NCBI GenBank assembly: GCA_030522415.1
Contig: CM060121.1
Location: 12,039,976 to 12,103,975 of the forward strand
Length of the DNA: 64,000 bases
Source: Channallabes apus
Lineage: Eukaryota > Chordata > Actinopteri > Siluriformes > Clariidae
Direction of reading: 5' to 3'
Below are positions 1 to 64,000 of this stretch, one piece after another. A model generated the notes under the pieces. That model had not been told where the DNA came from and ran no database searches. It saw only the letters and a list, made by a program, of their open reading frames with translations. Made by a program: the position numbers and the translations under genes. How positions within the stretch are numbered: the first letter of the stretch is position 1; each line of letters starts with the position of its first letter.

Positions 1-122
1 GCGATGGATTGGCACACTGTCCAGGGTGTACCCTGCCTCGTGCCCAGAGTCTCCTGGGATAGGCTCCAGGTCCCCGCGACCCTAAATACAGGGTAAAGCG
101 GTATAAAAGATGAATGAATGAA
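1..122 (+). repeat. 3' tail of a tRNA-derived SINE (L2/Maui-like tail)
   Basis: The stretch carries the motif order 'gatggattggcac', 'gggataggctccagg', 'cgcgaccct', 'aagcggtataaa' and then a GAATGAAT/AATTAATT simple tail. The same block forms the 3' part of the full-length SINE at 42,352-42,735. Only the tail falls inside the window, so the head would lie upstream. The family name is inferred from motif memory. Confidence 0.8.
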
Positions 123-864
123 TTAATTAATTAATATATTTTTATTGATTTTATTCTATTTATTTAGTTTATAGCCTGCCTTCCTCTGAAGGAATACAAA
201 ATGTACCTACGTATGCCAGTAATTAGTGTGAAAAAAATTTGACCATCTGAATAACACTGTCTTCAGGGATGGGACTCTGACTCAATAGTACCTAGCTACA
301 GTAAACCAGATTTCCTCCACTAGTGATCCCTTCTACAACACTCTTCTGTGTCCGTTCATATTAGTAATGTATTCTTTCATACAAAGCTATCATTTGTATG
401 AAATCAAGTAAACTTTTTTTTTGCTCATTAGAATAAGATTTAAGATTAAAATAATATAAATAAAGAATGAGCAAAAATACCAGAATAATATTAGAATTAT
501 ATTAAAATAATACCAACTTACCAAAACAAGTGTAAGTTTCTATATTTAAACCACAGGAATGTTTGGTGGGGAAAAAAATCGTTGACATTAATTTGGAATG
601 TTTACAGATCTTGGGTTGAGTTTTGCTGGCTTTAAATTTATTTTTAACGTTCTATTTACAATGTTGTGTTTGGGCCACCTCAGTGTAATATTATTTAACT
701 CATAACTAATTACCAGTGTTGTCCTAATTATAATCATAATGTTATATATATACATTTTCATACATTTAAAAATTATTAAACATTGCCAATTATTTGCATT
801 TTTTTTTCTTATTTAAGGACAGTGGTGATGTAAAGTAATTAATTATCACATAGTTGTTTGCCTC
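123..864. other. AT-rich non-coding stretch, nothing recognised
   Basis: No ORF, RNA gene or repeat family was recognised. The stretch holds one TACAGTA heptamer at 297-303. Confidence 0.5.
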
Positions 865-1490
865 CTTTTAATACCTAATGAAATCACCCAAACAACCCTG
901 ATCAAAAGTTTACATTGACTGTATGGCGACATAAACACAGAGGATGACACACACAGGTTTAAATGACTGTTAAAGGGAGGTTTCACACCTGTGACTAATT
1001 GTAATTGTAATTAGTGTATGTGCATAAATAGTCAGTGAGTTTCTCAGCTCATGAGGTGATGCACTAACTTGGATACTGCACCATGGGGAAGAGGAAAAAA
1101 CTGCCTATGGACCTGTCACCTGTGTAATAAGTAGTTAATGTTATAAAGCAGGAAAAGAATAAAAAGATCTCAACATTTGAAAATGCCAAACAGTACTGTT
1201 CCAACTTTGATAAAGAGGTGGAAAATAAGAGGTTCTACTGATACTAAGCCATGGTCAGGTAGACCAAGACATATTTCACCCAATACTGCCAGAAGAAATG
1301 TTCGAGATGCAAAGACAAATAGAAGACTGAGAAAAACAGGCTCACTGGAAAAAAAAAAGTGGTAGTGTTGTTTCAAGGAGCTTAATAAGGAGTTACTTGA
1401 AAACAAATTACCTGCATGGTCAAGTTGCCAAGAGAAAGCTGTTACTGCGGCCATGCCACAAAAAGGCCTGCTTGCTCAAAATTGAAAGTT
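865..1490 (+). mobile_element. Degenerate Tc1-like transposon fragment (5' half)
   Basis: A truncated Tc1/mariner copy from a family different from the 2.1-kb and 21.4-kb copies. A 5' leader ('cacacctgtgactaattgtaatt', 'ataaatagtcagtgagttt') precedes an ATG at 1,083 that opens with MGKRKK. The frame is lost after about 14 codons by a stop and deletions. The reading resumes near 1,180 as the N-terminal helix-turn-helix part of a Tc1 transposase, with STVPTLIKRWK, a GRPR-linker relic 'SGRPRHIS', and a helix rich in Arg and Lys. A third piece near 1,370-1,480 matches the region after the second HTH. The catalytic DDE half is absent. Family assignment rests on protein motif order. The fragment is clearly inactive. 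Confidence 0.8.
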
Positions 1491-2066
1491 CAACATAGAC
1501 CTTTCTAATAATGTCTGTATACGTTGTATAATAAAGTCTGCAGAAACCTTTGCTCTAGGATATGTTTAAGATCTGTGTAAATGATATGTTTGTAGTGTAT
1601 TGTTTTTGTGGGCTGTTATTATGTTGGTGAGCGTTTCACGGTATGTTATCCTTGCCTTAACATCAGCATTTGTTTTGCATATTACACTCTGCAATGTATT
1701 CTGCCCATACTGTATGAGGCTTCCCAAGGTGGAACATCAACTGTACCAAAACAATGTGATGGGAACATAAGCGCATAAGCTAGTTCAAGTGCACAGTATT
1801 AAACAGAAATGTCTTCAAAGATTAAACTTTTCAATCATATTGTTGTCAATAATATCACTTGAAAATTGTTGCAGTCATTCAGAATCAAAGCATTTTTACT
1901 AGTAGTATCAGATTTTCGGACCCCAATTTATAAATGTCAGTGCTTGGTAATTATTATAATCAGTCGTAGTCATTATATAATGAAACACTTTCCTTAATCA
2001 GTCAGATGGTGTAAACATTTTTCAAACCTACATCCTGGCTAATTAATAGCCAAAGTGAAACGTACA
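1491..2066. other. Non-coding, nothing recognised
   Basis: AT-rich sequence with no recognised gene or repeat. It includes a TACTGTA heptamer at 1,708-1,714. Confidence 0.5.
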
Positions 2067-2529
2067 TACAGTGGTGTGAAAAACTATTTGCCCCCTTCCT
2101 GATTTCTTATTCTTTTGCATGTTTGTCACACTTAAATGTTTCTGCTCATCAAAAACCGTTAACTATTAGTCAAAGATAACATAATTGAACACAAAATGCA
2201 GTTTTTAAATGAAGGTTTATGTTATTAAGGGAGAAAAAAAACTCCAAATATACATGGCCCTGTGTGAAAAAGTAATTGCCCCCTTGTTAAAAAATAACTT
2301 AACTGTGGTTTATCACACCTGAGTTCAATTTCTGTAGTCACCCCCAGGCCTGATTACTGCCACACCTGTTTCAATCAAGAAATCACTTAAATAGGAGCTA
2401 CCCGACACAGAGAAGTAGACCAAAAGCACCTCAAAAGCTAGACATCATGCCAAGATCCAAAGAAATTCAGGAACAAATGAGAACAAAAGTAATTGAGATC
2501 TATCAGTCTGGTAAAGGTTATACCCACAC

Positions 2530-2945
2530 AGAAATAACCTACATAAACATATATGTTTCAATATAGGTTTTGATATAGGTTTTTAATATATGTGACATAT
2601 ATAAAATTGTCCATTTTCCTATATTATATGTACATATGTACATATATGCGTGCATATATGCGTACATATATATAGACATATATGTGACATATAAAATTGT
2701 CCGTTTTCCTATATTATATGCACATATATGCGTACATATATCCGTGCATACTGTATATGTACCTATATACTGTAGGTACATGTATGCACGTATATATGTA
2801 CGCATATATGTCCACATTACTAAAATCTAGGTAAACATAGGTGCATACATGCACACATATAAGCATGCATACGTACATGTATGCATGTTTATATGTGTGC
2901 ATATATGCACCTATATGTTTACCTAGATATTAGTAAAATTACAAA
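2530..2945. repeat. Left subterminal repeat array of the nested element
   Basis: The array is dense in short palindromes such as ACATATATGT, GCATATATGC and TACATGTA. It includes two near-identical blocks with 'gtgacatat', 'ataaaattgtcc' and 'ttttcctatattatatg' at about 2,590-2,630 and 2,680-2,720. Its composition mirrors the opposite end of the element. ORFs here are by-products of the simple repeat. Confidence 0.8.
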
Positions 2946-3109
2946 AATCCATATGCTAGACAACAAAGAAAAGCCCAAAATGTAGAAATAATTTTTTTAA
3001 ATTTTCTTAAGAACAATCACATAGCATAAACAAAAATATAGTACAAGAACAAAAATAAGACAAAAAACTGAACAGGAAGAAAAAAAATATATATTTTGAG
3101 GACCTTCTC

Positions 3110-4619
3110 AGCTCCATGAGCTTTGAATTGATAGATGTGACTATCTGCCCTCGGGTGGCTGCCGGCCACTTCTTCAATGTTGCATCTAGAGAAGACAAAA
3201 ATAATGAGACAGTATAATAATAATAAATTATTATTTATTAAAACTTCAGACAACAACAATTAGTGCCACGAGGTTATTTGCAACACTATATGTTCTACTA
3301 AATAGAGGACTACACACCTTACAGCGCAATATAATGTGGCTTTAGAAGAGGAAAGGTAGTATTAAGAATTGAGCAAGTGATGAATTAGTATTATACAGTA
3401 GGTCCCAAGCAGACACAGTAACAATAATGGGTGCCCTACCTTATGCAGTCTCCATTGATGGCTAATAAACATTGATACAAGTAGGCTATGGTTAAAGTGG
3501 TGAACTTTACTCAACGCATTATGCATTGGAAGTCTCCAAGTCGAAGGTGCCCAGCAGCAGATTCCGTACCATGGCAGTAGCAGATGTGGCAAGGCGGGCT
3601 GCTCTCCACGCTTCTGCCTGGCAAAACACCCCAGAGCCCTTTATAACTTCAATTTGAAAAATAATTTCACATCACAATATTAATTTATTGGCAACTTTTA
3701 GAAACTTTTCATGTTTCATACTGATTCTTATGTTTAGCTTCCCAATAGTTAATAGGATTTTATGTATAAATGCAGATTAATGATAAAGATACATGCAGGG
3801 TAAAACTGCAACAGGAACAGTACAAAATAAAAACTGAAAAAAGACGGATATTCAGAGTAAAACAGTGCAAGAGAAAAAAAACCTGTACAAAACATACATG
3901 CAGGGTAAGCATTGGTGGGAGCAATGTCCAAGCAGTGTAGAGAAATATTTCTGTACGACTTCATTGTTTTGTGCTGTGTAGTATAGTATTATAATAGCTG
4001 ATCAGAGTGATCAACTCCCCATGTGCTGGTTGTACGCAGTCACAGGACATGGAAATGTCCTACATAAGGCAGTATTTTAGCCACTTGGAACTAGCTTGTT
4101 TGTGCTAAATAACATTACCGATAGCAGTGTTATAAGCTAAACAAAATGGAGCCAAATACACATTAGCATTAAAGCTATCCAAAACAAGGTGAATATAAAC
4201 ATCTGTAAACTCCATAAGGCATTAGCTTAGCCACCGGGAAATATCATGTTTGTGCTACATGAGGCAGCATGTTAGCATGATTTACTTAAACTATATAAAT
4301 GTGTCATACAAGCTGACAAGAGCTAGCTGTAGTGAGGAAAATATTTACTAATATTAGTTTAATATTATCAGAATAAGAGTTATATAAGACTTAATAACTT
4401 ACCCAGTGTAGCGCATGGGTCTATTCTCTGTTCAGAATGCTCCTGTTCATCGTCGGAGTCACATAGTCTTCTTCTGAGGTAAATGTGAACTCCTCCCACT
4501 TTCCAGAACATTCTGAAGAGTTTCCTCGGATGTGTAAGCGCGTGCCATATTCCAAAACGTGCAGAAAACTCACTGAATCTGAGTGTTTTCAAACCTGTCT
4601 CTCTGTGTTCGTTTTTCAT
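3110..4619 (-). pseudogene. Possible spliced minus-strand gene inside the nested element
   Basis: On the minus strand an ATG at 4,619 opens 72 codons (MKNEHRETGL...) with a basic middle and an acidic DSDDEQEHSE stretch, ending at a consensus donor GTAAGT that starts at 4,402. Upstream of the ATG are a GC-box-like CCACGCCCCC (about 4,630-4,640) and a CCAAT-like GCCAATCAC (about 4,672-4,680). Acceptor-like polypyrimidine-AG sites precede two downstream stretches. The one starting at 3,617 is in phase with exon 1 and is Cys/His-rich (CHICYCHG). The one starting near 3,188 follows 'ttctctag'. The protein is not recognised. The second stretch meets a stop after about 35 codons, so the gene may be decayed or the exon limits wrong. 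This is inference from splice and promoter signals only. Confidence 0.35.
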
Positions 4620-4879
4620 GCCGGTGTCCGGGGGCGTGGCCTAGTATGTAAATTACCCGGACTGATTTCCGTGTGATTGGCGTGTGGGCGTGTCCTGCCT
4701 CGGGTCATTAGCAGATAAGTGCGACAGAAATTCTGTGCCTCTCCTTGGTTTCATACTGATTATATAAACTGAGAATATTTGTTTTCAATGTGACTTGCAT
4801 CATTTAAAAGTAGACACTTTAAGCTTTCTATAGATATATTTCTAATTTCTTATTTCAGTTAATTTTAGTGACGTGTTTC

Positions 4880-5390
4880 AAAAAGATTTTCACGGAGACT
4901 GAGGTTTCATATATGTGCATATATCCTCATATACTGTATGTGGGCAATTAGGATACCAATTTCATGTGTTCGCACATAAGTTTTTTGCATTTTTTTTTGT
5001 TAGTTCTTAGTTATTGCCTTGATAATAAAGAATATGAGCTAGGCATCATGTATGACAGTTGCCAAAGTGAGATATGAGCTAAAATGACCAGATCCTGCCA
5101 TAGGAGACATATCTTGTATGTACATATAGGGCTTATATGTGGATATAAAGAAGCAATACAGGAGACCTATATGGCCTGTATATGCACATATATGCACCTC
5201 AATGTTGCCTACATGTGGCATATATACGCATATATGCAGCATATATATTATCATATACAGTATATGCATATATACTGCATATAGGTTTCATATATGTGCA
5301 TATGTCCTCATATAGATGCGGTTATATGCGCATATATTCTGCATATAGGTTTCATATATGGGCATATATCCTCATATAGGTTCTTTCCAT
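4880..5390. repeat. Right subterminal repeat array of the nested element
   Basis: Several copies of a unit with 'ggtttcatatatg', 'gcatatatcctcatata' occur at about 4,903-4,940, 5,284-5,320 and 5,345-5,385, interleaved with GCATATATGC-type palindromes. The array mirrors the left end. TACWGTA heptamers lie at 4,932-4,938 and 5,256-5,262. Confidence 0.8.
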
Positions 5391-5890
5391 GTGGGTAAAG
5401 CCATTTCTAAAGCTTTGGGACTCCAGCGAACCACAGTGAGAGCCATTATCCACAAATGGCAAAAACATGGAACAGTGGTGAACCTTCCCAGGAGTGACCG
5501 GCCGACCAAAATTACCCAAAGAACGCAGAGACAACTCATCCGAGAGGCCACAAAAGACCCCAGGACAACATCTAAAGAACTGCAGGCCTCACTTGCCTCA
5601 ATTAAGGTCAGTGTTCAAGACTCCACCATAACAAAGAGACTGGGCAAAAATGGCCTGCATGGCAGATTACCAAGGCGCAAACCACATTTAAGCAAAAAGA
5701 ACATTAAGTCTCGTCTCCGTTTTGCTAAAAAACATCTCAATGATTGCCAAGACTTTTGGGAAAATACCTTGTGGACCGACGAGACAAAAGTTGAACTTTT
5801 TGGAAGATGTGTGTCCCGTTACATCTGGCGTAAAAGTAACACAGCATTTCAGAAAAAGAACATCATACCAACAGTAAAATATGGTGGTGG

Positions 5891-5897
5891 TACTGTA
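5891..5897. other. Tc1/mariner excision footprint TACTGTA in Tc1 copy A
   Basis: The sibling element reads ggTAgtgtg at the matching place (near 22,329), whereas this copy reads ggTACTGTAgtgtg. The extra 5 bp are exactly a CTG plus a duplicated TA, and they shift the transposase frame into a TGA. Confidence 0.85.
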
Positions 5898-6570
5898 GTG
5901 TGATGGTCTGGGGTTGTTTTGCTGCTTCAGGACCTGGAAGGCTTGCTGTGATAGATGGAACCATGAATTCTACTGTCTACCAAAAAAACCTGAAGGAGAC
6001 TGTCCGGCCATCTGTTCGTCAACTCAAGCTGAAGCGATCTTGGGTGCTGCAGCAGGACAATGACCCAAAACACACCAGCAAATCCACCTCTGAATGGCTG
6101 AAGAAAAACAAAATGAAGACTTTGGAGTGGCCTAGTCAAAGTCCTGACCTGAATCCTATTGAGATGTTGTGGCATGACCTTAAAAAGGCGGTTCATGCTA
6201 GAAAACCCTCAAATAAAGCTGAATTACAACAATTCTGCAAAGATGAGTGGGCCAAAATTCCTCCAGAGCGCTGTAAAAGACTCGTTGCAAGTTATCGCAA
6301 ACGCTTGATTTCAGTTATTGCTGCTAAGGCTGGCCCAACCAGTTATTAGGTTCAGGGGGCAATTACTTTTTCACACAGGGCCATGTAGGTTTGGATTTTT
6401 TTTTCTCCCTAAATAATAAAACCCCTCATTTAAAAACTGCATTTTGTGTTTACTTGTGTTATCTTTGACTAATAGTTAAATGTGTTTGATGATCAGAAAC
6501 ATTTTGTGTGACAAACATGCAAAAGAATAAAAAATCAGGAGGGGTGCAAATAGTTTTTCACACCACTGTA

Positions 6571-7010
6571 GTAACTGACCAGAAGTTATTTTTCAAATCA
6601 ATATTATTCTGCCCAAACACTCCAGATGTAAAGGTGAGTGAACCATGAGGGAAGTCATTAGCTTTAGGCTGTATATTGGCAAACTTATACCTGCCATCAC
6701 GCTACCATTTGCAGCTGTATATTTTCATGTTTTTGCTATACAGTATTTCAGTAGTTGTATTACATTTCTGCTCAAGGGCTAAAGCTCTAAAAATGATCAA
6801 TTACATATCTTCACTAATAAGAGTCTTGTGTAAAAACTTAAACTTTTTTAACTTTATACTTTAACACATATTAATAACCTAACAAGGATGTATGCATTGC
6901 TGCAGATGATTACACAAAACAATACACACATATAATATGTGTTTTATAATATTATTATATACTGTATAATAATGTGGGCTTCATAGATAATTGGAAGACC
7001 TTTGAGGGCA
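6571..7010. other. Non-coding, nothing recognised
   Basis: AT-rich sequence with no recognised feature except TACWGTA heptamers at 6,739 and 6,960. Confidence 0.5.
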
Positions 7011-7207
7011 AAACTGGCCTGTTAGGGCGGGACGGTGTCCATCCCACTCGGGAAGGAGCTGCTCTCATTTCCTGTAGTATACTGTAGCACATCTCAGTAG
7101 AGGTCTAGTTAATCGGTGACAATCCAGAGCCCAGGCCAGGGAGCAGACAGACAGGCTAAACCAACCGTCTGCTAGCTGCATACAGTCATCAATCAGGGTT
7201 CAACATA

Positions 7208-8306
7208 TTGAGACTGTGTCTGTTCCCCGAGCTAAAATGTAGAACGATTCAGAAAGTCTGTTTTAATAATTTAATTAACATAAAGACCACAAACTCGGAT
7301 CATACTGAATGCGCAGCCGGCACCTCTGATCTGAAGCTAGGATTGTTAAATATTAGATCTCTCGCATCAAAAGCGGTTATTGTTAATGAAATTATCACAG
7401 ATCAGGCATTTAATATACTCTGTTTAACTGAAACATGGGTTAAACAGGACGAGTATGTAGCTCTAAATGAAGCTAGTCCTCCTGGGTACAGCTACATACA
7501 CCAGCCTCGGTTAACTGGTAGAGGAGGAGGCGTCACAGTTATTTACAATGATAATTTGACTATTGTACAAAAACATGGACACAAATTTAATTAATTTGAA
7601 ATTCTTTATAGTAACATAAGTGTATTTAAGTATATTAAGTCAGCTCAGTTGATTCCACTAATTATAATTTACAGACCTCCAGGGCCGTATTCTGAATTTC
7701 TTAGTGAATTTGCAGATTTCATCTCAAACCTAGTCGTTTCTGTAGACAAAGTGTTAATTGCTGGAGATTTTAACCCTCTCAAGGCAGGCATTGCTGATTT
7801 GCAACAGTTAAAAACTAACTACAGTACCTTATTACCCGAGATACATATTTTATGAGTTTTTTTTTACTCAGAAGTACCACTGCAGGACTTGATTGTCTCC
7901 TGTTACTAAAACTTAATTTGAGCCTGAAAGGGTTAATATTCATTTTGAGAGTCCAGAAGACCCTCTGTGTAGAGCATTTATGTCCATACTGGACTCAGTA
8001 GGAGTAAGTCAGTGTGTAGTAGGACCCACTCATAAAGCAGGTCACACTTTAGATTTAATAATATTCTTCGGATTAAGTATAAGAAATGTATTCACAATTC
8101 CACTGTCTGAAGTTATCTCAGATCACTATCTTGTCTCAATTCAAGTGCGTTACAGTGATAATGTACGCACAGCACCGTGCTACCTTATTAAACGTATATA
8201 TTCACATCAACTACCACAAACTACCACAGTAATCTCCCAGAGTTACCACCTTCGATTAGATCACCGTCTGACCCCACAGAACTCGATCAGGCGACTGAAT
8301 ATTTAG
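7208..8306 (+). pseudogene. LINE endonuclease domain (APE-type), degenerate
   Basis: The reading includes LGLLNIRSLASKA (catalytic Asn of the first APE motif), LCLTETWV (catalytic Glu), GRGGGVTVIY and, further on, EVISDHYLVSIQV (the terminal SDH motif). In the family this domain nicks target DNA to prime reverse transcription. The frame is interrupted after 7,594, around 7,860 and after 8,306, and a TACAGTA lies at 7,820. The ATG at 7,208 is simply the first in the open stretch, and no start can be argued strongly. The domain order and position just upstream of the RT support the call. Confidence 0.85.
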
Positions 8307-8512
8307 AGTCGACATTTCGTTATACCTTAGATAAAATAGATACAGTTAAAAGAAAAATTATTAGAGATAAGAAACTCGCTCCCTGGTATAACGATCACAC
8401 GCGCACAGATGGCCCGGAAATTAGAACGTAAATGGCGTCAAACTAAATTGTTAGTATTTCAAATAGCATGGAAAGAGAGCATTCTGAACTACAGGAAAGC
8501 TCTTAGTGTAGC

Positions 8513-8519
8513 TACTGTA
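8513..8519. other. Excision-type footprint TACTGTA in the LINE ORF
   Basis: Omitting 5 bp joins ...KALSVA directly to RSTYLSTL, a continuous LINE reading. With the insertion the frame runs into TAG within about ten codons. Confidence 0.8.
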
Positions 8520-8742
8520 GATCAACGTATCTCTCCACTCTTATAGAAAATAACAAAATTAGTAGTCAAATTAACCAGAAGTAAGACCACTGCAGAAATC
8601 TCCACAACAACATCATGCTATAGTGAGGACTTCATGAACTTTTTTAATAATAAAATTGTAAATATCAGGCATAAAATTGAGGCTTTGAAACTGAACAATG
8701 TAATTGATGCAGATGTTAACCTAGCCATGTCAGATCGGAACA

Positions 8743-8749
8743 TACTGTA
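8743..8749. other. Excision-type footprint TACTGTA in the LINE ORF
   Basis: The insertion makes ata-ctg-tag, an immediate stop. Omitting 5 bp gives NIEYIIPLEENEL in the frame of the following RT segment. Confidence 0.8.
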
Positions 8750-9335
8750 GAATATATTATTCCGCTTGAAGAGAATGAACTAATTTCACTCATCTCTTCT
8801 GCAAATTCATCAACCTGTATATTAGATCCTATACCGACACATTTTCTTAAACAGATAGTACCAGCAATAACAGAACCATTGTTGAGAATAACTAATTCCT
8901 CACTCAGCATTGATTATGTTCCAAAATCTTTTAAATTAGCAGTTATCAAACCAATAATTAAGAAACCTGTCCAATCAAGAAATCAGCTGTCCAATTACAG
9001 GCCAATATCAAACCTTCCTTTTATCTCTAAGATTCTGGAAAAGATAGTAGCGGAGCAGCTATGCTCATATCTACATAGAAATGGCATACATGAACTGTAT
9101 CAGTCAGGATTTTGGCCTCATCACAGCACAGAAACAGCACTCGTTAAAGTAGTAAATGACCTCCTATTGGTCTCTGATCAGGGTTGTGTAACTATGCTTG
9201 TATTACTCGACCTCAGTGCAGCTTTTGACACCATTGATCATGCTATTCTTCTTCACAGATTAGAAAATGTAGTAGGAATTAAGGGTACAGCCCTCTCCTT
9301 GCTCAGATCCTATTTGACCGATCGTTATCAGTATG

Positions 9336-9342
9336 TACTGTA
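9336..9342. other. Excision-type footprint TACTGTA in the LINE RT
   Basis: The ORF ends gta-ctg-tag here. Omitting 5 bp joins DRYQYV to [10 protein letters not shown], which runs on into the GVPQGS motif. Confidence 0.82.
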
Positions 9343-9632
9343 GACTTAAATGATGATTATTCTGCATGTTCTCTAGTGGAGTTTGGTGTTCCACAGGGTT
9401 CAGTTTTAGGCCCACTGCTTTATTCCCCTTACATGCTACCTCTGGGCAACATACTCTGTAAGCATGGTATTAGTTTTCATTGTTATGTTGATGACACACA
9501 GTTATATGTCTCAGCAAAACCTGATGATAAAAAAACAGCTTACTAAAGTTGAGCAATGTGTGCAGGACATTGGATGCTAATTAACTTCCTTCTGCTTAAT
9601 CCGGATAAGACTGAAGTTCTAGTCATAAGAAA

Positions 9633-9639
9633 TACAGTA
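9633..9639. other. TACAGTA at an internal deletion of the LINE
   Basis: The RT text (EVLVIRN) stops at this heptamer, and the text just after it (LSLNDAEKLVHAF) belongs several hundred bases further on in such LINEs. The deletion breakpoint and the footprint coincide. Confidence 0.6.
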
Positions 9640-10145
9640 TATTGTCGCTAAATGATGCAGAAAAACTAGTTCATGCTTTTATCACCTCTAGGTTGGACTA
9701 TTGTAATGCCTTACTGTCTGGTTGTTCAGCTAGCTGCATAAACAAGCTTCAGCTAGTCCAGAATGCAGCAGCGAGAGTCCTCACTAGAACCAGAAGATAT
9801 GAGCACATCACCCCTATCTTATCTTCACTGCATTGGCTCCCTGTGAAATTTCCCATTGTTTTTAAAATACTGCTCTTGACATATAAAGGATGAAATGGTC
9901 TCGCGCCGCAGTACAGTATCTGAGCGAACTGCTAGTGTTTTACGATCCGCCACGCCTACTTTGATCAAAGGATGCAGGCTGCTTGTCAGTACAGGGTATT
10001 ATGAAAACTACAGCTGGGGGCAGAGCTTTTTCTTACAAAGCCCCCAAATTATGGAATAGTCTACCAAATAGTGTTCGGGACTCAGACACAGTCTCAGTGT
10101 TTAAGTCTAGGCTAAAAACCTATTTATTTAGCCAAGCATTTTTAT
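9640..10145 (+). pseudogene. LINE ORF2 C-terminal region, degenerate
   Basis: The region encodes SLNDAEKLVHAFITSRLDYCNALLSGC, an RVLTRTRRYEHITPILSSLHWLPV stretch and, after a frame break, the conserved tail region with SAPKLWNSLPN-like text near 10,040-10,080 ('aagcccccaaattatggaatagtctacc'). These are the usual C-terminal motifs of L2-type ORF2. The TACAGTA at 9,912-9,918 turns ccg-cag-tat-ctg into a frame that meets TGA at once. The 3' UTR follows. Confidence 0.88.
9912..9918. other. Excision-type footprint TACAGTA in the LINE ORF
   Basis: The sequence gcagTACAGTAtctg replaces an expected cag-tat-ctg (Gln-Tyr-Leu). The 5-bp excess creates a TGA stop. Confidence 0.8.
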
Positions 10146-10545
10146 AAATAGATTTGCCTTAGGTAAAGGAGCAGATCTGGGGGACTCATGGACGTAGAGT
10201 ATTATGGTGAACTGATATGTTTAGATGCTGTCTTCCTCACTCTCATTTGATCACTCAGGTTTGTTGATGGTGAGGTGATTGTTTGCTTTACATCTCAGGG
10301 AGCCCTCATGTTTGTGTACCCTTCTGACTCTCCCTTTTAGTTGTGCTGTCATAGTTAGTCCTGCCGGAGTCTCTGCTTGCACTCTACAGTAAATATACAT
10401 TCACATTATACATTATGTGACTGTGACCATACCTAACTGCCATCTCTCCTCTTCTTCTCTTTCTCCCCCTCTTTCTCTTCCCTCTCTCCCCCTGTCTCCC
10501 CCTTTCACTCTTTCTCTCTCTCTCTCTGTCGAGCTACACATGTCT

Positions 10546-11190
10546 TTTTTCACATATTGATTTGAGGGAATTCATAAAGAAGTAATTAATCCCATAATCA
10601 ATTTTTGTTTAAGGATAGCATTTAAATTATAAGGAAATAATCCCAAATGAATACAAAGGTGACACACACTTAAAGGCCTTGTGATATTTATTCCAAGTTA
10701 TTTGCCCTCACAAGTAGGATTTTGAGCTGATGTATTTTCTCATCACTGAAAACGTCATGTCCACTTTATTTTATAACTTGCACTTTTAGTTTTCCGTTGG
10801 TGTCTTGTAGCTTACAGCGAGTTTTTGTTTTCTTTTCTGCCCATAATATTTTATTTATTTTAACATTCTATTTTTCACTGTGTATTTTAATATCCTATAG
10901 AGACTGGGTAATGTTTTGGCAGCCAAAAGCAATTTAGGGGAGAGGTTTCATGTGCAGTTGATTTATTTGAATAACTTCTATTTTCCATGTTTCATGCATT
11001 TCCCCTCTATTGGATGTTTACAGCTATTATCTGTATAATTGCAACAACAAGTGGGGGATTCTATGACCTTGCTACAATTTTCCAATTAAAAGTGCAGGTA
11101 AATACAGTAAACCTGCTGAATCTGTGCCAGGAAGAATTAAGTTCATTCTAAAGCCAACACTGCCTTAGCAAGGTGTTGTCAGGCGAGGCA
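10546..11190. other. AT-rich non-coding sequence
   Basis: No gene or repeat family was recognised. Confidence 0.5.
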
Positions 11191-11639
11191 GAGAGATGAA
11201 GAGTGTTAGAGGAGCAGGACCCAAGTCCAGATTTACAGCGCCAAAGGGGCGTGGCTCAGGCGCAGTTTTGAACGAGAGAGGTGTGGCACGTCGGTAGTTG
11301 AGCACTTCCGTGTTTCGGGGGAAAATCCTAGTGACATAATCCAGGGCCGGTGCAACAGGGCTAAAAGCCAGTTAAATCACTCAAGGGTGCATGAATCAAG
11401 AAGGGAGCGAGCAGAGATGTTGTCGTGAGCCGGTGCGAGAGTTCAAAGCCATTGAGTCAGTGAGCGATGCAAAAAGGAGAGCGAGCAGAGATGTAAACAA
11501 GAACAGAACCAAGAGGTCAAAACCATTTGGGAGACAAACAGCAAACAAGATCCAAAAACGAGAGCTAGAACAAGTGAGGTCAAGAATGGAAACAACTAAC
11601 ACGAAAAAAGAAACGCAAGAAAACTGGGCTCTGAAGGCA

Positions 11640-12850
11640 CGCAATAATCATAAAGGATTGGTAACCAGGCGCTTGATTTGGGAGACGTGAAAGGTGGGAT
11701 TTATCCGGTGCATAATGGAAGGCATGCGTGACCTGACAGAGCAAGGGTTGATAAACTTGGTGATGGTGAATGGGCCAATGAACCCAGGGGATAGTTTACG
11801 TTAGATGGTTTATATGGGAATGTCTTGAGTGGCAAGCATTACTTTATCGCCAACCTTGTATCTTGGGGCAGCCGAGTGCCATCGATCCGCTTGTTGCTTG
11901 GAGGCTTGTACTGACTTCAAGAGTTGGGATCGAGCTCTCTGCTAGGTCCTTTTTGCAGCGTTGCACAAAACTCCAAAGGGACCGCTACCTCTTCTTCCTG
12001 AGAAGGAAACAGCGGTGGTTGATACTCCAAACAGCACTGAAAAGGAGGTATTCTTGAAGATGATGTGGGAGGGGAGGGCATATTCTACCCATGGGAGCAT
12101 CCTGCTCCATGAAGTCGGATTATGTGACATTCAAGATTCAAAGAACTTTATTAATCCCAGAGGGGAATTGCTTAATCTCTGAGGACATCATGCATCTCAG
12201 ACAGGTCTCCAGTTTCTGGTTTGTTCTCGCTGTCTGTCCATTGGACTGTGGATGGTAACCCGATGACAGGCTACTGTAGGCATAGTGCCGATGAGTCTGC
12301 AAAAGGCCTTACAGAAATGTGCAGAAAACTGGGGTCCCATGTCAAAGACAATGTCAACAGGAAGTCTGTGGAGCCGAAAAACATGGAGGATGAGCAGCTC
12401 AGCAGTATCCTTGGCCGAAGGGAGTTTAGTCAGTTGGACGAAATGGTGAAACGATCAACGATGGTCATAACGCAAGAGTTGCTTTCCAAAGTTGGGAGTC
12501 CTGTAACGAAATAAAGGCCAATGTGAGACCAAGGACGGTGATGGATGGGGAGTGGTTTAAGGAGGAGGTTGGTTGGATGACTTGTTGCTTAAACATGTCA
12601 CGCATGCTCCCATGAATCCTAAAAAATCCTCCCTCATAGTTGCCCACCAGAAGCGTGGCTGGATCAGGTACAAGTTGTGGGCCCCTCCAGGGTGACAGGC
12701 CAGTCTGGAGCAGTGTCCCCATTCATGTACATGTTGGCGAATTGACTCTGGAACAAATAGACAGTTGGAAGGAACGTTGCTTGGACCTGATTCTTGCTCC
12801 AGGGCCCGTCTGACCAGGACTTCAATGTCCTGCTGGGTGGCAGCCACAAG
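11640..12850 (-). pseudogene. Gypsy integrase and C-terminal region, degenerate
   Basis: The minus strand from 12,847 encodes the HH-CC zinc-binding N-terminus (HEWGHCSRLACHPGGAH ... CVTCLSNK). The catalytic core follows (RPWSHIG...FVTGLP near 12,520, then the motif around the second Asp and a [15 protein letters not shown] stretch near 12,230-12,280). The segment at 11,942-12,130 (NPTSWSRMLPWVEYA) and then 'YKVGDKVMLAT'-type text near 11,850 complete the usual C-terminal order. A TACTGTA at 12,272-12,278 breaks the frame just before the SSGYHPQ motif. Confidence 0.85.
12272..12278. other. Excision-type footprint in the Gypsy integrase
   Basis: On the plus strand ggcTACTGTAggc lies just upstream, in minus-strand reading, of the integrase SSGYHPQ motif. 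Discounting 5 bp puts the preceding residues and the motif into one frame. Confidence 0.75.
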
Positions 12851-12979
12851 GTAATGTGGTGGGAGGATGCTTTCAGTAGGGGAACAATTCTGGGGCGAAG
12901 ATAACTCTCAAGAAAGAGCATCTGGCATTGGTGTTCTTAGAACCAGGGTGGTAGGATATGATAAAATTGAACTTGAGAA

Positions 12980-13850
12980 AAATAAGGACCAGCAGACTTT
13001 ATGGGCATTTAACCTTTTGGCTGATTTTATGTATTTAAAGTTTCTGTGGTCAGTCCAAACCAGAAAAGTATGCTGAGCTCAATCCAACCAATGTCTCCAC
13101 TCTTCAAGGGCTAGCTAGCTTGATAGCCAGTAGCTCTTGATCACCAATGTTATAGTTCCTTTCTGCAGGAGTGAGTCGACGAGAGAAAAAGAAACAGGGA
13201 TGTCTTCTCTGAGAAAGGATAGCTCCAGCCCTGGTCTCAGAAGCGTCCACCTGGAGGGAGGGGTCTGGGATGGAAAGGATGGGTGCCAAAGTGAACCTTC
13301 ATTTGAGGTTTGTAAAGGACACTTCTGCCCTTGCATTCCACTGAAAGGGAAGTTTTGGGGAGGTGAGAGCTGTAAGGGGAACAGCCACAGTGCTATAATT
13401 CCTTATGAATCTGCGGTAAAAATTAGCGAATCCTAGGAAGCGTTGGACTTCTCGTCTAGAAGTGGGCGTGGACCAGTCAGTAACTGTCTTGACCTTTGGA
13501 GGGCTCCATCTGGATTCCTGGTGAAACTCACACTTCTCCACCTTGACAAAAAATTGGTTCTCCAGCAGCCTCTGTAATACCTGGCAAACATGGGTAACGT
13601 GTTCATCATGTTCAACGTGAGGGAGTGAGAAAAGATTAAAATGTCATCAAGGTAGACAAACACACACATTCAGAAACTCCTTTAAGACATCATTTATCTG
13701 GGCCCAAAAAGGTACCACCAGATATTTGTAGTGACCAGTAGTAGTGTTAAATGCAGTTTTCCACTCGTCCCCTTCCCTGATCATGACGAGGCATTTCGGA
13801 GGTCCAGTTTAGTAAAGATGCCGTGGTCATGAGGGGAAGGGGATAGCGAT
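12980..13850 (-). pseudogene. Gypsy reverse transcriptase and RNase H, degenerate
   Basis: Starting near 13,850 the minus strand reads [10 protein letters not shown] and then a [15 protein letters not shown] stretch. The catalytic box [10 protein letters not shown] follows, with YLDD at 13,643-13,654. A shifted frame (13,299-13,541) gives [27 protein letters not shown] and the RT-RNase H connection. Further down (13,104-13,289) [17 protein letters not shown] is the RNase H start with its first Asp, followed by [15 protein letters not shown]. The order, spacing and motifs are those of fish chromovirus-type Gypsy pol. Multiple frame breaks make it non-functional. Confidence 0.88.
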
Positions 13851-13860
13851 TTTTAATTGT

Positions 13861-14967
13861 AAACGTGACAGGTGTACCTAACGAAGTGGCTGGTGAGCTT
13901 AGATGGAATGGCAATAAACTTGATTAAACAGTGGTGCTATAAGGTTTTGAACAAAAAACACTTGGGGATTGAGATTTTCCCTGTGGCAGAATGTACTGGA
14001 TAAGTACACATATAACATGTTTTTTTTACGTGTCGATGCACCATCCATATATTTCTGTCCCAATCTTAACACTGAATTCTGTGGTCATAATGCCCATGTG
14101 TTATTTGTTAAAATTTAGCTTGTTGTGATATATTGTGTTCAAAATTAAAATAGCAGAAACAATAGGAAAGTTGTCATTTTTAAATATTGTTTTTGTTATG
14201 TCAGAATCTTGGTCTCTCTTGAATATATCAGGATAATTTCAAATAAATTTAATGATGATTTAAACAAAGTTTTCCAGGCTGTTCAAATCATTATCACTGT
14301 CTTCTCCAGCAACATTTAAAAAAAAATGTATTGATTAATTTTCACTGCTATGATTCTGCTAGTCTGGATTTTTCCCGAATATTTAAAAAAATTTTAGCAG
14401 CCAGCCTGAATGTCAGCAACAGTAGCTCTCTATTCCTTGTTACCATGAGTGCTGTTTTTATTAAGAAACTGAGCTCTGATCTGACCGAGATATCTTTTGG
14501 GGCACCTCTCTCCCTCGAGGGTGGCATAATAGACCTCACCTTTGTTTACTCACGCTGCACGATAGTGGCACCAAACACTCCATTGCTACCGTGTTACCGG
14601 AGGTCAGCTTTTCAGCACCTCTCTTTGCACATAAAATGAAACTCTTTATTTGGGGAGTCTGCTTCTTTAGCTCCAGAGCTGCCAAATAATCACAGATCCA
14701 CTGGCCACTGAAGATTTAGTATTTATTTAAGGGAGGAATAAAAGACAAGTGTTCATGAACAAACTCTGACATAAGGCCACAATTTATAGGTCAGGTAAGC
14801 CATGCAGGGCTGCTTTTAACAAGCCTGACTGACTGATTTGCACCAAAATCATGTGCTGCTTGTATGATTTACAGTATTGACTGAAGCTCAGGGAATTATT
14901 ATAATGCTGCACAAACTGCTATTTTTAAATCTACATGCCGAAACAAACTGCTCTGTGACTGAGCATA
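13861..14967. other. Non-coding stretch, nothing recognised
   Basis: The 102-codon ORF at 14,331-14,639 has no recognisable motif and its opposite strand is also open, so it is not called as a gene. Confidence 0.45.
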
Positions 14968-14983
14968 CATGATGATGATGATG

Positions 14984-15021
<38 letters not shown>
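14968..15021. repeat. Microsatellite (GAT)n/(TTA)n
   Basis: Four to five GAT units pass directly into about fourteen ATT units. Confidence 0.97.
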
Positions 15022-15023
<2 letters not shown>

Positions 15024-15176
15024 TCAGTCTGTCTTTTGGCTGCTTCCTCATCGACGGGTCATCACAGCAGACCATCTGATCCACACGACAATTTGGCACA
15101 GGTTTTACTGTATGCTGGATGCCCTTTCTGACACAACCATCCCATTTTATCCAGGCTTGGGACTGGAACTACACTG
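15022..15176 (+). repeat. Dispersed repeat fragment
   Basis: The text 'tcagtctgtcttttggctgc', 'gggtcatcacagcagaccatctg' and 'ggatgccctttctgacacaacc' is a phrase set commonly dispersed in fish genomes, associated with retroposons. The family is not named with confidence. A TACTGTA at 15,106-15,112 sits where 'ttttacgctggatg'-type text is usual. Confidence 0.6.
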
Positions 15177-15179
15177 TTA

Positions 15180-16205
15180 TAATGTAATATAAAAATATAA
15201 TATAACATAATAATATTACATTACATAAATATAATATTAGATGTGCCCATGACTTGTTCACATGGAATTTAATTGCACACTCAAAAGTGTGTTTTAAGGT
15301 TGATTTATTTTTTTTATTTTTTTTTATGATTTAAAGGCATTTTCATTTAATTTGTTTAATGGGTCCTGTGTGCGAGAGGCTATGGTGCACTGGGTGTTCT
15401 GGTGCCTTTCTGTCAAGTATTGACGGTGTACAATATTGTCTAAATCCAGTGGGTTATGTGAATGCAGTCCAAAGAATGCCAAAGGATGTTACAAAGGTCC
15501 AAAGTAACACATTTTAAATGGAAATGGTGGCCAATGGAAACTTCTTCCATGCTGCAGTGTTCATATTCATTACATTGTAGATGGAAATTGCTTCAGTAGT
15601 TTACATACTGACACTGTTGTATACAGTAGATGTTGTTAGTCTGGAATGTTATATTTAAATGTACATTTGGTGACAAATGAATTTCAAGATATTTTTTTTA
15701 ACAAAACCTTTACAGAACCTTATCACTTTTGAGAATTAAAATTAATAACAAATAAGCCTTCTGCACTTCCCTTAAACATAACAGGCTATTTTAGTCCATA
15801 GTTTGTTGAGCCATAGATTCCACAGAGTTCCATAACATGGCAGGTTTAGCATACAATTTACCTTTCAGACAGAGCCACCATGTAGCCAGCAGACAGTCAA
15901 GAATTTGATATTTTATTGCCCTGGGTCGAAAGGTGTTTTATTGCACCAGTAACACTATCCTGTCCAAACATAACGAAAAGTAAACTTGGATTTCCAAAAC
16001 CCTAGAGGAAGAAAAGGAGAGTATATGAAACATGTAAATGTTTTCCGTTATGTTTTCAATTTTTTAGTTTTTTATTTTCAGAATGGAAGAATGTTTGGGA
16101 TATTTAAAAATAAACTGCACTAGCACCTTGATTATTTTTCTTAAATGCCAGGCCACATATCTGTTGCTCTGTATACCTGCCACTGACATTCTCCCTACAT
16201 AAATT
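15180..16205. other. Non-coding, nothing recognised
   Basis: AT-rich sequence without motifs. Confidence 0.5.
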
Positions 16206-16207
16206 TT

Positions 16208-16530
16208 AGTATCACAATGTGGCAGTTGGTGGCATGGTGGTTCAGTGAGCTGCTTCAGCTTAAAGGTTCCGGGTTTGCTCCTGAGCTCAGGTTACGGTTT
16301 CTGTGCAGTTATGCATATTCTCCTCATGTCAGTGTAGTTTTGCCTAGCATTCTTTAGTTTCCTCTCACCTCCCAAAGACATGTGGTTGTATGTGGCTGAG
16401 CTAGTCTAAATTGCGAATGAGTGTGAGTGTGAGTTTATGCACGTTACCCTACACACCACTGCTCCTGGGATAGCCTCCAGGTCCACCACAAATTTGACCA
16501 GCATAAAGTGTTTACTGCAGATGAATGAAA
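16208..16530 (+). repeat. tRNA-derived SINE, full length, diverged
   Basis: The head 'tggcatggtggttcagtgagctgc' stands where the pol III A-box region lies. 'ggttccgggtttgctcc' stands for the B box. The core 'tttcctctcacctcccaaagacatgtgg' and the L2-like tail 'ctcctgggatagcctccaggtcc' follow, ending in GATGAATGAAATG. Confidence 0.82.
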
Positions 16531-16689
16531 TGTGGCCGTTGCTGTAAATGAATGTGTATACAGTATATAACTCTGACTTTCATAAAATGAATATATTGAC
16601 ACTTTGTACATCAACAAATACCGTTGCAGCCTGGTGTTACATAAAATTGCAGCAAATGGTTCATTATGGTATCACAGGGTTTCAGACTG

Positions 16690-16815
16690 CTAGGAGAGAG
16701 GATTTTGAATCTTATTCAAATCTGTTTTCTCCAGTCACTCCGGGCACCTTCAACAGTCCAAAGACATGTGATGTGTACTGATTGGCATTTCCAAATTGTC
16801 TGTAGTTTATGATTA
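16690..16815 (+). repeat. SINE core fragment
   Basis: 'cactccgggcacc' followed by 'cagtccaaagacatgtgatg' and 'attggcatttccaaattg' is the core of the same SINE family without head or tail. Confidence 0.65.
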
Positions 16816-17059
16816 GGCATACATGATGAAGATGGCGCCGGTGAGGTCGGCTGCCGTCACGACTTTTTTTTTATTTATGATAGAGACACACCTTTTCTAT
16901 TGGTTTACAATGTACTCACTATTCGACATTTTTAAGTCCGGATCCGGGCTGGCCAAGTGAGATCCTGAGGGAGAACAAAGGACGCGATGCAAAGCGGCGG
17001 CCCAGAGGGAAACGAGCAGGTGTCAGGAACAGGCTGAGAGCCCGTGCACACCGCACACC

Positions 17060-17550
17060 TCTGCCTAGCATCCTGATCACCAAAGTTCAGTCACTGGAAA
17101 ACAAACTCGATGACCTCAGGGCCAGGGTAAAGTTGCAGAGAGACATTCGGGACTGCAATCTCCTCTCCTTCACCGAGACATGGCTGAACCCTGTGGTGCC
17201 GGACCACGCCATCCAGACGGCCGAGTACTTCGGTTCACCGCATGGACAGGACACAGGACTCAGGGAAGGCAAAGGGAGGCGGCGTGTGCTTAATGGTGAA
17301 CAGCAGCTGGTGCAACAGCACAAGTGTTGTTCCTCTTTCACGCTCCTGCACATCAAACCTGGAACTACTGTTCATCATGTGCCGTCCTTTTTACCTTCCT
17401 CGGGAGTTCACATCGGTCATAATCAGCGCTGTTTATATCCCGCCTCAAGTGGACACGGACACTGTCTTATGTGAGCTGCATGAGGCACTCACACAGCACC
17501 AGACACAGCACCGGGACGCTGCGACTATAAAGCACCTAGATCCAGTATGA
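17060..17550 (+). pseudogene. LINE endonuclease domain, degenerate
   Basis: The reading shows VQSLENKLDDLRARV, LLSFTETWLNPVVPDHAIQ (catalytic Glu in TETW) and, after a one-base frame shift at about 17,275, GGGVCLMVNSSWC, EFTSVIISAVYIPPQ and ALTQHQTQHRDA. These are the ordered APE-endonuclease blocks of a CR1/Rex-group ORF2. The following SDH block and the RT N-terminus are deleted before 17,700. Confidence 0.85.
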
Positions 17551-17689
17551 CGAACGCGGACATCACTCTGGAAGACGAGCTGAAGACTTTCTATGCTTTC
17601 TTCATGGCTGCAGCTAAAGACAGTAGCAATGCTAATGCTAGCGGCGCTAACGGCTACAGACAGGAAGACATGCAATCTCTCATCTCCGC

Positions 17690-17938
17690 CACACATCACT
17701 CACTCACCTGGACACTCGGAGGGGGAATTATGTTAAAATGCTCTTCATTGACTACAGCTCAGCATTTAATACCACACAGTAATTCCCTCCACACTCACCA
17801 CCAAGCTGGAGCACCTGGGACTCAGCTCATCTCTGTGTCAGTGGATCTCCAACTTCCTAACTGGCAGACCACAGGCAGTAACGATGGGTGGACATGTCTC
17901 AGCCTCCCTCACTCTCAGCACTGGAGCCCCAGGCGGCA
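17690..17938 (+). pseudogene. LINE RT fragment (motif A to motif B)
   Basis: In shifting frames the segment gives KMLFIDYSSAFNTI with the motif A Asp, LGLSSSLCQWISNFLTGRPQ and then STGAPGG near the start of motif B. It stops abruptly at the DIRS-like terminus, so the catalytic second half of the RT is not present on this side. Confidence 0.82.
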
Positions 17939-18092
17939 ACGCTATGGGAACCATTTGTCCTGTTGCCGGTTGTGAAGCATGTGTGCAAACACGCCAAATT
18001 TTTTGGCTATATATAACCTCGGTCAGGTGATGTCATCTGATTAGATGCAGCCGCAGGTTATAAATACTAGTGAGCCAGCGACAAACCTCAGA
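17939..18092 (+). repeat. Left inverted terminal repeat of the DIRS-like element
   Basis: Motifs 'gctatgggaaccatttgtcc', 'cacgccaaattttttggc', 'tatataacctcggtcagg' and 'aggttataaatactagtgag' recur inverted at 24,206-24,361. TATA-like words lie inside the repeat. Confidence 0.92.
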
Positions 18093-18149
18093 TTAATTTG
18101 TCTGGACGGACGTCTGGTCACGTGGTAGTGCGGCATTAGGACGCAGCAT

Positions 18150-19800
18150 CTCGTTCCCGCCTTTTCAGGGAACAGGGTTACAGCACAGTAACCCGAGATG
18201 TTCCCTTTCAAAGGCTTTCTCTCGATGCTGCGTGAAAACGCTATGGGAACGAGAATACCAACGCCACCGCACTACAAGTGTCTGGACAGTAAGGTTGTGT
18301 AGCGTGTGCGCACAAAGCCGAGAAGGTCTCAGAACTATGCCTGGGCAGCTAACTCGGGGACCGTGAGCCCGGAGTAGCATGAACATCCAGATTGTAAATG
18401 TAAGAAATGTGTGCGGGGAGGACCAACCCTTCGCGCCACACAATTGCTGCAGGGGATACCTCCTGCTGGTGCAGACAGGGATGATCACCCTGGTTGGGTA
18501 AGCCCTGCTTCCCAGAGGCGGAGTGAGCCCACGTGCCTCATTGGAGAGGGCAATATGCATCTCTCACCCAGTATAGTGGCGCTCTGACTTACGCCACTGG
18601 CTGGAGCGGTGGACGTAAATCTGAAGAGCACGTACTGGACAGTAAGTGAAGTTTCTCTTGCTCCGACGCTGAAAAAGGTGGAGGACAGAAGGCTTCAAAC
18701 AATGCTTTTACTGTAGGTGCATCCTGCAGAAACTCCAGCACTGAAGCAATCCGGCAGTGGACTGGGTCTACCTGCTTAGCAATACTTGCTGCAGGGGAAT
18801 ACCCCTTGCTAGTGCAATGGATGAGGCGATCCCCTGGTTGAATGAGCCCCGATTCCTAGAGGCGAAGTGAGCCCACGCGCCTTATAGGAGAGGGCAAAGC
18901 ATCTCTCGCCCAGTATAATGGCGCTCTGACTTACGCCACTAGCTGATGCGGTGGACGTAAATCTGAAGAGCACATGCTGGACAGTAAGTGAAGTTTCTCC
19001 TGCTCCGAAGCTGTAAAAGGCGGAGGACAGAAGGCTTCAAACAATGCAGTTAAGTACATCCTGAGGGTACTAGGGCACAAGCCCAAGGACAAGCTTTTCC
19101 TGCAGAAGCTCCGGCACTGAAACATTTCGACAGTGGACTGGGTCTACCTGCTTGGCACACACTTGTTGCAGGGGAATACCTCTTGCTAATCCAATAGCTG
19201 AGGCGATCCCCTGGTTGAATGAGCCCTGATTCCTAGAGGCGAAGTGAGCCCACGCGCCTCATAGGAGAGGGCAATAGCATCTCTCATCCAGAACATGTAG
19301 AAGCTGCTCTGACCTACCCCACTAGCTGATGCGGTGGACGTAGATCTGAAGAGCACAAGCTGGATACAGCAAGTGAAGTCTCTCCTGCTCCGAAGCTGTA
19401 AGTGCGGAGGACAGAAGGCTACAAAAGCAATAGGGTGCCTGTTGGGTTTATAGAGCTTTCGGAAGATAGTTGAGAGAGGATGCAGTTACGTACGTCCTGA
19501 GAGTACTAGGGCACAAATCCGAGGACGGAACCTCCAGCACTGAAACAATTCGGCAGTGGACTGGGTTTACCTGCTTAGCAGACACTTGCTGCAGGGGAAT
19601 ACCTCTTGCTAGTGCAATGGATGAGGCTTGGTTGAAAGAGCCCTGATTCCTAGAGGCGAAGTGAGCCCATGCGCCTCATAGGAGAGGGCAATAGCATCTC
19701 TCATCCAAAACATGTACAGTAGAAGCTGCTCTGACCTACGCCACTAGCTGATGTGGTGGACGTAAATCTGAAGAGCAGTAAAAGGCGAAGCATATGAAAT
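18150..19800 (-). pseudogene. Tandemly amplified tyrosine recombinase segments
   Basis: Four tandem units of roughly 340-420 bp (about 18,440-18,780, 18,781-19,160, 19,161-19,580 and 19,581-19,800) each encode on the minus strand the same fragments of a DIRS tyrosine recombinase. These are an N-terminal VLEFLQ-type helix, CPVRALQIYVH, and the LSYEARGLTSPLGIRAHSTRG block with the catalytic Arg. Only the unit nearest the left terminus continues into GWSSPHTF and a FYNLDV motif carrying the catalytic Tyr (codon at 18,394-18,396), and that runs in a shifted frame. The middle of the recombinase is deleted in every unit. In the family the enzyme integrates circular cDNA. None of these units could do so. 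Confidence 0.82.
19715..19721. other. Excision-type footprint TACAGTA in a tandem unit
   Basis: The neighbouring unit reads catgTAgaagctgctctgacc at 19,285, whereas this unit reads catgTACAGTAgaagctgctctgacc. The two differ by a clean 5-bp insertion. Confidence 0.85.
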
Positions 19801-19924
19801 CTCTCCCTGACTATTTAGGAGTGGGGTTTCCATTCCCCGTGTGTCAGAGATAGACTGGACAGTACTACTGCTCCCGCATCCATGCTGGAATGTAAATCGC
19901 CCCGAGGGACAGGAACCTGGTGCA

Positions 19925-20190
19925 CTAGCTATTAGCGGTGCGAGCACAGTCCGCCCTGGCAATAATATATGAGACTGCCATAGTGTTGTCCACCCGCACT
20001 AGGACATGGCAGCCTCTAAACTGCTGGAGGAAGTGCTTTAGGGCCAGAAATAGAGCCATCATCTCGAGGCAATTGATGTGCCGTGCGAGAAGATGGCCTT
20101 TCCAGCTCCCTTGAGCTGGACGGTCATCTGAGACCGCACCCCAGCCTGTGAGGGAAGCATCTGTCGTTAGCCTCAGCGACGACAAGATGA
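19925..20190 (-). pseudogene. DIRS RNase H domain
   Basis: The minus-strand ORF from 20,185 reads LTTDASLTGWGAV with the first acidic residue, then HINCLEMMALFLALKHF with the Glu, and VLVRVDNTMAVSYI with the next Asp. These are the RNase H blocks typical of DIRS1-like pol, which removes RNA from RNA/DNA hybrids during replication. The reading is lost after VSYI, before the final block. It lies directly downstream of the RT and upstream of the recombinase array, as expected. Confidence 0.88.
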
Positions 20191-20960
20191 ACTTAGAGTG
20201 GGACCCAGAGTAGAGACCGGGCTCTGAACCACATAGAAAGGGTACGAAGCAACTGGCGCGTAACCCTTATTGGGGATTGGCCCTAGTGAAATCCCCTGGT
20301 TCTTAGCCACAACTTGGAATGCTCTCATGTGCTGAAGGCCCAAAGGTGTCACCATGGATACAGCTGCCATGAGAGCTAGGATGTCTGAAAGTGATGGTCA
20401 CTTTCTGGTCTAGCTTGTTTTCCTTGAGGGTGTTGAGAATGGGTTCGACACGAGCGGGAGACAGCTGTGCCCGCTTACCATCGAATCCCATATGGCACCC
20501 AATGTGTTGTCCTCTGAACAGGAAAGAGCACGCTTTCGTGGCGTTGGGTCTCAATCCTGAGAACAGAGATGAGCTAGGATGACATGCTGATGTCGAAGCA
20601 CTAGCTACCGGATGCCCTGGGACTCCCGTAAGAGCCAGGGCTAAATCCATGCATTTTGTATATGTGCAGGTGAGCTAGACCAATGGAAGGACCCGATACT
20701 GGTAAGCTTCGCCCTCGAACGCGAAGCTCAGGATCTTCCTGTGTTGTGGCAATGTTTCTGTATGAAAGTAAGCGTCCTTAAAACCCTAAACCTTGGGTTT
20801 GAGAGCAATCACTTTGACAGTCAACATTTGAACTGTATTTATTGATTTTCAGATAGCGGAAGAGCCCGCAAAATCAGAAAAAATTGGACGCAGCCCCCGT
20901 TCCTCTTGGGAACCAAGAATACCGACTGTAGTAGCCTGACTCACTGTCTGGTGGGGGACC
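20190..20960 (-). pseudogene. DIRS reverse transcriptase, degenerate
   Basis: From about 20,960 downward the minus strand gives SVFLVPKRNGG (fingers), a KDAYFH-like stretch around the motif A Asp with LPQHRKILSFAFEG, and YQYRVLPL. The catalytic YxDD region is replaced by unrelated text between about 20,560 and 20,640. The thumb follows (KRAQLSPARVEPILNTL, then LMAAVSMVTPLGLQHMRAFQ). The motif wording is that of DIRS1-like rather than Gypsy RT. Several frame shifts are present and the element is inactive. Confidence 0.82.
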
Positions 20961-21386
20961 ATGTTCCATGGCCCCCTTCCCCAGCAGCTTTGTCAGCAGA
21001 TGTGCACTTTCCCGTTTCATGGAAGTGGAGACCACGCCATTGAAAACACAGAGGGTGAAGTGAGAACTGAATCCTGTAGTTTCTTTCTACAGTGCTTAGT
21101 ACCCAAGGAGATATACTTTTCAGAAAAGGGCAAAAGTTTCGGCGGCTTGGTTAAACGGGGGGGATGTTAGATGTTCGGCATCCTGAAACATGGCAGGAAA
21201 AAAACGAAGAACTAACAGCCTATTGGAGACTGGTGTTGCCTGAAACACCAGTGGTGGCGGAGCAAGAACACCGACCTCCTGGAGGTGCCAGGGAGAACAC
21301 TTCATTCGTTTGAAAGGAATTCTGGGTGCCTCTCCCTATTGGGGGGGCCACCCCCATTTATTTTATTTTATTTATTTATATAAATA
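20961..21386 (-). other. DIRS-like interior between RT and the Tc1 insertion
   Basis: The stretch lies inside the DIRS-like element and probably represents decayed gag-pol junction sequence. No domain is readable. Plus-strand ORFs here are shadows. Confidence 0.5.
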
Positions 21387-21388
21387 TA

Positions 21389-21600
21389 CAGTGGTGTGAA
21401 AAACTATTTGCCCCCTTCCTGATTTCTTATTCTTTTGCATGTTTGTCACACTTAAATGTTTCTGCTCATCAAAAACCGTTAACTATTAGTCAAAGATAAC
21501 ATAATTGAACACAAAATGCAGTTTTTAAATGAAGGTTTACGTTATTAAGGGAGAAATAAAAATCCAAATCTACATGGCCCTGTGTGAAAAAGTGATTGCC
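21389..21600 (+). repeat. 5' inverted terminal region of Tc1 copy C
   Basis: The region is inverted relative to 22,790-22,999. Shared blocks include the outer CAGTGGTGTGAAAAACTATT, 'gactaatagtta'/'taactattagtc', and an inner 'catggccctgtgtgaaaaag'. The transposase binds such repeats in the family. Confidence 0.9.
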
Positions 21601-21767
21601 CCCCTTGTTAAAAAATAACTTAACTGTGGTTTATCACACCTGAGTTAAATTTCTGTAGTCACCCCCAGGCCTGATTACTGCCACACCTGTTTCAATCAAG
21701 AAATCACTTAAATAGAAGCTACCTGACACAGAGAAGTAGACCAAAAGCACCTCAAAAGCTAGACATC

Positions 21768-22781
21768 ATGCCAAGATCCAAAGAAATTCAGGAACAAATG
21801 AGAACAAAAGTAATTGTGATCTATCAGTCTGGTAAAGGTTATAAAGCCATTTCTAAAGCTTTGGGACTCCAGCGAACCACAGTGAGAGCCATTATCCACA
21901 AATGGCAAAAACATGGAACAGTGGTGAACCTTCCCAGAGTGGCTGGTCGACCAAAATTACCCCAAGAGCGCAGAGACAACTCATCCGAGAGGCCACAAAA
22001 GACCCCAGGACAACATCTAAAGGCCTCATTTGCCTCAATTAAGGTCAGTGTTCACGACTCCACCATAAGAAAGAGACTGGGCAAAAACGGCCTGCATGGC
22101 AGATTTCCAAGGCGCAAACCACTTTTAAGCAAAAAGAACATTAAGGCTCGTCTCAATTTTGCTAAAAAACATCTCAATGATTGCCAAGACTTTTGGGAAA
22201 ATACCTTGTGGACCGACGAAACAAAAGTTGAACTTTTTGGAAGGTGCGTGCCCCGTTACATCTGGCGTAAAAGTAACACAGCATTTCAGAAAAAGAACAT
22301 CATACCAACAGTAAAATATGGTGGTGGTAGTGTGATGGTCTGGGGTTGTTTTGCTGCTTCAGGACCTGGAAGGCTTGCTGTGATAGATGGAACCATGAAT
22401 TCTACTGTCTACCAAAAAATCCTGAAGGAGAATGTCCGGCCATCTGTTCGTCAACTCAAGCTGAAGCGATCTTGGGTGCTGCAGCAGGACAATGACCCAA
22501 AACACACCAGCAAATCCACCTCTGAATGGCTGAAGAAAAACAAAATGAAGACTTTGGAGTGGCCTAGTCAAAGTCCTGACCTGAATCCTATTGAGATGTT
22601 GTGGCATGACCTTAAAAAGGCGGTTCATGCTAGAAAACCCTCAAATAAAGCTGAATTACAACAATTCTGCAAAGATGAGTGGGCCAAAATTACTCCAGAG
22701 CGCTGTAGAAGACTTGTTGCAAGTTATCGCAAACGCTTGATTGCAGTTATTGCTGCTAAGGGTGGCCCAACCAGTTATTAG
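21768..22781 (+). CDS. Tc1-like transposase, 337 aa, open but with a scrambled linker
   Basis: A DD34E transposase that in its family binds the TIRs and cuts and pastes DNA into TA sites. The ATG at 21,768 starts MPRSKEIQEQ, with the first HTH at about residues 20-50 (YKAISKALGLQRTTVRAII). Catalytic residues are D150 (WTDET), D241 (QQDNDPKH) and E276 (DLNPIE), with 34 residues between the last two. A glycine-rich VKYGGGSVM lies at 183-191. Residues about 57-84 are out of frame relative to copy A. A 1-bp deletion near 21,940 and an 8-bp deletion near 22,020 compensate each other, so the ORF stays open but the GRPR-like linker and the first helix of the second HTH are replaced by unrelated residues. 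Intact siblings would be about 340 aa. The catalytic core looks sound, but DNA binding is probably impaired. Confidence 0.93.
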   Translation: MPRSKEIQEQMRTKVIVIYQSGKGYKAISKALGLQRTTVRAIIHKWQKHGTVVNLPRVAGRPKLPQERRDNSSERPQKTPGQHLKASFASIKVSVHDSTIRKRLGKNGLHGRFPRRKPLLSKKNIKARLNFAKKHLNDCQDFWENTLWTDETKVELFGRCVPRYIWRKSNTAFQKKNIIPTVKYGGGSVMVWGCFAASGPGRLAVIDGTMNSTVYQKILKENVRPSVRQLKLKRSWVLQQDNDPKHTSKSTSEWLKKNKMKTLEWPSQSPDLNPIEMLWHDLKKAVHARKPSNKAELQQFCKDEWAKITPERCRRLVASYRKRLIAVIAAKGGPTSY

Positions 22782-22787
22782 GTTCAG

Positions 22788-22996
22788 GGGGCAATTACTT
22801 TTTCACACAGGGCCATGTAGGTTTGGATTTTTTTTCTCCCTAAATAATAAAACCCCTCATTTAAAAACTGCATTTTGTGTTTACTTGTGTTATCTTTGAC
22901 TAATAGTTAAATGTGTTTGATGATCAGAAACATTTTGTGTGACAAACATGCAAAAGAATAAGAAATCAGGAGGGGGGCAAATAGTTTTTCACACCA

Positions 22997-22999
<3 letters not shown>
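22788..22999 (-). repeat. 3' inverted terminal region of Tc1 copy C
   Basis: This is the inverted counterpart of the 5' region, starting just after the transposase stop. The last bases are CACCACTG before TA. Confidence 0.9.
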
Positions 23000-23032
<33 letters not shown>

Positions 23033-23056
23033 TATTATTATTTATTTATTTATTTT
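23000..23056. repeat. (TA)n and (TTA/TTTA)n run at the Tc1 insertion site
   Basis: About 13 TA units follow the transposon end, then ATT/TTTA repeats. The matching left side (21,357-21,386) is also TTTA-rich, so the element landed in a simple AT repeat. Confidence 0.9.
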
Positions 23057-23209
23057 TTAATCAGTCTGACCTCTTGGGGCACGCCAATCTTTACGAGGAG
23101 GTGCCCTGGTCCAAAAAAAACAAAACACCCTCCTTGTGTTTTACGCCTCGCAAGAGTCAGACCCGGTTGAGACTGTGTGGCTGACAATCCCGACTCTTGA
23201 GCATGGCGG

Positions 23210-23720
23210 GGAGGGAATTTCCCAAAAGCTTGTTCGTATAACTTCGCCCCAGAACCTAGTGGCGGCTGAGTTAACAGGTGGAAAAGGTAAACAGGCCGGA
23301 AAGGCGAGATAGGGGCATTAAGGGGGAATGCACAATCCTATCCTTGATGCGCCTGAGATTTAGCCACAGGTGCCTCCTGCGAAAACCATAGCAGCCATAA
23401 AACGGCCGATAACACGAGCCGTCTGCTTTGTTGCACGAAGAGACAAGTCTGTAGCTCGGCATAATTCCAATACGCCTTATCTTGAAGAGCCCCGCCAGTA
23501 CTCAAGTCTCTCAGCAGGTCAGCCTGGTAGGCCTGCAAAACCGCCCTGGTGTGCAGTGGAGCACCAAGCTGACCTACTGCCTGAAAAGCCTTCCCCTGCA
23601 GGGAAGATGAAAGTCACACAGCTAGAAAGGAAGTATAAGCTTTCCAGGAAGGATGATGTCCCAGGAGAGAGGTCATCATATAACCCCGCGCTATATTTAA
23701 ATAAATAAATAAGTTGATGG
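23210..23720 (-). pseudogene. DIRS gag-like region, degenerate
   Basis: On the minus strand MQAYQADLLRDLSTGG, AYWNYAELQTCLFVQQSRR and, in another frame, RRHLWLNLRRIKDR resemble the C-terminal half of DIRS1-like ORF1 proteins, which carry an LQAYQADLL motif followed by a RHLWLNL motif. The role of this protein is structural in the replication particle by analogy. Frame shifts separate the pieces. The region lies between the Tc1 insertion and the 5' end of the element. Confidence 0.65.
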
Positions 23721-24205
23721 CAGGAAAAACACAGGATGAATACAGCTTAAGAAAACCCTTACATGAAAGGGTTAACTCATATGGAGAGAGCTAAGAGGGG
23801 GGGAGAGAGCATCGTTGAGGCTCCGCCCCCCATCCCCCCCCCCCCGACCACCCGACAGAACCTGCCGTCTACTGTTTGTTTTTTTGTTTTTTTTAAGTGC
23901 TTAAGGCTATTTTCATCTCCGCTAAGCTAGAGAGGAATCCCCGTGATGAGAACGCGAAAGAAAGGAGCCTACCTCCGTCTGCCGCAGCTCTGTCAGATGC
24001 ACGAGTTTTAAGCCAGAAATGCGCGGCGACTCGAAGCTTCTCACGGAATGCGAGGCGCGCGCAGCACTTAACCGAAGCAGTGTAGAGATCGCACTCCGAT
24101 ATGGATTATCACACATGGAGGGATATCTACGTAGGTGAGTTAAACACTTTCTTATTTTGCTGGTTTAAAAACAGACACGCTCACAACAAGGCTGAAGACA
24201 AATGA
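23721..24205 (-). other. 5' leader region of the DIRS-like element
   Basis: The leader holds a C-rich run (23,826-23,847) and T-rich stretches. No domain is readable. Its place between the gag-like text and the terminal repeat suggests a leader or decayed ORF1 start. Confidence 0.5.
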
Positions 24206-24361
24206 TCTGAGGTTTGTCGCCGGCTCACTAGTATTTATAACCTGCGGCTGCGTCTAATCCGATGACGTCACCTGACCGAGGTTATATATTGCCAAAAAAT
24301 TTGGCGTGTTTGCACACATGCTTCACAACCGGCAACAGGACAAATGGTTCCCATAGCGTTT
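24206..24361 (-). repeat. Right inverted terminal repeat of the DIRS-like element
   Basis: This is the reverse complement of the left repeat with a few substitutions (for example gatgacgtcacc against ggtgatgtcatc). About 36 bp of further element sequence, also found inverted at about 18,195-18,250, extend to 24,397. Confidence 0.92.
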
Positions 24362-24397
24362 TCACGCAGCATCGAGAGAAAGCCTTTGAAAGGGAAC

Positions 24398-24945
24398 TAC
24401 CAGACCCCAGTCATCAACAGGAGCCCAGTGGAGATAGTGGACAGCCTCCAAAACCTCTGTGTTCACATCACGCAGGACCTGTCATGTACCTGTCACATCA
24501 ACACCATGGTGAAAAATCCCTGAAAGTGTCTCTACCACCTCAGACGCTTCAGAGACTTCAGACTGCCCTCTAAGGTGCTCAGGAATTTCTACTCCTCCAC
24601 CATAGAGAGCATCCTGACGGGAAACATCACGACCTGGTTTGGAAACAGCACCATGCAGGACAGATGAGCTCTACAGAGGGTGGTGCGACCAGCTGAATGC
24701 ATCATCCACAATGAGCTCCCTGACCTGCACTCAATCTACAGCAAGCAGTGCTGGACCAAGGCCAGGAAGATCATGAAGGACCTCAGCCATCCCAACAATG
24801 GACTGTTCTCTCTGTTGCGGTCTGGGAAGCGATTCCGCTCCCTGAAGGCCAATACAGAGAGAATGAGGAGGAGCTTCTTCCCGCAGGCGATCCCAACCAC
24901 ACCACCACACAGGACTAATAACATCTTTTTAAACTCCCAACATTG
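24398..24945 (+). pseudogene. LINE ORF2 C-terminal part after the DIRS insertion
   Basis: The reading gives PVINRSPVEIVDSLQNL, VHITQDLSCTCHINTMVK, then the tail motifs LRDFRLPSKVLRNFYSSTIESILTG (in parts), NITTWFGNSTMQD, RVVRPAECIIHNELPDL and AKKIMKDLSHPNN-like text, plus GKRFRSLKANTERMRRSFFPQAI. This is the usual C-terminus of the Rex/CR1-group ORF2. Frame breaks occur near 24,520, 24,570 and 24,665. It joins the 5' part at 17,938 across the DIRS-like element. Confidence 0.87.
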
Positions 24946-24959
24946 ACTGGACAATCATG

Positions 24960-25318
24960 GACATCTATGGACACATTCATGCACACGTGCACTATATATT
25001 TATATTTTCATTTCTGGACCATTGCACAAGACATTTTAATAAGACACTTTGATAAGTCACTTTTTATGCATATTTGCACACCCATGGTCACTTCCAAATA
25101 AAAAAAAAAAATTCTTCTATATTTTGTAATATTTTTATTATGCCCTTATTTGTACAGTATATTTTAAAAATGAAATTTATTTTTCATATTCATATTTCAT
25201 ATTTCTTTTTATTCATATTTATTTCTTATGTATAAGCTTTTATTTTTTAAGATCACTGGCGGTCGCATAAGCATTTCACTGCGTATGTGACAAATAAAAT
25301 TTGAATTTGAATTTGAGG
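24960..25318 (+). repeat. LINE 3' UTR and (TTTGAA)n tail
   Basis: An AT-rich UTR ends 'gcatttcactgcgtatgtgacaaataaaatttgaatttgaatttga', seen here as an AATAAA-like word followed by a short 6-bp repeat tail, as in LINEs primed at simple tails. Confidence 0.85.
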
Positions 25319-25321
25319 TGT

Positions 25322-25450
25322 ATGAGTGTATGTGCTTGAGCCAACCAGACTGCATGCATGTAGCAATTTCGCCCCAGCCAATATGTACCCTGCTTTGTTC
25401 CCCGGGATAGGCTCCAGGCCTTACACAACCGTATATAATATAAGAATGGA
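25322..25450 (+). repeat. SINE tail fragment
   Basis: 'cccagccaatatgtaccctgc' and 'cgggataggctccaggcc' match the L2-like SINE tail. The head is absent. Confidence 0.65.
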
Positions 25451-25660
25451 CACTACAGGATTAAAGCCTGCAAGAAAAAAAACAAGATGCATTGGAGGCT
25501 ATACCCTAATGCATACAGTATTTGAAATACAGTAAACAACATACACAGTTCAGCCTGAAGATGGAGGTCATGGAAAAAAAAAAAAGAAATAGTGAACAGG
25601 TTGCATATACTGTAATTCTATGTGTTTACACTAAAGTTCATGATTCGCAAGACAGACTAA

Positions 25661-26368
25661 GGCTGAATCCCATTTCTACCCCTTACCCCTTCACATAGCC
25701 CTACCCCTCCGTTTGGCGCGTTCACGTGAAGGGGTAGGGGTGTCTCATTTCTCTTTTGGTTGGAGGGGGAGGGGGAAGGGGAAGGGCCAGATAGCCCTTC
25801 AAACGAAGATTTTTCAGGACCTCACTTCAAACGAAGGGCTAAGAGAAATTTTCAACATGGCGGCTCACTCGAGCAAACAGACCCATAAATGTAAATTTTT
25901 GCCATAAATAAAGATTTTTATGACAAGTTTTCATTATATGTATATTACCTCTAGTCTTGTGTTTGTGTTTATGGTGATGTTCTGTAAAGAAATGTTTGCA
26001 AAAAAATCGCTAAAGTTTGCTAGCGGCTAGCACCGATTGCACGATATTACAAATATATATTTTATTTTTATATATTTTTATAATTTATATTATGTATAGG
26101 GATGAAATACGGCGCGAAAATACTTTGGGAGTGAGTAATCTCTCTCTTATTGCAATGTGTGATAAACATCGGCGCATGTCCTTTAACGTAACATTAGGAA
26201 CTAGTGACAACGTATGATGACGTATAACAGTGTTGTAGTGGTGTCCCATTTCTTAGGGGAAAAATTTAAACCCTTCCCCTTTCCACTTCGTTTCAAGGGA
26301 CAAGGGGAAGGGGAAGGGGTAGGGGAAGGGGAAGGGGAAGGGGTAGAAAATAGAAATGGGATTCAGCC
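25661..26368. mobile_element. PIF/Harbinger-like non-autonomous element, 708 bp
   Basis: The ends are GGCTGAATCCCATTTCTA and its inverse, flanked by a 3-bp TAA duplication (25,658-25,660 and 26,369-26,371). A 3-bp TWA duplication is the hallmark of PIF/Harbinger. Subterminal parts are rich in (A/G)AGGGG words on one strand and CCCCTT on the other. No transposase is present, so mobilisation would need a partner. The superfamily is inferred from the target duplication. Confidence 0.8.
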
Positions 26369-26371
26369 TAA

Positions 26372-29050
26372 TAAAGCCTAGACACTGGTGGAAAAAAAAG
26401 TTTATTGGTCTTCTCAGAATCCCTGGAAAGAAGGATAAAACATACCTCTAATATTTATTTGTTGTCCTGTGTGACTCTTTCCTGACAACACTTTCAATTT
26501 TATTTTATTTTATTTTATTTATCACCTCTTAAAAAGAAAAAGAAAAAAAGAAAAAACATCAGGCAAATTTTCAAGATTCTTGCAAACATAAATGTTTTTT
26601 ACAATCTTTTTTTTTTTTTTACAATACTTTTTTGATGGTTATGCAAGCACAGAAACATAAGCAATGGCTTTAATATAAAGAATATCTAAGATTACCAGTT
26701 GTCATATAGGTCATGACTTTACAGTATATTATAAGAATTTACAGCATATTTTTACAGCATACAGTACAGTAGTGCACCCCGATGACATTTATTCCCCAGC
26801 TAAGTGTCTCTCTCACACACACACAAATACACATCAACAGAATGTAAAAATAAATGTGATTCTGTATTATGGACACCTAATTCTATTAAAAAAAGGTCTG
26901 CAGCTACACAACCCCATATACAGCAAGCTACAATAAACTATGTGTTCTGACACCTTTCTATCAGTCAGCATTAACCTTTTCAAGCAAACTGTGCTACAAT
27001 TTGTGCTATCCGTGAGATAAGTCTAGATTTTCTATCCCTTACTCCCCAAGCTCAGCAGTAAGTCTTGTAAGTAAGTTTTCCTTCTTTAAAACATTGTTTG
27101 GTAAGTGCTAATCACTGCATGCTGGAAACACCCAGACAAGACCTGTCACTGGAGATGCTCTGACCCAATCATCAAAACAATCAGATTCTTTTGCTTTCCC
27201 ATTTTTCATGCATCCAATGACGCAAATTTGAATAAGTTACAAAGGAATGTATTTTGAAGAGAGAGAAATTTTTTAATCATTAATGATCTTACTCCTCCAA
27301 GAAAACAAATTGTGCGTCTACTTAAATTACCCCTAATCATCCTAAAAATATAATTGCACTGCAGATTTAATGAAAAGTAAAATGTAATTGAAAATGAATG
27401 TTTCTTAATGATCTGCTTATTCAAGTAATATTGTGGCTGGTGTTACATGCATGCAGTCTGCTTGGTTAGCTGAGATCAGACTAATGTCAAACTGGTTGTG
27501 ATTTTTGGCACACCCGGTTTCTCATGTAACGAATATACTGTATGTACTGTCAATTGTAAAGGAATTATAAAATGTTCACATATTTTATGTTGGCAAAATT
27601 GAAATTCGGAGCTGCCAAAAGACTGGGTTAGGTCTGCCACAACAGGAAATATTTTGGTTCTTTCTCCTAGACCTTTCCGTTAGTAAAACCAAGCTTTGTT
27701 TACTTATTAGTGGTTACTGGCTATGTAAAAGTAAGAGTGTATAAGTGCAACTAAAAGAGGCTTTAGAGGTCTGCTTGTAGCAGGGAATCACACTCAGCTG
27801 TAAATCTCACGTAGATGGAATACCTTGCAGGCCATAATCCTTTGGGCTTTCCCACAAACCTCTCAGTATTTCTACCTGACATACAGCACCACACCTTACT
27901 TTTTCCAGTCAGTCTCAGTTAATATGATCTTAATGTAAAAGACGCTTCAGATATTTACAGGGGTTCTTTTGAACACTATAATATCTGGATCCTTTTAAAG
28001 CACACACAAGCCTCATTAATACTTTTTAAAGCAATATTTTATTTCTGTATATTTTTGCTCTATGTTGCCTACAGTTTTGATGCTGTTGAGCAACCAGCGG
28101 TCTTCAGTGTGCTTTCTGGCCTTAATTGACAGCAATTACACTATGTGTTGTTTGTTGCCCTACAGTGGTAGAAACAAAGATTTCACCAAAGCCCAAACTT
28201 CTCCACTAACCTCTTGCATACTCAGTCTGCATACACAGCCATGAGGCCCTACTTAAAAAGGTGGGGTCTTGGACATCCTGGAGTCTGAGAGTCTGGACTA
28301 ACTACGGCACTTGTGTGCCAACACCAGTTCAACACTGCAAGTTTTTCTTTTTTTTTTAATGGTATGTCTCATTAGTGTAAATCCCCAAGACACAGGGTGT
28401 CATGGCTTCATCAGGCAAGTGTATTTTCATTTCCAGGAGTTACATTTATATTATCATTATCTATTTATATTTTTGGCTCAATTTTATGTATGAAATATCA
28501 TAAATAGACAAATAATTACATTAATTATCCCTATTGCTCAAAATACATACCAGCTTTATTAACTGACTAAGACCATCATTTCACTGAAGGAAATTGAGCT
28601 TGTTGGGATTCTGTAAATAGTTTTTAGGACAATGCTGTACTATTGGCACATAAGTAAGCCCATACCAATAATGAATGTTTCAGTATATGAGGAAATGGCG
28701 GCAATGGCGGTGTTATAAACCAGCACACATAGCTCAGTTCATACAAAGAGCAGATCACTGCCATCACACCCTGCCTCTGAGGGTGGTGCTGATGGTAACA
28801 AAGCAAAGGAGGCCCTGTTTTTCATCCACATGTGAGACCCTGACAATTTAAAACACATTGTCTTTAAAACTTTCTGCATCTCTATTATGAGATTTGTTGG
28901 TGGTTTTATTTAACTGTTCTAGCTTGGTTTTTATTAGAAGGGTAACTGGACAAGACTGGGTCTCCACAGTCTTAAAGAAGTGTATGTTTGAAATATGTAT
29001 TGCAGGGAAAGGGAAATACTTGAGATAAAAAGATGAGGACTATTGGATTG
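26372..29050. other. Non-coding stretch with simple repeats only
   Basis: The stretch contains T- and A-rich runs (26,497-26,620), a short CA run near 26,813-26,825 and a cluster of TACAGTA heptamers at 26,720-26,771. No gene-like ORF, RNA gene or transposon is recognised. Confidence 0.5.
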
Positions 29051-29054
29051 TTTT

Positions 29055-29370
29055 TGATCGTCTTGCACCTCCAGGTTCTGTGTTCGATTCCCACACCAGA
29101 TCTGTGTGTATGGAGTTTGCATGTTCTTCTCATGCTTGGTAGGTTTCCTCCAGGTACTCCGGTTTTCTTCCATAGTCCTTGCAGACTACGCTAATTGGTG
29201 CTCCCAAATTGCCCATAGTGTGTGAATGACCATGTGTGTGTGTCCTGCGATGGATTGGCACTCCATTCACAGTGTACTCCGCCTTGTGCCCTAAGTCTCT
29301 TGGGATAGGCTCCAGGCCCCTCGCAACCCTTTATGCAGGATAAAGCAGAATAGACAATCAGTGAAATCAG
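29055..29370 (+). repeat. tRNA-derived SINE, nearly full length
   Basis: 'ttgcacctccaggttctgtgttcgattccc' carries the B-box region. The core 'tttcctccaggtactccggttttc' and the tail 'gcgatggattggcactcc ... gggataggctccaggcccc' are all present in order. The first part of the head is missing. Confidence 0.9.
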
Positions 29371-29377
29371 ACAATCA

Positions 29378-29390
29378 GAGCGAGAGAGAG

Positions 29391-29462
<72 letters not shown>
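29378..29462. repeat. Microsatellite (GA)n(GT)n
   Basis: About eight GA units run directly into more than thirty GT units, at the end of the SINE tail. Confidence 0.98.
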
Positions 29463-30195
29463 CTAAACAGTATTCTCCAGAAAAAAAATTAAGGTGTTAT
29501 TTTTTTTTTACCTGAGCAATTAAAACAGAGAGAAAAAGAAAGAAAACCAACAAACAATAAATAACAAACATGGTTTTAAGCAGGGTCTTAAAATGAGCCT
29601 GAATCACAAATGCATTTGTGCCAAAGGTCCAAATATTGGACTGTTTAGAAAAACATAAACGATATGTAGCATACTTTAAGAGCAAAGTATTATCAGGTTT
29701 AAAGTTATTTGCTGTAAGGAACTTCACAAAAGCAGTAGAATGTTGAGTACTAATGTCCAACCAAGGTCTAGCTAATGTAATTGGTGCAGGGTCCTGTAGA
29801 CCCTGGAGATTAATTATGGGTGAGATATTCCAGCAGGAGAAGCTAAGTGGTAGCCAGTACACAATTTACAGAGGTCACCAAGGTGTGGAGGAGAAACCAC
29901 CCCTTCCCTCAGTGCCCCTTGCGATCAATAATGCTGTCAACACGCAAGAAAGTGAGGGACCCTACAGGTCACACCAGGGCCGAAACCTTTGCCAAGAGCA
30001 CTTCACCTACTGACATAAACTACAGGTTACATTTGTGCAAAAATAAGTTAACTTTTTGTCAATTATATTGCCTTAAAAAATATGTATGTCCATTTTCTCT
30101 TCTCTCTGTAGCTTTTGTCGATGTAAATATTGACTAGAATTGTTTAGAAAATTCTGTAGAAATTCCAGTAGCATTAAACAATCTTTCAATCAACA
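29463..30195. other. Non-coding; overlapping ORFs unsupported
   Basis: A 121-codon minus-strand ORF (29,497-29,862) and overlapping plus-strand ORFs lack motifs, gene context or codon bias that I can see. Confidence 0.4.
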
Positions 30196-30199
30196 TTTT

Positions 30200-30515
30200 A
30201 GGCATACTATGCTAGTACAGAGTAAGATCTCCTTATTGCTGCCATAACAGACTCAATTCTGCATGGATTTCGCGAAATGTTGGGGAAATTATTTGGGATT
30301 CTGGTCCATGTTGACGCAATTGCATCATGCAGAATTCCATGTGCACTATTCTAGTTCACAGTTCTGGTGACTGAAGACCACTGAAGTGTTTATCATGGCA
30401 ATGAAGCCGCTTTAAGATAACTTGGTTCCATGGCACATCGTAGCCATTAGAAAACAGGCCATAAGGGGATACACATAATCAGCAACAGTACTCAAATAGG
30501 CTATGGATTTATTCT
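30200..30515 (-). mobile_element. Tc1-like transposase fragment
   Basis: The phrases 'ctgccataacagactcaattctgcatggatt', 'ttctggtccatgttgacgcaattgcatcatgcag', 'ttctggtgactgaagaccac' and 'aatcagcaacagtactcaaataggc' match, in order, the minus strand of the 3' half of a Tc1-like transposase gene related to the copy at 50.7 kb. The fragment is heavily decayed, with no open frame. Confidence 0.75.
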
Positions 30516-30712
30516 CAGTTGACCTCTCTTACGAACAAGAATTCCTGTCTACTGAATGTTTTTTTTTTTTGTCTTATGCACCATTTTGAGTAACTATTAG
30601 ATTTTGTTGGGCTTTAAAATGCCCGGAGATCAGCAGTGCACCACAGTTCTTTTTTTTTTTTTTTTTTTTTGCATAAGCAATGCAATGCATCTTTCAGATA
30701 AATGCAGGTGTA

Positions 30713-31524
30713 TGTGAGGGTTGCCCACTGGAGGGCAGTGGTTGAGTTGTAGTTTTTGTAGGTAGACTCAGTTTCCCAGAAGGTTCCTCGGTCAGGTGAC
30801 GCTCACCTGAACTGAGGAAGCTCATTAGCATTCTTATAAATAGCTGTTAGTTCTGGGAAACTGGGTTGAGCATTAATTTTTTGTTCTGTTAAGTGGGTTT
30901 TGTTTGATCTGGTTTTGTTTTAGTTTGTTTTGATGACAGTTGGCCTTTTTGTTTATGGAGCTTTGTTTAGTTATTAGTCTGTATAAATACTAATAAGGGC
31001 ACTACTAACCTGTTTAGATCTTAGTCTGTCTAGTCTTCGAGTCTGTCTAGTCTCATCGTCTGATTAGCTCTTAGTCTGTTTAGGTACTAACCTGTTTAGC
31101 CACTAACCTTTAGAGTTCATAGTCTGTTTCATACCTAGTCTGCTGTGTACCTTGTCTGTTCATCCCTTGGGTCTCAGGCTACTAGCCTGTTTCACCATTA
31201 GTCTGATTAGCTACTAGCTAGCTTAGCAGCTAATGAGCATAACAGCTAGTAGACCTAGCCAAGCCTGTCTTGTGTTTATCCCTTGTATGCATAGTCCCTA
31301 GTGTTTAGTCCGCTAGTCTGTTTAGTGTGTCTTGTCTCGTCCAGTTTGTAATCCCTAGTCTGTGTGTTTTAGTTTGAGTTCTGTTTATAGCATGCTCCAA
31401 AGTTCAAGCCAGCTTGTTTTGTTCATGTTTGTTTTATGATTATTAAAGACTGTTTCACCTCATCCCCCTCTGCGCCTATGCCTCACCTTCATGCCCACAG
31501 TCCAACACCTAGCAGAACGTGACA
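30713..31524 (+). mobile_element. Solo LTR (812 bp) with 5-bp target duplication
   Basis: The element starts TGTGAGGG, ends CGTGACA, and is flanked on both sides by GTGTA (30,708-30,712 and 31,525-31,529). It contains a promoter-like 'cttataaatagctgttag' near 30,834, a polyadenylation-type 'attaaagac' near 31,441 and a region of repeated 'tagtctgttta' words. A TG...CA structure plus a 5-bp duplication and no internal region mark a solo LTR left by LTR-LTR recombination. It is probably Gypsy-type, but with no coding region the family is inferred only. Confidence 0.88.
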
Positions 31525-31529
31525 GTGTA

Positions 31530-34335
31530 TATATTAAATTGGATAAGAGACACTTTTAGCACAGTGTTTAGCCAGCTTTTTTTCTTTAAGTTCTTTATTA
31601 ATGCACAATGTAACTCTAATAATTGACACCAATAATATAAATAATATTTTTATTTTATTATACATCTGAAGTATGCATGGAATCTTACAGTCCATTCAAT
31701 GTTATTCACCTTTGAATTTTGCTTAACTGATTTGGAGACTGGACATGTTTAGCATGGCCTAAGGAAACCATCACTGCAAAGCAGACTGCTTGCAATAAGC
31801 AGGAGGCCTTGGAATGGTCACACTAGCCTTACTTAATTCTCAGCCCTGCTCCTGGCACTTGGAGTCCTAGATCCTGTGTGGGGCTGTAACAGAGAGATGC
31901 ATGTCCAGTGCATTCAGGCTGGAAAACTTCTTGAAAACATGCATGTGGTGCTCCATGGATAAATCACTGGACTTTCCTATTGTGATCTATAACTACTAAG
32001 CAATCCTGATATGTTGTAATATTCTAAGCTGCAACAGCAGGTGTTCTTTCTTGGTTCTTTCAGCTATACTATGGAGGTATGTGATTTTATTAGGTGTACC
32101 TGGTTGCAATGTTTTCTTGCACATACTTGTATTTTTAATATAGTTTTATTACCATAGGTGTATGTAAATGCAATAAATATCTTGTATTACTGCTCTAATA
32201 AAATGATTCCTACAATGGTTGAATGATTAACAAGAAACAAACATCATTTAAAAAAAAAAAAAAAAACAGCCCTTTATGACCACTCACAAAATCTCCATCT
32301 CCCAATAATTAGGCTACTGACAGACACCACAAATACAAGGTGTTAAAAGGTCTCAGTGCTTAAAGAGGTGACCCTGCAGAGCTTGCTGATAAACAAGGAC
32401 AGCACAAAAAGGAAAGGTAATATTGGCTGGCTCTAAAGAGATTTACACCCAATAATTTTCAGGGCCACCTGCTATGACAGCTTTATAGCTTCATGACAGT
32501 GTCTGCAGAAAATAGGGTCAAACTATCTACAGAAAGGCCAATTTGGATCTCTGTGTCTGTGCAGAGAATATGGTGCAGATGTGGAGAGTGCAAGGAGTTA
32601 AAATCAAGGTGCTACATTAAATACACATACAATATAGACAGCAGTTTGTAGAAAGGTAAAACATTGTTTTATTATTGTATTTAAACTTAGTCAGGTATAG
32701 TTTTTCTTTAGTTTTATCTTTATCTTTATTTTAGAATTGTGATCCTACTATATGTCTACAGTACATGTACCGGAGAGGAAAGATCAGTACATCTCTCCTG
32801 CTTTACTACAGAAAGAGAAAAGAAAGAGGGGGTGGGAGTATCACACTGACATTAGCAGCAATATGAGCAGAACCAGAACATTTGGGCCAACACCTCCCAA
32901 GCGACAGGGGCTGTGCCACCCCTCCCCCCAAGTGACCAAGAGGCACAGTGCACAAAGGCACACTTCATGCGGTGTTCACTTGGCCCCAGAGACCATTTCT
33001 GGTTTTGTGTGTTTGGAAATTAGCGTTTAAGGTGGCAACAAGACGCCACCTCCAACCCTTCAACCGCCTCTCCCCAACCCCGTTTCAATCTCCTTCACTC
33101 CTCCTCCTCCTCCCACTCCCTGCCCTCCTTCAAACTAGCCAGGATCTTATTTACACCCTTGACATTTACAGAAAGTTTCCCGGTCTGTCTCTCTATTTCC
33201 TACTTTCCTCTTCTCACAGTAAAACCTCTCTTAACCTTAATAGCCATCATCCTAAGGAGCCACTCCTGTAGTTTGTTGAAATATATTGCAAAAATAAGCT
33301 GATCCAGTTAAAAAGAGGGGGGGGGGGAGTTTGGGGCTAATTCAGTGAACCTCATTTACAGTGTACTCTGTTATTATTTTTACCTTTCGCTAATTCTTTC
33401 CATCATAGGACCACCACTGAAGTTGCTGGAAAATTATGCCCCCAGTTCATAGCTCACTGTCTGGCTAGTGCAGGGATCAAATCTAAAATGGTTACCATGA
33501 CAAGAGTGGCAAATTGCCTGGTCAGGATGGCAACTTGTAACTGTCAGGTAAATTGCATTTCGCTCATCGTTGTTTTCTCAATGACCACGTTTCTCCATTC
33601 TTCTGTAGTCTCCTCACTCTCCATTTGGCTTGTAATGGAGCATTCTCCACATGGTTAAGCTCCACAAAGACCCTGTCCCTTTAATTCACCAAGCCTAATT
33701 TGAGTCCTAGGCTGACAGTATTCATTAGGAACTATTATGGATAAACTCAACTCAAGCTCATGCTTTTTCTTTTCTTTTGTTAATTTTTTTCTGAGAAGGT
33801 AACCTAATTAATGTAGGGCAAGGCGCGGAACATGTCACTGCTGTATAGAGGCATTAGTGAAAGAGGACATATTGCACAGTATGTGTGTATATACAGTATG
33901 GATTTTCAGCCTGTTCATGCATTCAAAGGCATATAATGGATTACTGTCTGAACAAAAGTAATTTGAATTCAGTAATGGATTGTTTAAAAAAAAAAGAATG
34001 ACAATTATTAAGTAGCCTTTATTTGTCACATATATATTATAACACAGTATACTGTAATTACTGTAGTTTCTTTACATACAGTATTCCACCTTCTTGTGAC
34101 ATTGGGAAAAGAGCACTCCCCTGGGCCATAAATACTGTAGGGTTATGGGTCTCTTTCAAGAGCCTAACAGTAGCAGCTTGACAGGCTTCCTGTCAACCTC
34201 CAATCTATAGCTTAATAAGACAAAACCTTAGCTATTGACCGACCACTAGCCTTAGTCACATTGTTTCAAGTGTCTATGTATTAATATACTGTACAGCCTT
34301 TTTCATAAAAGGTAAGACACAAAAAGTTAGAACTC
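31530..34335. other. Non-coding stretch, no gene supported
   Basis: The stretch holds an A-run (32,249-32,268), a G-run at 33,317-33,328 and a CT-rich part (33,060-33,130). The 92-codon ORF at 32,752-33,030 lies in a locally GC-richer island but has no recognisable domain. Confidence 0.45.
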
Positions 34336-34339
34336 TGTT

Positions 34340-34640
34340 TAATCTGGTAGCATGTTGGCTCAGTGGTTAGTGCTGTGACCCTATACAGTGCCTCCAGGGT
34401 TGGGGGTTTGAATCTCACCTCCAGTCTGTGTACATGGAGTTGCATGTTCTCACTGTTTCGACAAACTCTCACAGTCCAAAGCCATGCGGTGCAGACAGAC
34501 TAGTGTTGCCAGTAGTGTTCCAGTAGCGCCGATAGTGTATAATTGTGCATGTGATTTATGTCTGCACTTTGACAGACTCCAGCCCCAACCTACAGTAAAC
34601 CTACTGTATACAGGATAAGCAATAGAGATAAAGGATGCAT
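34340..34640 (+). repeat. tRNA-derived SINE, full length, diverged
   Basis: The head 'tagcatgttggctcagtggttagtgctgtgacc', B-box-like 'gggtttgaatctcac', core 'cacagtccaaagccatg' and tail 'ctccagccccaacc ... aggataagc' are present. TACWGTA heptamers at 34,591 and 34,602 lie inside the tail, the second as an apparent 5-bp excess before 'tacaggataagc'. Confidence 0.8.
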
Positions 34641-35666
34641 GAAACTTTCTATTATGGTATTGATGCTATAGCTTAATAAATCTATACGACTGTTGCAGTG
34701 TGCATTACAGTGATTCTATTATCTATCTATTTATCATTCTATCATATCAATGTAAACAGATCACACTGTGATCACACTCTCCATTATGCAATCCTGGGCA
34801 TTTGTGAATTCACACAAGCAGAAGGAACAGACAGTGCTTTCTTCCAAGTATCTTGCTGTAATCTTGGATATATGAAAAATAGCCCAATTTATATTGTTTT
34901 TATATACATATAGCATTACAGACCACTGAACTTCCCCATGTTGCTTTCGATGTGCACAAAAGCACATGGCAGCACTGGAAGACAAACGTGTTGTCCAAAT
35001 TTTTTTATGATGCATCTTTCTTTGAAGATGATAAAGACCTGTACACCGGAAGCATTTAGTCTGACCGTGGCAGAGCTAAACCTAGTGTTGTTGAAAGCTT
35101 TCCTGATGTTTGCCAGAGGTACCGCTACCACCATCCCACAGTGGACTGGCATTGAGTCATCTGCTCTTTGAAACTCTTGATTGTTCAACCAGATCCAGAC
35201 AAGCTCAAGCACTTAAAGAATACCAGTATTGACCAGATAAAGAAAGAAAAACAGACCTTCCTCGTTTTTCTTCCTATTAGATACCTGAAAGGACTGTGGG
35301 CAGCTCATTGACGGGACAAACTGGCGCTGCGTGCTGTTTTTCTACTATCTTATGTGCCTCTCATCTCCTTGTACTGAATAGGGGTATCATCTAAGCTGAA
35401 TGGATGTGGTCCCCTGGTGCATATCTCTATGTGTAGGCTGTCTAATGAATGAACAGAACTGGTTATCTTTGTTGTGTTCTGAGTAATGGAAGAACCTTCA
35501 GGAACACGCAGTGGACGCATAGTATTGTATTTAGTAATTACTCTGTGGAAAGCAATACATTTGTAATGTATTTTTTTTGAGGTGGATGAATCTTGTAACT
35601 TTTTGTGTGCACTTAAATGGCCTTATAAAATATCTGGCCTAATAAAATACCTGGTCATGTTCTTTA

Positions 35667-35711
<45 letters not shown>

Positions 35712-36225
35712 GTTGTTGTTGTTGTTGTTGTTGTTATTGTTATTATTTTAAGGAATAAAATGCCATTAGGGATCATCACAAACATTCTTTTTCTTATACA
35801 GATTTCTTTTTATATTTGCACTCCATCAACACATTTATTTGCAATCATTAGACTTCTGCACTCTGCAATAATGTTGTAATAGAACATGTCATGTGCTCTT
35901 CAAACTGAAGAAAATAAAAGTGCATTGAATTTCAATTTTTTACATTTCCAAGTTGTACCACTTAAATTTATGTGAAATTGGGAGTTTGACATTTTTAGTC
36001 ATGTGATAATAGACAGAAAGTATATGTATAAGCTCAAGATTCTCTTTTAGGATGTCATCAAAGTATACCACAGAATGAATGCAAGATGTTTCCACAGTCA
36101 TTCTATTGGCTGGAAACACTATTGCTTGATTATAATGTTCTGAAATCCGTTTCCCAAGTATATGCTTCACATTAGGTGCATGTGTTAAAGTTAACACTGA
36201 CCGTTACAACTCCAGCCATTGTGCT
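34641..36225. other. Non-coding with one microsatellite
   Basis: Overlapping ORFs at 34,761-35,212 lack recognisable motifs. A (TTA)n(TTG)n run lies at 35,667-35,750. Confidence 0.45.
35667..35750. repeat. Microsatellite (TTA)n(TTG)n
   Basis: About fifteen TTA units are followed by about nine TTG units. Confidence 0.98.
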
Positions 36226-36227
36226 TT

Positions 36228-36312
36228 AATTTAGAGGCATTGCTGGTGCTAGAACCCAGACCCTGGAGGTGCACGGTGACAGTGTTAACCACTAAGTTAC
36301 TGCGCTGCTGCA
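36228..36312 (-). repeat. SINE head fragment
   Basis: On the minus strand 'agtggttaacactgtcaccgtgcacctccagggtctgggttctag' gives the tRNA-like head with A- and B-box regions. Core and tail are absent. Confidence 0.8.
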
Positions 36313-39300
36313 GAGAAATCCATCTAACCAATTTTTTGATGGACATGTGCCCACAGTTTGGGGAAGCAAGCTGAAGAAACTGTAACCTAGTAATATAACA
36401 GAAAGGGAGGGTCAGCTGGAGTAAAGTTGCTTTAAAGAGCACCTTGGGTATGATTCCTTTTCATGGTCAGGCAAAATCCAGCAATCCCTAGTAATCAGGC
36501 ATGCAGTGTGGCTAACCTTGTTTTATGGGAGTCAATGATGACAAGCTGCAGATACTCTGACAAGGTCCTCGTATGGCAAGCTCACTCTGGAGAATGTGAC
36601 TGAACAGTAAATTACTAAATTTACTAAATTGTAAACTATAATATGTATTGTAGACCTGCAGGATTGTGATAGCACTAAAAGTGCTAAAAGTTAAATATCT
36701 CTAAAGTTTAACAAGATCATATATTTATGTGAATAGTAACTGACTCCATGTCTGGAATGTGTAGGAATTCAGGCTTGTGTGTAAGGCCATCTAAATACTA
36801 TCTATTGGCACTCAAAAATGCTTAAAAATTCATAACTTTTAATTTACAACCAGAGAAAAGGATAAAAATCTAAACCTCCAGGAAAAAAAAATCCAGAAAA
36901 AAAAATCTTCAAAGTATTTTAGATCACATGGATGTCTGGATTAGCAAACTAACTGCATATTAGCATAGAAGAGCATTCATGTCTTCTGTTTAAGTACAGA
37001 CAAACCATGAAAATCCTTTCAAATCCACTGGACATCAGACTGATCTGGACCAGGCCCTCTCTCTGGTGGCCCGCCTTCGAGGCATAGAAGAAGGGTCAAT
37101 TCCATAAATAGAACCCCCACTGCTAATCTAATCCTACAGGAAACATTAAGGAAGCACCAAACGGCTACAGTTCTTCCTTTGGGTTATCTTTTAAAAAGTA
37201 TATATGTTTACTTGAAATAACTTACAAATTTAGTGTAAGCTTGACTGCATGATGATGTTATTGCCATTTTATGTAGATCCTTTAGACAGTCACTCCTTTT
37301 ATGTGGCATGGGTCAGTGCATAGCAAGGCTAATGTTGTAAAACACATCTGAGCACACCAGCTGGGAAGCACATGACCCAGGCCAAAATGTGCACGGTCAA
37401 GAAAAAGGAACCTGACACAACATCCGGATCAGAAAAGGAGTCTTGGACCCACACACACAAGATAACATCGTGCTGGAGCTGATTGGACTTAGCTTGTTTT
37501 ACTATGGTACATGTTTAATTCATGGAGCCTAACCATAAGAGAACATATGTGTCAAAATGTACCCATCATCAACACCCTGTTCTAGAGATTCACTAGAGGC
37601 CACTGCTCAAGAAGACAGAGGAAATTAACTGTGACACTAATGAGCCAGCAGGAAAATGAGGTGGGTTTCTGTGGAAGTCCCTCACCACATGTAATACAAT
37701 AATGTAAAAAATAAATAAATAAATAAAAAATCATAATTCTGAGAATAGGTCCATTCAGCACAGACCAGGTTCAGGCAAAGTCAAAAGCAAACCCTTGTGT
37801 GATCTCTGACATGCAGCTTTTAAGGAAGACATTTTTGTTATTTGTTCATCTCCATTCCAAAATTGCAACAATCTGCTTCTTTCAGTTTCATCATGTAAAA
37901 CCTCGTCACACCTTGTAGTTTCATCTGTCAACTTCTTTGTGCTTAAGCTGATTGACACTTCTGATAGCATGCATATCTATTTTGGGGTAAAATGTGTTTT
38001 GCCGCTTCTTGCTGCATTATCCTGGCTGTGAGAGGTAAAAGATTTCAATGTGGCACTCATGGGACATGCCACCACAGCAGGGTATCACCTCTGACCTACA
38101 GTAGGAAGGCTAGCAGAAAGTAGAGGAAGTTTAAGAACGGTTTGGGGCCTTGGGCGCCTTGGGGGCCTGACTCCTAGACAAGGGACGTGCCATGCAGGAC
38201 CTGTGTGTGGTTTTGATATCCGTTGTGTTGCCCTAAAGGAAGCAGAGGTGCAGTGAAAGGGGAATCATCTGCAACACTGAAATCGCTGCAACTCTGCTCA
38301 AATGTCAGGAATGTAGATCGGATGTCATTCATTAGACAAATAGGCAATGAAAAACAATTACCATCTTTAAAGCAGTTCATTAAAACCCAGAGGATTTTAT
38401 AAACATAAATGTGAATTGGAGTGCATATTTCTAAGGATCCTGCTAGAGTTGGTCACGCTGGTGAAACAATACTCGTAGAAATTTTGGTCATGCCATTCAT
38501 TGAGAGATTAATTTAATTTGTTTGTTTATTTGTTTGTTTATTAATTATTCCAAGGTTAATAGACACTGTAAGCCTCATTTGCTTATATGCTTTTGATGAA
38601 ATACAATTAGCAATCATATGGCAAATATTTATTGCTATATTTATCATGTTAAAAAGCCTTATTCACCAGTAGTGGCTTAAGAAAGGTTAAAGAGGACCAT
38701 ACAGTATATTTAGAGTGACAAACACCACAAGATATTTTGTATTACAGTACATGTTAAGTAAAATAAGAAACGGACTTTACACTACTGTATATCAACAGAG
38801 ATTTAGTACACATGCAGTAATGCAATTGTGCATCTTTGAGTGACAGAACAATCAATAATTATTCATTCATGCTTGAGGTTTTAGGGAAGATTTTAGATAA
38901 TATAATCAGATGAACAGAAACAGCTACAGACTGCATGGCGCTCCCAAGCTTAAACAGAGCTAGACCTCTGAGGCTCGTCCATCTGAAACCTAGCAAGCAT
39001 AGAGAATTCATCCATGTTCTTCAGCAGACGCCCTACAGTGCCTGGTCTTCACACACCTTGTAAAAACATTTTTTTTGCCCCCTCAGCTCCCGACAGAGCC
39101 ATGGCGCTGTAACCAGCTCAGACATTGACAAACAACCTTGTTCACAAAATATGAATTTTACGTCTGCAAATTATGATCCAAGATAACTTTATTTGTTTTA
39201 ATTTACAAAATGGATCTGCCTAAAAGGAATAGTGGTTTTCAAAGCAAAGCCAGTTTGTTTGTTTTTAAGTGGGAAGTCTTTAAGAAAGTATCTAACATAA

Positions 39301-40430
39301 CAATGTTAATGTGACTGTAAACTCATAGGGACCAATTAGCATGATATAATCTAGTGAAAGTCACTCTATTGACCTGTGGTGGAGAATAAAGAAGTAAATG
39401 CAATTTGTTACTGTACTTAAATATTATTTTTAAGTATTTTAAAATATTTCCCTTTGGGGGACTATTTACTTTAACTCTCTATCATATTTCAGAGTAAAAT
39501 ATTATACTTTCTACTCCGCTAAATTATGCAACGTGTGTTGTTCTTTCTTATTTATGAATGGAGAAAAATAATATTGTGTAATTAGAAGCATAGCAAGTAT
39601 ATCAATCAGGGTAGAGTATACATATAATATAGACTGATTTGCTTTAACCTGTTGATTGCACACATTAGATATATCTACCTAACAAGCATTGAACACTACT
39701 AATACAAGAACAGAGCAATAGCATACAATACTGATTGCGTGAAGAATGACAGAAGAAGGGTTTGCCTCAAACCTGTCACTTCACCACCAATGACCTAATC
39801 CGAATCATTGTTTTTTGACAGTTGTTGAAAGGAAGAAAAAAAGTTTACAGGAGTGAAATCTTTCCAGATATACAGTAATAAAATCAATCTTGCTCTGATT
39901 TTGTTGTGTGCCTGGCCAGTTATTCAGTCATGTAATTTGTAATGTAATGCAACTCTTCATCTCTTCAGGATGAAACTACTGTAGTATCCACGCTAAGATT
40001 TATCAGCTCTCGTTATCTAGCTAGTTGTTTCATGTTAGGTTGTTGAGTTTAACATTTATCAACTGAAAACTCTCATATGGTGAAATGGTAATCATTAAGA
40101 TCTGGTATGGACCTAAATAAAATCTACTTGGACTAGCTTTGCATTTGGACTTTAGTTTTAGAATTGTTAATCATCAATGTTGGCTACTGTATGTTAACCA
40201 TTAAACAATCCAGTATCTACAGTAGATACATCCAAAACAGAACAGTTAGAACAGTCAGAACACCTTGAATATTTAGTTAAAATGTTTTGGGTTTTGTTCC
40301 ATTTTTGTTTTTTGTTTTTCATTTTCCAGACAGTGCATGATACTGTAGCTATTAAGCCCTTTAAGGGACAAATGAGGATGAAAAAATATGAATGGGACTT
40401 CACAAAAAAAAATCTTTAGAAGGAAAATTA
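36313..40430. other. Long non-coding stretch, nothing recognised
   Basis: No ORF above 70 codons, transposon or RNA gene was recognised. TACWGTA heptamers occur at 38,097, 38,700, 38,743, 38,783, 39,409, 39,871, 39,977, 40,185, 40,218 and 40,341. The sequence may be intron or intergenic. Confidence 0.5.
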
Positions 40431-40431
40431 T

Positions 40432-40557
40432 ATTTGATGATATTTTATTACTAAAATAAAATAAAAAATATGTAAATATATATGTGATGATATTTTATTA
40501 CTAAAATAATAAAAATTATATGTTTGATGATATTTTATTAACTAAAATAATAAAAAG
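40432..40557. repeat. Tandem repeat, three units of about 40-50 bp
   Basis: The unit 'gatgatattttattactaaaataa' recurs three times with variable AT-rich spacers. Confidence 0.9.
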
Positions 40558-40835
40558 AACTTTTGCAATATCAAGCTTCTGTTAGCAGGTTTGTGTGATG
40601 ATAAGAACTCCAACATTCTGCGTTATGATTAGTTACAAGATTTCAGTCTTATCTATGATTGGTTATAAATGGAGAGTATAAAGACTAGGAAATGAGTCAC
40701 CCTGGGATTTAAAGGATACAAAAAAAAAGTTTTTTCTTCTTCATACGTTTTTAAAGAGTTTTTTTTTCTTCTATGTATTTTTTATGTCTCATCATTATGG
40801 GCTTTATAGCCATGAGCAGAGATTACTAATTATTA

Positions 40836-40958
40836 GCAAAAAAAGTCAACCAAAATTGTTGTAAGGTAAAAAAAAAAAAAAGAAAATCATTGACACCAAT
40901 GGAATAGTGCCTATGATTTTGTTTTTTTTACCTTACAACAATTTTGGTTGACTTTTGC
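40836..40958. repeat. Perfect-arm palindrome, about 123 bp
   Basis: The left arm (gcaaaaaaagtcaacc, aaaattgttgtaaggta, then an A-run) is mirrored by the right arm (T-run, taccttacaacaatttt, ggttgacttttgc). A 40-bp loop separates them. The structure could form a hairpin. It may be a minimal MITE, but no clear target duplication was found. Confidence 0.9.
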
Positions 40959-40974
40959 TTTTTACAAATGGAGG

Positions 40975-41090
40975 TATCCTCTTTTAACCAGGCTTGGCAC
41001 ATATAGACACACTCATACACACTGTAGACAATTTGGAAACACTAATTACCCAATCTTGCATGTCTGTTAACTGTTGGAGGAAACAATATT
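40975..41090 (-). repeat. SINE core fragment, diverged
   Basis: 'gtagacaatttggaaacactaattacc' and 'tgcatgtctgttaactgttggagg' match the inverted SINE core. Confidence 0.65.
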
Positions 41091-41099
41091 AAAATAAGT

Positions 41100-41760
41100 T
41101 TAAAATAAATCTTAAATACAATATTTCCCTGTTCTCAGTTCCTGATATTTTACTTATTTTAATATTTTAATAAGTTTGTCAAATGTGTGATACAAAATGA
41201 AACTTCACAAACAGAACTGAGTCATTGTTTTAAGCAAAACAGCCTAATCACATGAAGAACCCAATGAAATAAATCAGGCAGACAGTACCAACTTATTCCA
41301 ACGAAAGGACTGCACAGATCATGTGATGAAAACATGAAAGTATATAAGAAATCTTGAACTTAAGGAAGCTAATGGACACCCACTTTCTGACTTTTCAGCA
41401 TGGTATTAAGATGTTCTACAGTACATGTACTATTACTATGCCACGTCAGATCCCTCCCTCTACTACGTTCACGCTTTTGGTTTCCTGCCAAAGTAAATGT
41501 TGGATCATAGGCAGCCCTCATGCCTGTTTCTATGGCAACTCTATGAGGGGGCACAGTACTGGAGCAGCAGCAATGAACAAAGGGAATGATTCAGAGCAAG
41601 CCCAAGAGCTTTGGATGCAGGTAGAACTTTCTGCTGAACTTGATATCCCAAGTAAAAATTCTTCTTCAGGGCAAATCATAGTCCATTAAGGCCCAGGATA
41701 TTAACATGTTCTGTCACTCAAGGTAAGCCTGCAGAAACAAAGATACTGTTTATGAAGGTT
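41100..41760. other. Non-coding; ORF at 41,354-41,689 unsupported
   Basis: The 111-codon plus-strand ORF overlaps an open minus-strand frame and has no recognisable motif. Confidence 0.4.
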
Positions 41761-41764
41761 GTAT

Positions 41765-41945
41765 GAAGGTCTTAGTGGTTAGCACTGTCGCCTTGCACCT
41801 CCAGGGTCAGGTATCGATTCTCACCTCTGGTCTTTGTGCATTGAGTTTTTCTCCCTGTGGTTGGTGGGTTTCCTCCGGGTACTCTGGTTTCCTCCCGGAG
41901 TCCAAAAACATGCAGTCCCAACTTGCCTGTAGTGTGTGTTTGAGT
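41765..41945 (+). repeat. SINE head and core
   Basis: 'cttagtggttagcactgtcgccttgcacctccagggtcaggtatcgattctcac' forms the tRNA-like head. 'gtttcctccgggtactctggtttcctcc' and 'gtccaaaaacatgcag' form the core. The L2-like tail is missing. Confidence 0.88.
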
Positions 41946-42049
41946 TTGTTACTGTATAACTGCCTCAGTGCATAATTAAGAGTCTAGTAACCTTAGCCAG
42001 GTTATTGTATAACACATTCAAGGGTAAATTTAGAAATTGAAGATAATTT

Positions 42050-42240
42050 TATATACACAGAACAGCCATAACATTATGACCAGGGGCACAGTGAAGTGAA
42101 TAACATTGATCTGAAACTATACACCATGACGTGAGCACCCATGGTTCACCCATGTAGCCAGCCCATCTGACAGAGAGGTCTGATCCATGGCAGCACCACT
42201 CCACAACCCACAACAAGTAAAGGATCCGCTGCAAAGGTAA
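42050..42240 (+). mobile_element. Internally deleted Tc1-like element
   Basis: 'tatacacagaacagccataacattatgacca' is a Tc1-family terminal text. It is followed after about 60 bp by text matching the 3' end of that family's transposase gene ('tctgatccatggcagc', 'aaaggatccgctgc'). Most of the gene is deleted. Confidence 0.65.
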
Positions 42241-42351
42241 AAGGCAAAAGTCAAAGTGATTTGTTCTGATTTTTATTTCTCTCAACATTGTAAAATAATA
42301 CTGAAGGCACCCAAACTATGCAATAATCTTCTTTTAACAGTTGATCCTCAT

Positions 42352-42735
42352 AAGATTCATTCATCTTCTATACCGCTTTATCCTGTATTTAGGGTCGCGG
42401 GGACCTGGAGCCTATCCCAGGAGACTCAGGGCACGAGGCAGGGTACACCCTGGACAGCGTGCCAATCCATCGCAGAGCACACACACAAACACACACTCAT
42501 TCATTCATTCATTCATTCACACACTAAGGTCAATTTGGGAACGCCAATTAGCCTAATCTGCATGTCTTTGGACTGTGGGAGGAAACCGGAGTACCCGGAG
42601 GAAACCCACCAGGCACGGGGAGAACATGCAAACTCCATGCACACAGAGACGGGAATCGAGACTGGCCGGGAATCGAACCCGGACCCTGGAGGTGCAAGGC
42701 GACAGTGCTAACCACTACACCACCATGCCGCCTCT
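42352..42735 (-). repeat. Full-length tRNA-derived SINE (best copy in the window)
   Basis: On the minus strand the copy starts ggcggcatggtggtgtagtgg (A-box region), with ggttcgattcccgg (B box). The core follows (gtttcctccgggtactccgg, cacagtccaaagacatgcag), then a (GAATGAAT)n spacer and the tail (gggataggctccaggtcccc, aagcggtatagaagatgaatg). It is probably transcribed by RNA polymerase III and moved by an L2-type LINE with a matching tail. The copy is little diverged. It serves as reference for the other SINE copies here. The 151-codon ORF across it is not a gene. Confidence 0.93.
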
Positions 42736-42739
42736 TAAA

Positions 42740-44770
42740 CAACATTCAAAAGAAATATATAACAAAATTTGCACTAAAGACAATATGATGCCTAAGATTT
42801 GCTAATTTCTATTTTCATGTAAAAATCCAGGAGAACACATTACTTTGGGGTTTTTTTGTTTGTTTGTTTGTTTGTTTGCTTTATTTCGATCTGAAATCTG
42901 GTCTGTCATGTAATATGTTGCTTTCTTTACAGTCATGCAAATTATATAATTGTATTTATTCATTCATTCAAGGTATGGAAATTATTTTGTGAATGATAAA
43001 CAAAGATATAAACATATATAACAAAGTTTGTAGTAAAGATTATATGGTGCCTAAGACTTTTGCACAGCACCATATACAGTATGTAATGTGTACAGTCATG
43101 TGTAAATGTAATGTTTAGTTTTTTTGTGTAAAAACACATCTGATCATAGTGGGTCTTTGAAAATATTGGGCAAATGCAACCTCAGACGAACAACTACTAT
43201 AACATTTTTTATATGAAGCTCTTCAGATTTTTATGTTGTTCAATGGCCACATATATTTAATTTTTAATATTTGTGGGAGAGAGCAATTGTATTTCATTGA
43301 AAATGTATTTCTCTGATTCCACATTCTGAAGTTGCCTAGTCAGGAATTTCTTTCAACTGAAAATTAAGTGCATTTGAAATTATTTAGCCACTGAACCGTG
43401 ACTGAATAGCCTTTCCCTCCGGTTAAGAGCTCTAACTGGAAAAGGGCTGGAAAAATGGGAGCTGCCTGATCTATAACCTACCCAATTGGTGCCAAATAAA
43501 ACCTGACTAAATCAAACCAATATTTCAGTCTGGCCACGGCTGCAAATAAATCACCAGATTTTCAAAATGAAAGCACTGCCAAGAAACCTTGCCCTGGACC
43601 GGAGGCTATGTGCTATATCTGATTAAAAGGATTAAATGGCATTTTGGGTTGTGTTCTGTACGGACAAGAGATATTCACTACCGTATACTCAGTTGTTTAC
43701 TGTTCAGTCTTCCACCAAAGAATTCACATTCCACTGATCCCCACTATGCCTCATTAAATAATTTGGTGCAAAATAATATTTAAATGTTCACATCTTTTCA
43801 TTTTATGCTTTCATTAATTCTCCTTAAAGCAGTTTTTCAATGAGCAATCAAAAACAGCTGCGGCAGAGTTATTTACCCTTTGTCCAGAAATTCGCATTAA
43901 AATATTACACTTTTAGCGAAGTATTCCTGTAAAACACTGTAAAATTGTAGATTTAAAATTTTATAGGTTTTTTTTTCATTATTATTTCCATACCAAAGCC
44001 AGAAAGGCATTTAATCATCATATTTACTGACTGTGGATAGGATACACACTTTTTTCCTTCACTCATTTTCCTCATAACATGCACACCACTGTTGATTGAG
44101 CTAAATTAGTTTTCTAAAATATGTTAAGCAAAATGCTAGAATATATGGAATGATTGCTTGAGAACATTTTTATTTGGAACAACCTCTCCTGCGGTAAAAC
44201 CGATATGCTGAGGTTTTCTCAGTCTTTGCAAACTGTGTAACTGGAAAACCACGGAATTGTGAGACTAGATGGAATCATAGGATGAGTCAAGTCCTGTGCT
44301 AACTGCTTTATGGACTGTACGGGTCTACTGGGGGTGGTCCAGGGCTTGGCAGTGATTGAACTGAGGGCACTTTGCATGCCAGTGGGAGCAAACATAGCTA
44401 TACATATTCATCAGGTGGGTGCGGGCCCACACGTGTGTAATGTTGACTCAGTCACACTATTAATAAACTGGTTCATTGTGGACAGTGTGGACACACACAT
44501 AGACAAGGATGCTCCCATGAGATGGCTGGACCCACCTCAGTGGAATCCTAAATATATGACAAAGATTATTAGCATACAAACTTAGTCATTAGTTTTCCAG
44601 TCTTGGGACACTTTTCTTTGAGAAAAATTAGTAAGTACATTTAAAGCATTTTAATTCATAGTTTAGAATTTCCGAAAAGCAATTTTGTTGCAATTTCTAT
44701 TGTAAAAATGTACTATACAAATAAGATGTTATTTAATTGAATATAAGTCTGGACCCATAATCTGGCGCTC
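42740..44770. other. Non-coding stretch
   Basis: A (TTTG)n run lies at about 42,855-42,880. A compact, less AT-rich block at 43,380-43,630 looks unlike its surroundings. No gene is supported. Confidence 0.5.
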
Positions 44771-44893
44771 TGTCATGCACACTCAATTCGCGACCAGCAC
44801 TAGGACCCGGAAGTAATGCGGTCGCGAACCAGGAAGTATAAGAGGAGTAAACAAACCACAACACATCGCTCAGTCATTGAGTTCGCCAATGTC
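44771..44893 (+). repeat. 5' LTR, truncated
   Basis: It matches 48,293-48,415 with four substitutions, then diverges abruptly into gag-like sequence, so its 3' portion is deleted. Confidence 0.9.
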
Positions 44894-44929
44894 ACTAGCA
44901 CGGCTAGCCAGCCTCCCGTCACGGCCGCC

Positions 44930-45310
44930 GCGGCCCCGCAACCCCTTCTGATGTTTCCTCTCTCTACCAGACAAATGGAATGGCACAGACAGGAACTGCA
45001 GTGTATTTTGGACGGCTTAAGATCTGGTGTTGGAGTTCAATTCCACCAAGTACTCCACCAATCGGCTGCGCATCGCGCTACTTATTTCGTTGCTATCAGG
45101 GCAGGCAGCTGAGTGGGCCACGGCAGTTCTTCGATCAGATTCTGACACCGTCCATTCCTACAACGAGTTCACCCGTCAACTCAAACTGACTTTTGAACAC
45201 CCTGCGGGCAAGGTGGCAGAACGAGAACGCCGGTTTCGAGAGGGTTTGTGTGCCTACTGTGGGTCGGCGGCCCACCACCGAGCGATCTGCCCCCCACCGC
45301 CCCGGTGAGC
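44930..45310 (+). pseudogene. Gypsy gag remnant with zinc knuckle
   Basis: An open stretch shows WHRQELQCILD and, in shifted frames, capsid-like text (SDTVHSYNEFTRQLKLTFEHP). It ends in CAYCGSAAHHRAIC, a CX2CX4HX4C zinc knuckle typical of nucleocapsid domains that bind RNA. The N-terminal gag is missing because of the deletion joining it to the truncated LTR. At least two frame shifts lie between 45,000 and 45,050. Confidence 0.8.
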
Positions 45311-45399
45311 AGGAGGAGAGACTCACCAGGCACCATCCACCTCTCCACCGCTACCAACGTCACCGCCTCACAGTTCTGTAACCCTACAATTTGGCCACA

Positions 45400-46105
45400 A
45401 ACGGGTCTGAAGTACTGCGTTCATCGATTCTGGTGCCGCAGGTAACTTCATTGACTCCACCTATGCCAAAGAAATGGGGGTGAAGATCGAGGCGTTATCC
45501 CACCCTATTCACGTCAAATCAGTCGATGGTCAGCCCCTTTCTTCCAGCCCCGTCACTCACCAGACCCAACTCATCACTTTCACCATCGACCAACATCGGG
45601 AACAGCTGCAGTTTTACCTCACCCCCATCTCATCACTTCCCGTCATACTCGGCTATCCCTGGCTGCTACCGCACGACCCTCTCATTTCATGGACACAAAA
45701 CCGGATCCTCCAGTACGGGCCGACCTGCAACGAACTTTGCCTACGGGCACAGGCTGGGACGTGTTCCAAGGAGTCCGAGGCCCCCGACATCGCCATCCCA
45801 CCTGAATATCGAGACCTGCCTGAAGTCTTCTGCAAGAGAAGAGCCACCCACCTACCTCATCGCCTTCAGTCAGGTTCTATTCCCCCCCGCGGTCACCTCT
45901 ACTCCCTGTTGGCTACAGAGACGCAAGCTATGGAGAAGTATGTCGCCGATGCCCTGCATCATGGCACCATCCGACCTTCCTCCTCACCAGCAGCCGCGGG
46001 GTTCTTCTTCGTTAAGAAGAAAGGGGGCAAACTTCGCCCGTGTGTCGACTATCAGGGGCAAACCAAATTCACCATAAAAAACCGACACCCGCTGCTGCTC
46101 ACCAA
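45400..46105 (+). pseudogene. Gypsy protease and RT N-terminus
   Basis: The aspartic protease active site DSGAAG lies near 45,428-45,445, followed by NFIDSTYAKEMGV, ILGYPWL and other blocks of Gypsy protease. The same frame runs on into the RT (EYRDLPEVFCKRRAT, the HLPHR stretch, then FFFVKKKGGKLRPCVDYQG). The usual polyprotein order is kept. A frame shift at about 46,105 disrupts the segment before the first RT catalytic Asp. Confidence 0.9.
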
Positions 46106-46700
46106 CTGGTGCCACCGTGTTCATGAAGTTGGACCTCCGGAGCGCCTACAACTTGGTGCGTATCAGAGAGGGCGATGAGTGGAAGACGGCATTCATCACA
46201 CCCACCGGACACTACGAGAGCCTGGTCATACCCTTTTGACTGATAGACTGATAGAACGCACCCTCGGCCTTCCAACAGTTTATCAACGACGCCCTCAGGG
46301 ATATGCTGGGCAGATGGGTGTTCGTCTACCTAGACGATATTCTCATATACTCTCACAACATCAAAGAACACATCCAACACGTCCGGGCTGTTCTAAAGAG
46401 ATTGCTCGCGCACCAACTGTACTGCAAGCTGGAAAAATGTGCCTTTCACAAGCAGTCCACCACGTTCCTGAGTTTTGTCATCTCGCCCCAGGATGTGGCC
46501 ATGGACCCACAGAAGCTTGAAGCTGTGCGTCACTGGCCCCTACCCAGGACTCTCAAACAACTTCAACAGTTTCTTGGGTTTGCGAAATTTCTATAGTCGC
46601 TTCATCCGGGGCTACAGTACAGTTGCAGCACCACTAACAACATTGACCAGGCCTTTGTCTCATCCTTTTCGGGTCACCCCCGCCACCATCTCCTCTTAAC
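46106..46700 (+). pseudogene. Gypsy RT catalytic core
   Basis: In the shifted frame the region carries the [10 protein letters not shown] motif with the first catalytic Asp and the [10 protein letters not shown] block. A stop at about 46,238 lies in an 8-bp tandem duplication ('gactgata'), after which another frame holds the palm with [10 protein letters not shown] (YLDD near 46,327-46,338) and the QQFLGF connection. A one-base shift near 46,585 follows. It is recognisable but not translatable as one protein. Confidence 0.9.
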
Positions 46701-47040
46701 AAGAACTGTGTCATCGCTTCACCACCGCTCCTATCCTCCTCCACCCGGTGCCAACAAACCTATCGTTGTGGAGGTGGACGCGTCGGATGTGGGTGCCGTT
46801 GCCGTTCTCTCCCAGCGAGGTCCAGACCAGAAACTGCACCCTTGTGGTTTCTTCTCCAAGAAATTTAATCCCACTCAGCAGCGATACGGAGTAGGGGCCC
46901 GCGAACTGCTGTGCATAAAGTGAGCCGTTCATCGTCTGGACTGACCACCAGAACCTCATCACCATCCGGAACTTAAAGCAGCTCAATCCACGACAGTCAT
47001 CTCCTCCTCCCGGATCATCTCATCCCTTCAATGGAACTTG
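46700..47040 (+). pseudogene. Gypsy RNase H, partial
   Basis: VVEVDASDVGAVAVLSQRG holds the first Asp of the RNase H. GFFSKKFNPTQQRYGVGARELLCIK carries the next conserved Glu region. A stop at 46,921 and compressed sequence after it show internal loss of the remaining RNase H blocks. The context is between the RT connection and the integrase zinc finger. Confidence 0.88.
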
Positions 47041-47099
47041 GAGACGAGGGTCAGCCAGGCACAGGCTGCGGAGGCCGGACGGGCAGGCGTGCCGCCTGG

Positions 47100-47860
47100 A
47101 CGACTTTACGTGCCCAAGGAATCCATTCTCCAATGGGGGCACTCTTCGCCCGTCGCCGGACACCAAGGGACCCGAAGAACCCTGTCATTCAGAGTTCGTT
47201 CAGGCGTGCCCGGTGTGCGTCAGGGCCAAAGATATAAACCAACCATCTCCTGGAGAGCTCCAACCACTTCCCGTTCCTCGACGGCCATGGACGCACATTG
47301 CTCTGGATTTCATCATGGGCCTGCCATTTTCCAACGGAAAGAACACATTCCTCACCATCGTTGACCGGTTCTCCAAGGCAATGCACCTGGTGGCCCTCAC
47401 CGGACTCCCATTGCCTAAAACCACCGCTGAGCTGATACTGGAACACGTAGTCCACCTGCATGGGTTCCCCAAGGACATCGTCTCGGACAGGGGGCCCCAG
47501 TTCACCGCCCAGTTCTGGAAGGCCTTCTGCCGTCTGATCAATTCCACCAGCAGTCTGTCATCTGGATACCATCCCCAGGCTACCTAATGTGTTTTGTTGC
47601 TGATCGCCAGCGCTCCTGGGCCCGCTACCTCATATGGGCAGAACTATCTCACAATCTTCACGTTTCCTCTGCCACCAACCTAAGCCCATTTGAGGTGTGC
47701 TATGGTATACCATCGGCCCAACAGTTGGTCCATACAGTAGATGTCGACGGATCTGGAATCAAGCCAACCTTGCCATCCAGAACGCCAACGACCTTTTCAT
47801 CACTCAGCACCGCCGTCGATCCCCCCCCCCCCCCCCCCCGGGACATTTGTACAAAGTAGG
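47100..47860 (+). pseudogene. Gypsy integrase
   Basis: The N-terminal zinc-binding region is split (an H-H half near 47,140-47,165, CPVC near 47,205). The ORF 47,213-47,587 contains RRPWTHIALDFIMGLP with the first catalytic Asp, VDRFSKAMHLV, VSDRGPQF with the second Asp, and SSGYHPQAT. It stops just short of the catalytic Glu region, which has been lost or altered. The C-terminal stretch resumes as LSPFEVCYGI. A TACAGTA at 47,743 separates two frames, and a run of about 18 C at 47,820-47,838 lies nearby. In the family the enzyme inserts the cDNA into the genome. Confidence 0.9.
47743..47749. other. Excision-type footprint in the Gypsy integrase tail
   Basis: The ORF ending ...QQLVH and the overlapping ORF that continues CRRIWNQANLAIQ are separated by the 5-bp excess in TACAGTA. 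Discounting it puts both in one frame. Confidence 0.72.
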
Positions 47861-48292
47861 TGACAAGGTATGGCTATCTACAAAGAACCTACATCTGCAC
47901 ACTGAATCCCGGAAACTTTCACCTCGCTTCACACCCACATCACCCTGAGGATAAACCCTGTCACTTACCGGCTCCAGCTGCCTGCGGCGCTCCGGATTCA
48001 CCATGGATATTCCACACATGTCAACTCAAACCCTTCATCACCTCTCCGATGATTCCATCCACCCCCCCTGCTCCTCCTCCCTGTATCATCGATGGTGGAC
48101 CCGCCTACACTGCGCGTCGGATACTTGATTCGCGCCCTTGGGCCAGAGGCACTCAGCACCTGGTCGATTGGGAAGGCTACGGCTCCGAGGAACGGTCTTG
48201 GATTCCGGCCCGGTTCATTCTCGATCCCGAACTAATTCGAGACTACCGTCGTCGGGTATCCTCCCGGTCGACGGTCCTGGACAAGGGGGTAC
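47860..48292 (+). pseudogene. Gypsy pol C-terminus with chromodomain
   Basis: Text of the GPF/Y-like module (KLSPRF) lies near 47,920. A chromodomain spans about 48,100-48,240: [34 protein letters not shown] and [11 protein letters not shown], with the aromatic residues that in the family bind methylated histone H3 and steer integration. The purine tract and 3' LTR follow at once. A frame break near 47,950 separates it from the integrase. Confidence 0.9.
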
Positions 48293-48640
48293 TGTCATGC
48301 ACACTCAATCCGCGACCAGCACTAGGACCCGGAAGTAATGCGGTCGCAAACCAGGAAGTATAAGAGGCGTAAACAAACCACAACACATCGCTCAGTCATT
48401 GAGTTCGCCCATGTCGTTCAGACTGTTCGTCCACCATTTCGTGAGTACTCACTTTCTTGGGTTTTCTTTCTGATTCGAGTGTATGTTTATAGGACGCGAG
48501 TTAAATTTGTGTTTTTCCCTTGCTCCCCTTCTGTGAGAGTCCTTAGACTAATACGCGTGGTTATCCTGCCTACTCACTTGCTTCCGCGTTTGGGTTTACC
48601 ATCCACGCTACAAAGGGCTAACCGCTAAAGCTACGTCTTC
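48293..48640 (+). repeat. 3' LTR (right end uncertain)
   Basis: It starts TGTCATGC after the purine tract, and its first 123 bp match the 5' LTR remnant. A plausible end is near 48,610-48,675, but neither a target duplication nor a second full LTR is available to fix it. Confidence 0.8.
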
Positions 48641-48679
48641 TGGTCAACCCAGGTTAGTTCACTGACACCCACGTTTTTT

Positions 48680-49084
48680 TCAATACGCAAATCTGTATGT
48701 AAGACTGCTACAGCACATACTCTGTGTTTCAAATTAATGCAACATGTGCACATGCACGGTGCAGGGCCAACATAAATAATGAGGGAGCATGGTATGTTGT
48801 GACGCCATGTCTGCGACAGACTGAACAATTTATCTGTGTTTCAAATTACATGTATGTACTAATCTAGAAGAACATACTTTAAAAAATCTAGCGTAATTGA
48901 ATAGTTTATGACAATAATCACAATGACAGTATACATTTTTAAAGTGAAAATAGACGAACATGACATCTGGTTGACTGGTGCAATATGTCGGCAGACGTGC
49001 AATTCCCATTCTACTCAAAACAGTAGTTTTTATTATTCTAAAATGACTGTTTATTGTATTTTTATATTGTTTCTATTTTTTGTA
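48680..49084. other. Non-coding, nothing recognised
   Basis: The stretch holds two copies of 'ctgtgtttcaaatta' (48,721 and 48,834) but no gene. Confidence 0.45.
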
Positions 49085-49185
49085 CTGACACTTGTCACTT
49101 TCTCTTCCACCTTTGTGGCCTTGCTGGCTAATTTTGTTGTTCAGGCAACTGTACAATGACAATAAAAAAGTCTAAGTCTAAGAGA
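49085..49185 (+). repeat. LINE 3' tail
   Basis: 'ggcctttgctggctaattttg'-type text is followed by 'gtacaatgacaataaaaaagtctaagtctaag', a polyadenylation-like word and a short repeated tail typical of non-LTR 3' ends. The family is not fixed. Confidence 0.55.
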
Positions 49186-50740
49186 CCTGATAGGCAGTGA
49201 TAGTTTAGTTGCCATCTACAGTAGATATGGCTGTCAGACATGTGATATATTTAATAGACATCTAATAGGCATGTGGTCCAAATCAGTGTTGAACAAATTA
49301 TGCCGCTTCATAGATTCCTAAACTGATTATACTGATTATATGATTAACCGATTACTGTATATGTTGTTGTTCATCTGGGGTTGGGGGGTACTAACATTTG
49401 CTGTCATCACTCCCATCAGCTGTTCACACATTTCCCCGAATTAATACGAATGACCCTTGTGCACTTATTATAAATGATTTTGCAACATCATTTATATTGA
49501 TTGTTGATATCTCCAAACATTTGACAGGTATTGTAAAGTTGAATATATATATTAGTCTTTAATGCTGCATTTATTCTGCAGCCAGGCTTGAGCTCTGTAA
49601 AGAATCATAGCATGAGTTACCAGCTGTTGTAATTGGTCACTGGCCTTGGTTGTGATACCATAATTGCACTCATTTCAGTAATAACAGGGAATAGCTGAAT
49701 AGCTGTGTCACAGTTTGCAAAAGCACAGGAAATGTTTAACCCTGGTGCAGTTGTCACTTTTTGTTTTTGTCTATGTGCATGAAAACACTTCTGCTTTTAA
49801 AAAAGGATGTTTGTCATATCTGATATGGTTTTAAAAGATGTATTTGTAATTGTATTTTTTATCAATGATGCAGAGGTCTAGGCCATATTTCCTAGTGAAT
49901 CATTTGTGTATTTTTGTTGTAATGAATTAATTAGTGAGGTAAACAGTAATTCTTATTTCGAGTAATAACAACTGTAATTTCATTGTATAAATAAGCAGAT
50001 TTTATAGGAGGGTGCTACAATTGCATAATGAGCAGTGGTTCCACCTCATACTGTAGCTCAAGAGACCTCAGTTGAAGCCTGAGCTTGGGTGAGTATTTGG
50101 GTGGCATTCCTCTGTCTATGTAGGTTTCCTTCAATTTCTTTCCTTCAATTTCTAAGTGGATTGGTTGAATTGGTGACTCTAAATTGGCCATACAGTACAC
50201 ATGAATGATTGTCTAGATTGTTTACATGTCCAGTGTGCCCTCACATTTCATACCTAATATTCCCTACCAGGTACAGTATCTAACCAGAACAATGTCATTA
50301 CTGACAATAAACGGAGAAATGTATTAAGATATGTATTTTTATTTACTCTAGATATCAGATTTTATTTGAAATATTTACATTTACATGTGGTATGTTTTGT
50401 GAACCATATGCATTGTTTCTTTATATGCATAGAACCCCATGCACTCTTTGAATACAGATAAATAATTATATACCTATATATTTACATACTGTACATACTG
50501 TACATGTACATATATATATAGTCCCTAAACAAGAATCACATGCTTGATAACTTCTCTCACAGATTTAATGTATGGTTCATTTCCCGAACTTTTTGGTAGT
50601 ATTTTGATTACTGTCTGATATACAGTAGTTTGTATACATCTACTGAACATGTGAAGTGTCCAAATTGGAATTATGTTGGAGCTTGTACAAGCACAATATG
50701 AGACTGAAATTGCTTCTTTATAAACAGGTTGAAGTCAGAA
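49186..50740. other. Non-coding with a decayed SINE
   Basis: A strongly diverged SINE is discernible at about 50,025-50,225 ('gcagtggttcc', 'gtaggtttccttcaa', 'ctaaattggccata'). TACWGTA heptamers are frequent (49,217, 49,353, 50,049, 50,191, 50,272, 50,487, 50,496, 50,621). Confidence 0.5.
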
Positions 50741-50744
50741 GTGA

Positions 50745-51037
50745 TATACTGAGCCAGTACTTTATTAAGAACACCTGTACACCTACACATTCATGTAATT
50801 ATCTGATCAGCCAATCATGTGGCAGCAGTGTAACGCATAAGATCATGCAAGATCCGGTAATGTGCACCTTAACCATATATAATGAGGGGGAAAATGTGAT
50901 CTTAGTTATTTTTGACCATGGCATGACTCTTGGTGCCAGACAGGCTGGTTCAAGTATTTCTATAACTGCTGACACCCCCCCGGGATTTTTACACACAATG
51001 GATTCTGGCCGTCACTTGAAGTGGTGCAAAATAGAAA

Positions 51038-51079
<42 letters not shown>

Positions 51080-51650
51080 ATTGATTTGTGGTTCTACAAA
51101 CATCTTGTTAGGAAGACAGGGCAGGCTCTCTATTGTTGTGGTTAACTGAAAAGCACCCGAGAATGCATAGTATATCAAAATCTGAGTCCACTTGGGGTTC
51201 CACTCCTGTCAGCCAAGAAAAGAAAGCTGGTCTGAAGAACTTGAATTTCTGCAGAGGCACACAGATGAGCAAGAATCCATGGATTATACCTGCCTTGTGT
51301 CAACAGGTGGATGTTGAGTAATGGTGTGGGGAACATTATCTCAATACAGTGTAGACACATTGATAGCAACCATTGCTTAAATAAGACAGTGTGTGCGTAT
51401 TGTTGCTGATCATGTGCATTCTTTTATGACCACAAGTGACTCGTCTTCTAATGACTACCTCCAGCATGATAAATCACCAGGCCAAAAAAGCACAAGTCAT
51501 CTCAAACTTCTTTCGAACAAGACAGAAAGTTCAGTGATCTTAAATTGCCTTTCATGTCACCTGATCTGAATCCAAATAGATTGTAGGAAGGGAGACTTAC
51601 TGCATAAAAGTGCACCTGAATAATCTGCATGAACTGTGTGATGCATGAAT
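50745..51650 (+). mobile_element. Decayed Tc1-like transposon
   Basis: The start 'ctttattaagaacacctgtacacc' and the phrase 'gatcagccaatcatgtggcagcag' are terminal texts of a Tc1-like family. The transposase is then readable in pieces: GMTLGARQAGSSISITAD (N-terminal HTH region), 'gttccactcctgtcagcca', 'aatggtgtggggaac', 'ttgttgctgatcatg', 'ctccagcatgataaatcaccagg' (second Asp region) and 'cctgatctgaatccaaata' (Glu region). Multiple deletions are present, and a (TA)n run inserted at 51,047-51,077 breaks it. The same family appears inverted at 30.2 kb. Confidence 0.82.
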
Positions 51651-51754
51651 GCGGAATTCATGACATGAAGAATTGCAGTTTTCTTGTGAAGTGTGTTTTG
51701 TTCTTACTGGAGGAAGAAATCCAGTTATTTATTGGGGACACACACACTGATACA

Positions 51755-51837
51755 TCAATAATAATAATAATAATAATAATAATAGCACTCACTCACCTCA
51801 TCTTCATTATTGCTTTATTCTGCATTCAGGGTCGCTG
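51755..51837. repeat. (ATA)n microsatellite and SINE tail fragment
   Basis: About nine AAT units are followed by an inverted SINE tail ('cactcacctcatcttcattattgctttattctgcattcagggtcgc'). Confidence 0.8.
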
Positions 51838-51839
51838 AT

Positions 51840-52385
51840 AATAATAACAGTGTTGTTTTATTGCTTTCCAGAAGTCCTAAATTTACAGCACACTTGTGAC
51901 TGTGAGTGGTCACCAGCAGCAACCTGCTCTTTCCTCACCTGCACCAAAGTCTGCTCTGTCCCTTGTCAGTCACCTCATATAATTGACAGTGCTTTGCTAT
52001 GGCCTGCTAATTGCTCTGTTCTGTACTGACTAATTGCCCACAACTGCTGGGGTTACCTTTAGTACAGTCTCAGTTTGCATTATAAAAGCAGTAGCACGGA
52101 TACAGCTGAGCTTGCCAAACAGTAAGGTCAAGTACGATTTTATTTAGTATGTCCCCTGCTCTTGGACTCTAGCAGTGTTTTGTATAATCTTTGCACTAAA
52201 TGTTACAATTTAGAACATACTGTATTATAAACCTTGCTTTAAAATAAAACATAACTGCACAATAAGACACTGGCCTGTATAAAGAAACAGATCTAAAAAT
52301 TAAAGTTAGGTTAGCTAAGAATTAAAATTGGCTAAGACTGCACAAGCGTAAATAGGAAATAACACAATGTATAAAACCTGTTACT
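51840..52385. other. Non-coding, nothing recognised
   Basis: No ORF or repeat was identified. Confidence 0.5.
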
Positions 52386-52857
52386 ACAGCCCCAGTGGAA
52401 AAAAAATCTTCAGTGTATTACAAATATATTGAAATCCTCGATAATACACTGCTAACATACTAACAAAAAGTTGTACCATCAGTTAATATATAAAAAGTAT
52501 AGTAACATCATGCTTTTACCAAATTTTGGAATTAAACTTTAAATATACTTAAAAAATAATTGTATTATAGTACACGTTCCAAAGATATATTATTGGAAAA
52601 TATACTTTAAGTGAAAGGCTGGTCTAATTTTCAAAGTATACTTATTTAAACTTGTTAGTTAAATTAAATTAAATTAAACTTGTTTCAATATATTTTTGGT
52701 ATATATTTTTTTAATATGCTTGAAATAATCATTGTACAAATGTACAGAAAGTATATATTAGAATACAGATTTTAATATACGGTAGTCTCAGTATATTATC
52801 AGTTAAATGTAAATGTACTTATATTGAGTGCACTACTCTCTCCTGCGCGTGCTTTTA

Positions 52858-53113
52858 GGCTACGTTTACACTGCCAGGTCTCGATGCTTAATTCCGATTT
52901 GTTGCCTACGTATATCTGATTTTTTTGACCGTCTGTTTACACGTTCTTTTAACTATGACTCATATCCGATTCACGTGTTTACACTTGCCATACCATCTGA
53001 AACATCGCGCATACTTAAAGGGAGGTTCTTGCGCTAGAACATATCCGATATGTGTCACATATGAGCAAAAAATCGGAATTGGGTCACATTTACCTGGCAG
53101 TGTAAACGTAGCC
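52858..53113. mobile_element. PIF/Harbinger-like MITE, 256 bp
   Basis: The inverted ends GGCTACGTTTACACTGCCAG are perfect over 20 bp and are flanked by TTA duplications (52,855-52,857 and 53,114-53,116). The interior shows further inverted words ('catatccgat'/'atcggatatg'-like). There is no coding capacity. Confidence 0.9.
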
Positions 53114-53269
53114 TTAGACTCGTTTCTGGACGCTGAATCTCTCCCTCGCGCGCGCGATCTCAAACTCGTTCCTGCGCGCTGAAAATTACTTTTGCCGTTC
53201 AAGATAATTTATGTTTTTACTCTCTCACTCTTCTGTCCACTCACTGTCATAAAGCGACACACAAACTGC

Positions 53270-53485
53270 AGCAGCGTTGTAAACTCTGCGACTATTCCAG
53301 CCAACCGGAGACTAGACAGCGCCCCACCAGCCAATCAGAGGCTGGAGGCGGGCAGATTCGGACTGTCTGTTCTCTGATTGGCTCCTCAGTTCTCCACTTC
53401 TAGTTTGAATTAACGGCTGAAGCTGCATCATCGCGTGCGTTAGTTCGTATCGTTATTATTTTATTTTCATCGGCATAAGGTAAAT
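53270..53485 (+). promoter_or_regulatory. Promoter-like region with two CCAAT boxes and a splice-donor-like site
   Basis: 'agccaatcagaggctgg' at about 53,329 and the inverted 'tctgattggctcc' at about 53,371 are NF-Y-type CCAAT boxes about 45 bp apart. They lie in a locally GC-rich segment and are followed near 53,478 by 'cataaggtaaatttaa', which could be a donor. The downstream exon is unknown. Function is inference. Confidence 0.4.
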
Positions 53486-53628
53486 TTAACGGTTTTAAAT
53501 TAAGTACATACTTTAATCTATAGTTTATATTGTGTAATGTGTTGTTGTTAATGTGTTCTGTACTTTGCTTGTGGTATAATGGCTCTGTAGCTCTCGGCCT
53601 GTTTTCAGTCTCTGTGTAACAGAATCAA

Positions 53629-53822
53629 CACACCAGGTTTAAACTAATACTGTACCTGTATAGTCTAATGCTAATGTCTGTCTGTGTTCACACACCAGGT
53701 TTAAACTAATACTGTACCTGTAGATTCTAATACTAATGTCTGTCTGTGTTCACACACCAGGTTTAAACTAATACTGTACCAGTAGATTCTAATACTAATG
53801 TCTGTCTGTGTTCACACACCAG
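53629..53822. repeat. 62-bp tandem repeat, three units
   Basis: Units start at 53,629, 53,691 and 53,753, with a partial fourth unit. Each contains 'caggtttaaactaatactgta' text, including TACTGTA. The units are over 90% identical. Confidence 0.95.
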
Positions 53823-54879
53823 TTTATATTTTAGTTTGTGTGTTTGTGAGACAACCTGACTTTTGTTGAGCACAAATAAACTATAGTAGTGCTTTTTTGT
53901 AACCTTGTGCAAATTAAATCTGTTGAACTCATGAATAAAATCTGCCTCATAATTACTGATGTAATGCTTTTCAAAAACATGTTATAGTGTAGAAAATGCA
54001 TTTAGCATATCCTAAACACTTAATGTACTGGTAACACATTTGCAGTACAATATTGTGGGCGGGGCGGCGGTTTGCGACCGTCATGCCTTGCGGCAGGTGT
54101 TCTTTTTGTGTTCACCCTGTTTGGGACGTGTGTTTAGGTTAGTGGCTTCGGCCAAGTTTGAGTATGTGTACATGTGTGCTATCTCTACGCGTGTATGTGC
54201 TGCATTCTGCTACCGTTCTCCAGTTCTAGCTAATAGCTGAATAGGTGTGTCATTACATTGTGTAGCCACCAAACTCACTACAGTATTATAGAAGGTTGTG
54301 TGTACTGTACGATACAATAAAGTATATTTGTATTAACCACAAAGTGTACTTTTTTTTTAGTATTTGTAATTGGCCAGAAGTATAACAGCATGTTACTGCT
54401 GCAATAAGAATATACTCATAGTATATTAATCATGTATTTGTAATACAGTAAAAATAGCTGTAATGTACTTATAATACATTAAATATATACTTCAATTGTA
54501 TTAATAATACTGTCAGGTATGTACGTTAGTACACACACAGCCATATACTTTAAGTGTACTAAAGTATACTTAAAGTTGTTCCACTTTAGCACACAAAAGT
54601 ATACTTAATACACTTAAAATTGTGCTTTTGTACAATTTAATTACAACTTAAATACACTTAGTACAAAATTAGTTGTTCCAAAATAGCAAACTTCAAGTAT
54701 ACTAGTCATTAGTCTGGAGCAAGTACATTTAAGTATGCTTTGGCACGCTAGGATTTAATATACTTAGCATACTTTTTTTTTACTTGGGAGGAGCTGCAAC
54801 TAAAAGTGAGCAGTTTGACGTTGCAGTTGTACGCTATTGTATAGAGTAGAGTGTATATAGTTTGTAATAGTATAAATGT

Positions 54880-55255
54880 ATGCCTCACTGTTTAAACCAC
54901 AAACTTGAGGAGAACTGTGACTCTGTGACCTTTTGTCTCTGCAGAGCCTTTCTAGGATATGGATGCAAAAATATGGAAATGTATGAAAAAGTGCTTTCTA
55001 GCGTTTCTCCAGCCTCCGTTTCAATAGCGTCCTCTGTGTTATCTTCTGCAATTTTCACTGGATTCGGTTTAAAACTTGAGGAGTAACATCCTATTGCCTC
55101 TGCACTGTACTTCCCCAGAGGCTTGGCAATCCATGGAGGAAGTGAAAAAGAAATAATTTCCTACGCTTGGATTCTGCATTTTGTACAGTCATAAAGACTC
55201 TCTTTATGACTGTCATCTTTTATAGCATGTGTGCTTTTAATAAACATTTTTTCAT
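54880..55255 (+). other. Terminal-exon-like segment with polyadenylation signal
   Basis: A strong acceptor-like 'ccttttgtctctgcag' ends at about 54,944. It is followed by 47 open codons (AFLGYGCKNMEMYEKVLSSVSP ... FGLKLEE) and TAA at 55,084, a 150-bp UTR-like stretch and AATAAA at about 55,240. The protein is not recognised. It might be a decayed exon carried by a transposon or a real host exon. Without a homologue neither can be claimed. Confidence 0.3.
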
Positions 55256-55259
55256 GTTG

Positions 55260-56385
55260 CAGGGATAAATCAACGCTTCCGTATTTGAGATGTGCCTAGC
55301 AACAGAAATCAAATATAGTCAGAAACCTATAAACGAATAAAATTAGTCTAAATGTGTGTTTAAGACAGTTAGTCTTTCCAAATCACCAGATCTGCTGAAT
55401 CAGAACTGAGACGTTACAGTACATAAAACTGCTTCTCTCATATATGTTGCATATCTCATATGCATGGCTGTGGTCAGTAAATAATCAGTGCTGACCAGTT
55501 ACAAAGTGAAAAGCATGATGAAAGCAACATTTCGCAAGAAAATGAAACACTTGTAAAGAAAACTTAATCGCTTTAAGCACACAAAAATTCTTGTTAGACC
55601 AGCTTGAAATCCTTAACATTTGTGCCACAAACAGTTAGTTAATCAAGCGTGGAAATATTGCTTTCCGCAGACACTTTCCATGCTCCGTGAAGAAGAGCGC
55701 TACAAGACCAACCCAGAGAAATTCAAAGGGTCTTTTCATCCCTGACAGAATGAATCAAACATGTGAAGAAAAATGTTAAGAAAGCTGCTGACATAAAATC
55801 AACTAGAAAAATATTTAGACATGCACGTTCAGGCCAAGCACACGAAGAATTGTAAATACTTATAAAGATCCTACACATATCTGTAACAGGAGGTGGCAGT
55901 ACGACAGATCAGCCAACACTTCACAAACTTGATGGATTCGTGTTGATTGGGCATGAAGACTCTGGGGCCTGTAAATGAGAGAAGTATCTCAGTGTTAAGT
56001 GTCTGTGAAAGGTTTTTAGCTCATTTGTTTTGTACAGTAGCAGTAAGACAAAACCAATGAACTAGTGTAATCCTGTGTAATCCTATAAGGACAACTCACT
56101 ACTCATCTTAGGGATTACATCAGAACAGATACTGTATCACCAAGTTGCCCTTAAAACATTTTAGCCATTATTTGTTTTGCCGCTTTTTTTATAAGTAAAC
56201 AGTGACATATCCTTTTTTTTTCAGTGCAACATTGGCAATATGATGAACTGAACTGTATTGTATTTTAACCAACTATATAAACATGACTGAGCAAAAAAGA
56301 AAAACATGGGTTACAAAGGCAAAGAAACCGCACAGATACACATGATCACGTGTTTTTATTCTTGTTTATGGTTGTTTCTATGGCC
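55260..56385. other. Non-coding, nothing recognised
   Basis: No ORF above 60 codons. TACWGTA heptamers lie at 55,415, 56,033 and 56,130. Confidence 0.5.
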
Positions 56386-56387
56386 TA

Positions 56388-56414
56388 AAATAATAATAAT
56401 AATAATAATAATAT
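56388..56414. repeat. Microsatellite (AAT)n
   Basis: About nine AAT units. Confidence 0.95.
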
Positions 56415-56611
56415 GCCTATTTTTAAAGGTTTTACATATCTGCAATGCCATTCTTATATTCCGGTAGTGGTAAAATTGACATGTTATAAGTAATGATAAC
56501 TTAATTCTACCTGACACATCTGAAAACCCAAACACACAGTTTGATGTATGAAGCCTCCCCATTAACAGACTAAAAGACACTGGCAAGCCATATTAGCACA
56601 TACTGTATATA

Positions 56612-56700
56612 CAGGTACATCCCAATAAATTAGAATATCATCGAAAAGCTGATTTATTTCTGTAACAGCTTTTTCGATGATATTCTAATTTATTTACCTG
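56612..56700. mobile_element. Minimal Tc1-type palindromic MITE, 89 bp
   Basis: It starts CAGGTA and ends TACCTG, flanked by TA (56,610-56,611 and 56,701-56,702). The arms share 'aataaattagaatatcatcgaaaagct' in inverted orientation around a short loop, and the text resembles termini of a fish Tc1 family. A TACTGTA heptamer lies three bases from the left TA (56,601-56,607). Confidence 0.88.
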
Positions 56701-56704
56701 TATA

Positions 56705-58340
56705 TATGTGCAATATATATTTTTGTTTGTTTGTTTGTTTTCATGATTGCCCTATGCTGTGTTCCTGGTTCGGCTCAGATCTGTGCAGCTTAGGTTTTAA
56801 AATGCTAGCTTTGCTCACAATATAGTAACGCTAGCGAGCACCACCTGGTGTCTTTATTAAGAGAAACTGTAACATTTGTAGTATCGTATTAATTTTATTC
56901 CACTCACCCACTGAGGCCATTTTGTTATTTTCTTCGTCTAAATTTAAGTTGATTCGTTGATGAAACACATTCCCCTGTGGTTTTAACAGTGTACCAGACA
57001 TGTTTCTAAAACAAGAAATAGCATGTGCCTAACTCAATCCTGGCCTTTTTTTGCCTTAAAAAAAGAATGGCAATGTGGACTACATGAAACCACTTGTGAC
57101 TCAAATACTACTGGTACGCGTTCTGCATGTGGTCCAAAAGAGAGTGGCTCATTTCCTGCTAGACTATATAAAATGCAGAGGTATGCCACAGTGTAATTCT
57201 AAGCCACAAGCTCTTGCTATGTGACTGACATTAAAAACTAAATTCCCAATACTGCAACTATTACCTAAACACTCCATTGCTGCATCAAAAAGACAGACTT
57301 AAGGAACTTCATATTCATTCAAGAAAATATATGACATGTCTAAAAGTAAATAATATAAAGGTTTATGAAACACAAAGTGGAGGGGGGAAAGCACTATGAA
57401 AATGGCACTAAATTGAAAACAGCACTTAAGCCTGAGAGATTATTAAAATGTTTTTCAAATGCAATTGTAGTCATCGTGTGTCCTTCATTCCAGACTTATT
57501 AACCTCGATATTAGATATTTCTGGCTCAACCTTAACCATATGTTGAGAGTGGAACATGAATTGCATGCTGTTTTTGCTTTCAGGCTGATCTTAAGTTTGT
57601 ATAAGCATATATTTTTTCATAATTTATTTATCATGTCAATATATTGTTCAATACTAAGTGAATGCTAAATGCTAAAGTTTCTATGTAATCTTCAAATCAG
57701 AATCTGCTATATTTAAATGAAATTTGTCTTGGACACATAATGAATTTAAAAACAGAAGTTCATTTTATTATTACAAATGGAGTTGTTTATAGTTTCAATG
57801 GCCCATAAAGGTAAATCAACATGTTTTTGAGAGGCCAATTATAAGTTATGTCTGTGCTTTTGGCAAAGCAAAAGGTCTCAAATGAGTTATTGCGCTCTAC
57901 AACAGATGATGCATGTCTCTGTGATGATGCAACTGCCTCTGGATCTCAGCAAAGATTAAAAAGATAAACATTTTAGAAAATCAACTTTAATTTAGTCACA
58001 CTATATATATAGTGTGGTGTAGGATAATATAAAGTATACAAAAACAAAAGAAAGTTTGTAAAAAAAAAAAAATTGCCTTGTTACACGGGTAAAGTTACCT
58101 TCATGTTTATAGGAGAATGTTACTTTATTATTGATAACCTAACTCACGTCTACAGTATGTCCAAGGGGTGCCATGCACATGCACTGCACAAAATGTGCCA
58201 TGTGATTATGTTTAGCTGACATGTGTTTGTATCCAAAGTCAGGAAAATATTCTGAATGTGCATTCTAACCTCACACTATCATTCCCCATGTACACAATGC
58301 TAACAGAGAGACGACCATCAGAATGCTTCAACTTGGTGAA
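56705..58340. other. Non-coding, nothing recognised
   Basis: Simple (TTTG)n at about 56,722-56,740. No gene is supported. Confidence 0.5.
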
Positions 58341-58344
58341 ACAA

Positions 58345-59072
58345 GCTCAAATCAGAAAAAGTTGGGACAGTATGGAAAACGCAAATAAAAAAAGAAAGTA
58401 GTGATTTCTAAATTTACTTTAACTTGTATTTCATTGCAGACAATATGAACACAAAATATTTCATGTTTTGTCCGGTCAACTTCGTTTCATTTGTAAATAT
58501 ACATCCTTCCCTGTCATTCGCCAGTTTGCCAAGAAATATGTAACAAAATTATTGAAATGTTTAAAAACAATGTTCCTCAAAGAAAGATAGGAAGATATTT
58601 GAATATTTCACCTCCAACAGTGCATAACATTTTTTGCACTGTGCAGTGCAAACATTTTTTTTGATTGTGTAAAGCTGCTTTGCGACAATGACAATTGTTA
58701 AAAAGCGCTATACAAATAAAATGTAATTGAATAACATAATTAAAAGATTCAAGGAATCTGGAGCAATTGTGCAGTGAATAAAGGACAAAGGCGCAAACGT
58801 GCTCCGGACCAAAGAAGAAAAAGATCATACAGACTGTTACCAGCAACAAGTCCAAAAGTCAGGGTCTGTCATGGTATGGGGTTGTGTCAGTGCCTTTGGC
58901 AAAGGTAACTTGCACTTCTGTGATGGCACTATGCTGATACACACATTAATGCTGAAAAGTACATAGAGATTTTGGAGCACAATATGTTGCCTTCAAGAAG
59001 ACATCTTTTCCAGGGATGCATGTATATTTGCAATGTATATTTCAACAAGACAATGCAAAACCACATTCTGTC
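58345..59072 (+). mobile_element. Decayed Tc1/mariner-type element, 3'-truncated
   Basis: The 5' text 'gaaaaagttgggacagtatgg' with 'tcatttgtaaatatacatcc' is a known style of fish Tc1/mariner end. Transposase pieces follow from 58,560 on. From 58,850 the reading shows SMVWGCVSAFGKGNLHFCDG and KYIEILEHNMLPSRRHLFQG, then the block with QQDNAKPH and the second catalytic Asp near 59,045. The element breaks off in a (CATA)n microsatellite, so its Glu region is absent. A LINE tail is nested at 58,660-58,735. Confidence 0.8.
58660..58738 (+). repeat. Retroposon 3' tail insertion
   Basis: 'gtgtaaagctgctttgcgacaatg ... aaagcgctatacaaataaaatgtaattgaa' has the same text, inverted, as 60,695-60,770. It sits inside the Tc1 relic. 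Confidence 0.8.
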
Positions 59073-59093
59073 ATACATACATACATACTGTAC

Positions 59094-59134
<41 letters not shown>

Positions 59135-59245
59135 TACACACATACATACATACATACATACATACATACATACATACATACATACATACATACACATACA
59201 TACACACACACACATACATACACACATACATACATACATACATAC
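59073..59245. repeat. Microsatellite (CATA)n/(CA)n
   Basis: Over 30 CATA units with CA interruptions. ORFs of up to 159 codons here are artefacts of the repeat. The run continues after the hAT-like element at 61,130-61,170. Confidence 0.97.
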
Positions 59246-59477
59246 CAGGGTTTGACATTGACAGCCGCCCACCCGCCAAATGCGGGTGAAATTCAGCTGT
59301 GGCGGGTAATAACTTTAGTCTCACTAGCCACTTTGGCGGGTAGTTTATTCTTTGGTATGACAATATATTTTTGTTGTAGTTTTCTCTCATCCGACATAAT
59401 AAACACATTGCAACGTAATATTACGCGCATAAAACACACATGAATGTAATGGTGACATTTAATACCTCTCTCTACAC

Positions 59478-60008
59478 TAGTGATGGGTCGTTCATGAACG
59501 ATTCGTTCTTTTTGAATGAATCTTTAACATGACTCAGATGAACGAGTCGTCTCAGAGAGTGATTCGTTCATTTTCTATTGGGCGCGCATGCGCAAAGCAT
59601 CACAAAATCTCTGTATGTTATATATAGGAAACAGTATTGAACGATTCTCAGCAATACGTTTTCAAGTCTCGAGTCGTTCATTCTTTTAACATGTGACTCC
59701 CATAGAAGCTATGCGGTGCAATTGATTCAAAAGAACGAACGACTCAGAGAAGATATAAGAGGTGAGCTGCACATTCTGTTAATTATAATATGTCCTTAGT
59801 TAAACTGTAATATTTTCATAACTGGAACTATAAAATTATATATAAATTTGTGTATGTAGACATATTGGGGGTATTTTTATTGAAAACGCAACATTTTAAT
59901 TTATTTCTGATCAAATGAACGAAATGACTCAAAAAAAAGATTAGTTCATTTTGATGAACGAGATTCAAAGAACCGAGTCACTAAAATGATTCGAACTTCC
60001 CATCACTA
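59478..60008. mobile_element. Nested TIR element with ACGA-rich words, 531 bp
   Basis: The ends TAGTGATGGG and CCCATCACTA are inverted. Inside, 'gaacgattcg', 'aacgagtcg' and 'gattcgttc' recur many times. The flanks (ctctacac / acacacac) are only partly alike, so the superfamily is open. Confidence 0.75.
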
Positions 60009-60522
60009 ACACACACACACTTTTACTTCCTGTTTAGTGTGTGTGTGTATCATTTCATTAAAGGGCTATTGCTTCTCAACAGGATAAGAATTTTTGCCCC
60101 TTTCGCATGAGTTATTTACTGATTATATAAAAAAAAGTAATCACTATTAAAAATTGATTTAGATTTCATGGTGAATGATAGAAAATTCATCAATTGATTG
60201 AATTACCTCACACTATAAAGAATCAACACAACAAGATAGACCAGAGTCCATTGTCCTAACTCAGAATCCTGATATAATAATACATAATGAATAATAATAC
60301 CTGATAATAGTACACAACACACTAAAATGATAAATGTTCTGAGTTGCTGTATTTTTAATATCAGAATGAGTTCAGTTGTACTGAATCTGTTATTTTTCAA
60401 TTTCATGTGTTAAGAGGCTTGAATTTAAGTTCAATAAGCAGAATATACTGTTCATGTTCGCATGTTTTTATATTGGGAGCTATCTTAACAGTACTGAATA
60501 CTTGACTACTACTATAGTGATC

Positions 60523-60690
60523 AGAGGTGTCAAGTAACGAAGTACAAATACTTCGTTACCTTACTTAAGTAGAAATTTGGGGTATCTATACTTTACTGGA
60601 GTTATTATTTTTCAGCCAACTTTTTACTTCTACTCCTTACATTTTTAAGCAATTATCTGTACTTTCTACTCCTTACATTTTTAAAATTTC
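60523..60690 (+). mobile_element. hAT (Tol2-like) terminal fragment
   Basis: 'cagaggtgtcaagtaacgaag', 'actttactggag', 'ctttttacttctactccttac' (given twice) resemble the end of Tol2-type hAT elements. There is no other end and no coding part. Confidence 0.65.
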
Positions 60691-60691
60691 A

Positions 60692-60915
60692 ATTCAATTC
60701 AATTTTATTTGTATAGCGCTTTTAACAATTGACATTGTCTCAAAACAGCTTTACACAATCAAAAGAATTATTTAAGTTTGTATGGAATGTGAATGTGTAT
60801 GAATCAAAATGTTCAGATATTCCCTGGCGAGCAAGCCCGAGGGCGACAGTGGCAAGGAAAAACTCCCTGAGACGGTAATAGGAAGAAACCTTGAGAGGAA
60901 CCAGACTCATATAAA
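60692..60915 (-). repeat. Retroposon 3' end, inverted
   Basis: An (ATTGAA)n tail in inverse, then 'gtatagcgcttttaacaattg' and 'ggcgacagtggcaaggaaaaactccctgag' and 'gaagaaaccttgagaggaacc', a widespread fish retroposon end. It shares its tail with 58,660-58,738. Confidence 0.85.
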
Positions 60916-60995
60916 AATAGCCTCGTTACTCAATTTTTATGATCAGAACGCGCAACACCCCCGGTCGCATGATAAGAACGCGCACAACGCACCAT

Positions 60996-61020
60996 CCCCC
61001 CCCCCCCCCCCCCCCCCCCC
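60996..61020. repeat. Poly-C run
   Basis: About 25 consecutive C. Assembly length may be unreliable. Confidence 0.95.
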
Positions 61021-61471
61021 GTTCGCATGATAACGCAAATGTGGCTAGTAAAAAGGCTGGATGGCGAGTGACTCCGGAAATCCACTAGCCACATTGACCA
61101 GTGAGCAAAAAAGTTAATGTCAAACCCTAATACATACTGTACATATGTACAAACATACATGCATACATACATGTGCTAATTTATTCTATGACCTATTCTA
61201 TGATTCTATTTCACTTCAAATTTATTGTAAATGTAGTGTAATAGTAACATGTACACACTCTTACTGGGGCAAGTTTTATTAACGTTGTTGTTTTATAGAC
61301 TTGACAGGAGATTTGACTGGACTGCAGTGGCTCCTGGAAAAGTGTGTATGAGTGGTGTTTGCCATGACGTGAATCATCAGTTTGTTGGTTTTGTGTTACT
61401 GAATGAGGATTTAAGTGGAAGTTGAGACTTGTGTGTATTCCCTTAATGTATTTCTCAACATGAGGCTGTGT

Positions 61472-61474
61472 CTG

Positions 61475-61534
<60 letters not shown>

Positions 61535-61569
61535 GTGTGTGTGTGCATATACTGTATGTGTGTGTGCAT

Positions 61570-61605
<36 letters not shown>
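61472..61605. repeat. Compound microsatellite (CT)n(TA)n(TG)n
   Basis: CT, TA and TG runs follow one another, with 'gcatatactgtatgtg' between the TG runs. Confidence 0.97.
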
Positions 61606-61606
<1 letters not shown>

Positions 61607-61609
61607 GTA

Positions 61610-63484
61610 CACATGCGTGTTTCTGACGCAGATTTTTATTTACTATTCTGTAATTTTGTTTAGCAATCCACTAAAGACGTATTATATTTTGATAGGTTTC
61701 CACAAGTTACACTGCTTGCCCCAGTGTTTGTAATCCAAAATGAGTTTATAGTCACAGAGAGTGAAGTTTTAGTAATCACACACAATTTGTGTAATCACAA
61801 ATAACTTAAATCCACATGTGCTCATTAAAAATCTTTCTGATATCACTGAAACACTGCTCTCCAACATTTAAAACTGCTCTTTTGAGCTATTAGTGAGCAG
61901 CACATTAAGAGAAATTATGTGTGGTTGGCCACACAGAATTAATTTGCTTCAGGGACAATTTCATTTACAAAAAGGCAAAGAAAGGCCAACATTCTGATAG
62001 CAAGTAATGAAAAACAGTGCAGCGGCTACATTAGAGAAGTAGAATTAGAGAGTCGGTTCAGTTCAACATTCTGAAGTATACAGTATAAGAGGTCTTATCT
62101 AGGACTGCAATTTTAACAGTGACTGATTAGATGCAGTAAATTTAATGTATCATGATGGTCGCAGAACACCATAATCAGCAGAATATAAAACTCTCTTATG
62201 TGGTTTTACAATTAGAATACAGCTTGATAATTTGAAACAATGACGTCATGGATAATATGCTTCATTTGGCTTTGTGACCAAACACAGATGAGAACTTAGT
62301 GTGTGTATATTAACAGATCTTTAAAAGCAGCCACGGTAGCTGTGTTAACCTTTTTTATAGCCTTGCTTGGTGATTTTGTTTTTGTCTGGTTTCTTCGGTT
62401 ATATGGTCCTCCAGGAATCAACTTATTAATATAACTCCTCTGGCCATAAGGCACAGTTAGAGCAGTATGAGCTTCTCGCCACCTTTTGTAGCTTCTACTG
62501 ATTCTCTTGTCTTGCCAGGGCTTACTGTAAAGACCAAAGAGGGATTTTAGACCATTGTGGGTAAATTGTGAGGAACAGTGTGAAAGCCCAGTTTTAGCAT
62601 GTGGTTTTAAAATACCTCCAGCACACCATGTTTTTGGAATCACTTCCAGCTGCTTCTCAGCCACTAATGGCACCTTGGGCCCACTCTGCTGTTTCAACGC
62701 AGGCCAACTCTCCTTGCAACCCCCCCAAGTCCCGCACCCCCTCACCTCCAAACCCCAACTTCTGTTACAAATCGGTCAGGTTTACAACTACTGTGTAACA
62801 AATGACTTTGACTTGCCTGTTAGGAACACAGGCCTGTATTGCTTGTGGGTAAAAGAAAACAACATAAAAGTATACAGAGGAGTTTTCTGTCAGCGGTGCT
62901 TGTTTCAAACCGAAACCACCCTTTTCAACGTTTTTCTAAGCCTTTTTGATTAACACAATTTGACTTTTTTTCCCCCTGTTTTGGTTTATAACTCAGGAAC
63001 CACTGAAGATTCACAATGTTTTTAAAGCAGAAGGACTTAATTGTTCCAATTTTTTTTAATTATGCTCAGGTAAATGTGCAAGGAGCACCTTTGCTAGATA
63101 GCTACAGTAGCACAGCAGGAATTTTTGGTTGTTAATTAATTGTGGAGATATTACTGTAAATTGTGAATTTTAGTACATTAAGACAACATTGGCATTAGGT
63201 TGATTTAAAAGTGATAATTACTTTGTTGAAATGCCATATTGACAACATAACAATTGGGAAAATGTAAACGAATGCCACTAATCACAAATTACAAGAGTTC
63301 TAAAGAGCAATAACATCAAATTAATAGTCTGAGCAGGACTCAAATTCCCTTAGTGCAAAAATAGGGCTGTGTGCTTACCGGTGAACCACTTAGGAACAGG
63401 ATGTTAATGTTTGTAAATGCACATACATACATACAGTAATGGCAGGCACCTCAAAAATATACAAAAATACAAGTCAACAATTTT

Positions 63485-63524
<40 letters not shown>

Positions 63525-63670
63525 CACATAGAGTTAGAGTTCCGTCTGGGAATGGAGTAGCTAGAACTATGTAAGAATTAACATCCCCTACTGTAGGTAA
63601 CTAACAAATAAATGTAGTAAGTTATTGAACTGCAACAGAAATTGGCTAGGTACCTAAACATTACTTTTCT
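61610..63670. other. Non-coding stretch; 151-codon ORF not supported
   Basis: A minus-strand ORF (62,296-62,751, 151 codons) overlaps a 132-codon plus-strand ORF. Neither shows a domain. An (AAT)n run lies at 63,486-63,523. Confidence 0.45.
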
Positions 63671-63674
63671 TATA

Positions 63675-63790
63675 CACTCTAAAAAATGCTGGGTTGTTTT
63701 TTCTACCCAAACGCTGGGTTGCCGCTGTTGGGTCATTTTTCTGGGTTATTTACAGAGAGTTGGGTAGTTTTTGTGTAACCCAGCTGCTGG
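63675..63790 (+). mobile_element. Possible CACTA-type transposon terminus
   Basis: It starts CACTCTAAAAAATGCTGGG and holds repeated subterminal words 'gctgggtt' and 'aaccca' in both orientations. The other end lies beyond the window. CACTA assignment rests only on the CACT start and this repeat style. Confidence 0.5.
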
Positions 63791-63794
63791 GTTG

Positions 63795-63935
63795 AAGTTT
63801 GCTCGGCCCCTCCCCCAAAGTTCACCGGTGGATTCAGCGGCTGTCACTCAGCTTCGTGTCTCTTGAGCTCCCACACCGCTGATGACGGTTCATCCTCCTC
63901 GGACATTTAAGGGGAAATGGCGTTAAATACAAGGT
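63795..63935 (+). promoter_or_regulatory. GC-rich promoter-like region with short ORF start
   Basis: 'cggcccctcccccaaag' (GC-box-like) is followed by a GC-rich leader, an ATG at about 63,917 (gaaATGGCGTTAAATACAAG) and a 'ggtctgt' that could be a splice donor. It lies directly after the CACTA-like terminus. Function is inference. Confidence 0.3.
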
Positions 63936-64000
63936 CTGTATTCACATGTTCACTCACCTAATTCACATATGACTGAAAAATTATTACTATATGTAACATT

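Follow-up and report, generated by a model that had tools for sequence, protein, structure and literature searches.

Our analysis supports a model in which the TACAGTA and TACTGTA heptamers (together TACWGTA) in a 64,000-base stretch of Channallabes apus DNA, hereafter the window, were for the most part left as excision footprints by Tc1-type transposons resembling Sleeping Beauty (SB); we put the probability of this reading at about 0.93. It draws on paralogs with an empty site, on a transposase target signature in the flanks, and on a resident Tc1 family with matching ends, similar copies and open frames. The excision mechanism is already known, and the density of the footprints is the new part.

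The excess of TACWGTA in the window is real. Exact counting by program gives 44 TACAGTA and 43 TACTGTA in 64,000 bases, the same total of 87 that the preliminary description had reached by hand, and the excess it claimed over a chance expectation of about 13 is confirmed, the Markov background giving about 11. A first-order model predicts 5.5 TACAGTA and 5.4 TACTGTA, and orders 1–3, run on a background in which the heptamers had been masked, predict 10.5–11.1 for both words; about 76 heptamers in the window thus lie above a background of about 11 of the 87 (about 13%). The two words rank first and second among the 64 TANNNTA words and, among all 7-mers of the window sorted by excess over first order, 8th and 9th, behind simple repeats. 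The count might also be raised by selection or mutation bias maintaining a motif, such as a binding site, or by a composition effect: the word is palindrome-like and its context AT-rich, and Markov models of orders 4 and 5 narrow the gap (16.5 and 30.0 for TACAGTA, 14.2 and 29.5 for TACTGTA, both below the observed counts), although these are built from sub-words holding most of the heptamer itself. Orders 1–3, however, predict 4–8 times fewer, and with the paralog and flank evidence given below we consider this explanation extremely improbable.

The excess is not confined to the window. Across 25 other 10-kb samples of the 1.16-Gb genome we counted 191 heptamers in 250 kb, or 0.76 per kb (bootstrap interval 0.60–0.94), against a chance expectation of 38–45, which leaves about 0.6 per kb over background. 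The suggestion that the scarring perhaps extends to the genome therefore holds at the 25 sampled loci, which range widely from 1 to 18 heptamers per 10 kb, while the proposed figure of about one scar per kilobase fits the window and comes down to about 0.6 in the sampled 250 kb. In a 200-kb sample, TACAGTA on both strands is the first of 420 words of equal base make-up (145 occurrences, median 25); the top 25 7-mers by excess in that sample are mostly satellite and microsatellite words and do not include TACWGTA. The pattern TACAGTATATACAGTA occurs at 704 + 638 places genome-wide and, read backwards, at 5 + 1. Loci L001–L008, chosen for holding the double motif, served in the paralog searches but not in the counts of density and flanks; the satellite locus L028 was kept in the density and excluded from the flank-diversity, indel-spectrum, empty-copy, flank-mixture and target-signature counts.

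Such an excess could also come from a repeat family, a satellite or an element terminus that contains TACAGTA, for example terminal inverted repeats (TIRs) beginning CAGTA. Cases of repeat sharing do exist. Three TACTGTA lie in one 62-bp tandem array (53,648–53,778, listed on the + strand like the footprint sites and Tc1 features below) that is also found in L015 and so represents one ancestral event at most, not three; the TACAGTA at 10,385–10,391 is common to all three alignable copies (L027, L014 and L024) and carries no footprint evidence; and an array in L019 has one footprint-like word recurring in three units. TIRs that start with TACAGTA are known in other animals, three MITEs appearing in the available part of a Rhodnius list (PMC4678618). 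Against this, 222 distinct 16-base flank pairs were found among the 231 occurrences counted, and the TIR of the resident Tc1 element is TACAGTGGTG, without a TACAGTA start. Flank diversity and the empty-site copies largely refute a single repeat family or element termini as the source, and we regard this origin as very unlikely.

Excision footprints should have counterparts that never received an element. In repeat alignments, a copy reading plain TA exists for 14 of 29 alignable TACWGTA and for 6 of 269 other TANNNTA (Fisher p = 6e-12); of these six controls, three adjoin a true footprint and another is a TTTTA microsatellite. A preceding run on a smaller scale found it for 13 of 42 TACWGTA with matches versus 4 of 327 controls. 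That paralogs differ by exactly CAG or CTG plus TA at nearly half of the alignable sites, far above the control rate, leads us to reject motif selection and composition. The remaining 15 heptamers have no match other than identical or substituted ones, so that events preceding duplication and non-footprints are mixed into the TACWGTA set. Three of the 14 cases share a single L019 array, and L019_9598 is a weak case, leaving 11 to 12 independent places. Within the window, 17 of the 87 heptamers have any alignment across the site; the other 70 are putative footprints, about 11 of the 87 being expected by chance.

The length of the insertions points the same way. In a scan made without selection for the heptamer, the inserted trinucleotide was CAG or CTG in 14 of 14 TA-NNN-TA insertions of 5 bp, and in 11 of 11 after satellites and tandems were dropped. 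TA-flanked insertions of other lengths in the first scan numbered none at 3, 6 or 8 bp, 3 at 2 bp, 2 at 4 bp, 17 at 13–24 bp and 47 at 7 bp; this last class is large, and with matches in the L028 satellite and in tandems removed, 7-bp insertions of all kinds numbered 11 instead of 160. The CAG/CTG insertions make up 11 of 34 non-tandem 5-bp insertions and 11 of 430 short insertions, so that the earlier phrase "a major mutational class" holds among the former and fails among the latter. Local tandem matches and L019 against itself were dropped from the indel spectrum and local matches from the empty-copy test, and pairs below 75% identity or too short were left out of both insertion scans. That 5 bp were gained and not lost we infer from how such elements are known to excise and from the target signature, rather than from an outgroup. 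Among the copies compared, we saw no element that one copy retains and another has lost by excision, and no locus both filled and scarred.

A TA enlarged by 5 bp, as the preliminary description had it, is seen against copies at individual sites of the window. The TACAGTA at 5256–5262 reads TA in L008; the TACTGTA at 5891–5897, within a Tc1 transposase frame, reads TA in both the element at 21,389 and L024, and the open reading frames 5358–5903 and 5900–6349 meet there. The TACTGTA at 8513–8519, in a copy that looks LINE-like by eye, reads TA in L027; that at 9336–9342 reads TA in L027 and L016; and the TACAGTA at 9912–9918 reads TA in L027 and L014. The TACAGTA at 9633–9639 reads TA in L027 by eye, next to a stretch where the two differ in length by about 180 bp. 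The TACAGTA at 19,715–19,721 reads TA in a window copy at about 19,228, two further copies being not cleanly aligned. A TACTGTA in a repeat at 15,106–15,112 is a possible footprint, absent from L011 and L021 with gaps of 3 and 12 bp and not a clean 5 bp. Along the stretch shared with L027, sites 7080 and 8743 are not cleanly aligned. L027 itself has two other 5-bp insertions in this stretch that are not footprints.

Flanks of TACWGTA carry the Tc1/SB target signature AYA-TA-TRT, and those of control words do not. At positions +1 to +3, T, R and T have frequencies of 0.42, 0.63 and 0.49 versus 0.32, 0.51 and 0.34 in controls, and Y at −2 is paired with R at +2 in 122 of 270 footprint-type sites versus 407 of 1588 controls (p = 2e-10). 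The complete AYA|TRT context is present at only 9 of 270 heptamers versus 9 of 1588 controls, the signature being a group-level enrichment. It matches the target consensus given for Tc1 (CAYATATRTG/AYATATRT) in the available text of PMC9635669 and that for SB (ANNTANNT) in the available text of PMC2756404, and we count it in favour of excision footprints and against a selected or compositional motif.

The window also holds an element with the ends such footprints call for. The full-length Tc1 element at 21,389–22,999 (1,611 bp) has CAG...CTG ends, TA on both sides and inverted repeats of about 215 bp that are 91% alike; an inner GGCCCTGTGTGAAAAAGTGATTGCCCCC beside an outer CAGTGGTGTGAAAAACTATTTGCCCCC resembles, by eye, an IR/DR layout. 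Its open 337-residue transposase (21,768–22,781) scores above cut-off for HTH_SB, HTH_Tnp_Tc3_2 and DDE_3, with catalytic D150, D241 and E276 and, by eye, 34 residues between the last two. D241, which we take to be the catalytic residue, was picked by eye and from SB numbering; a script gave the neighbouring D243, with a spacing of 32. The transposase matches SB100X (5cr4) at 1e-85 and is alignable over the catalytic domain. With CAG...CTG ends, TA, IR/DR and DD34E, the resident family belongs to the IR/DR (Sleeping Beauty) group of Tc1. The element is 97.7–98.3% identical to copies in L034–L036 and L024, and three 1,620-bp copies from elsewhere in the genome have open 340-residue frames and 98.8–99.2% identity; open frames and copies 97–99% identical make transposition by this family putative. 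The second of the CAG...CTG elements previously reported, at 2069–6569, is a further copy of the family, split by a 2.87-kb insert (about 2523–5395), and its transposase frame is also broken by the footprint at 5891.

We see about even odds that the footprints, although real, derive mainly from older or non-autonomous CAG-ended Tc1 relatives and not from the 21,389 family, which is compatible with the main reading. Fifteen transposase-related places in 264 kb span 27–100% identity, ten of them at 27–51%. A rough flank-mixture estimate, which puts footprints mutated by a transition at 90 ± 22 and by a transversion at 77 ± 28, compared with 268 intact contexts, suggests that part of the record may be old, but it is weak, being trained on the same data; the decay of one-mismatch words against the Markov background was too noisy (control words 0.81–1.21). 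On the other side, the 21,389 family has open frames and at least 40 copies at 97–100% identity, a lower bound from scoring 40 of 3,086 candidate copies. A TIR-pair finder for short non-autonomous elements, run on 264 kb, returned only four pairs: two belong to the 21,389 family (window and L024), a third lies in the L028 satellite and the fourth is weak.

In our model of footprint formation, which follows the biochemistry of the family and fits the ends seen, a CAG...CTG element would lie between the two TA copies made by its insertion at an AYA-TA-TRT-like site. Transposase would cut so as to leave three terminal bases as 3' overhangs; end joining would pair these with one A:A or T:T mismatch, and its resolution either way would yield TACAGTA or TACTGTA. 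The resulting TA, longer by 5 bp than in a footprint-free copy, is seen at about 14 places. Over many generations, and probably through several CAG-ended Tc1 families, footprints would have accumulated to about 0.6 per kb across the genome samples and to about 1.2 per kb in the window. The very many insertion–excision cycles proposed earlier stand as a number of sites and not as repeated cycles at one site, nested TA-NNN-TA-NNN-TA doubles in the sample (3 of 154) showing no excess over about 3.6 by chance pairing.

Transposon history is normally read from surviving copies, and footprints record jumps even where the element is gone. We think it somewhat probable that what Tc1 activity has chiefly left behind in this genome is footprints rather than resident elements, and that these steadily supply +5-bp frameshifts. 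Scaled up to 1.16 Gb, the excess of about 0.6 per kb in the sample comes to some 0.5–0.9 million scars, about a dozen per transposase-related place detected. If so, the genome would hold a genome-wide, countable and perhaps datable record of excisions, distinct from one of insertions, and the frameshifts would reach the transposons' own genes, as at 5891. A fixed 7-base word makes excisions countable, so that excision rate, repair outcome and target choice become measurable from sequence alone, and it would supply polymorphic TA/TACWGTA markers. The scars also carry a warning: in genomes of this kind they shape the statistics of k-mers, motifs and indels.

Worm Tc1 leaves a footprint that differs in length from the TACWGTA type. 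Tc1 of C. elegans (Bergerac strains) is nevertheless similar in its TA target within AYATATRT, as described in part of PMC9635669. Zebrafish ZB is a young native fish Tc1/mariner with 0–3 bp footprints resembling those of SB, but in the text available these come from donor plasmids in cultured cells and not from a genome count (PMC7913693). In rice, natural DNA-transposon excisions were counted genome-wide by comparing two species; the accessible portion of that report gives 94 putative events, eight of them perfect and most with deletions or filler, and Mariner ends of CTCCCTC that produce no TACWGTA word (PMC4423477). A literature search of partial coverage turned up no natural genome in which SB-type footprints had been counted. 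The mouse genome, at 2.7 Gb, has about 0.11 TACWGTA per kb. Excerpts of PMC4378557 place the two heptamers at over 300,000 mouse locations, and the 0.76 per kb of our sample is about seven times more. Finally, the same excerpts name TACAGTA and TACTGTA as the two consensus footprints of SB, with which our system shares these heptamers, CAG...CTG ends, TA duplication, the IR/DR layout and a similar target signature; the SB footprints there arise from laboratory mobilisation, with about 100–200 candidates per tumour sample (PMC4378557), whereas those described here stand in a reference assembly at about 0.6–1.2 per kb.

TACAGTA and TACTGTA are reverse complements and thus a single word read on both strands; an exact count of the window gives 44 of the former and 43 of the latter. 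The excess of TACWGTA (either word) asserted in the preliminary description therefore stands, with 87 occurrences against about 11 expected. The first-order Markov expectation is 5.5 for TACAGTA and 5.4 for TACTGTA, and that for both words together is 10.5 to 11.1 over orders 1 to 3 with the word masked from the background; unmasked models of orders 4 and 5 predict 16.5 and 30.0 TACAGTA, respectively, where 44 are observed. Among the 64 TANNNTA words of the window, these two rank first and second, followed by TATTTTA (n = 31).

Support for reading the heptamer as a footprint, in which a TA is enlarged by 5 bp (CAG or CTG plus TA) upon Tc1 excision, comes from repeat copies that lack it. In 34 sequences (338 kb), we asked of each TANNNTA word (331 TACWGTA and 1,761 others, with a further 12 and 113 having poor or other alignments only and kept outside the test) whether any alignable copy is without it. 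This was so for 14/29 TACWGTA and 6/269 other words (odds ratio 41, p = 6e-12, the p value being indicative because sites within one repeat copy are not independent). Of the six control exceptions, three overlap an adjacent footprint, a fourth is a microsatellite, and the remaining pair stems from one 5-bp difference near 54,465, where the window and locus L015 differ by GTACT, which is no footprint. The +5-bp CAG or CTG state at TA is also observed directly when the window and 28 loci are compared all against all and short insertions between repeat copies are collected: all 14 TA-NNN-TA insertions of 5 bp are CAG or CTG (8 TACTGTA and 6 TACAGTA), at 12 places since three lie within one array in L019. 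TA-flanked insertions of other lengths comprise 2 bp (n = 3), 4 bp (n = 2), 7 bp (n = 47), and 13-24 bp (n = 17). Locus L028 (1-10000) is a short-satellite array of ACACTCTGGTCCACACTAC-like units and the origin of most 7-bp length variants; removing it together with tandem matches lowers 7-bp insertions of all kinds from 160 to 11. The cleaned set of 832 pairs yields 430 insertions of 1-30 bp, a total that counts subfamily differences repeatedly where many copies have them, and footprints make up 11 of these 430 and 11 of the 34 non-tandem 5-bp insertions.

In the window, 17 of the 87 heptamers have an alignment spanning the site, and 6 of those 17 are cleanly TA-empty, i.e. a copy reads plain TA. 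The heptamer-centered test confirmed footprints at 5256, 5891, 8513, 9336, 9912, and 19715, and inspection by eye added 9633. The heptamer at 5891 falls in a Tc1 transposase frame, which it breaks into two ORFs, while the full-length Tc1 element at 21,389 and locus L024 read TA at the matching position; a transposon here bears the scar of an excision. One LINE-like stretch of ~3.5 kb holds four confirmed sites and 180 substitutions relative to L027, which has two 5-bp insertions of a different kind within it; the ratio of footprints to substitutions is an example and not a rate because the stretch was picked out by its good alignment. Not all heptamers are scars, chance accounting for about 11 of the 87. 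Those at 53,648, 53,710, and 53,772 belong to a single tandem array also present in L015, that at 54,303 recurs in L015, and that at 10,385 is common to all three alignable copies. The window at 53590-54500 and L015 at 4700-5750 are duplicates of one another, each containing the 62-bp tandem array, and the pieces seen are ~91-99% identical. The heptamer at 46,613, by eye in frame within Gypsy reverse transcriptase-like sequence, is probably no scar. At 47213-48363, ORFs encoding an integrase core (rve) and a chromodomain, presumably of a Gypsy-type retrotransposon, lie within the 4-kb interval of highest GC content in the window profile (44-48 kb).

The target-site signature is likewise observed directly, in a test that is alignment-free and hence independent of the empty sites. 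Flanks were tabulated for all 87 window sites, and the symmetrized flanks of 270 distinct TACWGTA contexts have T at +1, A or G at +2, and T at +3 at frequencies of 0.42, 0.63, and 0.49, as compared with 0.32, 0.51, and 0.34 in 1,588 control TANNNTA words, which the flanks of plain TA resemble. Y-2 and R+2 occur jointly in 122/270 TACWGTA versus 407/1,588 controls (p = 2e-10), A-3 and T+3 in 53/270 versus 191/1,588 (p = 0.001), and the complete target motif in 9/270 versus 9/1,588 (p = 0.0004). The target consensus is given as CAYATATRTG for worm Tc1 (PMC9635669) and as ANNTANNT for Sleeping Beauty (SB) (PMC2756404).

The earlier suggestion that the excess reaches beyond this locus is borne out by 25 other loci. 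Twenty 10-kb stretches, chosen blindly at 5.0 Mb of contigs C1-C20, hold 145 heptamers in 200 kb, making TACAGTA the commonest among 420 words of equal base make-up (median 25), and five additional mid-contig stretches hold 46 in 50 kb. Combined, 191 heptamers in 250 kb (38-45 expected) amount to 0.76 per kb (bootstrap interval 0.60-0.94), with single 10-kb loci ranging from 1 to 18. The double motif TACAGTATATACAGTA occurs 1,342 times genome-wide versus 6 times for its backwards reading. By arithmetic on the excess in the 250-kb sample, as opposed to a count, the genome would carry roughly 0.5-0.9 million scars, and a rough estimate of mutated footprints suggests that some of this record is old.

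A Tc1 family with the right ends is directly observed as well. The element at 21,389-22,999 has CAG...CTG ends, flanking TA on both sides, and inverted repeats of ~215 bp. Its frame of 337 aa is open and contains HTH_SB, HTH_Tnp_Tc3_2, and DDE_3; the closest solved structure to its transposase is SB100X (5cr4, 1e-85). Of 3,086 first-look candidates from a genome search, 40 were scored, giving at least 40 copies; the window's own aside, these are 97-98% identical to this element over the aligned parts, most aligning from query position 192 onward. Three retrieved copies span the full length of 1,620 bp, share 98.8-99.2% identity with one another, and have open 340-aa frames. Among the best 120 of 7,978 protein matches scored, relatives at 86-89% identity and 97-100% coverage come from Erpetoichthys, Xenopus tropicalis, Polypterus, Oryzias, and others, so that the family is, among the matches listed, also present in a frog. 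The window at 2069-6569 is a single Tc1 copy in which 2.87 kb of AT-rich sequence (~2523-5395) interrupts element position 454/455. This insert has CCCACA...TGTGGG ends, TA at both junctions, and several short tandem arrays that are AT-rich and have periods of 10-38 bp; part of the insert has a copy in L008. At 56601-56620, a TACTGTA word adjoins a CAG-ended sequence of another kind (TACAGGTACATCCC...), which suggests that a second Tc1 family is present. In L034 (142-150), the TA duplication of a Tc1 copy immediately follows a TACTGTA word, and scars or their contexts may therefore be targets of repeat insertion. In 264 kb (the window and the first 20 loci), 232 heptamers (87 + 145; ~47 by chance at first order) face 15 transposase-related places at E below 1e-4, two of them halves of one split copy; the ratio of about a dozen scars per place is an upper figure because short non-autonomous copies are incompletely counted.

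The TACAGTA/TACTGTA scar is already standard for SB, and a review describes a CAG footprint left when SB excision is repaired by end joining (PMC8151067). By analogy to SB biochemistry, a staggered cut at the element ends would leave overhangs that pair with one mismatch, which could be resolved in either direction. A survey of two rice species reports 94 natural excision events (PMC4423477), and an SB study gives over 300,000 locations of TACAGTA and TACTGTA in the mouse genome (PMC4378557). In the literature searched, we found no count of SB-type footprints in any natural genome; thus the footprint is of a known kind, and the novelty lies in a density that we have not found described. With a mouse genome of 2.7 Gb, these words amount to ~0.11 per kb in mouse, as compared with 0.76 per kb in the present 250-kb sample.
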